NCBI GenBank assembly: GCA_020080175.1
Contig: JAGHQL010000005.1
Coordinates: forward strand, 124,001 to 188,000
Length of the DNA: 64,000 bases
From: Glutinoglossum americanum
Lineage: Eukaryota; Ascomycota; Geoglossomycetes; Geoglossales; Geoglossaceae
Reading direction: 5' to 3'
The notes under the pieces were generated by a model. That model saw nothing but the letters and a program-made list of their open reading frames with translations, had not been told where the DNA came from and did no database searches. The position numbers were made by a program, and so were the translations under genes. Below are positions 1 through 64,000 of the stretch, in pieces. The first letter of the stretch is position 1. Every line of letters begins with the position of its first letter.

Positions 1-1150
1 ATTGCCGTCCGTTGATTCTCCACAGATCAGCGACTAAGATAGCCGACGAATAGAGCCTGTCTCTGGTGCGACCCATCCCTGCGGCACCAAGCTACACGCT
101 TCCCGCTTTTCCCACTTCTGCACTCAAGATCGCCTGCTGACTTATTTCTGCCCGAAGAATCCCAATAACAAGACCAAACGCTCACTCGTGCGAAAAGCCA
201 AGCCCGGTGCGATTCGTCATGGCTGATCTCAGCGGGCAACTCGGCCACATATTATTACCCGACGCCATCTAGCCACGAAACAAGAAGCAGACGACTAAGC
301 ATGAGGAATCAGTTGGGGCTCGCGACAGCTTTGCGGTCGCATACGAGATCTCGATCGCCTCAGCTGCACCGGGTTCTTCCACGCACCACCTGAGCTGACA
401 CATGCCGTAGCTTGCGCACCCCCCGATGCGGATGGTTGCGGGTTTGGCGCGCCGCGTGGCCCCCATCGACCGCGCGGCTACCTCCTTGTCGTGGCGGGCC
501 CTTAGAAATACACGACGGGCTGTGTGGTCGCCGCAAACCCTACAGGAATATTGCGGGTGCGTGCTCCCATCATACTCAGCTCCTCCGTTAAGCGACCCCG
601 CAGGCATTCCACGAGGTGGGTGACAGCCCTCGGCTCGATCCCGACGTCCGCCGGTGCCTTCAAACCCGGAACCACACCCCATACCGGAAAAGGGGCTGGG
701 GCTCGGCGTGTGTTATCGGTTTTAGAACCAATGCGTGCGAAGAATTTGCGCACGAAAATATTCGGGTTAATTTTTTCTAAGTTGTCTTGGGAAAAAGTAA
801 GGATTTTCTCAAATTTAATAATTTTTTTTTTTTCCTTGTTGAATACTTGGCGTTGCAGGGGGTTTCCGACTGCAGCAGCCTTGCGGTCTCAAATGGGGTT
901 TCCGACTGCAGCAGCCGTGCGGTCTTAAATGGGGTTTCCGACTGCAGCAGCCGTGCGGTCTTAAATGGGGTTTCCGACCGCAGCAGCCGTGCGGTCTTAA
1001 ATGGGGTTTGCGGTCGCAGCAGCCATGTGTTGTCAAGGGGACACCCACTAGCATGACCCCAGGCCCGTGCTGGCATAATATAGGACTATTATAAATAGTC
1101 CGGTTGCTCGAAGCTTAGCCTTAGGGATCCCCGCTCAGGTCGACATCCCC
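1..1150. other. gene-poor start of window with a minisatellite
   Basis: Overlapping short open frames occur on both strands but none resembles a known family or shows intron signals. Apart from the 36-bp tandem repeat listed separately, I see nothing I can assign here. Confidence 0.5.
859..1029. repeat. 36-bp tandem repeat (minisatellite), about 4.7 units
   Basis: Four full 36-bp units begin at 859, 895, 931 and 967, and a more diverged partial unit begins at 1003. Each starts GGGGTTTCCGAC (GGGGTTTGCGGT in the last) and carries a GCAGCAGCC core. Units 2 and 3 are identical and the outer units diverge. Because 36 is a multiple of three, open frames persist through the array on both strands; these are artefacts, not genes. 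Confidence 0.95.
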
Positions 1151-1625
1151 AAGGCTAACATTCGAGCTACTCTTATCCACCTTTGCCCTGCCAACCTCGT
1201 ATCGGAAAATGGAGCAAGAATCGTCAACAGCGGATATTCCCAACATCTCTGATACTAGGTTTGGAACACAAGCACAATTCCAACGCCGTCGAAGACTAAC
1301 CATCTGTCCTAGGGGTTGTCCTGCCAAACGCCCTGCCGAACCCCAGCCTTCAGTTAAGCCTCCGAACGTTACAATGCCGAGTACTCCTTGTCCATACCAC
1401 GGCCCAATTCTCCAGCTCACTGCCGGCTGTGGTAACCACGGACAAGGACTGGACCCTATGCAGAGGTTCCTCCACGCAGGCCCATCCGAGCAGCCTGCCC
1501 TCCTCAACCGGCCAGACACCGGAAAGCTGTCCATTTCAAAAAACTGCTCGTGCAGCGGTTCGGGACGAGCGGTCGTTTAAGACGGGGCAAGACCCAAGGC
1601 TAGGCGAAGCGGGAGCCGAGGCAAG
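1150..1625 (+). repeat. dispersed ORF-bearing repeat, copy A
   Basis: This copy of an unnamed dispersed element carries an open frame at 1209-1580 (123 aa). It starts MEQESSTAD and ends with the conserved block CPYHGPILQL, GLDPMQRFL, PSEQPALL, RPDTGKLSI, KNCSC. The same block is seen in copies near 4.6, 6.8, 16.0 and 30.3 kb. Similarity extends upstream of the ATG (a TACCTTTG-like stretch) and downstream of the stop, where 1577-1620 resembles 30465-30500, so the unit is longer than the ORF. I do not recognise the peptide. It could be a small gene family or a non-autonomous mobile element. Confidence 0.75.
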
Positions 1626-4395
1626 GCCGTGCTGGTTCGGAAGAGACTTCATATCGAGCTGCCCTCCATATAATTGGGAATATTAGGAATACTGGGGGGG
1701 GGGGGTTCGGACGACAACGGTATTATTATTTTTGAGGGCTCTCCTCGGAATTCGCATCCTGTCTGAAACCCTCCTAAACCAAGAGCGAGAATAGTGGTCG
1801 CACGGGGTTCCTTGGATACCAAAAAAACGGCGGGACTTCGGAGTTCTAGTAGAAAATTGGGCCTGTGCATGCGGGTGCGTTTCGCGTTTTTGTTTACATA
1901 AGTTATTACCTAGTATTACGAAGTATGCAGAACACACATGCCGGGGCGCTTACCGAATGATTGATGATTTACGTGTCAGCGAGATAGCCTCGTTTTTCTG
2001 CTGTTGGAGTCTCGATTTGGCGGCTTTTTATGCTGATCACCAATAGTCGGTGCACGATCATCGCCCTTCCCGTTTGTTCAGTCTAACCCCTTTGTATATA
2101 GCTCGGGATTGCGCCCTCACTTGATCCTATAATTGATCCGCACTCTACATGATTTCCAGACAATCTACCCGCAATATCAGGCTTTGTTGGGTTATGTTCT
2201 AACGGAGATTCATTCGCTAGAGTCCAGATTATGCGCTTGTATTGAACCTTGCACGGCACCTGGGAAGGCGCCTGGATATTTTACGTGCCAATCCTGCAGA
2301 AGTGGCAGGGATTCTGTCAACTGTGCGACATTATTTCATCGTAATTCCTGTGGGGAGTTGTGCGAAGAATGGCAAGTCAGAGCTACGTAGGATTTTGGCA
2401 GGATTAGTTTTTCCGGGTATTCGGATAAATAGCGCCGCTGGGCCGCGGGCAAAACTGAAACAGGAAACTTTGTCCCCGGAACCGGAGAGACTATCCTCCG
2501 AAGTGCAGGAGAGCGCGGGGTGCAATCAATCTGCCTCGCAGAGACATTCATGGGTATTTACTCCATATAGCTAAAATCGTCGTCCCTCCGCGTCAGCTAT
2601 TCCCCAGGCCTTCGATTTATGTACCTACTTTTACGTATTCTGATGTATACAAGATACCCACATTGCCGGCCATAGGCTATCGGTGCAGTATAACCCCCAC
2701 AGTTGCACTTCATCGGCAGCCCCTAACCTGCTTATATCCGCCAGGCTCGCATAGCTGGTTCGAATCACCCCGAGCTTCACCCCCCCAACCTATCGCGGCA
2801 TATCGCTCGTAAAGCATCGACCACTAGCGGCGTTGTATGAGGTAACTCCGAAGAATGCCATATTAAATCGTTTACTTGGGCCGCATGGTTCGGCGAGCAG
2901 ATAACGAACATTCTTGTGATTTGCTCAAAAGGGGATAGATACATGGGGGTGGAGGGAAGTAGCGTTAGAAACGTTGGAGGGACGGGCGAGAATGGGCGGG
3001 GCGATGACGCAATAAGGGTGCAATCGGGAGCGATTTTAGTTCCCCGGATCGGGCTTACCCCAGCACGGCGAATTCGGGTGTTTTTGCCCTACTTCCAAAA
3101 TTCACGCATTTTCCGAACCGGGAGGAAAGCCGAGTGATGGTAATAAAAAACTCGAATCCTGACTGCTCTCTGTGGGTGGTTGCCTGAGTCCAACATCGCT
3201 GATGTTAAATGGGGTGGACGAATCGCAAGTTTCGCCTCTTTAGCGGTTTCCATTGCACCGCCGGAGCGTGCATGCATCATGTCGCGAAAGTTAAATTTCT
3301 TTTTCCCCTTCCCCCCTCCTTTTTTTTCTAGGAGGGGATGGATTCACCCCCGAGGTTTCCTCAAGGATCCTTTCTTAGGGTTTGGCTTTTCGATTTGGCA
3401 CCCTCTTCTCAACATCTTGCCTGAGTTTTAACATTTTAAGACAGCAACTCCTCCCAAGGAAGACGCTTGTCATTCTGAGGCGTGAGAGGTATGCAGTTGC
3501 TTTTGTTTACCGTGGGGATTAGTTTAATACCTTACGACTTCCGGCTATAGACTGGGGCTGGTATCGCGGGTCCCGTCAGTTTTGGACGTCAAATGTGGAC
3601 TGCTGTCATCTTTTATTCAGTGCAATAAGAGCCGAGACTCGATCACAGCACAGGCTTCGGACTAAAAATCCACCCCCGCAACGCTTGGCAGCTGTGGTCC
3701 CCAGCGACAAGGATGTGATAATATAATCCTATTTAGAATTTGCAATTCGCTTAAGCCGATGTCTGCTCAGCTTGCATTCCCTCAAAAAAAGGATTTGTCC
3801 TCGAAAAACAAGTTTGCGGAGATACACCCCTGTGAGGCCGACCTACTTAGACCTAACCGGGATGGAGAAAGTGCGAACGTCAAATTGAGGGCTCCCGAAA
3901 AAAAAATAAAAGAAATATGCTTATGCAGGTTTCATTGCTTGCAGCAAGGATGCGGTCATCCGTTGGGCTACCGTGGTTCCGCCGCCTTAGCCTCCTTCTC
4001 CAAGACAGCTTACGCACGCCAGCGCACCCAGTGCGAGGCCGACAAGTCCACGACCTTAGTCTGGAGACATACGCGCATGCTGCTCCGCACTCGAGCGTGA
4101 GCGAATGTCTTACGCGCCTTGCGAAATGCTGCCTATTTATTTTGTTGCTTTCTGAAAATGGCCTTGTTAGCCTGGTCTAGAGTCGTCGGAACTGCGCGGG
4201 AAAAACGCGCCGGGTTCGCTTGCACTGGAATGGTCGGGAATTGGCCACCAGTTGGTCTTAGCTTTCCCTCGACCGCATTTTCCGATAGTCCACCTCTAGT
4301 GAATATTCGCTATTTGGTGTTCGGTAGGGTAGCTCAGTCACAGGGGTGAAAAATCCAAAAGCTCTCCCTCGAAATAACATTTATTATCGTCAGGA
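1626..4395. other. gene-free stretch
   Basis: I found no recognisable gene. There is a run of ten G at about 1688-1697. Small open frames at 2133-2574 and 3759-4180 overlap one another in several frames and have no family resemblance. Confidence 0.5.
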
Positions 4396-4399
4396 GCTT

Positions 4400-4960
4400 T
4401 CGATATTGCCAACGAGACTATGAGAATGTAGAACAAAAGCCTCGTGGAACCTAACGCCGCCTTGCCCTGACTCAGAGGCCATCTAGCAATGAAGTTTATT
4501 ATATCCTCATGCTCTGCCTAAATTGCTGCACGAGCAATTTCTAGTGATTGATAGTTCCCCGGTATCTAACCGAAGAACGAGAGCAGGTTGCTCGGATGGG
4601 TCCACAGACAGGAACCGCATCATAGGACTTAGCCCTCGTCCCAGGTTACCTGCACTGGCATTGAGTTGGAGAATTGGGGCGTGGTATGAGCAAGTGGTAT
4701 CGGGTATTGCAGCGTTCGGCGGCCTAACAGAAGGCTGGATTTCTGTTGAACGTTGGTCGGGAGGGCCCCTGAGAGAGTGATCAGCATTCTTCCGCAGAGA
4801 CCTCGTAGCTACATTTCAAAAGAAAATTGCAAGGCCTAACCTCGTAGCAGATTCCGAACCTTCACTGTTGGAAGTGCCCGTGTTCGGTGTCCGTTGCTCC
4901 ATGTTGCGATAGTAGGTGGGCAGAGTAAAGGTATATAAAAGGAGAATAAGTATATTGTTG
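4400..4960 (-). repeat. dispersed ORF-bearing repeat, copy B
   Basis: On the minus strand the unit runs from an ATG at 4912 (MEQRTPNTG) to a stop at 4508, about 405 nt. The C-terminal block reads CSYHAPILQL, GLSPMMRFL, PSEQPAL, RLDTGELSI, RNCSC. A middle segment (QPSVRPPNA) matches copy A (QPSVKPPNV). The sequence after the stop (about 4400-4475) aligns with that after copy E (about 15840-15890), showing that flanking non-coding sequence belongs to the repeat. The frame is interrupted in its first half. Confidence 0.75.
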
Positions 4961-6680
4961 TAAGTAGTGGACTTGAGTGCTGATTCCGAATCTGTTACTT
5001 CTAGCAGATGTGCCTAAGCCTTAATTATATGGCTCGGCGTTCTTAACTTAGGGACGGAGGGCATTGGGAAACGGACATATATGCTCCCGCCCACACCCTC
5101 ACAGTGCGAGAAGCTTATTCCAGCAGTCTGCATGTCTGCTTCCGCAATGCGCTGAGCCGGCTATAACTGGTGCGCTAAGCTCGCTCCGGTGGTGCTTTCG
5201 TAATGCGCCAAGCCCACCACAGGATTCGCGAGTTAGCTGCAGTAACGGCTGCAGAAGAGGAAAAAGAAAATATTCCGCGGCAAAAGCCACTCCCTGGTAG
5301 GGGCTTAGACCTTGCAACAGGCGGCCCTGCTCCCGTAGGAAGTTAGTTAGGTGTGAAATCACCCACCTAGAAGGGGCAAGACCAGATCGTCGGAATTATC
5401 GTTCGTGGTGATGAAAAAAAGCGATGCAAATGGACCCCCTTTTGCTGTCTCCACACATCTATCGTTATTTCCCTAAATTTCGCCGTTGGCCAATCTCTTC
5501 TCCTTAAGTGCAAAGGGGATCAAAAAGACTGCTGATCGCAGGTTAAGACTTCGGGGTGTCTTATCGGCTTTCGCGTGAATCATCATCCCGCAGGCGAAAG
5601 GGCGTGGTCGCTAGAGGGCCTTACCCGATTTGACACCAAAATGCAAGGGGAGAGGTGGGGCATGGCTGCCATAGCCTTCCCATAAGGATTGCGCACACAC
5701 ACGATGTATCATGAGTGGGTAGCGCTCATGGATGAGCAAGGCGAAACCCCGTTCGACAACACCGACTATCCAAAAACTATGCTCGGCTGTGGCTCCCACA
5801 TTTTGGGGCCAAATCGACTACGTCATTGAGAGGGGCTGCGCGTGCTCTTGTAGTGGAGATGCCCCCTTCCTCATATTTCGTACCAAATCATAAGGCTGCT
5901 GGTTCAACTAAGCGATTTCTTTTCTTTTCGAGAGCGGGTGGGCCTGAAAGGGAGGGGCGCCGCACTTTCCTTTTCAGGCGGTGAAGCCCCCGCCCTTCCT
6001 CTGCTAAGCGATTTTTTTTCTTTTCGAGAGCAACAGCATTTTTGGGACATTGGCGGAGCAGGAAAACGAGTGCCCTTCACACTTCCTATAGCGACCGGTC
6101 AGGTCCCATGCGCATGGGTTCAGAGTAGAAATTCGCCGGTGCGGAGTTATGCCAAGACCGTAGTTCGAGGAAAGTCTTTCTGCCTGAATGCTTGCTGGCC
6201 TGTAGAACGAACTGCCCTCGTAGGCGATGATGGGGCGATAGGCTGAGGATGGCGATCGGACCCGTCGCAACGGGCGAGAGTATACCTTACCCGGCGCCAT
6301 GGAAGCGTCCCCTGTCTGGGCTGAGCAGGTGACTTGTGCCGCCGCTCTACCGAAGCTAAGCGAGTTGCATGCCATGATGACGGTGAACAATGCAATGTAA
6401 CGTCCTCAGCCCCCTCTTTGGGACGACCGTCAATCAGATATCGGGTGGCATCCACCTTTTGCTTTCTCTAGTTTATGAGCCACACGATAAATTCGAGCCT
6501 TGGAGGCTCAGCGGGTTTTCAGAGGAGAGTTCTTTCAATGGGGAATTCAGATGTCTTTTGGCCCTCCTGGGGCGGTCGCTACTGCGCTTGGAAAACTCCC
6601 CACAAACTCTGCGTATCTAGATACAGAGACTCTTGGAAACCAGCTCCAACTTTGCCTGCCAGCGGCCATTCTACCATTCT
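4961..6680. other. gene-free stretch
   Basis: I found no recognisable gene. A segment around 5920-5940 and 6005-6028 repeats the string GCGATTTTTT/GCGATTTCTT plus CTTTTCGAGAGC, a local direct duplication of roughly 25 bp about 85 bp apart. Confidence 0.45.
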
Positions 6681-6681
6681 C

Positions 6682-7135
6682 TCAGTTGCTGCACGAGCAA
6701 TTTTTAGTGATTGACAGCTCCCCAGTGTCTGGCCGATAGCAGAGAGCAGACTGCTCAGATGGGCACAAAGAAAGGAGTCTCTCCATAGGGCTCAAGCCCT
6801 GTCCGCCATTGTCTCCGCCGACCTTAAGCTGCAGAATCGGGCCGTGATATGGGCAGGCTGGTGCGTTTACCGCTTGATTTTCATTGGTGATTGTAGTGTC
6901 GGTATCCGTATTTCGAGTACTTTCTTTCGCGGCAGTCGGTTGCTGGGCTGGACGTTGAACTTTGGGGGTAGTTCGCCTGGAGCGGCCCCTATAGAAGCTA
7001 TTAGCCCTCTCTCGCTGAGGCGTTGTAGCCAGACTGATTCAGTGAAAAAATGGCGAGGTCAGACCCAACATGCTCCGCTCCCGGCGTCCGTTGCCCCATA
7101 TTCGACGATATTGTCAGATCCAAAGGTATTAGAAC
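6682..7135 (-). repeat. dispersed ORF-bearing repeat, copy C
   Basis: This minus-strand copy runs from an ATG at 7099 (MGQRTPGAE) to a stop at 6682, about 418 nt. The end block reads CPYHGPILQL, GLSPMERLL, PSEQSAL, RPDTGELSI, KNCSC. Upstream of it a Ser/Thr/Arg-rich middle (RGRSRRTTPK, then a TDTDTT stretch) aligns with copy D. The first and second halves lie in different frames, so this copy is not intact. Its terminal block is one of the closest to the family consensus. Confidence 0.75.
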
Positions 7136-9156
7136 TAGAAATAAATAATATTGTGTTGCTTTGGGAAAATAGAATTTGAGTGGGGATTAGTAGCCGAGCC
7201 AGGCCCTTAGTTATATATATATCGCAACCTCGTCTCCGAACTGGGGGACAGAGTGTTTCGAATACGCCTTGCCGGGCTCCCGGCAGCTCGCGGCTGTGCT
7301 ATCTTTGGCGCATAGAACCGAATCAGATGTGGTGCCTGCGTCATTGAGAGGAAAAAACTGCAAAAAGGGTCTAACTAGATTTATCTTAGAGATTTCACAG
7401 GGGGCAGCTAGTTGATGAAGCCTCTGTGGGATTCGCTGTCGCCCCCGATCCAACCGGACCAAGCGAGCACTCATGTAGAACCGGGGGGACATTCTTAGCG
7501 CCCAGGCGCGACCGCGTTGAGGATTCAGTGATTGCACAGCTCTCCACGTTCCAGGCAGGCACAGAGATGACGGATGCCTTATCCGCCCGAAGAGAGTTCG
7601 ACCCCGGAATACGGTTTGACCTGGCGACCTGACGGAGATCCCGCCTGCCTAAGTAGGATAAAGTGGTGCTCTAGCTACAATATCACTCAGCACAAATTGC
7701 ACAATCCTCAAATTAACGAATAGTAGACGCGAGTGATGCCAGGTGAGCTCCAATTTTAACGCGTTAGGGATCAGGTATGGTTTACAATAAGAGAGATGCA
7801 GCATTCCCCTCCAACTTTCCGCAATATCTCAACTCCCGCGGGATTATTAGTTACGAGCAAGAGAGACCCTTCCAGATCAGACTGGAGTTTGTCTTATCGC
7901 AGAAATTAACTGAAAGGCTATTATTGAGGTAACGAGACGGTACGTTAGATAGAATTCTCTGGCTATGCTATTCAGTAGCTACGAGATGGGTGACGAGATC
8001 TCCCGACTCGCACGTAGCGGAGTTTTGAGAAATAGGTAACCGCTCAGCCTTTGCGAAAAGAGGAAGTCCCGCTCCCGTCTAGAAGCTTTACCATACGGAA
8101 TTACCGATAGACAACAAGGTATTACCCTCTTAGCTCTTGCAGAGCGTTAGCGGCCTAGGGGTAAGGCTGCGTGTTGCAGCATACGCGGTGAAGTGACAAG
8201 CATTGAGGCCTAGTCACTCAAACGAGCGTACTTTAACGAGTTCGGAGGGGGATCCTGCAGATGAATGCGATATTAGATAGGCAGCCAGAGTGAGCGGACG
8301 ATGCGGATATCCTCTGCGTCCGGCCGGGCTCCACGTTATCGTCCTACGACCCAATGCTCCGAAAGTTTAAAGGCTGAGACACCAAAACTACTAGGCTATG
8401 AGAATCAACCCCCGCATAGCCACCAAAGACCCACCTGCGCGTTGCCACGCAGAGACTTACCCAGACACCCCAAGTACACCGCATCCCCATACAAACTTTT
8501 CGTGATATAGCCAAAACCAAATGATTCGCTCGAGCCACGATGAAACGAAATTAAAATTCCTAGGCTGTGTTAGCCAAGCTACGCATGCGGCAAGGTGCAG
8601 AATTTGGACATCGAATCGCGCCTGCTCATTCGGTTTCGCCAAGCTATCCGTACAAGCTGACATCCAGCACGCTATTGGTGCGTTGGATTCTTCGCATACG
8701 ACAGCCTCATCGGCACCGCCGAACACCCACCGCTGAACATTACACGACTGCCTTGCCCCACAAAAAATTTCCCGGGAAAACTAGCGTCGAAAACGAGGTG
8801 ACAAGGCCTTCTCTCCCAGAAAATAATTCTCCACCTTATCCACCCCCTTCCTGTTCACCAAAACCGTCCAGACGTAGTGGAGCCTACCGACATTTCTGGC
8901 TCCATGCTTGAATACTCACAAAATTCCCCACCGGGTCCCGGCAAAAAGCTGACTCGAGCAAAGGCGACAAAAACTAAACCTGCTAAGCAGAGGATTTACG
9001 CAGTGCAAAGTTTTAGTGGAAATTCGGCCTGCTGCCTGGGGGCCTTACTCCCGGGTTGAGAATGGCAGCATTATAACTCCCATTCAATAGAACCACCAGA
9101 CCACTCATGCGCTGGCCGGCGGGCCCATCTCATAAATGACAATCCTCACCAACGTA
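7136..9156. other. gene-free stretch
   Basis: I found no recognisable gene, RNA or element. Short open frames at 7211-7632 and 8301-8911 lie on both strands with no family match and no splice pattern. Confidence 0.5.
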
Positions 9157-9280
9157 GGTTCTTATCAGCATGGGACCTCACAAAGGCTGGTATTCGTCGG
9201 TACGGAACCTCATCGGCAAGGGGTCTCATCTGCACAGGTCAGGTCTTCGTCGATGCAGGGCCTCATTAATGCGGGCAAGA
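9157..9280. repeat. degenerate 16-bp tandem repeat
   Basis: Successive blocks of about 16 bp follow the loose pattern GGnCCTCATCnGCAnG. Examples are GGTTCTTATCAGCATG at 9157, GGACCTCACAAAGGCT at 9173, GAACCTCATCGGCAAG near 9205 and GGCCTCATTAATGCGG near 9260. Spacing is regular except for a short insertion before the last two units. This is an old, decayed minisatellite. Confidence 0.6.
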
Positions 9281-10320
9281 GTCATGCAGGTTAGTCCATG
9301 CACGCTGACCTCACACTTACCACGTAACTGTCAAATAGAAGTAATATTCTCAAAGAAAGACGATCAACACTGCCCCTCTGTACATTTAGGCCAGCGGCAT
9401 CCTCGTTGCACCAGGCTGGCTCCGCCTTCATTGGGTGCCGGTGAGGATTCAAGTCTCCCTCTTCTGGCGCTGTTTTGCAGCATCGCCTGGTATTTCCCAT
9501 TGTCGATTAGTCTCACCGGAAAAATCCGTCTAGGGGTTGCTGGGACGCGCCAATCATGCAACGGGGATGGTTGCAAACCCTCTCCCCGCAAAGGGGGGCG
9601 GGGCGGAGAAATCGATCCCGCCAACCGTCTCATTTTCTTGGCAAGGCTCGCGGCATCCCTGCCGGGCAGCACAACCGGCAGTGGTATGAGTAATGGCGAG
9701 CGCCGCCAAGACCACTTCTGAAATATAACCCGTAAACTATCTATCATACAATGCACAGCTATAAGCAGTAGAGATCCCCAAGAATTTTAGTGCTACGTCG
9801 TTTCCGATATATAGTCATAGAGCTATACTGCCAACCGCTCGTTCAGCCCACGAAAAAACCGATGGGTTTTCTCGAAAGCCTACTGGCTATCGATTTTTAG
9901 TATCTGAAACTTGTTCTATGCAGAGCCGTTGCAAACCGGGCCATGAGGCGTCGTTCGTGGCATTGCCCAGAGGAAAGAAATCCCTCAGTGATTGTCTCCA
10001 CATTCTAATTCGTGGAAACTTCCTACCCCCACACCAACATTTTTTTTTGTCCCCAAGGGTGACTAGAGTCTTCGGATTAATAGACGCGGGGCCGTTCTGG
10101 GAGCTGGAGTTGTGTCAGACGTATGCACGTTTAATTGCGATGGCACAACGATAAGACCCGAGCGGATCGCATACTATTATTGGATGGAATTCACCATGTT
10201 TTAATTCTGACTAGAATTCCCCCTTTGACATGCTTCAGAAATGTGGATTTTTCTGTCGACGTCGGTCATGCCGGCCCCCCACCTCTTGCCATTTTCATTT
10301 CGACTATCGCATCACACTGA
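9281..10320. other. gene-free stretch
   Basis: A 183-codon open frame begins at 9170 inside the decayed minisatellite and ends at 9721. It has no family resemblance and its composition follows the repeat, so I do not call it. Nothing else is recognisable. Confidence 0.45.
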
Positions 10321-10344
10321 ACTATTGACTAGATTTTGGAGGAT

Positions 10345-10765
10345 TGGACCATGGTATGGGCAAGTGGGCGGCTGTGTCGTGATGAAAAAGGTCACGTTCG
10401 AATATTCATACAGTATGTAGTTGGTGGAATATATTAGACGTTGATTTATACCGGGGCGAACCCCAAGGATCACTATAGGCTAACGCGGCCGCCAAGACGA
10501 AGATAGGGGTAAATGACCAGGGATAGTATTGCAGCTCGGCACAGCATAGCAACTTCAACATATCGAATCGGTTACTTAGTCACCAGCAGTGCTTGTTAGC
10601 TCCGCGGAGCTCGATTTCCGAGTTGAGGGAGGGCGAGTATTAGCGAAAGCTACGTTATAATTACCCTAAAGTAGCTGTTAGCCCTCTCCCATAGGTCTTT
10701 TCTATAGAGGAACTGCGAGATTAGGCCAAACAGAACCCGCTTTTGGTGTCCTTTGCTCCACGCTC
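10345..10765 (-). repeat. dispersed ORF-bearing repeat, degraded copy F
   Basis: A minus-strand start region at about 10761 reads VEQRTPKAG, matching the MEQRTPKAG-type start of the other copies. The CPYHGPILQ motif lies at about 10362-10336. The two motifs are about 400 nt apart instead of about 220, so extra sequence lies between them. The conserved end of the block is lost. Confidence 0.6.
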
Positions 10766-11114
10766 TCATATAAGATTGCTAGAACGAAATTCAATTACAA
10801 TAGGGTGCCGGGTAAACTCTTTTACCCCTAAAACGGTCTCACAACAGTCAAAAAAAAAAAATAGAAAGAACGAATCTACAGTTGAAAGGAGTAGATTCAC
10901 AGATTTTACTTCACATCGCAAAGGCAGACACAGGCGAATAATGCCTAAGGATACAAATTCGATTTTACTCGGTATCGCATACAATCTACGTAGACAGGAC
11001 TCTAGAATGCAAGAAAAGAAACCCCTACATGTAGAAAACATCATAAACATGATTCCGGCGCCCGACCAGCGGGAAATGGCTTGTAGTTAGTTAATAAATA
11101 TGAAAGATGTTTCC
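10766..11114. other. downstream region of the LPMO gene at 11.1-12.3 kb
   Basis: AT-rich sequence with a run of 12 A (about 10851). It probably holds the 3' UTR and terminator of the minus-strand LPMO gene. No separate gene is supported. Confidence 0.4.
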
Positions 11115-12287
11115 TCATGCTGCGGGGCGGGGGTAGCGGCCGCGAATGGCGACAGAGCGTGCTGCGACTATAGCGCCGTTTACACATTTAGTTCCAGCGG
11201 CAACGGGGCCCATGGCGATCTTGCCGCCATAGTCACAGATGCCGATTTGGTTGCCATCAGCAGAGCAGATGATCTTGCCGAAGTCGGCGGCCGTGCAGCT
11301 ACTGGTGCTATTCCCGCCTTTGGGTGGTGGTGCTGGGGCAGGTGCTGGGGCGGGCGCTGGGGCAGGTGCTGGGGCAGGAGCCGGGGCAGGAGCCGGAGCT
11401 GTAGGGGCAGCTGGCACGGCCGAAGTCACGAGAGTCGTGGGAGCTGCCGAAGGTTTGGCGGGGGCTCCATTAGAACCTGTGGGTGAAGGAGCTCCAGCTG
11501 TGGCACTTGGAGGTGCAGGGTTGGGAGCGGCAGCAACTATAGGTCCGTTAGCCGCAGCGCAGTCCCCGGTGAATTGTCTGGTTGGATCAAAGGGACCTGC
11601 GCCCTTTTCGAGGGATGAGCCGGGGTTGGGGAAGACGACGTTCATTCCTTCTTGTGCGGTTCCGCAGTTATTACCAATGTTCGCCTTGAACATGTTTGGG
11701 AGGCCGTTGAGGAATGCGGTATCGCGGGCAATGAGGTTAGTTTCAGATTCGCCCCGCTTTCCGCTACCACTAGTGATTTGGACGGGAGCGCAGTTCATGT
11801 ACATTTCCGGGTTGCCGACTTTGTTAAACCATGTCCAGGCAACAATTGCCTCTCCGGTTGGGAGGCCATCGGGGATCTTGAAATCATAAGTATCAGGATT
11901 TGAGGCACTGGCCGAGCTCCCGAGGTTTCCGGGTGTGTTTCTAGCAGGGCAGCCACCCTCGATAGAGTAGATGACTTTCCAGACACTGCTCTTGCTGGGT
12001 TGCTTGTCGTAGGTGATGCTAATTTGGCAAGAACCGCCGCTGTGGACAGCCTGACCAATTGTCCTGAGCGTTTGGGTAGAACCGAGAGGCCAAGTATTGC
12101 TGACTCCACCCGCATCGTAGGATTTATCCCCTTTACAAGGAAAGTCCGAGCCATCGGCCTTCAAAGGACCATTACCGGCGGTATTTTGGCTTTCAAAGGG
12201 CTTTGGGTTGGCCATGAGCATATGGGCATCGACACAGGCAGTAAGGCCCACAGCCGCAGCTAGGATTGAAGTCTTTGAAAAGAGCAT
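11115..12287 (-). CDS. secreted AA11-type lytic polysaccharide monooxygenase with Ala-Pro linker
   Basis: A single-exon frame encodes 390 aa. Residues 1-21 form a signal peptide whose cleavage (VDA|H) exposes His22 in HMLMANPKPF, the N-terminal copper-binding histidine of LPMOs. The second histidine-brace residue is His82 in VHSGGSCQIS. FKIPDGLPTG, AWTWF and EMYMNC (Tyr163 as likely axial residue) complete the AA11-like core. After about residue 240 comes a Pro/Ala/Thr linker ending in a pure Ala-Pro run. A C-terminal Cys-rich module (CTAADFGKIICSADGNQIG and following) resembles the X278 module often found on AA11 enzymes. AA11 enzymes oxidatively cleave chitin. All key residues and the full length are present, so the gene looks functional. 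The function is inferred from family features; activity is not shown. Confidence 0.92.
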   Translation of the reverse strand: MLFSKTSILAAAVGLTACVDAHMLMANPKPFESQNTAGNGPLKADGSDFPCKGDKSYDAGGVSNTWPLGSTQTLRTIGQAVHSGGSCQISITYDKQPSKSSVWKVIYSIEGGCPARNTPGNLGSSASASNPDTYDFKIPDGLPTGEAIVAWTWFNKVGNPEMYMNCAPVQITSGSGKRGESETNLIARDTAFLNGLPNMFKANIGNNCGTAQEGMNVVFPNPGSSLEKGAGPFDPTRQFTGDCAAANGPIVAAAPNPAPPSATAGAPSPTGSNGAPAKPSAAPTTLVTSAVPAAPTAPAPAPAPAPAPAPAPAPAPAPAPPPKGGNSTSSCTAADFGKIICSADGNQIGICDYGGKIAMGPVAAGTKCVNGAIVAARSVAIRGRYPRPAA

Positions 12288-12471
12288 GTTTGTGTTTTGA
12301 CCGAAGCTGGAGTGCTGAGGAGTGTGCTTAGATAGTAAAGAATTGTAAGAGTGTGTTGTGTTGTGCGAGTGTATTGGAAGATGTAGGAAGCTGCTGTAGA
12401 ACGGTTGGATTAGCGGTTGAGGTTCTCTTTAAATATTGAGAGTCTGCAGGTGTGGGCGGAGAGAGCGGATC

Positions 12472-12560
12472 GGGTGTGCAGGAGGTGAATTGGTGTACGG
12501 AAACAGTGAGTGGGTTGGGTGTGCAGAAAGTGACTTGTGTGCGGAAAGAGTGAGTGGATT
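12472..12560. repeat. two imperfect 45-bp tandem units upstream of the LPMO gene
   Basis: Units at 12472-12516 and 12517-12560 both start GGGTGTGCAG and share GTGAATTG/GTGACTTG, CGGAAA and AGTGAGTGG. A third, weaker unit may precede them at about 12443. They lie 185-275 bp upstream of the minus-strand LPMO start codon, so they sit in its likely promoter. A TTTAAATA element lies at about 12428-12436. A regulatory role is only an inference. Confidence 0.6.
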
Positions 12561-15500
12561 CGAGGAATAATTGCGCGTTGCTTTATGGAGAGTCGACCCG
12601 AGTGCCCCAATGTCCAAATTATATAGTAAACCAGCCAAGCTAAGTCCATGATCATTTGTACCGAGAAAATCGCTTCTGAATAGCTTTGAAGGAGCTGTGG
12701 GTGGGAAGCGAATGATGGTTTAACTGAGCACATGGTGGGGTAGCACCTAAGCGATGCCCGCCCAAAGGCCCGAAGACTCTTGGTGCGGGCCTTCATAGTT
12801 GTCTTACACTAGAACTCCAGTACTAGGCCACAAGTGTTAATACGCCTGGGCGGAGTTTACGAAAATCAAATTTAATTACCACCCTACCGTGAATTTTGAA
12901 CATCCTTTGATTACATACTACGATTTTCTTAGCCAACCATACTCCTACGCCAAATGATGTCGCCTTCAAGCATTTTCAATTTTCTAGAGGTGCCCGCTCA
13001 GTAGAAAGCTTAACCAAGCCTCCTTCGTGGGATCGTCACCACGGCCAGTAGGCCGTCACTATGGCTAGTAGGTCTCCAATAAATTGCGCAATATCCGGGT
13101 ATAGTGAATCGTATTTGAATCATATGTCTGCCTTTAAGGAGGATGTGTGCTCGAGTTTAACGCACGTTGTATTTGTGTGCTTCACTACCTGTAGCTAATT
13201 ACGACCTAAGTAGTAGTTCCAGTTGAAGGCTCAGCTGAGAATAAGAGCTAATCTGCTGGGCCAGACGGTCTAAGAAAGTCATGGTATGCAAGTGACAACT
13301 TCCAAAATTCGTGGCATCTGGGTAAATCCCCCGACAGCTTACGACCCCCCACTCGCACTTTTTAAATGGCTGCCAGGTGTACAGAGCTCTTAGTTACCAT
13401 TGGTGACTGCCAGGACGACAAGATATGCTCCCGGGTGATGAAGGGGGAAAAAAGTAAAAAAGGAAGGAACGGGACTAGTAGTATATCCGGCAATTTACTT
13501 AATTGGGCATGTTAGGTGTATGACTAGTACTCCCGGCGAAGAAGCACGGACGGAGGAGGGGGTGCGAAGCGAAAGATGGCGACAGGGTAGATGGCAAAAG
13601 GAGGGTGTCAGCCCCGACAAGGGCATCTGCTAGGGTCCCCTGCTTTCTTAGAGGTCGCGGTCGCAAACTCGTGTTCTGAGCCCAGAACACAAACCTCGCC
13701 CTCAACTGGGAGCTTAGAGCCACAGAGAACGAGCTTCTAGGGGTGCATGTATTTACGTCATGCGTGCATGTTGCATCATTTACCGTGTAACATGCGAACT
13801 CTAAGCGATACACACTTGGGCGAAAATGATGTAGGTACGCCAACCCTTCTAATACGCCATACTATCGGAGCAGGCAAGAGGGCTTGGATTTGCTAAGGCA
13901 TGATAGTGCACCGCACTTCTTCCTCCCCCTCCCGTAGGCAAAATCAATTCCTCTCTTTGAACTACGTTTAAATGTGCACCCCTAAACTCCCGGTTGACAA
14001 ACATATCACTTCATCCTTTTACCGTTGGCCAGTCTCCCCCCGAATTTGCAATTGCGGAAGCCCAGTAAGACAACATGTTCTAGGCGGGGAGCCGCACTTG
14101 TGGTTCTCAGCCTTGTAGACGCGCTCGAAGGCGGTGTGGTTCCGGGCGGACCTCCGGAGCAACAGCCCTACCATAATTGCGTAATGCGGTTCGCCTGCAA
14201 AATGCGAACGGATATGGGCGCCCGGCCGCTTTACCCACCTAGCGTTCGCTCCTACTCAGCGACCCGGCAAAGATCCTCTCTCAAACCGTAATATCTTTGT
14301 AGACTTCAATTATTGGGCCACACAAACAAATTGGATCGCGCTCTATAATTCCTAGAATAAATGGAGGTAGATCGAGTAACACTATATGAACTTTTATCTG
14401 TAACGAGTCAAACACTTTTGGGACAGGAAATTATGTAGAACAGGTATAGCAAAGCTTGCATTCGTGACATATGCTAAGGGTAACGAACTAGCCAATAGAA
14501 ACTTTTATAGAAATCAGAGGGGGCATGGATGGAAGCTACGAGAATGCGCATGTAGGCGTGGAGCGTGAACCGGCAATTTGGCAATTGTCAGCACCAACTA
14601 AAATCCCCACACTCACGCATATACCGAGTTCCCTGCTTTTCTCCTACAGCCTCATTCCTTAAACAGGCCGCGCAACCTCTCACTGAGAATGAGCCCCACA
14701 GGTCAGGTACCCCGAGGATCGATATCCTTTTAATCCGCGCCGATCCACATATGCCATAAGGGGAAGGTCAGATGGCGTAGGTGGCGAGTGGGATTGTGAA
14801 GTAGAGGGAGGGTCCGCGCAGCCCTAGCTCGGCCTTGTCTGCAACGATTCGCCGCTCAGGGAGTGAAACAGGGCGAAATTCCAAACTCTAGACCGTGAGG
14901 GAGCGGTAGTGGCTGCGCCAAGCGCTAAGAATGTGTTTCGTGATGGGGGGATAGTTCGAAACAAAAACCATTTTGGCGGCAATTACCCCAGTACATTTGG
15001 TTGCACCCCCCATCCCTGCAACATCCGACCTGCAACACTCCCGCTTTCAGCTTATCGGGCCCTTGTCGGCCGGCGCGAGGCGACATATTGGTACTAGATT
15101 CATCGAGAATAATCAACCTAGTGAATACGCGTGTATGAGTTTAGAAAAGCAAATTAAAAAAACCAAGACGCAGTCAGCGTGGCGTTCGCGAGCAGTCCTT
15201 GCGTAGCGTCTCGCATGTTGCCTTTGGAAGCGTAGAGGGGAAGGTAGGTAGACTGGGGGATGAAGCATGCATGGGCGATCGCATACGTAAGTGTTGGGTT
15301 GTCTATGCCAAATACTACGCCAACAGCATCAGCGAGCATTGAGGGAGGGGCCACTGCTTTCAGCCCTGTGTTATTCGGTAGCAACACGCCACCCTAGTGA
15401 ACCTGATGCGATGACGACTCTTATGCAGGTTTCGATGTTTTGGGTCTTGGGACTTGGCAGGATGCGCAAAGTGACGAACCCCTCCCAGTTAGCTACAAAT

Positions 15501-15834
15501 CTCGCTCATTGCCCCCCGTTCGCTCATCGTCGTGAGGGTGTGGTGGGTTCCCAACGAGTGAGGGAAGAGACGAATGAGAGAGGAGCACCGGCTCGGTTAT
15601 TTCTCTCGACAAGGGGCAGGGGTGTATTTTCCCACACAGGGCGAAAGGGCAAGAATTTCTTTTTCCCCCTCAACCGTTTCAGTTATGATAACCTGACTTG
15701 GCCGCGGTGGATAGCGGTTTTCAGATAGCTGGGAAATCAGCCATGCGGTAGCCACATTTTGTTTTCTGCTGTTGGCATTCCTCACAGTAATTTGCCTTTG
15801 GTGAGGGTGGTTTTGCGAGTGTTCAAATAGTATA
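12561..15834. other. gene-free stretch
   Basis: I found no recognisable gene. Frames at 12410-12796, 13499-13843 and 15154-15387 (all minus) are open for 77-128 codons but show no known domain. The 15154-15387 frame has an even, protein-like composition and could be a gene fragment. Confidence 0.45.
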
Positions 15835-16145
15835 TTGTCAGAATCCCTTCGCGTTGCTCACAAGACTATGAGTCGGTAGATGTAGAATCCCTTGTATCCC
15901 ATCCCAATCTGGTACCGTCCTCCAGCGAACCATATTTCTCTAGCACCCACCCTCAGTTGCCGCATGAACAGTTCTTGGTGGTCGACAGCTTTCCGATGTC
16001 CGATCGAAGGAGGAGAGTAGGCTGCTCTGATGGATCAATAGATAGGAACCTCTCCATAGGGTTCTGTCCACGCCCGGAATTACCACCGCCGACCGTAAGT
16101 TGGAGAATCGGATTGTGGTATGGACAGGTGGGTGGCTTCGTTGAA
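15835..16145 (-). repeat. dispersed ORF-bearing repeat, copy E, 3' half
   Basis: The minus strand encodes CPYHNPILQL, RGQNPMERFL, PSEQPTLL, RSDIGKLS, KNCSCGN and then stops at 15953. About 100-120 nt after the stop align with the sequence after copy B. The 5' half of the same copy lies at 16640-16800, separated by about 430 bp of unrelated sequence. Confidence 0.7.
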
Positions 16146-16600
16146 CTGGTTTCCTGGCCTTCTTTGGCATTTGTGTTTTCTCTATCTACAGCTACGCGTC
16201 ACAAGTCTGAGCCATTTACGCGAAATCGCGCAAAAAGCGCGTAGAATTCCCATCCTCACCCATACTTCTACATCCCAAATTACCCCCTCAACGCATCCTC
16301 CTTGGACCTGTTTCTGAGAATTGTATGGTTATTAGCATGGGGTTTTAAGGTACCAAACTATGTGAAGTAAAAGGTCACGATTGGTTGCTCTTGTGGAGAT
16401 CTAAATACCCTCATATTTACCAAACATTGCAATGAATGTTCTAGAGAATAAGGACTAGGTGAGCAAACTAAAATAGGTATTTTATAGAAGTAAGATACAT
16501 TAAAAACAGTAGCTTCAACTGATTTGAACCAGTACAGTTGTGGGTTGACTGGCAGCTCTTGTAAGGTGGTGATAAAAATGTTTCTCGGCTCAGACTTGTG
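16146..16600. other. sequence inserted within repeat copy E
   Basis: This interval of about 430 bp separates the two halves of copy E. I see no coding motif in it and could not define terminal repeats by eye. It is an insertion or a rearrangement junction. Confidence 0.4.
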
Positions 16601-16800
16601 GGCTAGTACTGTAGATCCCCAGTACTTGACTGCCCAGCCGAGGAGCGAGATTTGGCAAAAACTTCGTCGGAGTGGCCCCTAGAGAAGTGATTAGTCCTCT
16701 CTCGCGGAAGTGTCGCACCTTTTCCCATAGAGAACCTGCGAGTTCATACCTAGCAATGCCTATTTTCTGGATGTTTTGCCCCATCTTTCGATACAAAGTT
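16601..16800 (-). repeat. dispersed ORF-bearing repeat, copy E, 5' half
   Basis: The minus strand starts at an ATG at 16784 (MGQNIQKIG) and continues open to about 16590. The block GAGAGAGGACTAAT plus CTAGGGGCCACTCC at about 16695-16670 matches the corresponding part of copies B and C. Together with 15835-16145 it makes one copy interrupted by an insertion. Confidence 0.65.
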
Positions 16801-17695
16801 GCCAAAACCAGGGGTATTTGAATATTTGTACGTTGCTTTGAGGAAGGTTGAGTTGTGTGCAGGAGTTTCCTTGCCGTCCGTGGGGAGATCTTGTATTTCA
16901 ACGGATTCGTTTTGTCCCTCGGAAGTGAGGCGGACATGTTGGCACACCCATCCGTTCCCATGAAAAATCGATTGGAGTAGCCAAGCCAGTTCATCCGGAT
17001 TTTTCCTCATGCGCCATCCGTTGCCGAACAGACTAGCCTTTCCTGCTTTCTGGCCGTGCAACCGGGAAAAGCAGCAAGCGGCAGCCGGTATAAAAAGATA
17101 CAAAGTATAGAGAACCTCCACAGAGTGAGAGATTTTCACCCGCCTCCAACCCTGCAATAGAAACCTGGATGAAAATAAAAACAAAAAAGAAATTGCAAAC
17201 CCCTCAGATGCACGGTTTAGATCCCAGCTCAACTGACAGATGGTTGATCCTGTACGAGCACCAGCGGCACTCAAACCAAAGATTTCTTTTTCCCGGTAGC
17301 AACGATACTAAAACCCCATTGGTCCTCAAAGCCTAGGCTGACCCGCATCGACCCAGTCCCCGGGCAAGCCACGAAAACCCAATCGCTTATTACCGTGTTC
17401 CCAAGATTTGGAATCCTTTTTCAAGAACAGCGCCACGAAAATCCCCACGGTCCAGTACTATGTCTTTGGGATTCGGATTGAACAAAAAAACACAAACCCC
17501 CGATGGCTCAGTTTGGGTGTCCAGGCACCCGGACTTGGCATCGTCACACTGGTGTCACACCAGATTTTCTCTTTTTTCCCTTAGTAGTTGCACTTGTGCT
17601 CTCGCGAAAAAATTGACCTCTACTCAGGCAGAACTTTGAGGAAAAGCCCAAAGTGAGATCGCAATGTTGTGGATCCCTTGGCGATTCGTCCGTGC

Positions 17696-17741
17696 TGCAT
17701 GTGATTTTAGGGTGAGTCTGCATGTGATTTTAGGGTGAGTT
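17696..17741. repeat. 23-bp direct tandem duplication
   Basis: TGCATGTGATTTTAGGGTGA occurs twice in immediate succession (17696-17718 and 17719-17741), identical except for the last base of each unit. This indicates a recent slippage or repair event. Confidence 0.85.
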
Positions 17742-19600
17742 TGCTTTCTTTTTCTGCGTGAATTTTCCCCACAGACCCCTCCACCCCCGCGACACAAAAA
17801 AAACAAACCCACCCAACCGACAAACTATTCGCATTGGGGCACGCCAGCTCAGTCGAGGGACACACGGGAGAGGGATGTGATTTATCGCCACTTGGTATAG
17901 CCATGTGGGTTGCCAATCCGGGTACCGGTAAGTTCCGTAAATAAGCTTGCGCGGTGTACCCATACATACTTAGATTAATAATTCCAGCTAATTATCGAGT
18001 CCTCATTACCAGTTCCCACCACGGGAATACCCTGATACCCCCACGGGCGAGGCGGTCGCGATATACTTGATACCAGGGAGGCGGCGAGTGGACAGTCACC
18101 GCACTTGCAATAGTCGGCCCAGGGATATTTGGATCATGGGTTATTCCGTTGTCCCACCCCTTCATATAAAATCTACCAAGCAGCCACCACCGGGAGCTCC
18201 TCATCTAGGCGTCCAAGGCCACCTCCGTGGGTCCAGTGCCATTGGATAGAGTGATCTGGCAGGATTTCGGACATCGCTTCATAGTTTGAAGAGAAGCGGC
18301 GGGGTTTCATGACCTAGGGAGATCTCCCTATCGTCGGACGTGATGTGGAGGGCGGTATGATGTATCGTCAATGCCGGCTAGTTCCCGTACCGCGGTCCCG
18401 GCACCAGTATGAGCCTAGTTCTCAGGGATGCAAGCACAATGGAACACACTACGCTCTTGTCTGGGTCGTACCGTATGCTGCTAGGCAGCTATTTTGTCTG
18501 CGAAGGCAGAGCTGAGCTTATTTAAGGAAGCAGAGCGCGGAGGCGACGAAGTCTCGAGAAAGTTGGACTTGCGGGAGGCTGTTCAAGGAAGGAGAATATG
18601 ATGGTAATGTAGTTTCGAGACGCTGGGCTTGCGTGAGGTCGATGGCTAGGGATGGCTAACTGCGTCTCTAGAAGGAATATGTAAAGGGTATAAGTAAGCA
18701 TGCGAAGACACTAAAGGATTTTTGTGACCAAGGAGGACATACGGGTCATGACGTTCCGCGTTACAAGCCCCGTGGTTAGAGAAACTGCGGGATCTGTGGC
18801 GACGGCCTCCATTCCCTATCAAGGTCTAGAAACGACGTCTTCGCCCAACTGGGTATCCATAGGGTCGAGGCTGGCGGGAATGTAGACTGCATCTTCCTCC
18901 GCGCAAGCCTCCCAACGACCCATCAAACCCCTCGAACCCAAACAACCAGCCCGTCGTTACTACCTCCCCTCCACATAGCCACAGCCACCATTCCCTCAAG
19001 GAACGCTGACTCTGCCCCAAAACCTAGCGACGCATCTCTCAGTATATACCCCTCACCCCACCCGGACATCCCCACCGACATCGGAGCGGGTCCGACATGC
19101 CACCCCAACCAACTCCCAACCAACTCCCAACCAACTCCCAACTAGCCGAAACCCACACGCACGGCGCGACGACAAGGCCCGACCCGGATCAGCGACGCAT
19201 CCCGACCGGGGACCGAGAAAAAGCCATCGTATCGCGGGGTAAAAAAAAGACCAGGACGACCCACGTCTGGGCCCCGCCCAAAGACAAAATAAATAAAATA
19301 GAACCGAATCCGACGTGTGAACCAAGAAACTAAATCTTAACGTTATCAGACACAAGCTCAGCCGAGCAAAGCGAAACCAAAGAAAAAGAGCGTTTTTTCC
19401 GCAACGGGGAGAGAGAACACGGCAATACAGTACGTAAATACGCGACCCTCGTACCGCGGCGGGGTGGGGTGGGGAATCTCGGCACCGCCCTCCCCCCGCG
19501 AGAAAGGCGCCGTGACTTTGCTCCTCCCTCCTCCCTCCCCAGCCATTATTATTACCGTCACCACCACCGCACCCACGCCGCTCACCCACCAGCAGCATCT

Positions 19601-19633
19601 AACAAATAAATAAATAAATAAGCAAATAAATAG
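19601..19633. repeat. AAAT tetranucleotide microsatellite
   Basis: Repeated AAATA units interrupted once by a GC-containing unit (AAGCAAAT). Confidence 0.8.
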
Positions 19634-20979
19634 AGAAAAAAAGAGCAGACGCCGCCGGTCGGGCCGGAGTGGCGGGCCCGGATGTCGGTCGATTAATAAA
19701 TTAGATTAAACAGGTCGTGCTTCGCCACGCACCGGTGTTATGGGGTCAGGAAGGTTTTTTAATCTAACGGGTGGGCGGGGTACTTTCCTACCCCTCACGA
19801 TGCCCATTTTTATTTATTTAAATTTTTTTTTTTTTCTCTTGCGTGTTGGGGAAGGGAGAGAGCTCGTGTCGACTGCAATATAACGCGGCGCTGTAGCTTT
19901 CCATGTGGCATGCGAGGCTCGAACGGTGCCAGCCCTACGTGCAGACCAGAGCCCTTCTAGGATCCAAATATAGATCACGAGCTCGGCTTAGCTAATAGAG
20001 TGCTTATCATATTAACCCGCCTTCTGCTCCCCTCGAACCCAAACCCCTTTCGCGTTGCCCCAAGCCAGCCGCACATCCCCATGGCGGGGGCTGCGCCACG
20101 ACACGAGGAAACCCCCGCGCCCCCCCGCACAGGGAGATCTCTCTCGTATCGTAACCCGACCCCTCTCGACGAAAAACGAAAAACGAACGCCAGAATGGCC
20201 GTAACGGGACGGATTTAATATGCAACCCGGGATTCGCGATCGCACTTTCGCGGAGCGGCATCCCGGCTTGGGTGTCATTCGCCCTGGCCGGGCGCAGCCA
20301 GCCCCGCGTCGCGAAGCGGGAAAGCTAGTCTGGCTAGCCACCAGCTTCACGCCCCCCCGCCCGGCAAGCGCCGGCCCCAAGAAAATGCTTATACCCCTCC
20401 CGGCCACCAACCCCTTCCTCGATGGCGCAGCGTGCTGGTGGTTGCTGGGTGGGTTGCCTCGAACAATGTCTCATTTGCTCGCTAGTAGGTCGGCTCGGCC
20501 ACATATGGGATCGTGTGCCTCGTGGAATCGAACGTTGAGGCTGCGGGGGAGAGAAGGGTGTGTGCGGGAAGACCCAGGATGTGTGGTGGTGTTGGGCCGC
20601 AAGGCTGCAAGGCGCGACCAGGCTTTTTGTGGATTCCGGTAAGTTCCGTTCCCGTGGTTGTTGGGGCATCTGGACCTCGGCGCCTTGTGTTTCTGGCCTT
20701 CTCGTTGCGGACAGAGGACTGCGTGTGTTTAGAATAACAGTTCTTTTTCTTCTTCTGCGTTGGCTGGTTGGTGCCGTAGAGTTGGATAGGTATTGATTAA
20801 GTTAAGCATCTTTCTTTTTTTTTTCTTTTTTTCAGAGTCTAACAGATCCAAGCCCCTTCCGGGAGTCTTGCATTTTGGCCCCCGGACTGCCGCCCCCAAA
20901 CCGGCTATAAGAACCACCAAACCCTTAACGCCACCGCTGGAAATTCTTGTTTCATCAAGGGATATACTGTGTCGCCTTC

Positions 20980-22214
20980 CTAAAAGAGGTGGGTTTGGAG
21001 AAAACTAAAGAGGCTAAATGCTAGCGATAATCCTAGGGACTGCTCGAAGGCGAAAGTGTTACACGTTAGCGGGTATTTAACCGCAGGGTTATTTTGTGCG
21101 AACTACTCACCCGTCTCCATGCTTGCTGCACGTCCAACGGCGCTGCGCCTCCACTTGAGGTAGGCTTAGCCGGGGAGGAAGTCGCAGCCGTGAGCGTTGG
21201 GGAAAATGGCGTCGCCGTCGCCGTCACCTGCGCAATTCCAGTGCAATTTCCGGTAACGGTTGAGGCCGGGTAGCCTGTTGCTGTCTGCGTTCCCGTCGCC
21301 GTGGTGGCATCTTTCCCTGGAGTGGGGAATACCACTTCGGTTCCGTCTTTGCCCTTGCAGGTATTGATCTTCTCCACGTTTGCCACGAAGAGAGGTGGAT
21401 AGTCGGTCGGGTTTAGGTTGTGATTTGTGTTGCTGCCGTTTGAGATGTTGACCCAGGCACAGTTCATGTGCATTGCAGTTACTCCTGAGATCGGAAACCA
21501 GCTCCTAGGGAGGATGTTAGCTATTCTGAGCGACTCCTCCGATATTCAACCCTGATATTTTGATCGCAGCGTAATACCAAGTCCAATGGGGCGCGAAAGG
21601 GCGGGCTGAACTCACCAGGCAAATATGGCGTGGCCGTTCGGTGTGTCATCGGGAATTTTAAAATAAAACTTTTGTGGAGATATATCTCTAGGCGGCAAGT
21701 AGTTCTCATTCCATGTCGCGTTTCCCGGACATCCACCGACCCAGCTCCGGATGACCTGGAAATTGTTTCCGCCGTCGAAGGACAAGGATACTTGGCAGCT
21801 CCCACCACCATGGGCGGCGACGTTCCCGCTTTCCGTGAAGCTATCTCTCGTCAGCGCAGCTTTCCCAAAGGCAAGTAGATAGACGCCTGCCTACTTGAAA
21901 AACGTGCTCTGCCCAGCAGCCCACTCCGTCACCCCGGCGCTGTCTGTCCCGAATCTTGGGCTCATACCGTTTAGGAATTTGCATGGAAAGTCTGTGCCAT
22001 TTGGTGCCAGAGGATGATTGAAGATAGACCTCGCGTTATCCAGAGCATAGCCAGTCAATACCAAGTCGCCAGGTAGAGTGCTCGAGCCGTTCCGAGCTTC
22101 AGGAAACCTAGTCCCGTTCGTCGCCATGCCGATACATGGCGGATAGTCGATCGAGGCGTGGGCGAGGACTTGCCGGATGAGAAACGAACATGTTAAGCTT
22201 ATGATCAACAGCAT
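20980..22214 (-). CDS. AA11-like LPMO with probable GPI anchor, four exons
   Basis: Exons on the minus strand are 22214-21895, 21840-21616, 21504-21111 and 21039-20980, giving 332 aa. Introns are GT-AG and two have clear branch sites (CTGAC in the 54-nt first intron, GCTAAC in the second). A signal peptide ends LA|H, giving mature His19 (HASIDYPP), and the second brace histidine lies in [24 protein letters not shown] and MHMNCAW match the equivalent segments of the LPMO at 11-12 kb. After the catalytic core come a Ser/Thr-rich stretch and, from exon 4, the hydrophobic end [19 protein letters not shown], which looks like a GPI-attachment signal. The protein is therefore probably held at the plasma membrane or wall. 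It is transcribed divergently from the gene at 22753. Substrate is unknown; exon 4 rests on splice signals only. Confidence 0.82.
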
Positions 22215-22752
22215 TTTTGTGTTTGATGGATAGCTGGATCGTCGAATACAGGATTCGGCAAGGCCCCAGGCTTCTTAAGGGAAGCCAAAAAGTCTGAGGC
22301 TGTAAATGATTTTCGCGAACCCAACACCGCCCCCAAATTCAACTTATTCGTAATTGGACCCCACGTTAAACTTGCAGCCCCGCCCAAACGCAAACCGCGC
22401 TGATAGGCCACTATCTCCAGCTGGCATCGGGGGTGGAGCCGTCTTGCAGTAGGCCTCCCAACCCCTGTGAATGATCCCGCGGACATTGGGCACGAAGTCG
22501 TGCGGGGAGGTGTTCATAAGCTTTGTCATACCCAATACATATACCACCCGCCTCAATTTATTTTGGCGTTAGCTGAACTGCGCTGTCTGCGCGTATGTAA
22601 AGTACGTTATTGCCTAAGCCTTGCCCGCCTTGCGCGATCGCTATTCCCCCGTCTGGATTCTCTCGGTCGGGAGGCCACCCACCAACCTGAATGTTTTTCG
22701 TCCGACAACATCGGAATTTTTTCTTAGTCCTTGGAATTTCTGGAGAGCGGTG
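22215..22752. promoter_or_regulatory. divergent intergenic region between LPMO and membrane-protein genes
   Basis: About 540 bp separate the start codons of the minus-strand LPMO gene (22214) and the plus-strand membrane-protein gene (22753). Both promoters must lie here. CAATACATATACC at about 22533 is AT-rich, but I cannot define specific factor sites. Confidence 0.5.
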
Positions 22753-24374
22753 ATGCGAATACGGTGCGAAATGGCGAGAAGTTCTCGCATCGGTCGGATG
22801 TTTTGGGCCGCTGGGGTCCTTATCGCAGTCGCTCAGGATGCGAGTGCGATGGTTCTCACCGCGCCGCCAGCGGAGCCCTCGCTCCTAGGCTACATGGGCC
22901 TGCTGAAGGACAAACGGCTTGAGAAGAGGGACTCGGCGGACTATTGCGCTGGAACTGGTTCTGGCAAAGCATGTCGGTTTTCCCTCCATAAATCTCTCCA
23001 CGATCGGAATAAAATGTCATGCGGACTGGAGTACTGATGGAATCTTTTCGATCCTCTAGGGAACTGCGCTCCGGGAACTTGTTACAGTGCTGTGGATGGG
23101 TGGATAGGTTGCTGTGATCCGTAAGTTCTACCGCACTTTTCACCTAGAGATCCTTTGTGGGACACGTCAGCCTAACATTATTTATCTATCTCAGAACGGA
23201 GGTCAAAAGCTGTGCGGTTCGCACAACATGTATACCCTACACCCCAGGAGTGACTCCTTCCTGCCACCCGGATAAGGACGGCTGCCTGCCCTGCAACTCC
23301 GACAGGCCCAACTGCGTATACCAGACGAACATAAAGATGAATCAATACATATTCTACTGCGACAGCGTTGCTCCGCAAACCATCACCCTCAGCTTTGACA
23401 ACCCCAAGACTGGGGTATTAGTGACCCCATCTGGCTGGTCTTCGGGACCCCCAAAACCCTCTCATCCGCCTTCAGCATCATCACCCTCTTTAACATCCGG
23501 CAGTCCCAACCCTCCTTCTCAAATATCGACATCCTCTCACACGGCAACGCCCTCCCCCATCCCAGTCACCAAAACCCTCTCATCCGGTATCATAGCGGCC
23601 ATATCCCTTGCTGCTGTCGCCATCATAGCCGTCCTATCAGCCACCTTATTCTGGTTCTGCATCCGGCCTTGGTTAAAAAGGCGAAAAGGACAACCTGCCC
23701 AGCAAATCACCCATATCATCGTACAGGAGAATAACAACTTCCCTTGGGGTCCCGATTCCATCGCCGCAAAAGCGCCAAGCCGCCATTCCATACCCTACCC
23801 AGAAAGCCGCTCCGAATTACCGGCACACTCACCTCACGAATTTAGCGATGATAAGAGGCCCCTGGACATCGGGAGCGACGAGGAGTCCAACATGGACACC
23901 ATCGGTGAAACCCATAGCCGAGGACCCAGAGATAGCGACATTTCACCTCTGTCTCCATACCTAGAACCCTCCTCGACCCACTCCATGATTTCTGGGCCCC
24001 CGTCCCCACCCATGGACCGCGGTGGAGCAGTCTCCCCAGTCTCCCTCCCGGGCGCTGACTCAGCACGAAGACCCACAGTATTCAGCTTCCTAACTCCGGG
24101 AAACGCCACGGCCCGCCAACTCGACGTAGACGACGACGACGACGATGACGACGACGGCGAAGATGACGGGGGCCAACTCGGTGGGCATCTAGAACTTGAG
24201 GGAAGCCCGAGATTTCACACGAGAGGTTCTATGAGGAGGAAGCGGGATTCAAACCCCAAGGAACTGGATTCCAAACGGAATTCTACGCCTAAGGAATCGG
24301 ATTCTAAGCGCGCTTCCGGGCTTCAGGAACAGCCTCCGACGCATAGAGAGGAGGACGAGGAGGCGGAGAGATAG
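22753..24374 (+). CDS. Cys-rich extracellular, single-pass membrane protein (uncharacterised fungal family)
   Basis: Exon 1 starts at 22753 (a second ATG is at 22771) with a signal peptide rich in Ala/Val, followed by SADYCAGTGSG and ACRFSLHK. Exon 2 (about 23060-23120) encodes NCAPGTCYSAVDGWIGCC. A 74-nt intron (23121-23194, GTAAGT...CAG) leads to exon 3 with CAVRTTCIPY. This spaced Cys pattern, ending in a GWIGCC plus TTC motif, is one I know from uncharacterised fungal surface proteins. A Ser/Pro/Thr-rich stalk, one transmembrane helix (about 23590-23660) with a following RRKGQ stop-transfer, and a cytosolic tail with a run of Asp (24127-24156) follow. The exon 1-2 junction is uncertain: both exons are in one frame but a TGA at 23036 must be spliced out, most simply with an intron at 22958-23059. 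A surface sensor or adhesin role is only an inference. Confidence 0.75.
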
Positions 24375-26323
24375 GATGCATAACTACTACTTTAAACCCC
24401 AACTCTCGACTACCCAAGTTCCACAGCACCTCCCCGGCGGATCCCGGGGTGGTTAGCGGAACAAAAAGGTAGCGGAGGACGATATACCGCCCGCCCCACC
24501 AGCCACCCGACCAAAACACCCCGACCTGTCCAGCCACCCACCACCACGGCATTCTCTTTTACCCCCATTAGCCAGCAACCACCTGTAACTAGCACGATCC
24601 CCTCAATCCTGTAAATATAATGACCGCTCCACCATACATACATACATACATACAAACAATCCCGGGCGACAAGCCCCAGACCCGCCGCGCTAACCAGGCT
24701 TGGCATGTGATTCGCGCGTGTGTGTGTGCGCGCATGTGCGGCGTCCAAAAATGGAGCGGTTGTGGGTGCGGAGGACGGCGTTGTGGGGGAGGGCTTTTTG
24801 GGGATGCGGCGGTGAGGGGTTGTGCGGGAGGCGACGGATGGGGAATGTGGTGGTGGTTGAGGTGGATTGGCTGCGGGGGGGCAAATAGGGATGGCTGGGG
24901 TGGAGATGCAGGGGAGGAGGTGATGAGATACCCGATTTGGGGGGTTGGATCGTCGGGTTCTGGTGTGGTGGGATGGCTGGGGGTTTGTTTGGCGGGCGGG
25001 TTTATTTTTGGGTTGGCTCGGACAAGGACCCGAGCGTGGCACGTCCGTCTATATTTATCCCGTCAAACCCGTTTTCCCTTCGTTGTGTTTGCGTGTTGGG
25101 TCCGGCCCGCATTGCACCATGCAGCTAGCGATCCAACGAACGGTCGCGTGTTGCATGTTCCTGCGAGTACACGTCTTCGTCACATTCCTGGACATCCCGC
25201 TGATCTCAGTCCGCCACCAAGGCTTAAACGTCCTTTTAGGCAGTATAGGGGCGGCTAGATCGTCATCTAATTTTAGTGAGGCTTTAGAGGGCTTTTTTGA
25301 GGGTTTGAGGGTGGTGGGTGGATGGGGCGTTACATAAGCGATACCGGTCGCGGGATTAAAGCAGCCACTACCGAGGTGCTACGAGGGTACTTCTGGGGTT
25401 TCCCCGCGCATCGTGCGGCGGTTCGGCGTCGGGGTCGAAGAACTTTGGGTGGGGAGGAGAGGGATGTGCGCTGGATTAAGGGAGTAGAGTGATTTTAGCT
25501 GTTGTTCTTAGGGGTTTTTTGGGTGCTGGAGTTGTGCTAGCGTGAGGGCAGTTATTTTCCCTCGAGCTTCGCTTTACGCCCTTGGTGCTTTGCCGGGCTG
25601 TTTTTGGAAGTTGAGGCATTTTTGTTGTGGGGCGATCCGTGACGGAAGCGTCGGAGCCCCCCGGCCTATCGCGACACTAAATCTACTATCTCAACGTATT
25701 TACCTTTGTGATTTCTTACTTTAGAGTATACCCAATCTGACTTGCTTTCATCACGGTTGTGCCGATTTATTCGGATACTTAACTGCGGCGGTAAGCCTAG
25801 CCATTGTATCGATGGCAAGAACAATTAGGCAAAAACCACCCCGCCCGCCCCAAATTACAGTCAGCATCTGCCACAACAGAATACATCGTAGTAGGTGAGC
25901 GGTGTGTGGGCCGCCACCAAATTATTCCGCGCAAGCCGCACTTTAGTCCGTAATGGCATATCAGGACAAGGCTAACCGTCGGGGATTCAGTTCTTAGCCA
26001 CAAGGGGGTGGAAGTTACACGTGTTTTCCGTTGCTTATTTCGGCTGTAGGCTTAGGTTTTAAGGCACAAATAAACGAACGCTTGCAAAAGTAATTTTGGA
26101 TAGCCTGCCAGCTTGGGTCGATGTTTAAGAAAATAAACATATTTTTATTTCTTTTAAAACTTGACTAATCATCCAAAGCCGATCGTGTTCTCACTCTCCT
26201 ACCCGTGTCCTCGGTGCTCCACTTCATAAATTTGCTTATCCAACCTGGAGATAATTAGCGAAAGGTGTCTAGTTATATAAGAGTGTACCATGTCCCTCTG
26301 CCGTTAGGCGTCAGGCGGGCTTA
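24375..26323. other. gene-free stretch
   Basis: GC-rich strand-biased sequence at 24400-25000 gives long Pro/Gly-rich frames on both strands (24410-25042 minus, 24620-25258 plus), which I regard as composition artefacts. A CATA microsatellite lies at about 24636-24655. The stretch 26080-26160 is AT-rich and may be the 3' end of the neighbouring gene. Confidence 0.5.
24636..24656. repeat. CATA microsatellite
   Basis: Five consecutive CATA units. Confidence 0.85.
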
Positions 26324-28959
26324 TTATTGTATTCGAGGGGGGACTCCAATGAATGTCGTACGACTCCAACCGTCGAGGTTCGAAAAGTAATACGCGGCAG
26401 CATCCTCACGAAGTGGCAGGCTATACCACTCGCCAAATCGGCCGCAAGAGCAGTATGGGTTCATCATCCCCTCCTCTACCATTGGGATAGAAACGCCAGT
26501 TCCGGCTTCCATACATTCCAGTAGGTCAGCCATGTCAATGTTCTCAGAAATCCAGGGGTCCTCACTGCCAATACGCCTGTATGCTAGCAACTCAGTCTGA
26601 ATGGCGGCCCAAATATGGCCCAGGTACATGTTTTCTCCAAATTCACATTCACCATTTTCTCGTTTGATAAAACAAGTACTCCCATAGCTGCTATTAGCAT
26701 CTGGACCCTTAGAAACTCCATCGGTTGAGTCTTCCCGTACCTGCTCATCATGGGCGATGCGGAGAACGTGGCAAAATACCTGCCACCCGGTTTTAGCCTT
26801 GCTGGGCCATTTATCGGTGAAGACCGTGGGAACAATTCTCACGAGTTCAACCGGGGTGAGTTCCTCGTGATCGCAATAATCGGCCTGCTCTGTACCAAGA
26901 AGGGACGCCACTGAAATATGGGCCTTAAGCCGAGAATTGGCCCCCCCGTGAAAGAGACAGAACAAACAAGCAACCATTCCGAAGAGATCTTCGTCTTCGC
27001 ATCCGAATTCTGCGAGATAGATCGCGGTCAACACCAATGTGTGTAATGGGAGGAGCTGCAGCTTCTGCCCACAATGCGAACAATGCTTCAAGAATAATCC
27101 ACTTGGGGCATCCCAGCTAGAATGGCTATCGATTGTGTCAATACAATGGCAAACCGTTTGAGCGGAAGTATGGCAAAACTTGTGCTTCCATTCAAACGGT
27201 ATAGACAATCTTCCGCTCTCCAGGAGTTCGCGATAACAGTCTGAGTCGGCATCCCACCGTCCGCAGATATCGACCTCCTCCCCAACGAAACGGTTTTCTT
27301 TCTTCAAAGCATCGTCGACAATTCCGGGCAGAATTGATGTGTGTCCTTTCAAAATGGCTATCATAAGGTTGTCGAAGACAGTGTGGCCAAGGCTATTCAC
27401 ATAAAGCTCTCTCAGTCCGGACGCGGGCTGGTCTTCCGACTCAATTGATTGGATGCGATGATAAAGGAGATCCAGGATATTGCAACATGACCTCGGACCA
27501 TGGAGATAGCTGGTTGCGAGGTGATATGGATAGAGGCTCGATACATCTACCTTAGAGTCTATTATCTTGGAAATTAAGTTTTCAACGAGGTCGAAATTGC
27601 CTGTCATGATAGCGAAACCCAGGGATTCTTCAAGGAATTCGTTTGGGGATCTCTCCGCAGCCTTTGCTACTTGTGGAACCGCTAGCGGTAGCTCATCCGC
27701 TTTGATGTTACTAAAGTCATTGCTCTCAAGACCATTTCTGAGTCTCTCCTCAAACGATAGCGTTCCCCAGGACTCAGGCCATTCTGCCCAAGCTCCTTCC
27801 TCCTGTGGATCTGGATGTCCCTGCTCTTGCGGTGGAGACAGAACCGGCTCGTAATCCACTTCCTCTACGTGAATACTCCAGTGACATAGAGATGATGGCT
27901 TCTGGGAGAGACTTGCTCTGCTCTGGTGGCCCGCTGCAGCATCTGGAGAGTTTGCTATCATGCCTAGTGTGTTTGGAGATGGAATAGATATGGGCTCTTG
28001 GTGTCTGCTGAAACCGAGGTTGTCGGCAGTCCAATCTCGGGGACCTCGGCCCCAGTATTTAGCAGTTCTGAAAGAAAATAGCCAAAACTGGTATAGCCAT
28101 GTAGACATTACTCTTTGGGACTTTCAGCGACTTCCAGAAACTCGGCAGAGGATAACTCCTACCTTCTCTCTGTCTTATCCATAGACCTGATGAGATCATC
28201 ATGTTTGCCCTGAACGAACAGGCGAGCCCTGTCAACGGCCGTCTTTCTTCTCAGCGCTGTGGAAAGCGGGGAAGGCGCATTGTAGGGAGGTGAAGCAGCA
28301 TTCGCTGGCGGAGTTGACACAGAAACATCACTTATTGCGCCTGGTGTGGAGACGAACTGTCCGAGAGGGGAAGGGTGGTCTGTATCCTTAGACCGTGACG
28401 AGCCCAAGGCCCCGTGGGGCATATTCCAGTTGAGAAAACTAGTTGAAATAATTAGCGGACTAAGTCATTCCCTAGATGCTATGGGAGTAGGGTGTTCTAC
28501 ATCCTGTTGCCAAAAGGGAGGGCTGGATCAAATAAACCACCTGGGCGGCTTCCGGTTCCACCCGCACCCAAGGCAACCACCTTCCTTGCAGCTTCTTTGG
28601 CATGCCGTCGGATCTTCTTGGGGTCGACTTCCCCAGCGCCGCTCTCGCCTGGCCATGCTCGCATATTATCGCTTTTTTTGAGGCCGAAATATTCTTTTTC
28701 CATCCCCACTTCCTATTGACCTTGTATTTATATTGGGTTTCGCTAGCCGGCAAATAAAGTTAGCATTTATTCATCTACATGAAGTGGCAGAAGACGCCCA
28801 CTTTGCATCGAACCCGTACTGTTCCTTCATTATTTCAATAACTTCAGAGAGCTTTCGATCCTCGTCCAAGTAAAGCCGCTTGATTTCGGGCTTCAAGAGC
28901 GCCCATCTTTCATTGAATGGGACAACAGGGCGAGAAGCTTGTGGAGCCGAAAACTCCAT
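26324..28959 (-). pseudogene. Clr5-domain protein gene with one apparent frame change
   Basis: Exon 1 (28959-28802) encodes MEFSAPQ followed by WALLKPEIKRLYLDEDRKL and EIMKEQYGFDA, the first half of a Clr5 domain. A 59-nt intron (28801-28743, with GCTAAC branch site) joins it to QYKYKVNRKWGWKKNIS and ICEHGQARAALGKS, the second half. VDPKKIRRHAKEAARK follows in another frame at about 28625-28640 without a plausible intron, so a small indel or deletion is likely. Two further introns (about 28498-28430 and 28162-28113) lead to a Ser/Pro-rich linker (STPGAISDVSVSTPP) and a large last exon. That exon begins STWLYQFWLFSFRTAKYWG and continues with ankyrin-like helices (LGFAIMTGNFDLVENLI). Clr5 is a fungus-specific N-terminal domain thought to bind DNA. 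The product would be about 820 aa. Except for the one shift all parts are present, so recent inactivation or a sequencing error are both possible. Confidence 0.72.
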
Positions 28960-29982
28960 GGCGGCAACCCAAGATCCCGCAAAGGGACAGAGACTTGCAA
29001 CTTGACGAGAGCCCTTCAGTCGGACAGAAAAAGGTGTAGAGACAAAGTGTTATTTGGGAAGAGAGAAGTGCGTTTGCAGCGTTGGCTGGCCTGGAGCGGA
29101 GGGGGGAATTGATGTAGAAATAGAAGTGCGAGCGGGGTTAATAGCGCAACTCAGCCGCAATCGACTGGGCAAACAGCCGCCAAGATGTGCAAAGGGAGAC
29201 TCTCCAATCCAATCTCTAAGCAGGGGTCTTGGGTGGGGCGAGGTCAAGGCGACGGCAGCCTTCTTGGCTCGGCCTTTGTGTTATGTAAAGTGAGGCGATG
29301 CCGCGTATGATCTCACAACGAAGGAACGAATGAAAAGCCAACCCCTTGCAAATGCCAAGACTTACAAAGGTAGAAAACCCAATTGCGTCCTCTGCCCGGG
29401 GGCTGTAAGCCACTCTCACGGGAACAGCTAAAATGCTTATCAGCCGTTTTTCCTAATTCGGTCGCGTTGCCAAGGCGAACAAAGGTAGACTGGCTAATAC
29501 AAGAAGCCCAGATGTATGTACAGCAACAAAACCTTCCCAGGCGACAGCGGTTTCGGACCATGACATAGCGCTTGAGCCAACTCACCAACCCTGGCTACCA
29601 AGCAGAACAAAAGGGTACCACCCAATTATACCGAGGAATTAATGACGGATCTGCTGGATTTTCTTCAAAAAGTGGATCGCTGTATGGCGCCGACCCAACC
29701 GGCGGCCGGCAGCCCTTCTATACCTAATAATGTCGCTGTTTGCCTGTCAGCTATGGTTGCTGCAAAATATCCCTCCTGCGCAAAATTAGTGGTGGTCAGG
29801 AGTTTCCCTCGCACTCGAAGCATACCCCACCTCTCGATCTGGACATTCCCGGACTATATAACTATAGCCCGGGTCCAGCTCCTTACCCCAACAGCTCCCT
29901 GGCCTCCTCTCGAGTCCTCTCCCCCAGAGTAGTACAAATTACATCCATTCTAGATTCCTTTATTCTAACCTCGTTTTATCTC
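28960..29982. other. region upstream of the Clr5 gene
   Basis: It contains the promoter of the minus-strand Clr5 gene. I see no other gene or RNA. Confidence 0.45.
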
Positions 29983-30500
29983 ATGGATCCACGAATGTCG
30001 AAAGCGAGCATTGCAAATGATGAGCGGGGCTCATCCGCTGCTAGGTCTGGTCCCACCATTTCTTCGTAGAATAGAACCATATTATCTGTGCAGAAAAGGA
30101 CTTACCGTTTTTCCAGTCGCCATTTCAGCCAGAACTACTCTCAATCCCAGCCTTCATTTGTTGATGTGTCTTCGGCGGGACACCCAAGCGCGTCGACGTC
30201 TAGTACTCTGGGTACAGACACCACACATGCCAACAACGGTCGGGTAGCTAGCTCAGCGGAACCTCCAGCCTGTCCATACCACAGCCCAAACCTTCAACTT
30301 CTAGCCAATAGTGGCTATCCCGGACGAGGACTCGCCCCTATGGACAGATTCTTATCGGAAGGCCCATCTGAGCAGTCCGCTCTCTTCCGTCGGCCAGACA
30401 CTGGAGGGCTGTCGATCTCCAAAAAGTGTCCATGCAACAAGTGGGGGTAGATTATATAGTTAGGTTAAGACGAGGGTCATAGCTAGGCTTAGTCGGAAAG
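29983..30500 (+). repeat. dispersed ORF-bearing repeat, copy D
   Basis: The region from the ATG at 29983 aligns at nucleotide level with the starts of copies B, C and F (shared CGAAAGCG). A long open frame at 30088-30450 carries the family middle (Ser/Thr-rich, TDTTHANNG) and the end block CPYHSPNLQL, GLAPMDRFL, PSEQSAL, RPDTGGLSI, KKCPC. About 35-50 nt after the stop match the region downstream of copy A (TTAAGACG...GGCTAGGC). This is the longest uninterrupted frame of the family in the window, although its first part lies in another frame. Confidence 0.75.
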
Positions 30501-31550
30501 GATGACATGGTGTTAGTTACTCGGTCTCATCTGCGTTGTTAAATTGTTTTAAGCTTTTGCGTTATGAGGGAAGAGAATTTAAGAATATAACCAGACTATT
30601 ATGCGTGATAACTTAAGGTGTCCCGACATGTCTACCCCCCAATAACCCCATCCATCCATCACTCTCTCACCGGAAACAAGCCTCACAGTTGACCTCTAGT
30701 AGTGATAAACAATGCACACATACTACACAACAGTGGAATGAAAAGCGCCGCATCGCCTCCACAAGGATAGCGCTAAAGCTAGCACGGAAACATAAATTTA
30801 CCAGAACTAAATTACGCTGGAATGGGGCGAAGAGCCCACCGGACGTAAACTTGTAAACTAATTAACATTAGCGGTATACTAACCAACCCACAAATTGAAC
30901 TTAAAAATTAAAGAAAAGAATACAAAATCCCGGCTCCTACGCCTCAAGGACAGCTGCCGATAGTAAAGTCTAGGTGGATACATTTCTACCCTCCATACAA
31001 CGGAATGAGGAGGGTTGCCGATCACCGAGACAAACCACTTGCGATACAGACACAATGGAGATCCCCCGAAAAGGCCAGATACAACGCGCAGCAATGTCCC
31101 CGCTCCCCCCAATACCGCCCCAAGGCGCTTGCGGGTAATTTGTTTGCGTATCGCAGCAAACCTAAACCCCGGCGAGAATGTGTTTCTCATAGTGGTCGTA
31201 AACGGGGCGGCGGCCCAATCATAAAATTTCGATTTTTTGTTTGCCATGTACCTCCTTTCATGAGTGCGGGCACGGTTGGGGAGCCGGGTTAGGCTGACTG
31301 CGCAGTTTTTCTTTGGGGCTAGTCTGCGTGAGGGATTTTCCTTTTTTTTTTTTCTTTTGCGGTTTCGAGATAATTGATGCCATGATGGCATTTTGGTACG
31401 CTGTGCAACCCACCATCGCTTAGTAACTATCGGTATAAGTATAACCGATCCTCGGTCGATAACATGCCGAGTTCTTATACCAGTTGTTGAGTTTCGTCGT
31501 GTCAGACAGACCTGATCCCAGCCATAAGAGCTATCTGGAACAGAGCCAAC
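30501..31550. other. gene-free stretch
   Basis: A 170-codon minus-strand frame at 30879-31391 is Arg/Lys-rich and resembles no family, so I leave it out. The hairpin-like ATCGGT...ACCGAT at about 31428-31448 is short and probably fortuitous. Confidence 0.4.
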
Positions 31551-31660
31551 AGGAGAGCTACCCTAGCTCTCCCGCTTCCCACGTTGCCCATTTGGGGTTC
31601 TGAGATATGGCTTGTGAAGTTCTTGTCCCGGTCGTATCAGGCTTTCACCTCCGTAGTGCG
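31551..31660. repeat. direct repeat, left copy flanking a TPR relic
   Basis: About 100 bp here (GCTACCCTAGCTCTCCCGCT ... GGGTTC ... GGCTTGTGA) recur in diverged form at 31846-31970. They flank the TPR fragment on both sides. Confidence 0.6.
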
Positions 31661-31830
31661 TCGGGGTGGTCTGAGCCGAGCTGCTTCTCCCTCCCTTCGA
31701 GCGCTCGCCCATAGAGCTGCTCGGCCTCCTTGTATTGGCTTTGGTTTCCGTAGACGATCGCGAGGTTCTGCACCGTCCGTAGCGTGTCGGGTTGGTCTGG
31801 ACCGAACTGCTTCTCATACCCCTTGAGCGA
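31661..31830 (-). pseudogene. TPR fragment of a kinesin-light-chain-like repeat protein
   Basis: The minus strand encodes YEKQFGPDQPDTLRTVQNLA, IVYGNQSQYKEAEQLYGRAL and EGREKQLGSDHPDALR, then stops. This is one and a half units of the 42-residue TPR type found at the C-terminus of many fungal NB-ARC/NACHT proteins. No start, nucleotide-binding domain or upstream repeats are recognisable, so it is the orphaned end of a lost gene. It lies on the opposite strand to the TPR region at 34.2-36.1 kb and is not part of that gene. Confidence 0.75.
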
Positions 31831-31845
31831 TAGAGAGTTATCGGG

Positions 31846-31970
31846 AAGGCTACCTAAGCTCTTCCGCTTCCTATGGTTATTATCTTCCCATCTAGGGTTC
31901 CGGGAGAAAACGGGTTAGTGGCTTGTGAGGATCCGATCCTACCGTAACGGGATTTCATCTTGGTGATAGT
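31846..31970. repeat. direct repeat, right copy flanking a TPR relic
   Basis: Diverged copy of 31551-31660 (GGCTACCTAAGCTCTTCCGC ... CCCATCTAGGGTTC ... GGCTTGTGA). The pair suggests tandem duplication of the 3' end of the lost TPR gene. Confidence 0.6.
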
Positions 31971-32764
31971 CAGCACTCTTGCGGGGTTGCTGGAAGAGGT
32001 AGAAGTTCATCTCCCCCCTGTTCGCCACGTAGATATATAATAAAGGGCTTGGTGGAGTGAGGCTAGCGGCCGGGAATTTGCTTACGCTGTGACATTTGGC
32101 TAGTAAGTAAAGCAGTGCCGGTCTGTATGGTACCCATCATCATGGTGGCTGTGCGATTGAGATTAAAATCCTCGCTGAATCGGTAAGGATAAGGTGAGAT
32201 GATTTATTTGATTTTATTCAGTTAGATTTCCTGGTGTGCACATAGTGGCTTAGTGGGTTTTTTTACTGAGGATCGGTTTTCTATCCGAGTCATACGGCGC
32301 AGCCTCAGAGCCACAGACGGATATGTATTATCTTATTGGAGAACCGGGTACCCAACAGGTCCACCCGACTGTTAATAGAAATATGGGTTGAAATATAATA
32401 CATATTTACGACTAAATGTTATCTGTGGCAATCACGTGGTAGGATTTTCCGGCGGTGCACTTTACAGAAGCGAGCCGTTTAGGATACTGATGCCTCGGTT
32501 GGCCGATGACAATTAGATTTCCTCAACTCGACCTAAACCCCAATTGCAATGATCCTTCTGTCTCTTCAATGGCTTGCATTACTGCACTGATAACTTTGAT
32601 ACATTGTAAAAGCATATTAAGTACCATACATTAATATCTGATGCACGTGATTTGTACCCCACTTGGCAGCCTTCTCTGCCTCAACTTTGGCGCACTCTGT
32701 CGCACGGCCTACCGCTTCTTTGCTTCTGTCTTGGAATGCCGTGAGAATATTTTGGGTTTCAGCT
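31971..32764. other. gene-free stretch
   Basis: AT-rich sequence upstream of the kinase-TPR pseudogene; presumably its old promoter. Nothing else is recognisable. Confidence 0.4.
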
Positions 32765-34194
32765 ATGGATAATACTGTGTCACCCGGTATCCCCTATCGC
32801 ACGGCCGAACGGAAACTAGGTGATTATTTCTCTGCTAGAGAGAACCCCAGAGCAAACTTCTCAGACAACGAGATCAGACATATATCAGATCTTCTGCGCA
32901 ACCTCGGTCGCCAGTTGTGGAGCGCTGTACCTCGAATTTATATCGTCTTGTGGCTTATCAATCAACTGCGATTATTAGATATATTTGTCGACCAAGGTAT
33001 ATCGGACATTTGGTTCCCGTTCACGGAGCCATCCCTCCCTGGCGTGCTCGGCTCCTCGGTGCAGGCACAGTCCCTGGGGCGCTAGTCTGTTGTGTTCACC
33101 AAGACGCTTGACCTAGAGAATGAGGATCGCCGTAGACATGCACACTTTGGCCTGGGCGAGCTGTTGCCATTCGAGGTTAAGGCTCATCTTGGAAGCGGGG
33201 GCTGCGGTACTGTGGGCAAAGTTTTCAGCCTGTTGAGCCACCACGAATATGCGAGGAAATCTCTCAAGAGGGGACGAAATTTTAGTAGAGCCAAAGAAGA
33301 TATCAAAAGCTTCTTGACCGAGATTCGAACATTAAAGCACGGGAAACATAACCATTGTATAGAGCTCGTAAATTCCGAATGCACAGTTTGGTTACATCTT
33401 TAACAGGGAGGTTAACGTAATGCCGAAAATGCTATATTCTTGGATCGGAAGCTATACAGATCCTAAGTATTTTGCGTTCATCATGCTGTCAGCCGCCGAC
33501 TGCAACTTAACTGCCTATATGTCTTTTTGCAGCTTTTCTCCGTTGATAAAAGATCGCCATTGAGAACCTTCTTCGATTGCCTCACTAACGGGCTAAAATG
33601 CCTACATGCTGAGAAAATTCGGCATAGAGATATTAAACCGGAGAATATTCTGATACAAGGTGGTAGAGTTTTGCTGAGTGACTTTGGCATAGCTCTTGCC
33701 TGGGAGCATCTCTCAGGGAGCACAACAACGGCCGATTCTGCGAAGTGGCCCGCTTATTGTGCACCTGAAGTTACCCACCGCCAGATGAGAAATTCGTCAT
33801 CGGATATCTGCTCTCTTGGGTGCTTTTCTTGGAGACGGTTACCGTGCTAAAAGGAGAATCAATAACGGCCATGCGAAATCTCTTCAGAGAACGCAGAGAT
33901 CATCACCGCTTTGGGGTAACATAGAAGCTACCCTGGACTGGGTGGGAAAGCTTCGCCATCTCGGCTCACAAGAATACAATGGATCCTTAAATTGGATTAC
34001 GAGGATGCTCTATCAGAATCCAGAGTCACGTCCAACAGCACCTACTTTATTTGTGGATATTAGTTGCACACCGGCTAGTGCCCCGGCATCTTTTTCTGGC
34101 TTATGCTGCAGGCGGGATGAAGATTTATCTGAGGCTTTCGACTCTGATGGAGAGTTGTGGATTGACACCCATGAGCACCCAAATCTTAAAAACT
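32765..34194 (+). pseudogene. decayed Ser/Thr protein kinase (kinase part of a kinase-TPR gene)
   Basis: From an ATG at 32765 the frame gives a fungal kinase leader (RQLWSAVPRIYIVLWLINQL, GISDIWFPF). A TAG at about 33083 interrupts it, and the same frame then continues (VVFTKTLDLENEDRRRHAHF). Next come the Gly-rich loop LGSGGCGTVGKV (33187-33222), ARKSLKRG with the ATP-anchoring Lys, GSYTDPKYFAFIM in a shifted segment (about 33450), HRDIKPEN (33620-33646) and the DFG motif (about 33678). A C-lobe with NPESRPTA follows in another frame. Each expected subdomain of this family is present in order, but at least one stop and several frame changes separate them. I conclude that an active kinase once stood here and has decayed. 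The TPR array at 34212-36110 follows directly on the same strand. Confidence 0.8.
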
Positions 34195-34211
34195 AGCCTA
34201 ACTCCTTCAAA

Positions 34212-36110
34212 TTGAGCCATAAGTCGACCACCCAGCCGGATTTTGTCGATCGCACGGCCCCTCCACATTCACCAGTCCCTCTATGCATGGGAAAAGGTGC
34301 GGAGACCGCGGGCAAGCAGGCACTTGCAGGGAAGGAGGAGGCCCTTGGCCTAGACAATATTGGTACGCCTCATGCAGTCTCCAAATTGGGCCAAACTTAT
34401 CTGGGCTTGGGCGAGACGGTAGAGGCAGAGGCTATGTTTAAGCGAGCTCTGACAGGTTATAAGAAGGCGCTGGACCCGGACCACCCATCGACGCTAAACG
34501 CAGTCAACAACCTGGGCATTGCCTACGAGCACCAGGACAAGATGGTAGAGGAGGTTATGTATCAGCGAGCTCTGACAGGGTATGAGAAGCCACTAGACCC
34601 GGACCACATGTCGACGCTGAATACGGCCTACAGCCTGGGCAATATCTATAGACGCCGCAGGAAACTAGCAGAGGCAGAGGCCATGTACAGGACAGCTCTG
34701 GTGGGGAGAGAAAGGTACTTGGCTTAGACAATATCGGTACTATCCTTGCGGTCTACGGTTTGGGTCTGACTTACCTGGACTTGGGCAAGGTGGCCAGGGC
34801 AGAGGCAATGTTCGAGCAGGCTCTGATAGGATATGAGAAAGTACTGTGTCTGTATCGTGCATTGACGCTGGATGCGGTCAACAGTCTGGGTATCGCCTAT
34901 GAGCGGCAGGGCAAGATGGCGGAGGCGGAAGCTATGCTCAAGCGGGCTCTGACGGGGCATGAGAAGGCACTAGATCCGGGCCATACGTCAACACTGAATA
35001 CAGCCAGCAACCTGGGAAATGTCTACAGGCGCCGGGACAAGCTGAAAGAGGCGCAAGCCATGTATCAACGAGCTCTGGCGGAGAGGGAGAAGGCACTAGG
35101 CCCAGGTAACACTGATACGCCCCATGCGGCCTCCAAACTGGGCCTAATTCACCTGGACTTGGGCAAGATGACCGAAGTAGAGGCCGTGCTCGAGCGGGCT
35201 CTGACAGGGTATGAGAAGGCGCTGGGTCCGAATCATGTGCCAACGCTGGATGCGGTTAACAACCTGGGGAATTTCTACAGGCACCAGGGTAAGCTGGTTG
35301 AGGCAGAGACCGCGTATTAGCGAGCTCTGACAGGGAGGGAGAAGGCACTAGGCCTAGACCATGTGTCGGCGTTGATCGCGGCCTATGGCCTAGGTAGTGT
35401 CTATTAGCGCCAGGGCAAGCTGAAGGAGGCGGAAACTGTGTATCAGCGAGCTCTAGTGGGTAGGAAGAAGGCACTGGGCCCAGATAGCATTGATACGCTC
35501 TGTGCGGTCCCCAAATTGGGCCTAATCTATCTAGACTTGGGCAAGGTGATAGAAGCGGGGATTATGTTCAAGCGGGCTCTGACGGGGTATGAGAAAGCGC
35601 TGCCGGGTCATGAATTGATGCTGGATGCGATCAACAACCTGGGCCATGTTTACGAGCACTAGGGCGAGATAGAAAAGGCAGGCCATGCACCAGTGGGCTC
35701 TAATAGGGCATAAAAAGAAACTAGACCCGGACCACACATCAACGCTCAATACAACCAACAACCTAAAAAATGCCTATAGGCGCAGGGGCAAACTGGCGGA
35801 GGCAGAGGCCATGTACCAGAGAGCTCTAGCGGGGAGAGAGCGATTGCTTGGTTTGGATAATATTGACACGACTCATACGGCCTATGGCCTAAGCATAAAT
35901 TACAAGGAATTGGGCAAGCTGGCTGAGGCAGAGGCCATATGCCGCCGAGCTCTGGTTAGGTACGAGAAGGCGCTGGGCCCCGACCACTTGAGGACACTGC
36001 ACTCTCCGCAACCTGGGCAAGCTCTACAAAGACCAGGGCATGCTAGCGGAGGTGGAGGCCACGTTCAGGCGAGAGCCTGAGGCGAGGATGAAGGCCCTAG
36101 CTAGGCCTGA
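34212..36110 (+). pseudogene. decayed TPR array downstream of the kinase
   Basis: About fourteen 42-residue TPR units of the kinesin-light-chain type follow one another. Examples are ALTGYKKALDPDHPSTLNAV and NNLGIAYEHQDKMVEE, then LGPGNTDTPHAASKLGLIHL. Longest open pieces are 34212-34727, 34760-35320, 35438-35662 and 35685-36080, broken by stops and frame changes. The units fall into two alternating types (one with SKLGLIYLDLGK, one with NNLGNxYRRxGKLxEAEAMY), indicating amplification of a two-unit block. With 32765-34194 this makes a kinase-TPR protein without a nucleotide-binding domain between the two parts. Confidence 0.85.
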
Positions 36111-36879
36111 CCGCTGATATTGCCTCGAACAGCGTCGACCCCCAGAGTATCGAGATTAAAATTAGGGTAAACAGGGGAGTACTTTCTCTTATATGTGATG
36201 GCATTGGGAGAATAGATGCTCTACAGGACCCTAACGATAGATTGCTAACTAAACTGAACAAATAGGATGGGGGCGGGTAATAGAGTGCTTTGTGCCACGT
36301 GTATTAAAGCAATAAGCCGACCTCCGCCTGCGGACCCCTTCTTGTTGAGTCTCATCCTGTAGCACTGAGGCTAGCGGAGCGGAAGATTGCCCGTTGCCTT
36401 GGGATTTAGCTTCGGTTGTATAGCGTTACTGCAACGCCTTAGCTGTATCTACGCTGGCTAGTTTTCACAGTAGGCATTTAATTACTATGCTTCATTTAAA
36501 ATATCGTAAAATAGAAGCTTGTGGCCGCATAGAGTATGGGGATGAAAGCCGGGGTGAAGAGGTATTAGAGCGCTGCGTTTGGTGGGGGCTTTGGTTTGGC
36601 TGAGAAACAACGGAACTAATGAAAAATTGGGCATTTTTCGCGACCTGTGTAACGCAGTGTCCATCTCATCCTCTCCTTAGGATCTTTGTGTGTGTTTACT
36701 TTTACTCCTAAGGGCATTCTAGCCAGCGGAAGGAAATCAGGTTGTTTTGGCTGCCTAGCCCTTCTTAGAGAAGGGTGATATATTATATGGTATTACGCAT
36801 ACTGCTACGCAACAGCAGCACCTAATTGATAACATCGGTTAATGGCTTATCTCTATTGGGCGCTGGGCTGAGAATCTCA
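36111..36879. other. gene-free stretch, possibly part of a decayed transposon
   Basis: A stretch at about 36570-36605 (VWWGLWFG) could be a worn trace of the Trp/Gly motif of Tc1/mariner transposases, but it is too weak to call. Nothing else is recognisable. Confidence 0.3.
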
Positions 36880-37130
36880 GTCAGTGATACTCGGCGGGCA
36901 ATTTTGTCGTTGATTACAAAGGAGTCGGAAGCTCGTCCGCTCCATCAACAATGCTTTTACGACCACAGTGTTGCCACCGTAGACTGACCGCCTTATTCAC
37001 TAGGTCTTAACACCATTGAAAATATATAGGCGTTGCTAAAGAAGAAAATATACGAATTTTACTTGGAGCTGGCTCATGCGATACAGAGGAAAAGCAGGTT
37101 TCTCTCGCATAAGTCTAAGATTAGCTAGTA
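36880..37130 (+). mobile_element. decayed Tc1/mariner transposase C-terminus
   Basis: The plus strand at about 36978-37090 reads VD*PPYSLGLNTIENI*ALL and KKKIYEFYLELAHA. This is recognisably the WPPYSPDLNPIENxWxxLK region around the last catalytic Asp of Tc1/mariner DDE transposases. Both Trp codons have become stops (TGG to TGA and TAG). Pro codons have become Leu or Thr, and the catalytic Asp is now Gly. Most changes fit C-to-T/G-to-A mutation. No terminal inverted repeats could be fixed by eye. It is a dead remnant of a DNA transposon. Confidence 0.75.
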
Positions 37131-38213
37131 GACGAATTATTGGCTACATTGCCCGACGCGATGTCAAACCGCTGTGACGTAGCTGAAGAGTGGCATAAAA
37201 ATTTCTAAACACTAGGATAAACTCATCGCACCCCACTAACCATAGCGGAGAACCGAATTCGGTAGGGGCTGCTTTATGGATCATCTTGCAACATATTTTA
37301 AAGCAGCCACTCCCAAACCAACCGGGAGCTGCGTTATCGCCCCGAGTGCCCCCCAGTAAACTCCGGCTAGCACCCTAACCGGGCTGCTTTATGCCGGGCG
37401 TGGCGGCGAATTCCCAGGGGTTTTTGCGCTTGGAAGGGTGCGAGGTTGCCGTGCATAAGGGGGTTAAGAAGCCGATTTGCATGGTGGAGATCGTGTTGGG
37501 TCGTTCAGGTGGAAAAGTATATTTTTCAGAGTTGTGTTATCCGTGTGTATCTAAGAACACAAAAACTTTTCGAGTGGTAACCACTCGGCTAATTTCCACG
37601 AGGGCTTGCCCTCAACAGTCACTAACACCACCTCGGCTCCGACAGGTCGCAAGATGCGACACCAAAAGAGAGCCTCACCACTACGAATGGAGTAAGACCG
37701 GTTGCTGCTTTGCTGCTGGCTTTTTCCGTAGCGGCGGAATACGGGTGGTTCAGAGCGCTAGCCTTGCTGCTTCTCTGGGTGCATCTGGACCAATGACGGC
37801 AGCCGTCCAAAGTATTAGCCCGTCTCGGCATCATCGGGGGTGACCCCAAAAAGAGGAAAAACGGCGATTCTTGTGCAAAAATGACGCTTCTTCCTGACAG
37901 GGGGGTTCGCAAACGATCGCCAGCTCGCTTTGTATTGGCCCGCCTACAACTGACCTGCGGGCCGAGTAAGTGCATGCGACGTAGCGATTGGCTGAGCGAC
38001 GTAAAGCTCTGCCCGCCGTCGGTCCTGAGCGACGGGCGCTGTCTTAACACCCTCCCTGCGCTTTTTTTTAGAGCGACACAAAGTCATCAACTTTACCTTT
38101 CCAGAATATATAACTAGCTACCCTCCGCTCGCTAGGAAGAACGTTCTAGGGGATTGATTGACTTCGATTGATCTACTGCACCCAACAAAGCGGGGTCGGC
38201 CCTTAATTACACA
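37131..38213. other. gene-free stretch
   Basis: Frames at 37391-37843 (plus) and 37622-38050 (minus) overlap in antisense and resemble no family. Related 20-30-bp phrases around GCTGCTTTATG and AAAGCAGCCACTCC at 37265-37395 make short inverted or direct repeats, perhaps part of the neighbouring transposon. Confidence 0.4.
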
Positions 38214-40562
38214 ATGGAAGGGTGCAGGTACACAGCTGAGGACTTGGAGGCAGATTTCGCACGGTACATTGACTATCCTAACCCGGGAGAAAGCGCGAGC
38301 AATATCTTCACAGGGCAAAACGGCAACGCCCCTACCCCTGGGAATCGGGTAGATATCGATGAAGGCCATGCAGAACACACACCGGATTTCACTGACTTCC
38401 ATCTCATGGAAGTTGATAATTCGGAGTTCGCAAAGGTAGTAGAACCTACCATTTCCCAGGTGGGTAACGCTGGCCATAGCTAGTCCCTAACCCCTAACTG
38501 ACTATGATACACTCTTAGGAACTAGGGGGTCACGACCTCACACTGTGCAATAGCCTCCGTGCGCCCACACGACAGAACCCTGAGCCAAAACATGTGGTCA
38601 TTCCCTTCACTGAATATGCTGCTCGAGCCCCACCGGTCCCTCTTCCGCCCCCACCAACACCAGATGCGATTTTACCCAGTCGGGATGGGGATGTGCCTCA
38701 GAAGATCTCCCGAGCAGATAATTGGCTCGATTCGCATTTTCTGCGCCCAAGACTGCTTTGGCAACAACAAGATATTCCAGGGCCTGTGGGGACATCCGAC
38801 GAAAGTACGATACAAGACATCGACCTTTCAACGCCTCCAATACGAGCATACATTGGTCAACAGAAGCCGGAAGTTGCACTCATACCTCCTGTCAGCAAGT
38901 CTCAACAGAAAGTAGGTTTGCCCTCCCTCTGTGGACCCGGCACATTGGCTGATGCAATTTCACGCAGTCAAAGACAAAGAGATGCTGTGAATGTAGATTT
39001 GCTCACACGAAAGAAGTGGTAAGTTCTACCGTCTTAACTAATGGAATATGGTATCCCATTAACATTGCCAGTGTGATGGTGGCTCCCCTTGTCAGCGTTG
39101 CAAGAGGCTGTTCGAAAAGCTTCAGTGTCAACTCAAGAAGAGCCCGCAGCAGTGGCCACCTATGAGTGATGTGGTCTTTTTTGATATAGGTCAGCTCCTG
39201 GATCTTGGTATCAACATTGAGATTAACTTTATCTTAGTGGAGACACAAGGGCTGCTTGTCGCGCTGCGAGAGGAAGCCGACGCGATTACCGGTTTATACC
39301 CTAGACGTCTCGAAGATATATTTAACGGGCGGATGCGATGCCATTTTGACAATGCAGCGAGTCCGGGGCCTTACTCGCCTTCCAGCACCCCGGTTATTAT
39401 CAAGAGGCTAGCAACAACACGTGCTGCCAATGCTACAGTCACTTCCGAGGACCCTTTCGTTCGCCCTGCCCTAGATGCATCCCAAATGGATGGTTTCGTG
39501 GACAGTCAAATTTACGATATTCCGGTGAATAGTTCATCACTGGCAGATGTATTTACCATGTCTAATCCCATTGTTGCTTTCCAGACACTAACCGTACCAG
39601 AGGGGGGTCATCAAGGTAGCTCTCCGCCTTGCCGCATATATCGCAATACTCTTTAATTGGAACCAAAACACCATCTACACAGAGTACGCCGGGTTGCTCC
39701 CGAGCAAGAACCTAGCCCTAGAAACAGTGTACTCTATTGCATATCGCGTCCAAGAACTCGCCAAGAAACTCGGGGATGAAGTTCACAGCTCTCTCAATCA
39801 TGCCGACAGCACGAGCGATCCCGCGGCTATCTCTTGTTCATTGTGGATTGTCTACCGATCCTTAAATAACTTCAAGTCAATCAAATGGAACGCAAAGAGC
39901 CTTCGGAACCTGGTGGGTCTCGAAATATTCCTTCCTTCATAAGAGAGCTGACATCGCTAGCAATCATTTTTAAACGGGTTACATGAACGCGCCCCCGCCG
40001 CACTCACTGCATTGCAGAGATATAAGACCGTCGCGGCTTATGCAAAATGCGGGCAAGAAAGTCAGAATATGCGAGCGTTTGACAGCCTGATCAATGCACA
40101 GGCAAGCCCTAAGGCTGTTATGAGTTTTGCATACGAGGAGCACAAGGAAATAATATTGCCTTGGTCCACCTATAATTCCTAGTATGCTGAATCACCACCG
40201 CATTGTACGGAGTCACGGATGCTAACATAACTCCGAACAGCGAGGTAGGGCGCTCATACGCTGATGTTCTCGAGGCGCAAGACGCGGTTCCGAGCGATAC
40301 CTCCGGGAGGTTCAGCAAAGATCTCCTTGGGTTGGACCCATGGACGGATAGATGTAAGAACATGGAAAATATACGCCCTCCTTCCCACAAGCAATCGCCT
40401 GGCATTCAGACAGAATCAGCCCCAGGACTTACTAGGGGTGAAACCCCATCCTCCACGACCCCAGATACGCCTAAGTGTCACCTCGCGCAAAGTTTTGTGA
40501 GGAGCAGCTCCGGGAGTGGTGATTTGGACTTCTTTGCCCAGTCTATTTGGTCAAATGAGTAG
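38214..40562 (+). pseudogene. damaged Zn2Cys6 (fungal binuclear cluster) regulator
   Basis: N-terminal acidic segments at 38214-38483 (MEGCRYTAEDLEADFARYID) and 38594-39022 precede a zinc cluster split by an intron (about 39016-39072). TKRCCECRFAHTKE lies before it, CDGGSPCQRCKRLFEKLQC after. Cys spacing C-x2-C, about x7-8, C-x5-C-x2-C-x8-C is close to the canonical C-x2-C-x6-C pattern; the CRxAHTKCDGGxPCQRC-type sequence is a known subfamily. The downstream part (39162-39656, then 39640-39942, 40004-40180 and 40210-40562) looks like an activation/regulatory region. The zinc cluster lies in a different frame from the preceding ORF, and a second frame change occurs at about 39605-39625. These breaks suggest a pseudogene, though unrecognised introns could explain some of them. 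Confidence 0.6.
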
Positions 40563-43018
40563 ACTGGCGCACTCATTTTTGCGGCTGTCTCCGATTTGGG
40601 TGGTTAGGTAGACGCCTAGCTAGCGTATCTCCGTCCTCTCCCCCGGCTAGCTAGACGCTTTCGTATTGAGTTTACGCCCCTCTTGTGATCTCCTACCCCT
40701 TAGCTTCATTCTATGATTTTTGTTTCTTCTGCTTCCTTAAGATTCTAAGTTCAGAACGCGTGGCACTTGACCCATAGGGGCTGTGAAATTGGGGACTAAG
40801 TAGCTGATAGTAAAAGGTTGGGAGGCTTTAGGAATAGACTGGGTGGGAATAGCGGCGGAAACACCTAGAGTAACAAGATTATACATGATACTTTTATTGG
40901 GTTGATTCGCAATAAGGGGCTACACATCTTGCTAGCTCTCAATTGTAACCGTGAACGGTAAAAAATCGATGACAGAACGTCACGTATATATGAATAGCCA
41001 GGTCTGATAGAGAATTCTTACCTAAATGGGAATCTAACTGGGGCAGGCGTCTTTCCAAGACTACCCAATAGATTGAACGCGCACGAACAAAAGGGATTCG
41101 CCATTCATCGGCAAAGGAACGTGCCAGGCATCCGAAAAACGCTAAGAAAAGGCTACAGGAGGCACTATGCGATCAAAGGACAATAGAAAATATAGCCCAC
41201 AAAAGCGCCCGCATAACTATACTTGAATGCAGCCTATACGGTAATTGGCTAAACACTTCGAAGTACTAGCTCGTGAAAATCAAACAACGGTTGTCATGTC
41301 CGCTAATCTATTGACTATATTAATCGCTAATACGTTAGCGCCGATCAACAAATTATTAATGTCGATCCTTTCCTCACCATCTATTTACCCTTTCTGTTTA
41401 CCCAAGTCTTCGTAGCGGCTATCCGTTTTGCCCGCCTACCCCACATAGCTTTTGCCTAATCTAATAAGTTCTCCTCCGACCTTTGATCCACGCCTAAATA
41501 CAACAGAAAAGAATCTCAGAGCCGAACGAATGGAAAAAAACACTAAGTGTGTCGACCACCCCGCTTTAAGGAGCCAGCTTCAAACACGGTCTGATAGAAT
41601 TGGATTACACTAGAGCTGTATTTGCCCAATCGCTGGGGAGGCTCGGCGCGTGATTTGGGAGATCAGCCCCCGTACCGGAAAAAACGATGACAAAATCCAG
41701 GGTTGGAGGGGAAGGTACAGCAGAACAAAGAGCTACCCAACTACTGATAGAAGCACACAGCTCTACCCAAAACAAAACGGAGTACCTCCAAGAGCAAGTA
41801 GATACTATGAACAAGCCATATCGGACAGGATGGGAGTTTGCTCACGAAGGACACCCCGAATCCCCTTAGCATCATCCCGGAAACCAGGGCGAGCTAGATA
41901 GCCTTGCAGGCACAGCGCCGAGGCTCGACCCAGAATTCCCGTTGCGGGTTTGTCGGTAGATGGTAGGCGTGAGTCGATCTACTAACAATCCTTAAACCCG
42001 CCGGACGAGATTTCGGAATCCCGTTTGGACGAGAGGGGTGTGAGCGGTAGATGGAAGCACGCGTGTGTGGATGGGTGTGTGGCTAGGCTCAGATTCGTTG
42101 AGTTGGTTGGGAGCTGGCGTTGGTGGGGCGTGTACCTGGTATTAATGGGGCATGTGCGCCTGGTCAAGATGCTTGGTTTATGGCATATCGCCCTCCCTTC
42201 TATCGCTTTGCGGATAATGAAGTTTACCTGGGTCCACATCGCGCTCTTCCGAGAACTAAATGCTTCTAGGCGAGATAAAGTAACTGGTTAGTGGTAGTGT
42301 AGTTGGGAGGCCGTCGTAAAATTAAAATCCGGGTGTATAATTTCTTAATAAACTTGTTGCTCTAGGGGAGAAGGCTTTTATATTTTGTGGGAAATTAATT
42401 CTTAGGTTGTGGCAGTCGTTTGGAGCGGTATGAGAGGGCATAGGAGGGTCTCATGTTAGAGGGATTTAAATTTAGTCCTAGGGGGGTGCGGCTGACTGAG
42501 TCTTCATTAATCTTAGCTTTGGGGTACTTAGGAACCCGTGCCACTATCGTGGTGGCTTTTCGCTGCTTTTATGGTGGTCTCGCCCAGTTACCTAAGATCT
42601 GGTAGTTTTTTGCCTATTAGGGTTTGATTTAGGTCCGAGAAAATTGGCCTAGGTGATAGCTTAACTAACTTCGGTAATTGAATGCGGTTGCCGCTTTATA
42701 GGATCGCTTGCTTCGTTTATACAGCGTTCGGAAGCTTGTCAACCCTGGCAGTGAGGAACCAGATGGAGCTTTTGTGGAGAAGCTGTTCTTTGGCGAGGGG
42801 ACCCTAGCCAGCATAGCCGGAAGGTTCTCACCTAAGATGGGTGGCTGTGCAATAAAAATCATCTACCGTTTCTATCGGCTGTAGCCTTCTGCTCAGTGAG
42901 GCTTTTTGGTGGCTGCGTCCTCCGTTCTCCGATTGGACATTGAAGCCGAGCGCGGCTAGAGAATTGACCTCAGCCTCACCATCCGACACTGCGAACAACC
43001 TTATTATGCTTCATTACG
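40563..43018. other. gene-free stretch
   Basis: Small frames at 41605-41901 and 41982-42291 are unassigned. The last part contains the promoter of the hydrolase-NACHT gene. No RNA gene or element is recognisable. Confidence 0.45.
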
Positions 43019-46000
43019 ATGTCTCAACTGGCGGAGCCATCGAGGCATGGGCTTGATCAAGTTTATACGCCCGCTAATGGTAGTTCGGGTGTTGCACAGT
43101 AAGCTATGCGCTTTCACAGACCGACAGGCACGACACTCACTCTGCCACAGTATAGTATTCGTTCACGGACTCTTCGGCCACCCCCGCAAGACATGGAGCG
43201 CGCGCGCGCCACGTCCTGCCATCCCTGGTCTATCAGGCGATACCAGCAGCCAGGTGGAAGCATCGTCGCCTTTACGCGTTGGTGGGAAGTTAGATTCCAT
43301 CTTCTGGCCGAAGACCTTGTTGCCGGCGGTGATTCCCGACGCATGCATATTCACCTGGGGATATGATGCGGATATCGATGGCTTTCTGGTATCGGCGTCG
43401 CAGAATACTATTTACCAACATGCTACTAATTTGCTCTCGGATCTCGCTGACTTTCGTGACTTCTTAGTGGATGTAGGTAGCCTCCGATATCCCCGCTTCA
43501 TATGTTCTATTCGGTATTTTATTGATGAAAGACCCAAAGCTGACTTGAGCCTTTCAGAAGTCTACGCCCATTATCTTTGTGGTACATAGCTTGGGTGGCA
43601 TCATCGTCAAAGATGTAGGTTTGCCTAAAGCCAACGAGTAAATTACGAACCTAGCTAATATACTCGGACTGTATCTAGGCATTGAATCAGTCAAGCCACC
43701 ATGAGAACCCTCGCCTCAAAGACATCGCTGTTGCTACGTTTGGCGTCTGCTTCCTTGGGACCCCTCACAAGGGATCAAAAACGGCCTCCATGGGAAAAAT
43801 CGCCTATCAGGCAACAGTTGCAGCCACCAGACGGCCAAACCTTCAGCTTTTGCAAGCTCTCGAGCGGAATTCAGCTATTCTAGATAATATCGCAGAGAGT
43901 TTCGGCCAAACGCTTTCGAAACGGACAATGCAAATTTCCTCGTTCCGAGAGGAAATGGAAACGAGGAAGTTTTTTATATTTAGTACGATGGTTGTTGGTG
44001 CCGACTCTGCAAAGATTGGTGACCGTAGGGAGGAGGTCAACAGTATTCCAGCAAATCATAGAAATATGACAAAGTTCACCTCGGCCACGGACATTGGGTT
44101 TAAGCGTGTGAGCGCTCAACTGCGGCGATGGGTTGGGAAAATTAAGAAAGCCAAAAACGGTGCGCGGTCCCTTGAGAACACCAACGATAACCATGAGTTC
44201 AGAATAGAATGCTAATTCTATTTCCGCTGCCTGTTTAAAGACTTCACGGCGCAAGATTACCGTGGTATGTCTTCTTACCACCCTTAGCCATCCATTTCGC
44301 TCACTTTTAGTCGTGCAGACTGCCTTGCTAGCTTGAACGATGAAAGGACCAGGGTACGGATTGGGGATGTAGTCAAATCACACGACCAAACTTTTCACTG
44401 GCTCCTCGATAGGGACGCGGTGCCATTCCATGACTGGCTGGAGAGCAATATGGAAGATATGAACCGGATATTCTGGATACAAGGAAAACCTGGGTCAGGA
44501 AAGTCCACGCTGATGAAATATGCGCTGCGTGACAAGAAAACAATAGAAGTTTTAACCCGCGACAAATCCCCGTGGACTCTCGTTGGATTTTTCTTCCACG
44601 ACCGCGGCTCCGGCGTACAGAAGTCACTCTCTGGGATGCTGCAAGAGATCCTTTATCAGATCTTACTTCAAGTCGAAGACCTCACCCCCTTCGTGCAGCC
44701 CTACTACGCAAAGCTTGTCCGGGATCAGCAGACCAATTCCCCAATATGGGACGTCGAAACGCTCCGACTAGCTTTGGTAGCGATAACCCGGCAGCGTGAC
44801 GTCAGTGCGTGTATCTGCCTCTTCCTCGATGCCCTGGATGAACACGATGGAGATAATGACCAACTTGCAAGCCTCCTGTTTGAATTAGTATCGAACGCCG
44901 ACGACGACAGGGTGAGGGTCAAGGTATGCCTGGCAAGCCGGTCTTGGAATGTGTTTGAAACCCACTTCGGCCAGTGCCCCGGGTTTGCCATCCATAACCA
45001 CACTCAAAGTGATATACGGAAATATACAATGAGCAGGCTGAGCGACTCTCTCGGGTCTTCGCGACTTGACGTTCCCCCTGAGAAGTTGGAATCCATCACC
45101 AGCCAGGTTACCGGTAAAGCATCTGGAGTTTTCATCTGGGTGAAGCTCGTCGTCGACGAATTGGTTAGGGGCATTAGAGACGGCACCCCACTTTCTGTGT
45201 TAGAGGACGAAGTGTCAAAAATGCCGCAGGAGCTGAAAGACTTGTATTCACGCACGCTAAAGAGAATCGAACCAGCGTATGTGGGTGAATGCTACATTAT
45301 GTTACAGATAGCATTTTGCAGCCTTCGTGCACTGAGGTTGGAGACTTTCATCAAATGCACTTCTTATACACTACGGGGCAAGATTGCCCCCGACGAATCA
45401 GTATCTCAGCAAGAGATGATCCGACGGCTGAAAAGCCGAAGCGGTGGGCTTCTTGAAGTAGCATTAGGAGCTCCAGACCAGGCGACAGCGATAACGACAA
45501 CGGCAATAGAAGAAGATCCCGTTCGTGTTGTTCAATTCACACACCAAACAGTCAAAGAATTTGTGCGGGACTACAAAGGCGACCTCAGCTTATGGGGGGT
45601 AAACGCTGCGACTCCAAACACGAGCGGATACCTATATCTCCTCCGGTGTTTTGTGTCGCACGATGAGTACTGGGCGGATGATATTGGGAGTGACTTTTTT
45701 GAGTATGCGAATCTTGCTGAGGGAGAATCGCCAGGAAAGTCAGTGTATCATGTGGTGAAGCGCCTCTCAAATTCCGAGACTCACCTTGACTTTATGAGGA
45801 TGACCTATTCAACAAAGCAGAGGATGGCAGCGCCATTTTTGGGTGTCATCATGGCAAAAAGAAGTCCGACCCAAATTGTAGGCTACCTGGCTGTCATGGC
45901 AGGTCTACGCCGTTGTGCCCGGATGATTTTGGAGCCCCACCTAGCCCAAAACCTCAACCCCATGGTTCCGTCTCTATTGCAAACCGCTGCCCTAGGGCCA

Positions 46001-46630
46001 CAAATAGTGCCAAACCAAGACCGCATAGGCATGATCAATTCGCTACTAGACGCTGGCCATCCTATTGACTTGGAAAGTATTGCGTCTGGCCTTTTTAGGG
46101 GTTGGCACTCATTCCCATACTCGCGCCCCTCAATATTTTGCACGACTTTAGCTCTACTTCTGATGAGTAGAATTCAATTCCCAATGGCTGAAGAATCCCG
46201 TCTTTCTATCGCGAGAGTTCTTTTGGAGCGTGGTGCACACCCAAATGGATTTACTGCAAAACATTCGGCTAGATGGGGTATGAGTTACCTACACCATTGC
46301 GCTCGATACGAGAGCGCAGACATGCTTAGGCTCTTCCTCCAGCATGGAGCTGATCCTTCAATACCCGATGGTCATGGGCTAACACCGCAGATGTATGCCA
46401 TTCTAAGGAAGCATCCCGGTATATCGCAAGTCTTTTCAGAATACGAGGCTGGCCGCGGCAACGAGGCCGGGGGCCCTGGTCTAAGTACCCATGCAAGCCT
46501 AGTTATCTCCGGATGTGTGCTAGCTGCGTGTGTGGGTCATGGAAAAGTGATTGGGGAAGCCCCAGTGACCCTCGGACTTCCTAGTTCGATGGAAGGAACT
46601 CCAGCGACTTCTTTTGGAACCCCCGAGTAG
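43019..46630 (+). CDS. SesB-like hydrolase-NACHT-ankyrin STAND (NLR-like) protein
   Basis: Exons 43019-43098, 43151-43472, 43558-43614 and 43679-44.2 kb join in frame across GT-AG introns of 52, 85 and 64 nt. They give MSQLAEPSRHGLDQVYTPAN, HIVFVHGLFGHPRKTWS, PIIFVVHSLGGIIVKDALNQ and CFLGTPHKGSK. This is an alpha/beta hydrolase of SesB type with nucleophile motif HSLGG. The NACHT domain follows with Walker A GKPGSGKST (about 44483-44509) and Walker B CLFLDALDEH (44817-44846). The C-terminus has ankyrin-like units (LLERGAHPNG, LFLQHGADPSIPDGHGLTP). Such proteins sense non-self or trigger incompatibility-type cell death in filamentous fungi. The junction between hydrolase and NACHT parts (44160-44330) is unresolved: the two lie in one frame but a TAA at 44213 must be removed. 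An intron from about 44160 to 44327 (G|GTGCGC...GTGCAG|AC) would give a smooth KND-CLASLNDER join. Otherwise they are two genes. No internal damage is seen elsewhere. Confidence 0.82.
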
Positions 46631-47394
46631 AGAACCACCTCCGGTCTTGCCGATAACTTAGCCGTATTAACCCACTTGGGCCGGAGAAAATAGCTGCATG
46701 AGGGAGAATTTTCTGTTTCAAACATCAAGCAGCGATCTTGAGGGAGGATCAGTTCTTGGGCCTTGCCTTGTAGCGATTTCTTTGGCTTGGCTAGTGTTAA
46801 CAGGTTAACACCACTATCGCGAAATAACATCTATCTTAGTCACTTAGGGACGATCTACTCCAGTATATATCGGGGAAGTGTGACATATGACATTTACGTT
46901 TTATTATATTGTGTAGCATGTTCAATATGCGGAGGTAACGCAGCTATGAATAGAGAGTAAGATATCGCCGCTCTGGAGAAAATAACTATCGTGGGTGGGC
47001 TAATATCTGCTTCCCGTCTAGCTTGCAGGCATCAGGCATTGATTTAGCCGGTTCAAGGTAATTAATGATAGTTGCTGCTTTAGGGCGGTTAAAATTTCCT
47101 CGCTTATCACTTAGCTTAACTCCACGGTCGGGTGCTCCTTTCTTCTCCACAAGCTCATCAAGTTATCCACACCCAGATCATGCTCCTAGAGAAAAGGACG
47201 CCTCACAGAAGATGAGATGTTCCGCTATACGACCGCTGAGGGAGTCGTCTATATTCGGAGCCATCTCATGAATATTGAGAGTGTTAGTTTTGTGGGCCCT
47301 GCTCAGCTAGCCAAGTTTCTCTGAGACTGCTAAATCCAGCCGCACCTCTCGTCAGCTTTCATTCCACTGACAGCCTCGCAGCTCTTCGCAAATC
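46631..47394. other. intergenic region
   Basis: Terminator region of the NACHT gene and upstream region of the oxidase gene. Small frames at 46537-46960 and 47065-47271 are unassigned. Confidence 0.45.
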
Positions 47395-47455
47395 CTCATC
47401 TCCCTCACCTCCCTCATCTCCCTCATCTCCCAATCCCCCGATTCTCCCAATTACC
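47395..47455 (+). promoter_or_regulatory. pyrimidine-rich tract before the oxidase start codon
   Basis: A CT-rich run with CTCCCTCAT units repeated in tandem lies directly upstream of the ATG at 47465. Such tracts are common just before transcription or translation starts of fungal genes. An AATTACCGAGTTCAAC leader precedes the ATG. Confidence 0.6.
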
Positions 47456-47464
47456 GAGTTCAAC

Positions 47465-49459
47465 ATGTCCCAATCCGGATTGAATCAGCCGGTGCTCCGG
47501 TGGAAGCCGAACGCGTTGTTCAGCGAGAAGGACCTGAAGAGCGCCACCACGAGCGCGCACTTCGCGACCCTAATTGAAGCACTAGGTATCATAGACCGAA
47601 GTAAGGAAAAAAACGTCGTTTTGGTGACACGGACGCCTGTCGGATGGACCACCTACGAGTACATCGGATCCTCCGCCTGCAAGGTCGACTTCAGGGAGCT
47701 TCGCCTCGGCGGCCTTCCCCTCGGTGGCAACCCGCTCTTACCCGAGACATACATCGTCGACGGCAAGGGGCGCTTCTCAAGGATAGTATTTGACGGGCAC
47801 CAATACCGTTTAGACGAGACCCCGCGTCCCATCCAAGAACCATCAGGGTCGTGGGTAGTAGAAGCGGTAGTTCCGGTGGAGGAGATCAACCATAGTAAGA
47901 ACGTCACCTGGTTGCCAAAGATAACGCTCCGCCCCACCCTCGACGAGCTACTAGCGGCGCTCTCATGGGTCGACCAGAACATGCCAGACGGGAAGGTGAA
48001 GGCCGGTGGCTCCAAACACTCCTCATCCCAAGTCGCCGTATCAGCCGACGTGTACATCGAACCGGAGCGAATGAAACTAATACGAACTGTCAATGAGGAT
48101 CCAGATGTCTACCGAAGTGATCTCAGCGAACGGCGCGAAAATCTCGTGCGCGGTGGATCAGGTAATACTATTAAGGAGATGAACCGCTTCCTCTGGGAAC
48201 ACGGCAAATCTTTTCCCGCACTCGGCGGCTTTGACGGACAAACTCTCGGCGGCGTCTTCCCAACCGGCACTCACGGCTCCGTCTTCACGCGTGGACCACT
48301 AGCTGAAACAATCGTCAGCATCGACCTCGCCCTCTCCTCAGGCCAACTAGTCCGGATTGAACCCCACGACGGTATCACCGACCCCAAAGCCCTCGCATCC
48401 ACCCTCTCCAACACTCGGCTCATCCAAGATGATGACAACTTCCACGCCGCCCTCATCAATATGGGCACCATGGGCGTCGTACACTCTTACATGCTCGAAG
48501 TAACCCCCGCCTTCCACATGAACGAGATTCGAACCCCCAGTACGATCCCCGAACTCAAAGAGAAACTCCGAGACGGGAAAATATACTCCCTAGCCGGCGC
48601 CCCCGGAATGCCAGTCGATCTTGAAAAAATCCCTCCTAGGATCTCAGATGGTAGGGATGGCGGGTTTAAAGACCAACCCATCAGGGCTTACCACCTCGAA
48701 TTCCTCATAAACCCCCACACCGACAAGGTGATCGTCACCTCACGACACCCAACAACCATCACCGCGGCCGCGGACGCAGAACTAGGCTTCGACCCCCCAG
48801 GCCGCGACCTAATCCGGACCATCCACCGCGGCGCCCGCTTCGGCCGGCCCGTCCTCCCGACCTGGCTCCAGGAAAACTTCCGCGGCCTCCTCTCCTGGGG
48901 CATCGACCAGCTGATAAAAATCGCGCCATCGGCGACGCCGAAACTGATCGACAGCGCAATGGACACCCTAATCGACGCCGCGTACACCGACCGCAGCTTC
49001 AACGTGTTCAACGTCGGCGACGGCACGAACCAGATCCCCACCCTCTCCGGCACGATCTTCGTCCCCGTCGCCGCGGACGCCTACCTGGCGGCCGTGGACA
49101 TCATCCGCGCCACCGCCTCGCAGTTCGCCAAGTCCCGCAACAGATACCAGACCGGCCCGACGTCCATGCGGTTCGTGAGGGGCACCAAGGCTATGATGGG
49201 GTGCGTGGACGACGTGTGCGCTTTTGAGATTCTGTTTACGGGCGGGACGACGTGGGCGCTGGAGATGGTGGAGGCGTACGAGGCGGCGCTGAGGGAGGGG
49301 CTGGGGCATGAGGCGGTTAGGGTTCATTGGGGGCAGTTGGTCGGCGAGGGGGTGGGGAGGAGGGAGGGTTATTCGGAGTACGCGAGGTGGAGGGAGGTGA
49401 GGGATGAGTTGGATCCGAAGGGGGTTTTTGTCAACGAGTGGTTGGAGAGGATTTTGTGA
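47465..49459 (+). CDS. FAD-linked sugar-lactone oxidase (D-arabinono-1,4-lactone oxidase-like)
   Basis: A single exon of 664 aa. Residues about 160-370 form a PCMH-type FAD-binding domain: KAGGSKHSSSQVAVSADVYI is followed by LGGFDGQTLGGVFPTGTHGS (residues about 252-271), which binds the flavin diphosphate. The C-terminal part contains TSMRFVRGTKAMMGC and ends with VHWGQLVGEG and DPKGVFVNEWLERIL. This corresponds to the HWGK and F-N-W/Y-L-R-L ending of aldono-lactone oxidases of the VAO family. An extra N-terminal 150 residues are longer than in yeast ALO1, so this is a divergent branch. The enzyme probably oxidises a sugar lactone or alditol with O2. The gene is GC-rich, especially at third positions, unlike its AT-rich surroundings. 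No signal peptide is visible. Substrate is unknown. Confidence 0.85.
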   Translation: MSQSGLNQPVLRWKPNALFSEKDLKSATTSAHFATLIEALGIIDRSKEKNVVLVTRTPVGWTTYEYIGSSACKVDFRELRLGGLPLGGNPLLPETYIVDGKGRFSRIVFDGHQYRLDETPRPIQEPSGSWVVEAVVPVEEINHSKNVTWLPKITLRPTLDELLAALSWVDQNMPDGKVKAGGSKHSSSQVAVSADVYIEPERMKLIRTVNEDPDVYRSDLSERRENLVRGGSGNTIKEMNRFLWEHGKSFPALGGFDGQTLGGVFPTGTHGSVFTRGPLAETIVSIDLALSSGQLVRIEPHDGITDPKALASTLSNTRLIQDDDNFHAALINMGTMGVVHSYMLEVTPAFHMNEIRTPSTIPELKEKLRDGKIYSLAGAPGMPVDLEKIPPRISDGRDGGFKDQPIRAYHLEFLINPHTDKVIVTSRHPTTITAAADAELGFDPPGRDLIRTIHRGARFGRPVLPTWLQENFRGLLSWGIDQLIKIAPSATPKLIDSAMDTLIDAAYTDRSFNVFNVGDGTNQIPTLSGTIFVPVAADAYLAAVDIIRATASQFAKSRNRYQTGPTSMRFVRGTKAMMGCVDDVCAFEILFTGGTTWALEMVEAYEAALREGLGHEAVRVHWGQLVGEGVGRREGYSEYARWREVRDELDPKGVFVNEWLERIL

Positions 49460-51293
49460 GAGTCTTTCCCTGGCATATATTGGCCCTTGTCGCGCTTTTT
49501 TTTATATATTTCCCTTCGCCACCATCATGGTCGTACACGCAGATCTAGGATAACTCGGGAAAGAGGATAGCGCCAATTTCCCAATACAATAAATAAATCC
49601 AGATCCTAATTAAATTAAATTAAATTAAAAGTCTCCCACCTAACTCGTTCCATGCATTCCCAGAAACCCGCAGGGAAATTCCATTTTATTCTCTTATTTT
49701 TTTTCATTCTTTGCTGCCGACAAAAACCACCCATAAGCACCCGGGTGGGCACCTCTTGGCGCCCACCCAAACCAATAGGAATCCTACCCACACCCAACCA
49801 CTCCAGCACCGAAAGGTATTATATAAGCGGCGCCTCGCTCAGCTTCCCACGTAAGCATTCATAGCTCAACAAGACCGCCGCTCGCCCGGATCGAGTTTAG
49901 CGGCGGCCCGCACAACCGGGGCGGAGTTCCCGGCGCATTTTAATTTATCGCCTCAGGATGGAAAACCTACGCGGCTCATAGGGCTAGGCCACAGCTCGCT
50001 CGGCCTTCTGCTTCGGTGCCGGAAAAAGGGTTAGACGCGTATGGCTGGCGAGAGGATAAGCCACGAGGCTGGCGTGGTAGGGAGCGTTAGGTTCCAGCGC
50101 TCGTTGTGGTGTCGATTCGCTTCGCTTCGTTCCAGCGTGGCTGGGGTTTCTTTTTTCGAGTCATGGCGTGGGTAGCAGATGGCAGGAGTTCCCGGTCGGA
50201 GCGGCAAAAATATGTTGGGGCTGGCGTGTGCCTGGGTTGTTTTTTTTTTCAACTTCGTGGTGGGATCTTACTAGAAATGCTGGATTTTTTTCGGGAGCGG
50301 TGAAAATATTTTCTCCCGGTGGGCGTGGCGAGGGGGTTGTGGGCATCGTGTGTGTGTGCGGCGGGCGCGTGCCCGGAAGCTGCCGAAGTGCACCCGCGGA
50401 GCAATCAAAACGACGCGTTAAGGTATTTTTAAAACTCCTAAATACACGTGGGGCTAAAACATCCTCCAGCTACCTCCTCGCGTTTCGCGTTCAAGTCCCT
50501 AGTCCGTTTTTCGTGGAGTCGCGGTATGTAAAGATACCTGGCTAGCGCTTGAAACCACTGGTTGTCGTTCGCCTACACGAATCGCAGTATCACACCGTGT
50601 ACCCCTCACCTGCCCCTGGCATTGTGCTGGCTCCAACAGGAAACAGGTCCACCCTTACGGTTTGCGTCACGCTTCTGTGCTTGCATCTGCCATCGGCAGG
50701 CAATATCGTTATTGGCTCGATGACGGTTTCCGCTTCGTGGCTTGGTGGGGGATGGATGGGTGTGAGTAACGCTGGTTGATAGTGTTTATGTATGTACATA
50801 CGTATTCAGGGCGGTGGAGATGTGATGGGCGATGGAAGTAAAATCAGGAGTGATGGAATTTTTTTTCCAGAGATAGTGACGAGACAAAGGGGATAAGAAG
50901 GCGTGATGCTGCGTAACTCCTGCATGCGTCTCTTCCCCTCGAAATGAAGATGGAAAAATAGATATCGCATAGCACCGTGCCGCCAACAGGCTATTCTAGA
51001 AATCGCTGCAAAAGAGAATATAGATAAGAAACAAAGATTTGAGTATCGTGCAGGAGATGGTGAAGATGATATCGTGATATCCGTGCCCATGTGATGATAA
51101 TGCCCACCCGTTCGGTGCCCTCATATCCCATGCCCCAACGCAACAACCGTGGGAGTTTCCTCCCTCTCTACATCATCTACCGCAACAGTAATAGCGGATG
51201 GATGATGAGCCCTCATATCACTGGTCCTGCGACTTTTTGAAAAAACCCATCGCCCTCCCGATAGCCCGAAGTGTGCTTACCCTCCGTGGGGGT
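49460..51293. other. gene-free stretch
   Basis: An ATTAA-type pentanucleotide run at about 49605-49629 lies just after the oxidase gene. Frames at 50168-50545 and 50806-51090 resemble no family. Nothing else is recognisable. Confidence 0.45.
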
Positions 51294-51752
51294 TTAAGGG
51301 CTTGAGAAACAAAGAAACTGCGTCAGCTTCCCGTTGAGGAGGTTGTGCCTCTCTGCGATAGACTCACTCGCATCCTCGATGTTCGCCCAAGTCGTACCGT
51401 CGTACGCCTTCCGCTTCTGTGGGTCGATCTCCGAATTTGAGATCCAACACCGTCGCTCCTCATTCCATAGAGGTGGTGAGAAGTTCTCGGGCGGTGGTGG
51501 TTGTGTGTCCCTATTGCGATATACCTTGCTCTGTTCATCCAATACCTTGCTCTGTTCTTCCATGAGACGCTGTAGATCCTCCGAGCTTAGGGGTGTTGAA
51601 CGGGCGGCGCTCCTTCGGGGGGCTTGCTGTCGACCTCTGCCATCTTGGACAATTGCCATGGCGTGTAAAATGGATGTAGTGAGGTGTTGTTGTAGCCTTC
51701 TGTGCTTCGTAGATGCGAGTTGTAGATGGAAGAAGGTCGGGGCCTGGGACAT
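51294..51752 (-). CDS. hypothetical small protein (152 aa)
   Basis: A minus-strand frame encodes MSQAPTFFHLQLAS followed by a basic stretch, a duplicated EEQSKVLDEQSKV segment (predicted coiled coil) and a C-terminal half (PPPPENFSPPLWNEERRCWI, TTWANIEDASESIAERHNL) with a protein-like composition. A second possible start is MAIVQDGRGR at about 51660. No domain is recognised. The plus strand is also open over 51334-51885, so the call rests on composition only. Confidence 0.4.
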   Translation of the reverse strand: MSQAPTFFHLQLASTKHRRLQQHLTTSILHAMAIVQDGRGRQQAPRRSAARSTPLSSEDLQRLMEEQSKVLDEQSKVYRNRDTQPPPPENFSPPLWNEERRCWISNSEIDPQKRKAYDGTTWANIEDASESIAERHNLLNGKLTQFLCFSSP

Positions 51753-52255
51753 TTGCCTTAAGGCAATTAAAGGAGCGCGGGCCGATGCAAGCGAGAGAAA
51801 AGCTCACCAATCAGGCCCGAGCACGACGGTCACGGACCAGCCTCCGACAAGTGGCGGTGCAGATTCTTCAGCAACTATTAACTAATCGTTAAAAAAACAA
51901 TACATCATTAGTTATCTGAAAGTCGACCGAGTCGCCACTATCGTGGATGTTCTAGAATGCCGAGAGCTACCCGCTGGGAAGCAAAGCGCTGGTCGTAGTG
52001 GGTTTCGGCAAATTAGCTGAGGTGCGTCTGAAAAGGGCGTAACCCCGCACCTCCGATGCATATCCCGGCATGCGGTCGACGCCAAATGGGTAATCAATCA
52101 TTATCCCGCAGCGCTAGCCAACCATGGGTGCGAACGGCGCAGAGCGTGGCTATCAGGCGCTCCTCTAGCCATCGGGATCGGTCGCCCCTCACCACAAGTC
52201 TGCTCGACAACACCGCCCGCTCCTGACCTTGGGGTGTCAAGACTAAACCATCGCC
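51753..52255. other. intergenic region
   Basis: Region between the small minus-strand frame and the DUF6594 gene; it contains the promoter of the latter. Nothing else is seen. Confidence 0.4.
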
Positions 52256-53249
52256 ATGTCGTCGAAACCTCCTTCGATCACTCCTCCGCCATCTTCTCCT
52301 CAAGCTCCTCCACAGCCCGTTCGGCCATTCCGGCCTACACCAGAACAGGTGAAGGATTGTCCAATCAAGTACACCGGCTACAGGGTCTTCTCCAAATGGG
52401 TGGCGTCGGACCAGGGATTCCTCATCGCGCGGAAATTCGGCGCTCTGAACGCGAGGGTGATATTGTCTCTGCAGGACGAGATCTCGGAGCTGGAGGACGA
52501 GCTTGACGCCACCGACGAGGTGTGCAGCAGAACGACAGCACCAAACGAGATTAACAATGGCTCGTTCCGATTAGATCCAATCCCGAGAAGGCTAGAGCTA
52601 GTTCGAGAGTTACTCCCTGAGAAGCTTGTACAATATAGTGGGTAGACAGGATAAACTCATAAATCCTAATAGAACCGCAGACTAGCAGGCTGGTTAGCTG
52701 ACTTTCCGAGACCGATTCATAAATGAATATTCCAACATCGCCAACAGACCCGCCGTCCACGATGAAGACATCGGGTACGTGAAGCAATACTTCGACAACG
52801 CGGCCCCGATCGACGACATCGAAGCCGCATACATAGACTTCGGCGAGGACCTAATCCCAATCAAACCCAAACAACGCTCCTTCCTCCGCAAGTACATCGA
52901 ACCAAGCCTCCTCCAAAAGGGCGTACGGCGGTTCTTCCAGAGGAAGCCCCGGGACTACGACATGATCAACGACGGCCTGACGATATGGCAAGACGACAGT
53001 AGGGTGGAAGGTCTCTGCACGGCGGCGCTCGCGGTGATGGGCTTGGCGATGCTGATAGGCCCCCTTTGGATACTGGAGTTCGTGGGGGGCACGCACACTA
53101 AACTGGGGATCATGACGGGGTTCATCGCGTTGTTTTTCGCGGTGGTCCACGTTGCGACCACGGCGAGGGTCTTCGAGGTGCTGGCGGCGACGGCGGCGTA
53201 TTCGGCGGTGCTGATGGTGTTTCTACAATTGGGGACGCTTTCGCGCTGA
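52256..53249 (+). CDS. DUF6594-type membrane protein
   Basis: Exon 1 (52256-52627) and exon 2 (52698-53249) join in phase 0 across a 70-nt intron (GTACAA...TTAG), giving 307 aa. A Pro-rich N-terminus leads into the DUF6594 signature: YRVFSKWVASDQGFLIARKF, then ARVILSLQDEISELEDELDA. The end carries three hydrophobic helices (ALAVMGLAMLIGPLWILEFV, LGIMTGFIALFFAVVHVATT and AAYSAVLMVFLQL). Proteins of this family are common in filamentous ascomycetes, with three C-terminal membrane spans and an unknown role. Another 5' splice site (GTAGAC at 52642) is possible but does not keep the frame. Confidence 0.85.
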
Positions 53250-53648
53250 GGTGTGGGGTTAGGATATGCGGTTGTTAGTTGGGTTGGATGTTGATGTTTG
53301 GGATCATATCGCGGTTGGTGGGAGTGGATGTGAATGTATGGTAGATGGTTTCACAGGCCATGTAGCTGTCAGCGTAGCATGGGATGAGCTTATTAAATAG
53401 GGCATATACTGAGTCGTTTGGTAAGCGATGGATATAATAATAAAAATTTTCTCTCACCAGAATTACTCGATGGTCTCTGCGCTTCAATCCCTCGCTAATT
53501 TGTAGACTTCAGGTGGGAATTTGTGTTTCCCTCACTTCCTTCACTCCGCTATAATACTTACGTATCCCTAATCACCCTATATTTGCTCTCCACACCCATA
53601 AGTCGACTACTCTTATCTAGCTTTAAGGTTCCTAAAAAGTCATAGGTC

Positions 53649-53670
53649 ATGGCCGCCTAAAAGCGGCCAT
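53649..53670. repeat. perfect 8-bp inverted repeat
   Basis: ATGGCCGC, loop CTAAAA, GCGGCCAT. A strong small hairpin; there is no T-run to make it a terminator and its role is unknown. Confidence 0.7.
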
Positions 53671-54780
53671 ACCCGAAACCTTAGCACCTTGTTACCCATG
53701 TGAATAGCTATCCTTGGGATAACAAACCAGCTCCCCTGCCTAATACAGGGTCTCCGTACTAAACCCGTGGTTTAGTGCTTGGCGACCATCCCGAATTGGA
53801 AAGTCGGTCCCGGGGATTTGTGCACCAAAAGGCGAGCCTTGGCGGAGATAAGGGAAATCTTTGAGAGGTAATTTTATGTTAACCTTTATTGGTGAGCGAA
53901 GCGGACCATTCATTGGCAACTTCTGAATGGAGAATTCTCCCAGCCAAGAATGCCCTTGTTTATTGGCTGGGTCGATTGCTAGGCTCCTCCCTTTCCTGTT
54001 GGTTCGCGGTATGTCCATGCTCATATAGCTAGCAATGGATAGGTGTCACTGTTGTAGACGGCGGACGCAGGATATCGCTGAACGCTTCACTAGACAGCTG
54101 GCCAGCAGGTCGCTTGCTGTTCGGCGGCTCATATCAGAAGACATTTGGGCGTGTGAATCTTGTAAGGTAATTAATTGTTGGAGACTGTCTTATTCGCTCG
54201 TGCATAACCACGTTAGTAAGCGGTCAGCGAGGAATCGCGCTACCCGTTCAATTCAAACTTAATAGCAGTTGGACAACGGCATGAAGGTAGGACCCCACGA
54301 CGGCAGCCACGTCCATATTTAAAAGGAAACATAAGAAGTTACCCACACGCAAGAACACAGAATGAGACCGTCGTTGTAATCTACTTGCGTGTGATCTTTT
54401 CGTTGGACGCCGCCCCTACGACATCCCGGGCCTGATGAGAGCAGTGCGTATTACGGGCCAATTTAGGCTTAAAGCCTCTTTGTGGCAGTAAGTGCATTTG
54501 GCTATAGAAACCGCCAGACCAATTTGGATAATTAATGACAGTTACAGCTTATTCTAGCTTAGGCATTCGCTTAACCACGCATTAAAACAGCAACGCACCG
54601 TAACGCGCAATCCAGTGAGAGATCGCGATAGCACTTTCGGTGGACCATTCAGATTGAGATGAAGTTAAATTTAAAATTTCCCTGTCACTGCGCAAGTCCA
54701 GCGTCCTATTCGCAAAAAAGTTCTTGCTCATCAACAAGCTTCCTGGTAGATCTCTGATCTGTTGGCTCTCGTATTAGTTG

Positions 54781-54827
54781 GTGGAATGTCCACGAAGACA
54801 TCTCGCTTGTCTTCGCAGACATTCCAC
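54781..54827. repeat. 47-bp near-perfect hairpin (20-bp arms, 7-nt loop)
   Basis: The left arm 54781-54800 (GTGGAATGTC then CACGAAGACA) pairs with the right arm 54808-54827 (TGTCTTCGCA then GACATTCCAC), with only two adjacent mismatches. The loop is TCTCGCT. It stands alone in a gene-free region. Confidence 0.85.
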
Positions 54828-55991
54828 ATGACCCAACCATCTCCCGTTTGCGACCTAGAGAATCGAAACTGTAAGCTACACAGACTGACTCTGATATCAT
54901 CCGCTCTTGGCTTTTACGCTAGTTGTGTTCGGCCGCCAGGCTTTCCCCTCCGAAGACTGAGTATCTGCTGTTCATTGGTATCCGCATTTCATAGAACTCT
55001 TCGCGTAATCACTCTTCTTTCTTTACGGCCTAGGTTTAGGAACGCTTTAGGCAGGTAGAGGCGTCATGGTTATCTTCAACTAGCAGCAGACGATGTCCAC
55101 TGCTCTATTTCTTAAGACCATATCGTCTGAGTAGAAATAGGGAGCCGACTAGAGTGGAGTCTTGAAATACTACTTCAAACAGCCGGGTCTAAACCCTACG
55201 TATATAGCTTGGTATTTTTTCAGAGTCAGGCCGAGACACAAACCCCTGGGGGAATTTCTGGAAAAGGAATGGACAGAGAAACAGGCCTTCTGCGCTCGCG
55301 ACAGGATGCACATGTGCAACTTATTTTTCTATGCGGTGACAGAATATTCTGCGAGTTGGCGGGTTCGTACTTGTACTAGTTTCCTACTCAGTCATTCTTT
55401 CCTCCAAATTCTTTTTATTTAGTGTTATATTAGCTATGGTATTTGATAACAAGTGACTTATTCCTCCCTTTGCGAAGATTGAGCAGTTGTCCGGATTGCT
55501 TGATGGTGGGTTTATGAATATGACAAAACTCTTTCTCGCGAGGCTAAAGCTTTCTAATCAATGAGCTACACCTATTACCTCTACTACCAACCCCTTCTTC
55601 TAGTGGTCTAGTGTATTCCTAGCCCTATTTTATGCCTCCAAGACCCTGCGCCAAGCCAAATGAGGAATACTTGCGGAGCCGGTACCTGAGGAACGTTATC
55701 GGCCGCGGAAGGCGGATCGCCCTCGAAGTATCTTCAAGCCTATTAATAACTGTTAATGGTCGAAATTTATTAAAACGGCGGAAAATGTGACAAGGGAGAG
55801 CTAGGCGCTGTTTTGGGAGGGCTGAAGAATTGTAGAGATCCAAGATGGCCAAGACCGGAAGTTGGATCGGGTTTCGCAGGGTTCTAAGCAACAAGACGTA
55901 ACTATCTCGATGGACTTGGCGTAATAAATGTGTGTATTGCCCTGACCAGCTATTTCTATTAGAGTATTCCTTCCCAAAGCCTCGTCGCCTC

Positions 55992-56459
55992 TTAATATGT
56001 CCCAGGCTCGAAGTCGATCACTTGCGCACGAGCAACAAGATTTCCGATGCTGCTCACGAAACCTAGGTGCGCTGGATCTTTCTCGAGATAGTGCTCCCGG
56101 TCGGCTTCGTTCTCGAACTCGACGACAAAAGCGTGGGAGATACCGCCCTAAAATATAAACCGGATTGCTGATTAGCGCCTTTTCATTGTGTTTGCTTTGC
56201 GGGCCTGAGGAATAAGGCTGGGATAAGGACCTGAAGTTTTTCTGGGCTATTGTCTCTACCGCCTATGCAGGATTTTAGGTAAGGTTTGTTGGATGTGGGG
56301 TGGATGCATTCGGTTTTTAGGGCGAGCATGCGTCGGCAGACCTGCGGAATGTGAGGAAATGAGTTTCAATATCTGTGGGAGGGGCCTGCATACATCTTGC
56401 ATGTCCTGTTGCGATGCGCTGGGTTTAAACTCAAAGAGGACGATGTGGACGATGCCCAT
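55992..56459 (-). CDS. stress-responsive A/B barrel (Dabb) domain protein
   Basis: Three exons on the minus strand: 56459-56394, 56341-56231 and 56147-55992, all in phase 0 with GT-AG introns of 52 and 83 nt. The product is 110 aa. It begins MGIVHIVLFEFKPSASQQDM and contains PYLKSCIGGRDNSPEKLQGG, ISHAFVVEFENEADREHYL, DPAHLGFVS and the end VIDFEPGTY. This is the full pattern of the Dabb fold, a small dimeric ferredoxin-like barrel found in stress proteins and some polyketide cyclases. The IVLF(E/K)F start and the F-V-x-EFE, H, F, D-F pattern are conserved. Complete and probably functional; substrate unknown. Confidence 0.9.
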
Positions 56460-57241
56460 GGCCGGTTGGTAGTGTTTGAGCTGTAGGTTTTGATCTAGGA
56501 ATTGGGTTTGTGCTAAGGCGAGGATGGTTTGAAGTCTCTGGTTGTGCGGGGATCTTAGTCATCCTAACCTCGGTTGAACTAGCTTCTTGATTAAACTTTT
56601 ACGCTGCTTTCATCCCAAGCGACATAGAAAAAGGCATGTACATTGTGTAGTGTAGATGGGATGCGCAAGGGGGTGGAAGGAAAATGAAGTGGGCTGACCA
56701 GATGTTGACACTGAGCAAGGGACGCCTATTGTGTCATTATCCAGACTGGCTTGCTTTCAACACTTTTCAAATCCGAGCGAAGGCAATGCTTCATGTGCTT
56801 GCGGCAGTGTCACGGCGGTCCAGGCATATGTACAGATACGCTCTTTTACTAGTTTTCTATATAGCGATTACTCTGATACATCTTTTCACCTGCACACATC
56901 ATTCCGTAGCCGTTACTGTCGAATAGACGCGTTGGAATGCTGGAACGAATGCAAGCATTCTAATGCTTGAAACGCTGCATCCGTTCGGTTTCAAGCATGC
57001 AGATCCGGATGCACTCCATATTGGTATGCAGATATGACGCTTGCACGAAACTATACTGTATTATTGTAATGCTTAATTAATTAAATTCTATGCTTTTCTA
57101 CCGTACAAGAACTCGAACTGCTGCTTTCTAATAATCGCCCTTTTCTCCCGAAGCGCATAACTCACAATGGTAACTAACAAGATTCCGCGTCTTTTTCGCC
57201 CAGAGTCAAGCAGCTGTTAGAGCAGGTTTCTTCGAGCTATG
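56460..57241. other. intergenic region
   Basis: Promoter of the Dabb gene and 3' region of the next minus-strand gene. At about 56925-57000 the phrases GGAATGCTGGAACGAATGCA, AGCATTCTAATGCTTGAAAC and TTTCAAGCATGCAGATCC make overlapping short inverted repeats around GAATGC/GCATTC. Confidence 0.45.
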
Positions 57242-58603
57242 TCATGAATACGCTTGTACGACCTGCACAATCTGTAATACGACCTGGAGAAGACTTAATA
57301 GTATACTTGCGCCACCAAAAATCGCAACCAGCCAAAACGTCCAGTACTGCGTGGTATCCCTTCGGTCTCGAAACAAATGCTTCCAACTTTTCGGCTTTGC
57401 GCCCTTTAGCTCCTTCGCAAGTAGCTCAACTCTCTCGCCTAGTACATGGAAATCCCGATAGGCAAAGTAAGTCGCGCGATCCGCAGGGACACAAGGATGG
57501 ACAAAAAACTTGTTGGTGCACATCGAGCGGAGAAGCGGGGTGGGGTCAGGGTTTGAGAGACGCCGGAAGAATTTCCTGGAAGCCTTCGATTGGCCAAAAA
57601 AGAGGCGATATGAGAGGAGAATTTCATGGAGGAAGTCGGTTATCTCGTTGTAATTTGCGCGAGGATCAGAAGTGTTCAGGTCTAGGCTTGCGAAAGAAAA
57701 TAGTGCGCCCTTAGACTGAAGCATTGCGACGCAGAAGGATGGATAGCGGAAAAGCGAAAGCGTCTTTGTAGATTTGTCGTATTCGAGGTGCAATGCGAGG
57801 GTATCCACCCAACGAATGTCCACGTGGAGTAGAGTGTGAAGGAGGTAAGCGTTCATTTCAGAAGGGATCATTGGAAACCATGATGAGGCAACTCTACTGG
57901 TCTCGCTGGCTATCTTGGTATACTCTTGGGACTGGGCAGGGAGCAGGTTACCATACCCTTTCAAGAGAATCGACATTGGGCGATTTGCAAGATCTGCAGG
58001 CAGCTTGAATGTGTCAAAAATAAGCCCCGAGTTGGGCTGGTCAGTGTCTTGACGAATAGCTAATTCGTTTAGGGGACAGGTGTTAAAAGAGGGAAGATAC
58101 AACATGGATTGCCAACCAAGAATCGCGAAGATGAGAAGCCGCTGGGCAGAAAGGGTCTCGGGGCGCGCTGGCAGGGAGAAGAGAGTTTTCCCATCGGAAT
58201 ATGCGGATTCGAAAAGCCCCCTTTCAACAAGGAAATCGATAGTATTGTCGATGCTAGGACACTCGCCTTGACATGCGAATTCGCTAGCAGCTATGAAGAT
58301 TTGATAAAGAGTGGAGTCCATGGACAAGTCGATGTCGCTGATCTCACCGCCCTTGGATATGAGATGGGTGACGCAATCAGGCAGCTCGGCGATCTGTTGT
58401 GCAAGCCATGGCAAATACCAGCTTAGGTCGGGAGGGACGGTAAAACGCGCTGTTGATATCGATGTTGTCTTACGGCCGAGTTTGTCAGACCGGGGACGAA
58501 AGATTGAGAGGACCGAGGGATCAACTAGAGGTAGAGCCGAGGAGGGGCACGTAGTTTCAGTGGCTGCAGGGTTGTTAGCGAGAAGATCCGACTTAGTTGG
58601 GTG
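57242..58603 (-). CDS. C-terminally membrane-anchored fungal protein of unknown function
   Basis: The frame is open from 58603, just after an acceptor-like TAG, to the stop at 57242, 453 codons. It includes FTVPPDLSWYLPWLAQQIAE and continues without break. Conserved features of this uncharacterised ascomycete family are WVDTLALHLEYDKSTKTL, LFRYPSFCV, ILLSYRLFFGQSKASRKFF, SWKHLFRDRRDTTQYWTFW and a final hydrophobic span (LVAIFGGASILLSLLQVVLQ). Members often lie near NLR genes. The true start must be upstream of the acceptor. A GTAAGA donor exists at about 58685, and a short first exon (MLRSGSPALAHWREELS region, about 58690-58755) is possible but unproven. Function unknown; the C-terminal helix suggests membrane association. 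Confidence 0.7.
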   Translation of the reverse strand, partial: HPTKSDLLANNPAATETTCPSSALPLVDPSVLSIFRPRSDKLGRKTTSISTARFTVPPDLSWYLPWLAQQIAELPDCVTHLISKGGEISDIDLSMDSTLYQIFIAASEFACQGECPSIDNTIDFLVERGLFESAYSDGKTLFSLPARPETLSAQRLLIFAILGWQSMLYLPSFNTCPLNELAIRQDTDQPNSGLIFDTFKLPADLANRPMSILLKGYGNLLPAQSQEYTKIASETSRVASSWFPMIPSEMNAYLLHTLLHVDIRWVDTLALHLEYDKSTKTLSLFRYPSFCVAMLQSKGALFSFASLDLNTSDPRANYNEITDFLHEILLSYRLFFGQSKASRKFFRRLSNPDPTPLLRSMCTNKFFVHPCVPADRATYFAYRDFHVLGERVELLAKELKGAKPKSWKHLFRDRRDTTQYWTFWLVAIFGGASILLSLLQVVLQIVQVVQAYS

Positions 58604-59400
58604 CTACCGCGCGCACTCTCATAGTGCTTCAGGGGCCTCATTAAAAATTTCGCAAGTCGCATTTTGACGAAGTACTCTTCTTACCTGGTTCAGAGCAGCG
58701 TGGACAACTCTTCCCGCCAGTGAGCAAGTGCCGGCGAACCCGACCTGAGCATATCCTCACTGCCATCTGAAGGTGGCAATACAAACTGGAGATCTAGCCA
58801 AATGATGCGAGGGGAACACTCTTAGGGAATCACAGTTTATTTGAAGGTACAATGGGCTTAGACAATTTTGGCCCCAGATGTGGGCGTCCCGGTGTGCTGT
58901 GTAAAAGTGGCTGTTTGTATAAGTATGCTCCGCGGCAGCATGCATACTCCCACTGAAAACGCTGCATACCCGCCTCCAATACATTGCAGTGAAAAGTCTG
59001 CTGCCGATAAAAGTCTTCTCCCGTTGCATGCCGCCTTCGGTGCTCCGCTTGAGTGCTATGAGGATTGGTCTATTTTAAGTTAGGGGAAATCAGTCGCGCG
59101 CTAAATATCAAGCCATGGAGGTTCTAAAACGGCAACTTCCGTATAAGGTGGGTAAACTAACGCCCTGTGGACTAGGACGTGTCGCTGCTGTTCGCTCGCT
59201 TCAGGCGAATATATTAGGCGTTAATTTACCGGAATTAATTAGGCTGAGAGCGGGGTAGTTACAGAAGTCAGAGCGCCCGTTAGAGTTTCGTCTCATCCGG
59301 TTACAGGCTCCTACTCTATCTATGGGATATAGCCCCTGATAGGATAGGGCTCAATCAACAGTGCCCATCCCTTGCGCTAATTGGGTATTGCCTTGGAGAA
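58604..59400. other. intergenic region
   Basis: It contains the uncertain 5' end of the minus-strand gene and the promoter of the NB-ARC gene. No further feature is seen. Confidence 0.4.
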
Positions 59401-62400
59401 ATGTCTAGGGTCCAATCGCTCGGGGAAACTGAGCCACCCGCACCTCCGCAGGGATATCCGCCTCAGTCATCCACGAAGCATAGTCAAATCTGGCAAAATG
59501 CTATCCAAAGATACTACGACGAGCTCGGGAAGGGCGGAATCAGAGGCCCTGCGATTGAGAAGGATCTGTGGGGCATCAAGAGCCCAGTGGAACTGCTCGA
59601 CCAAATCAAAGATCTCGAACCGTCGGATTCAAGATCTTCCGGAGCCTGGGTGGGATCGCTGCGTCGACTGGAAACTGTTCTATTAAGCCTCAATGACTTT
59701 GCGGCTGTCACAGCATGGGCTCTTGGAATGAATGGTAGGGTCGGAGCAGTGGTTTGGGGATCGATTAGACTCATCCTGAATGTAAGTTACTAGGGTTTAC
59801 TTTACTGCTGTGGTAAAACCGTTGCTGAATGGTCTCAAGTTAGCAAAGCCAGTGCTTCCGGAAGTTCTAGATATGCTCGAGGAGCTGCGCCGGACCCTTC
59901 CGCGATACAGAACGTATGAACAAGAACTACGTATGACCGAATCTCTTGAGGATGCGTTATCCGACATGTACGCCGAAATTATAGTCTTTTGCGCGCGCGC
60001 GATTACTTTCTTTCAGAACAACCCGAATGTTGGAAGGAGCCGTAATGCTTGGTCCGAGTTTAATAGTCAATTTTTGAAGACAATCGGCAATCTGCGCAAT
60101 TATTCCCGCCGTGTTGACGAAGAAGCGGATATTATCCGCATGACGCGAGAGGCTAATTCAGCGGAGATGGTTGATGTCATGAAAAAGCTGAATGATGTCA
60201 AATTGAGCGGTGGCAACATCGAACTCCCCTGCCATATGATCCCTTACGGGTTGAATCCACGATTCTTTAGTCGGGCTAAGGAGGCTGCCAAGGTCAAGGA
60301 GATACTCGATCCGCGGGATGGTGAGGATAAACTGAGAGTCATGGCGATCTATGGGCTTGGAGGTGTAGGTAAAACCCAACTTGCCCTACACTACGCAAAT
60401 ACCTCCCTTAAACTCTACGACATTATCGCATGGATTCCATCGGAAACTCAGATCAAAATGACTCAAGCTCTTTCCGCCTTTGCCAGGAAGCTTGGGCTGC
60501 CTATTAAAGATGACCCTGGAGAGGATTTCCAAGCTAGTTTGAAGGTTAGGGACTGGCTGAACACATCAGGCCGCCGATTCCTACTAATCTTCGATAACGT
60601 TGATACTATCGATCTTCTTCTTCAAGTCTGGCCTGCTAGCGATAAGGGATCGATCCTTATTACGACACGATCTCTTTCGATGGCCTCGAGACACGCAACT
60701 GATATCATGAACCTCGAGTCTTTCACGACGGAGACCGGGCTGGAAGCCTTGTATTCGCTTACTGGAGCTAGGCCTACTGCTGATGGAGACTCTGCACTTG
60801 CTGCTAAGGATATATGTCGCCTACTTGGAGGCCTCCCACTTGCTCTGGTCCAGATCAGCGAGTTCATCCGAGATCGCAGCTACTCCTATGAAGAATTTCT
60901 CCCCATATATCAATCCTCAGCGGCAAAGGTACTCGCAAGGGGAAAGACCCCAATCGAGTATAACCACACCCTTAGCACAGTCTGGGACCTCTCGCTTCAG
61001 AAACTCCCTCAGGAATCTAAGATATTGCAGAACCTCATTGCCTTTTTTGACCCGGATAGGATCGAAGAGCGGTTGTTGACAAACCCCAAAGCCGGTTTGA
61101 GTGGCGATCGCTTGGAGTTTCTGGCGGATAAATTTGAGTATAGGAAACCCATGCATCCTTGATATTCCTCCGGGCTCTGACAACTCGCAGTTTTGGTGAA
61201 GCCGTGGGCGCGCTTGTCAGGTCATCTCTCATTAACCGCTCCTCAGCCCATAAGGCCCTCTCGGAGCATCGACTAGTCCAAACTGCTGTCTTCTCTGGTC
61301 TCTCGGAGAGGAAATGGGTTTTTACCTGGATTCCGTCATCACAATCCTATCTAACGGGTTCCCTAACACGTGGAAGAAGGCCGGGCACCAGCAAGGCCAT
61401 GGCTGGGCTTCATGGGAGACATGCAGTGAGGTCCTGCCACATGTTAACTGGCTAATGGATTTGAGCAAGAAGCATAAACTTAAGGCCGGCAATCCGGAGC
61501 TTTTTGCGGAGCTGATATTTCGATCTGGGGCGTGAGTTTCGCCGTATCTAATCTCCTCCCCACCTGAAAGAGATTCCTCGACTGGAAATCTTCAGAAAGT
61601 TTGACTGACTTGGTAAACACCTCTAGTTACCTCTGGGAACGGGAGCAGCCCACCGCCGCTCGATCATTCTTCATCTATGGCCTTTCCCTTGGCGTTAATA
61701 GAGGGGGGCCAACCTGCAATCCAGCTATTAGGCTTCTCGGCCACGTTGCTCTCGATATGGCTCAGCCGGAAGCTGCGCTTAAGGCATATTACGAAACCCT
61801 GGCAGCACGACTAGAGTTAGTCGAATCCGATTCCCCAGAAATTGCCAACGTATACGACTCTATCGCCTGCAGCTACACGGAAATGAATAACGTCGAGCAG
61901 GCGTTCGAATACCTTGAAAAGGCCATGAGGATACACGATGCCAAGGGCCCTCAGGGGAGAGCCCGGACATGCGCCATTCTGGCCATGACCCACCTCCGGG
62001 CTCGGAACCCAGATCAAGCACTAGAGGCGTTGAAGGAGTGCTGGCAGCTACAAAACCTCACAGAGGACCAGATCGCCGATTCTAAGTACCCGAAGCACAG
62101 TGGTGACATCGTTCTCCTATCACGAATCCAATACGCTAAAGGTAACAAAGAATCTGCCCTCCAGCTCGCCTCTAGATCCATCAACATTCGCAAGGGCATC
62201 CTGGGCAACAAGGGACCGCGAGTCGCGGACTCAATGTTCCTCGTCTCTAGCATGCTGAGGGATAACCAGAAAGACGCGCTGGCGGCGAAGTTGTTGAGGG
62301 AGGTGGTGGATATGAGCCAGGGGATAGTGGACATGGAAGGACACTTGGCGAGGGCATTGTGGGCGCTAGGAGGGATGGAGGAGGAGGTAGGGAATTGGGG

Positions 62401-62521
62401 CGAAGGAGAGGAGCTTAGGAAGAGGGCCAGAGCTGCGAGGGAGGGGATCGAGGGGAGGGAGGGAGGGGATGAGGATTCGGATGAGGGTTTTGGGAGATTG
62501 GTGGGATATATGTTATGGTGA
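59401..62521 (+). pseudogene. DUF7708-NB-ARC-TPR STAND protein with one apparent frameshift
   Basis: Exons 59401-59781, 59840-61137, 61191-61531 and 61627-62521 join with introns of 58, 53 and 95 nt (GTAAGT, GTATAG, GTGAGT donors). The N-terminus (WQNAIQRYYDELGKGG; AVVWGSIRLILN) looks like a DUF7708-type domain. The NB-ARC follows: P-loop IYGLGGVGKTQLALHYA (about 60346-60396), FLLIFDNVD, ILITTRS and GLPLAL (about 60832-60849). A winged-helix region leads into TPR-like helices (PEAALKAYYETLAARLELVE, QAFEYLEKAMRIHD). Everything fits except exon 3. At about 61300-61320 the frame moves from SGLSERK to YLDSVITILSNGFPNTWK, a one-base-type shift beside the runs AAATGGGTTTTT. It may be a true inactivation or a sequencing error. 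Related proteins act in self/non-self recognition. Confidence 0.8.
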
Positions 62522-64000
62522 GGGAAACCGGGTGCTAGATAGGGTTGATACGAGGCCACTAGGGGCTTTATTATGAAATAATAGCAAACAATAACGCCGG
62601 AATTCTACCGCTTATGGTGTGACATACTGTATCAGATAATCCGACACCTCTGTACCCGATCGCGTGGTAGCATCTGCATCCAGTCGGATTAGTGTTTGGC
62701 GAACGGGACGTTAGCCGTTTTAACGATGGGCATTTGACCAGTCGCATTACTTAAGTAGAGGTAGACCCGGGCTTTTGGGGTGCAACCGAATGAAGATATC
62801 CTGACCCCTTGAGTAGATATAATTATCCCCTTTAAGCACTATCCGCCCTCCCAATAAGGTACCCCCAATCGGCTTTTTATACCTTTGTTAGAACGATCGT
62901 ATTCCGATTGATTTTGTGCATCTATGTCAAGAGTATCTTTCGGGCTCACTGGAAACCTTTTAAATACGTTGCTATCGCGTGGAGCAGGGACGGGCGTGCA
63001 TTGGAAGACCCCCTATATCGATCTAGTATGTTTGCCTCGAACCTACTCGTGATGGTTAGGTAAATGCGCACCGAGTCGCCTCTTCTACTTCTAAACTGTT
63101 TGAAGTGTTTTGGCACATTGGCAGTTGGGCTGGGTTGGCGCTTAATATCTAATGTCTCATTTCGCAGTTTTGTCGGTGTTTTATCTCTTTTGGGTAACTT
63201 ACTATTGGACGTACGGTATAGAAGAATTGTATTAGCTAGCTACCGTACGGAGTAGAGAGAGTGTGTAGTGTAGTATATAGAAGAAACTAAGTACATTGGT
63301 GTTCGCGAGACCTTATATAACCAGAGTGTTAAGTCCCCGTCGGCGGCCCCGTGTTATTGAATAGGGGCTATACAATTTAGGCCACGCCCATTTGTTAACA
63401 CTGGGAGTTGATCGACGTCCTAACTATAACATATAGTCTCTGTTCCACACTTACCCTAATTTGAATAACTACCCAACCTCACACGTGTCTAACCTACCTT
63501 CTAGATGTCGCATTGCTTCCCATCGGTGGAACTCCCAACGTGCAGGCGTTCAAGGGGGGATGGCTACTTACCTACCTGGACCGGTAAGTTCTAGTGAGCG
63601 AAATCTATTTCTTTCTGTAGCAGAAGAAAGCCGCCTTTCCCAGGCCCTCATCAAAGGAGAAATTTGAGGCCTCGAATTTGCCACGCATTTTCGTCCTGCG
63701 CACGCTGGAGGGGTTGGCTAGGGGGTTCGGGGTAACAGAGAGAGCTCGTATAGATAGTCTACTCTACCTAAAACTAATCCTTTCTCTAATACCACTAATA
63801 ACCATTCTAGGTTCTCCGGGGAAAAGAAAGAGGGCGAAGACACATCTAGACCTTTCACCTGGTATCCGTGGCTCTTCTGAGGGATAGAAGAATTTGCCAA
63901 ATCGAACCTAGCTCGCGACAGGGTCGTTTCCCTTTCGTTCTACAATTCTTCCCTCCAGCTTTGGAGTAATTCCTTTAGTCCACCCGGCAGCGTTACCACC
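62522..64000. other. gene-free end of window
   Basis: I found no recognisable gene. Small frames at 63064-63255 and 63461-63887 are unassigned. Confidence 0.45.

What the first reader, a model, noticed from the sequence alone, without database searches (positions are those of the whole stretch)
1150..30500. Six-copy dispersed repeat carrying a conserved small Cys/His peptide of unknown kind
Copies at 1.2, 4.7, 6.9, 10.6, 16.0/16.7 and 30.1 kb, on both strands, share a start (MEQRTPKAG-like). Five of the six share an end block (CPYHxPILQL, GLxPMxRFL, PSEQxAL, RPDTGxLSI, KNCSC); copy F keeps only the CPYH motif. Differences between copies keep the amino acids of the end block more than the bases, which suggests past selection on a protein. 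Flanking non-coding sequence is shared as well (copy A with D after the stop, B with E). I do not know this family. The C-x2-H plus C-x-C pattern could bind metal. It could be a novel mobile element, a passenger peptide in one, or an expanded small-gene family.
Basis: partly seen in the sequence, partly recalled or inferred. Interest (0 to 1): 0.78.

Follow-up and report, generated by a model that had tools for sequence, protein, structure and literature searches.

The report
Clustered fungal Cys/His mini-gene family
A fungus carries a local cluster of old, diverged copies of a small two-exon gene whose protein ends in a conserved cysteine/histidine module that matches no family searched here; it looks like an ordinary, though apparently undescribed, locally expanded gene family and not a mobile element.

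Summary
The copies are real, far above chance, and one more lies just left of the window. They are not dispersed genome-wide: in the 25.8 Mb genome the searches found six copies with the full end block and one truncated copy within 31 kb of one contig, plus one unlinked paralogue. The copies share a short first exon (MEQRTP-like), an inferred phase-2 intron, a variable Pro/Ser/Thr-rich linker and a ~57-residue C-terminal module, CPYH...PMxRFL...P[ST]EQxA...CxC. Thirteen residues are invariant in 7 of 7 modules, among them the four possible metal ligands. The module is under purifying selection as a group (omega 0.31). Singly, copies B and C show it clearly and A marginally; Z, E and F do not reach significance. 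The 10.6 kb copy is a broken remnant and E is probably interrupted. Pfam, NCBIfam and the PDB gave no significant match, and structure prediction was uninformative (pLDDT 54.0 and 50.8). Best reading: a locally duplicated family of small proteins, probably not secreted, with a possibly zinc-binding C-terminal module. Role unknown; metal site inferred.

The parts
1209..1258 (+). copy A, inferred exon 1 (MEQESSTADIPNISDT + 2 nt)
   Evidence: ATG and phase-2 donor
1259..1312 (+). copy A, inferred intron (54 nt; GTTTGG...CTAAC...CCTAG); the frame is also open if it is retained
   Evidence: one other donor choice scores equal
1313..1580 (+). copy A, exon 2: linker and C-terminal module (module 1383-1577, stop TAA 1578-1580)
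4841..4902 (-). copy B, inferred exon 1
4769..4840 (-). copy B, inferred intron (72 nt, GTTAGG...CTGAT...CTCAG; holds one stop if retained)
4507..4768 (-). copy B, exon 2 (module 4510-4698; CSYH variant keeps C and H)
   Evidence: omega of this copy 0.13
7065..7099 (-). copy C, inferred exon 1 (MGQRTPGAEHV + 2 nt)
6989..7064 (-). copy C, inferred intron (76 nt); three other splice choices score equal
6682..6988 (-). copy C, exon 2 (module 6685-6861)
   Evidence: omega of this copy 0.21
10321..10785 (-). copy D, broken remnant: GTG in place of ATG, no donor GT at the shared site, stops, only the CPYHGPILQ motif of the module
16750..16784 (-). copy E, inferred exon 1
16679..16749 (-). copy E, inferred intron (71 nt, GTATGA...CTAAT...CTAG)
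16135..16678 (-). copy E, about 540 nt between intron 1 and the module, with stops; holds a piece of a dispersed repeat (16186-16256)
15953..16132 (-). copy E, C-terminal module and stop
29983..30044 (+). copy F, inferred exon 1 (MDPRMSKASIANDERGSSAA + 2 nt)
30045..30116 (+). copy F, intron by homology (72 nt; only CTTAC as branch point); other splice choices score higher
30117..30450 (+). copy F, exon 2: long linker and module (30265-30447), stop TAG
   Evidence: closest of the cluster to the C282 paralogue, 45%

Best explanation
A protein-coding gene family that grew by local duplication, with inversions, in one 31 kb stretch of a filamentous ascomycete chromosome, with one unlinked paralogue on contig C282. 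Shown here: the copies, the cluster, the coding-level constraint on the group and the invariant residues. Inferred from sequence: each intact gene makes a small protein (103-131 aa in Z, A, B, C and F after removal of one phase-2 intron) with a flexible polar tail followed by a ~57-residue module. Mechanism, inferred (about 0.35 likely): the invariant C-x2-H and C-x-C bind one zinc ion and hold the two ends of the module together, which presents the conserved middle (PMxRFL, P[ST]EQxA) as a binding face, and the proteins act as small intracellular adaptors or regulators. The tail and linker differ between copies and would set what each does. D is a remnant and E is probably interrupted.
For: Cluster plus one paralogue only, by four protein queries and one pattern scan of the whole genome. 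Branch point CTRAY starting 16-19 nt before the intron end in 6 of 7 cluster copies, D among them, F not. The C282 gene has the same anatomy with GTATGT...CTAAC...CAG, read by eye. Upstream of CPYH the module's frame has no ATG back to the last stop in 5 of 6 full copies, so an upstream exon is needed. Omega 0.31 over the tree of six modules; 2dlnL 48.2 against omega 1; terminal branches 0.30, 2dlnL 33.6. Frame control: 0.32 in frame, 1.67 and 1.99 in the other two forward frames. 13 invariant residues in 7 of 7 modules including C3, H6, C55, C57; D is not among the seven.
Against: Donor sites in the cluster are weak (GTTAGA, GTTTGG, GTTAGG, GTCTGA, GTCTGG; E has GTATGA; D has none) and I chose them by homology and frame; for A and C other choices score equal and for F higher. 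Copy by copy, omega 1 is clearly rejected only for B and C, marginally for A (2dlnL 4.06), and not for Z (3.52), E (3.06) and F (0.82; omega 0.64). One antisense frame gives omega 0.35 with 2dlnL 39.6; it has 5 stops and is probably an echo of aligned third positions, which I did not test further. Both structure predictions are uninformative (pLDDT 54.0 and 50.8, pTM 0.16). No expression data and no relative in another species.
Confidence: 0.72

Rival explanations
1. Mostly a graveyard: one or two copies (B, C) and the C282 gene work, and the others are relics that were under selection until not long ago.
For: D is broken and E carries an insertion. Donor sites are weak. Z, E and F do not individually reject omega 1.
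Against: 0 stops and no frame-breaking indel inside six modules; a conservative neutral simulation (13-21 changes per copy, 60% transitions) gives 2.9 stops on average and none in 4.6% of 5000 runs. Terminal branches as a group reject omega 1.
Confidence: 0.2
2. Small secreted, disulphide-bonded proteins (effector-like), clustered as effector genes often are.
For: Small size, cysteines, fast-changing tails, local cluster.
Against: No hydrophobic N-terminal segment by eye; the spliced N-terminal parts of five copies hold 9-17% FILMVWYC. The invariant set is C, H, C, C, not an even number of cysteines. No signal-peptide program was available.
Confidence: 0.05
3. A mobile element or a passenger peptide in one.
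For: Both strands, several copies, some shared flanks.
Against: No match in 25.8 Mb outside the cluster except one diverged paralogue; no shared ends; none of 37 DUF3435 matches lies on C263 or C282.
Confidence: 0.03

Closest known systems
Lineage-restricted, locally duplicated small gene families of filamentous fungi (general kind, from own knowledge)
   Same: Local cluster on both strands, diverged copies, some decayed, variable tails, an unlinked paralogue
   Different: Carries a conserved Cys/His module with no significant Pfam or NCBIfam match. Whether it is lineage-restricted is untested: no fungal collection was at hand.
Small zinc modules such as LITAF or SWIM (recalled; not compared by a call of their own)
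   Same: Four conserved Cys/His in two pairs
   Different: Order and spacing C-x2-H-x(42-48)-C-x-C; no Pfam model matched any of seven modules at E up to 10. As recalled, LITAF has CxxC pairs and SWIM has CxC before CxH.

Membership tests
Protein-coding gene family by local duplication | Several homologous copies, linked | tested here: met
   Seven copies in 31 kb of C263, counting the remnant D
Protein-coding gene family by local duplication | Constraint on the protein | tested here: met
   Omega 0.31, 2dlnL 48.2; frame control; not significant for Z, E, F singly
Protein-coding gene family by local duplication | Common exon-intron structure | tested here: met
   Phase-2 intron after a short first exon in 7 of 8 loci, D lacking the donor; donors weak and chosen by homology in the cluster
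Protein-coding gene family by local duplication | Expression | not testable with these tools
   No transcript data
Mobile element | Dispersed copies in the genome | tested here: not met
   Only the cluster and one paralogue
Mobile element | Common ends or terminal repeats | tested here: not met
   Flank similarity is patchy and pair-specific within 120 nt before the start and 150 nt after the stop; no longer shared stretches
Starship cargo | DUF3435 captain on the same contig (defining role recalled) | tested here: not met
   37 matches in the genome, none on C263 or C282; contigs are incomplete
Known zinc module (any Pfam family) | Match to the family model | tested here: not met
   0 families at E up to 10 for 7 modules
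Zinc-binding module (functional class) | Invariant set of four Cys/His | tested here: met
   C3, H6, C55, C57 in 7 of 7 modules
Zinc-binding module (functional class) | Ligands come together in the fold | tested here: inconclusive
   Models of pLDDT 54.0 and 50.8
Secreted small cysteine-rich protein | N-terminal signal peptide | tested here: inconclusive
   Polar N-terminal parts by composition in five copies; no predictor run

The most novel reading that the evidence does not exclude
The cluster is a diversifying set of small metal-binding adaptors with one fixed module and variable tails, kept side by side in an accessory region that also holds NOD-like receptor genes, and used in recognition or signalling with those receptors: a protein kind not described before.
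Probability: 0.06. Interest if true: 0.7.

Novelty: new member of a known kind. Interest (0 to 1): 0.36.

Why it matters
It offers a conserved Cys/His module with a clear signature (CPYH...PMxRFL...P[ST]EQxA...CxC), unmatched in the libraries searched here, that can be looked for in fungal genomes. Old duplicates kept in one place, at least some of them under selection, invite the question of what the small proteins do. On present evidence it is an orphan gene family, not a new kind of system.

Tried and rejected
Mobile element: searched the genome with A, the C282 exon, E and F as proteins, with A, D and the E insert as DNA, and with a CPYH pattern; rejected. The DNA searches with A and D found only themselves although related copies lie nearby, so they carry no weight.

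Bacterial or viral relatives: none confirmed (34 pattern matches in viral contigs; 13 in genome contigs). No fungal collection was available, so spread among fungi is untested.

RNA gene: no Rfam match at the gathering threshold in the window. Known domain: no significant match. The C282 exon hits TraO at E 0.6, one module hits a EutH model at E 0.091, and the best PDB hits are a short CxC stretch of LysM receptors at E 0.15; all taken as chance.

Repeat-induced point mutation: changes against the majority base of the six modules are 84 transitions to 22 transversions, with C>T before A in 4 of 27 and G>A after T in 3 of 26. The TpA/ApT index of the seven copies is 0.73-1.02 against 0.85 for the 84 kb. 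No clear signature; the transition excess is unexplained.

Rooted tree: F falls next to C282 (ultrafast bootstrap 80 on DNA, 46 on protein) but the C282 branch is very long; not relied on. FastTree of the six modules is near a star.

Fold search was not run because both models are below useful confidence. Papers: 'CPYH' as a whole word gives one unrelated chemistry paper, with 'fungal' none; one wider search gave none; another found 13, of which I saw the listing and abstract openings of 10. No paper was opened. That the module is undescribed rests on these searches and only.

Full report
What was checked. The finding names six copies of a repeat with a small Cys/His peptide. Self-comparison of the window and of 20 kb to its left finds them at 1.2, 4.7, 6.9, 10.6, 16.0-16.8 and 30.0-30.4 kb, plus a seventh (Z) at C263:123507-123880, just outside the window. 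DNA identity over the longest match of each pair of the six full copies is 64-74%. A tblastn of the copy A module gives 79.0-89.4 bits for the five other full modules against a best of 24.6 in 30 block shuffles. The 10.6 kb copy (D), not the 30.1 kb copy, is the one with only the CPYH motif.

Not dispersed. The window lies at G000:C263:124001-188000 of a 25.8 Mb, 317-contig genome. Whole-genome protein searches with copy A, the C282 exon, copy E and copy F each return the same seven places: six in C263:123.6-154.5 kb and one on C282. A CPYH-like DNA pattern returns 7 places, all in the cluster and D among them, and none for the control pattern; it does not fit the C282 sequence. The tool states that counts of large families are lower bounds. 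The organism is a filamentous ascomycete by inference: its mitochondrial uL4 scores 270.9 bits with the chain of 6ywe and 125.4 with the next, mitochondrial uL4 of 3j6b (that these are Neurospora and baker's yeast is recalled).

Anatomy. Cluster copies begin with ATGG[AG]GCAA (GTG in D; ATGGATCCA in F), then a possible donor, then CTRAY starting 16-19 nt before the end of the intron (6 of 7 copies; F has CTTAC), then AG. First exons are 35, 50 or 62 nt, all phase 2. I chose donors by homology and by frame, so the phase agreement is partly built in; for A and C other splice choices score equal and for F higher. Removing the intron opens the frame from ATG to the module in Z, A, B, C and F, giving 103-131 residues; D and E gave no open one-intron model. 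In E a ~540 nt stretch with stops follows; it contains a 71 nt piece with 82-91% matches on three other contigs. Read by eye (L011:8240-8841), the C282 locus has a 38 nt first exon, a 77 nt intron GTATGT...GCTAAC...CTCAG, also phase 2, and a 174-residue protein with VPYEQQN-like repeats followed by the same kind of module. The same intron class in an unlinked paralogue, 33-45% identical in the module, is good evidence that these are genes.

The module. Over seven members (the six full cluster copies and C282; D left out) 13 positions are invariant: C3 Y5 H6 L12 M26 R28 L30 P34 E36 Q37 S50 C55 C57 in copy A numbering. The spacing C-x2-H-x(42-48)-C-x-C was counted by me on the alignment.

Flanks. 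Outside start and stop the similarity is patchy: no shuffle of 300 reached the score for 5' A-B, B-C, C-E and 3' B-C, B-E, Z-C; 1 to 6 of 300 did for six further comparisons; the rest of 36 are at or near chance. This fits gene duplication with old, decaying flanks and not an element with defined ends. The genome has 37 DUF3435 matches (the captain domain of Starships, recalled), none on C263 or C282.

Surroundings. The window also holds an NPHP3_N ORF with ankyrins (44.3-46.6 kb; NACHT and NB-ARC models match it below their cut-offs), an NB-ARC ORF (59.8-61.2 kb), a TPR array (34.2-36.1 kb, of which the ORF 34212-34727 was scanned), a Clr5 domain (28.8-29.0 kb) and an ALO-type oxidase (47.5-49.5 kb), and an ORF at 11.1-12.3 kb that matches AA9 below its cut-off. 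This looks like an accessory neighbourhood; a link to the family is conjecture.

What it may do. No significant hit in Pfam, NCBIfam (best E 0.091) or the PDB (best E 0.15). Two AlphaFold2 runs on seven sequences gave pLDDT 54.0 and 50.8, so I have no fold. The commitment I make is a small zinc-pinned module on a flexible tail, acting by binding a partner. Shown: the conserved residues and the group-level constraint. Inferred: the metal, the fold, the place in the cell and the partner.

Verdict. A real, apparently undescribed, locally expanded small-gene family with an orphan Cys/His module. It is moderately interesting as an orphan domain and ordinary as a genomic phenomenon.

Noticed in passing
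window 859-1038: Tandem array of a 36 nt unit (GGGGTTTCCGACTGCAGCAGCCGTGCGGTCTTAAAT-like); 72 nt steps are 97, 96 and 81% identical to the first.
   Followed up: no
window 34285-36130: TPR_12/TPR_10 array with 126 nt units; one ORF ends at an in-frame TAG inside a unit (35320), so it looks decayed.
   Followed up: partly
window 31667-31821: Inverted 63% match to part of the TPR array at 35.2-35.4 kb, perhaps a detached fragment.
   Followed up: no
window 44333-46630 and 59810-61162: NOD-like receptor type ORFs: NPHP3_N with ankyrins, and NB-ARC with DUF7708 and DUF7779.
   Followed up: partly
window 16186-16256: Piece of a dispersed repeat inside copy E, 82-91% to places on contigs C29, C305 and C32.
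   Followed up: partly
L011 8480-8600 (C282): The unlinked paralogue carries a run of QNVPYEQ-like heptads, a recent-looking tandem expansion in the tail.
   Followed up: no
whole genome G000: 37 DUF3435 matches, 29 of them with at least one stop read through, none on C263 or C282.
   Followed up: no
six modules of the cluster: Strong excess of transitions (84 to 22 against the majority base; kappa about 5) without a CpA context, unexplained.
   Followed up: partly
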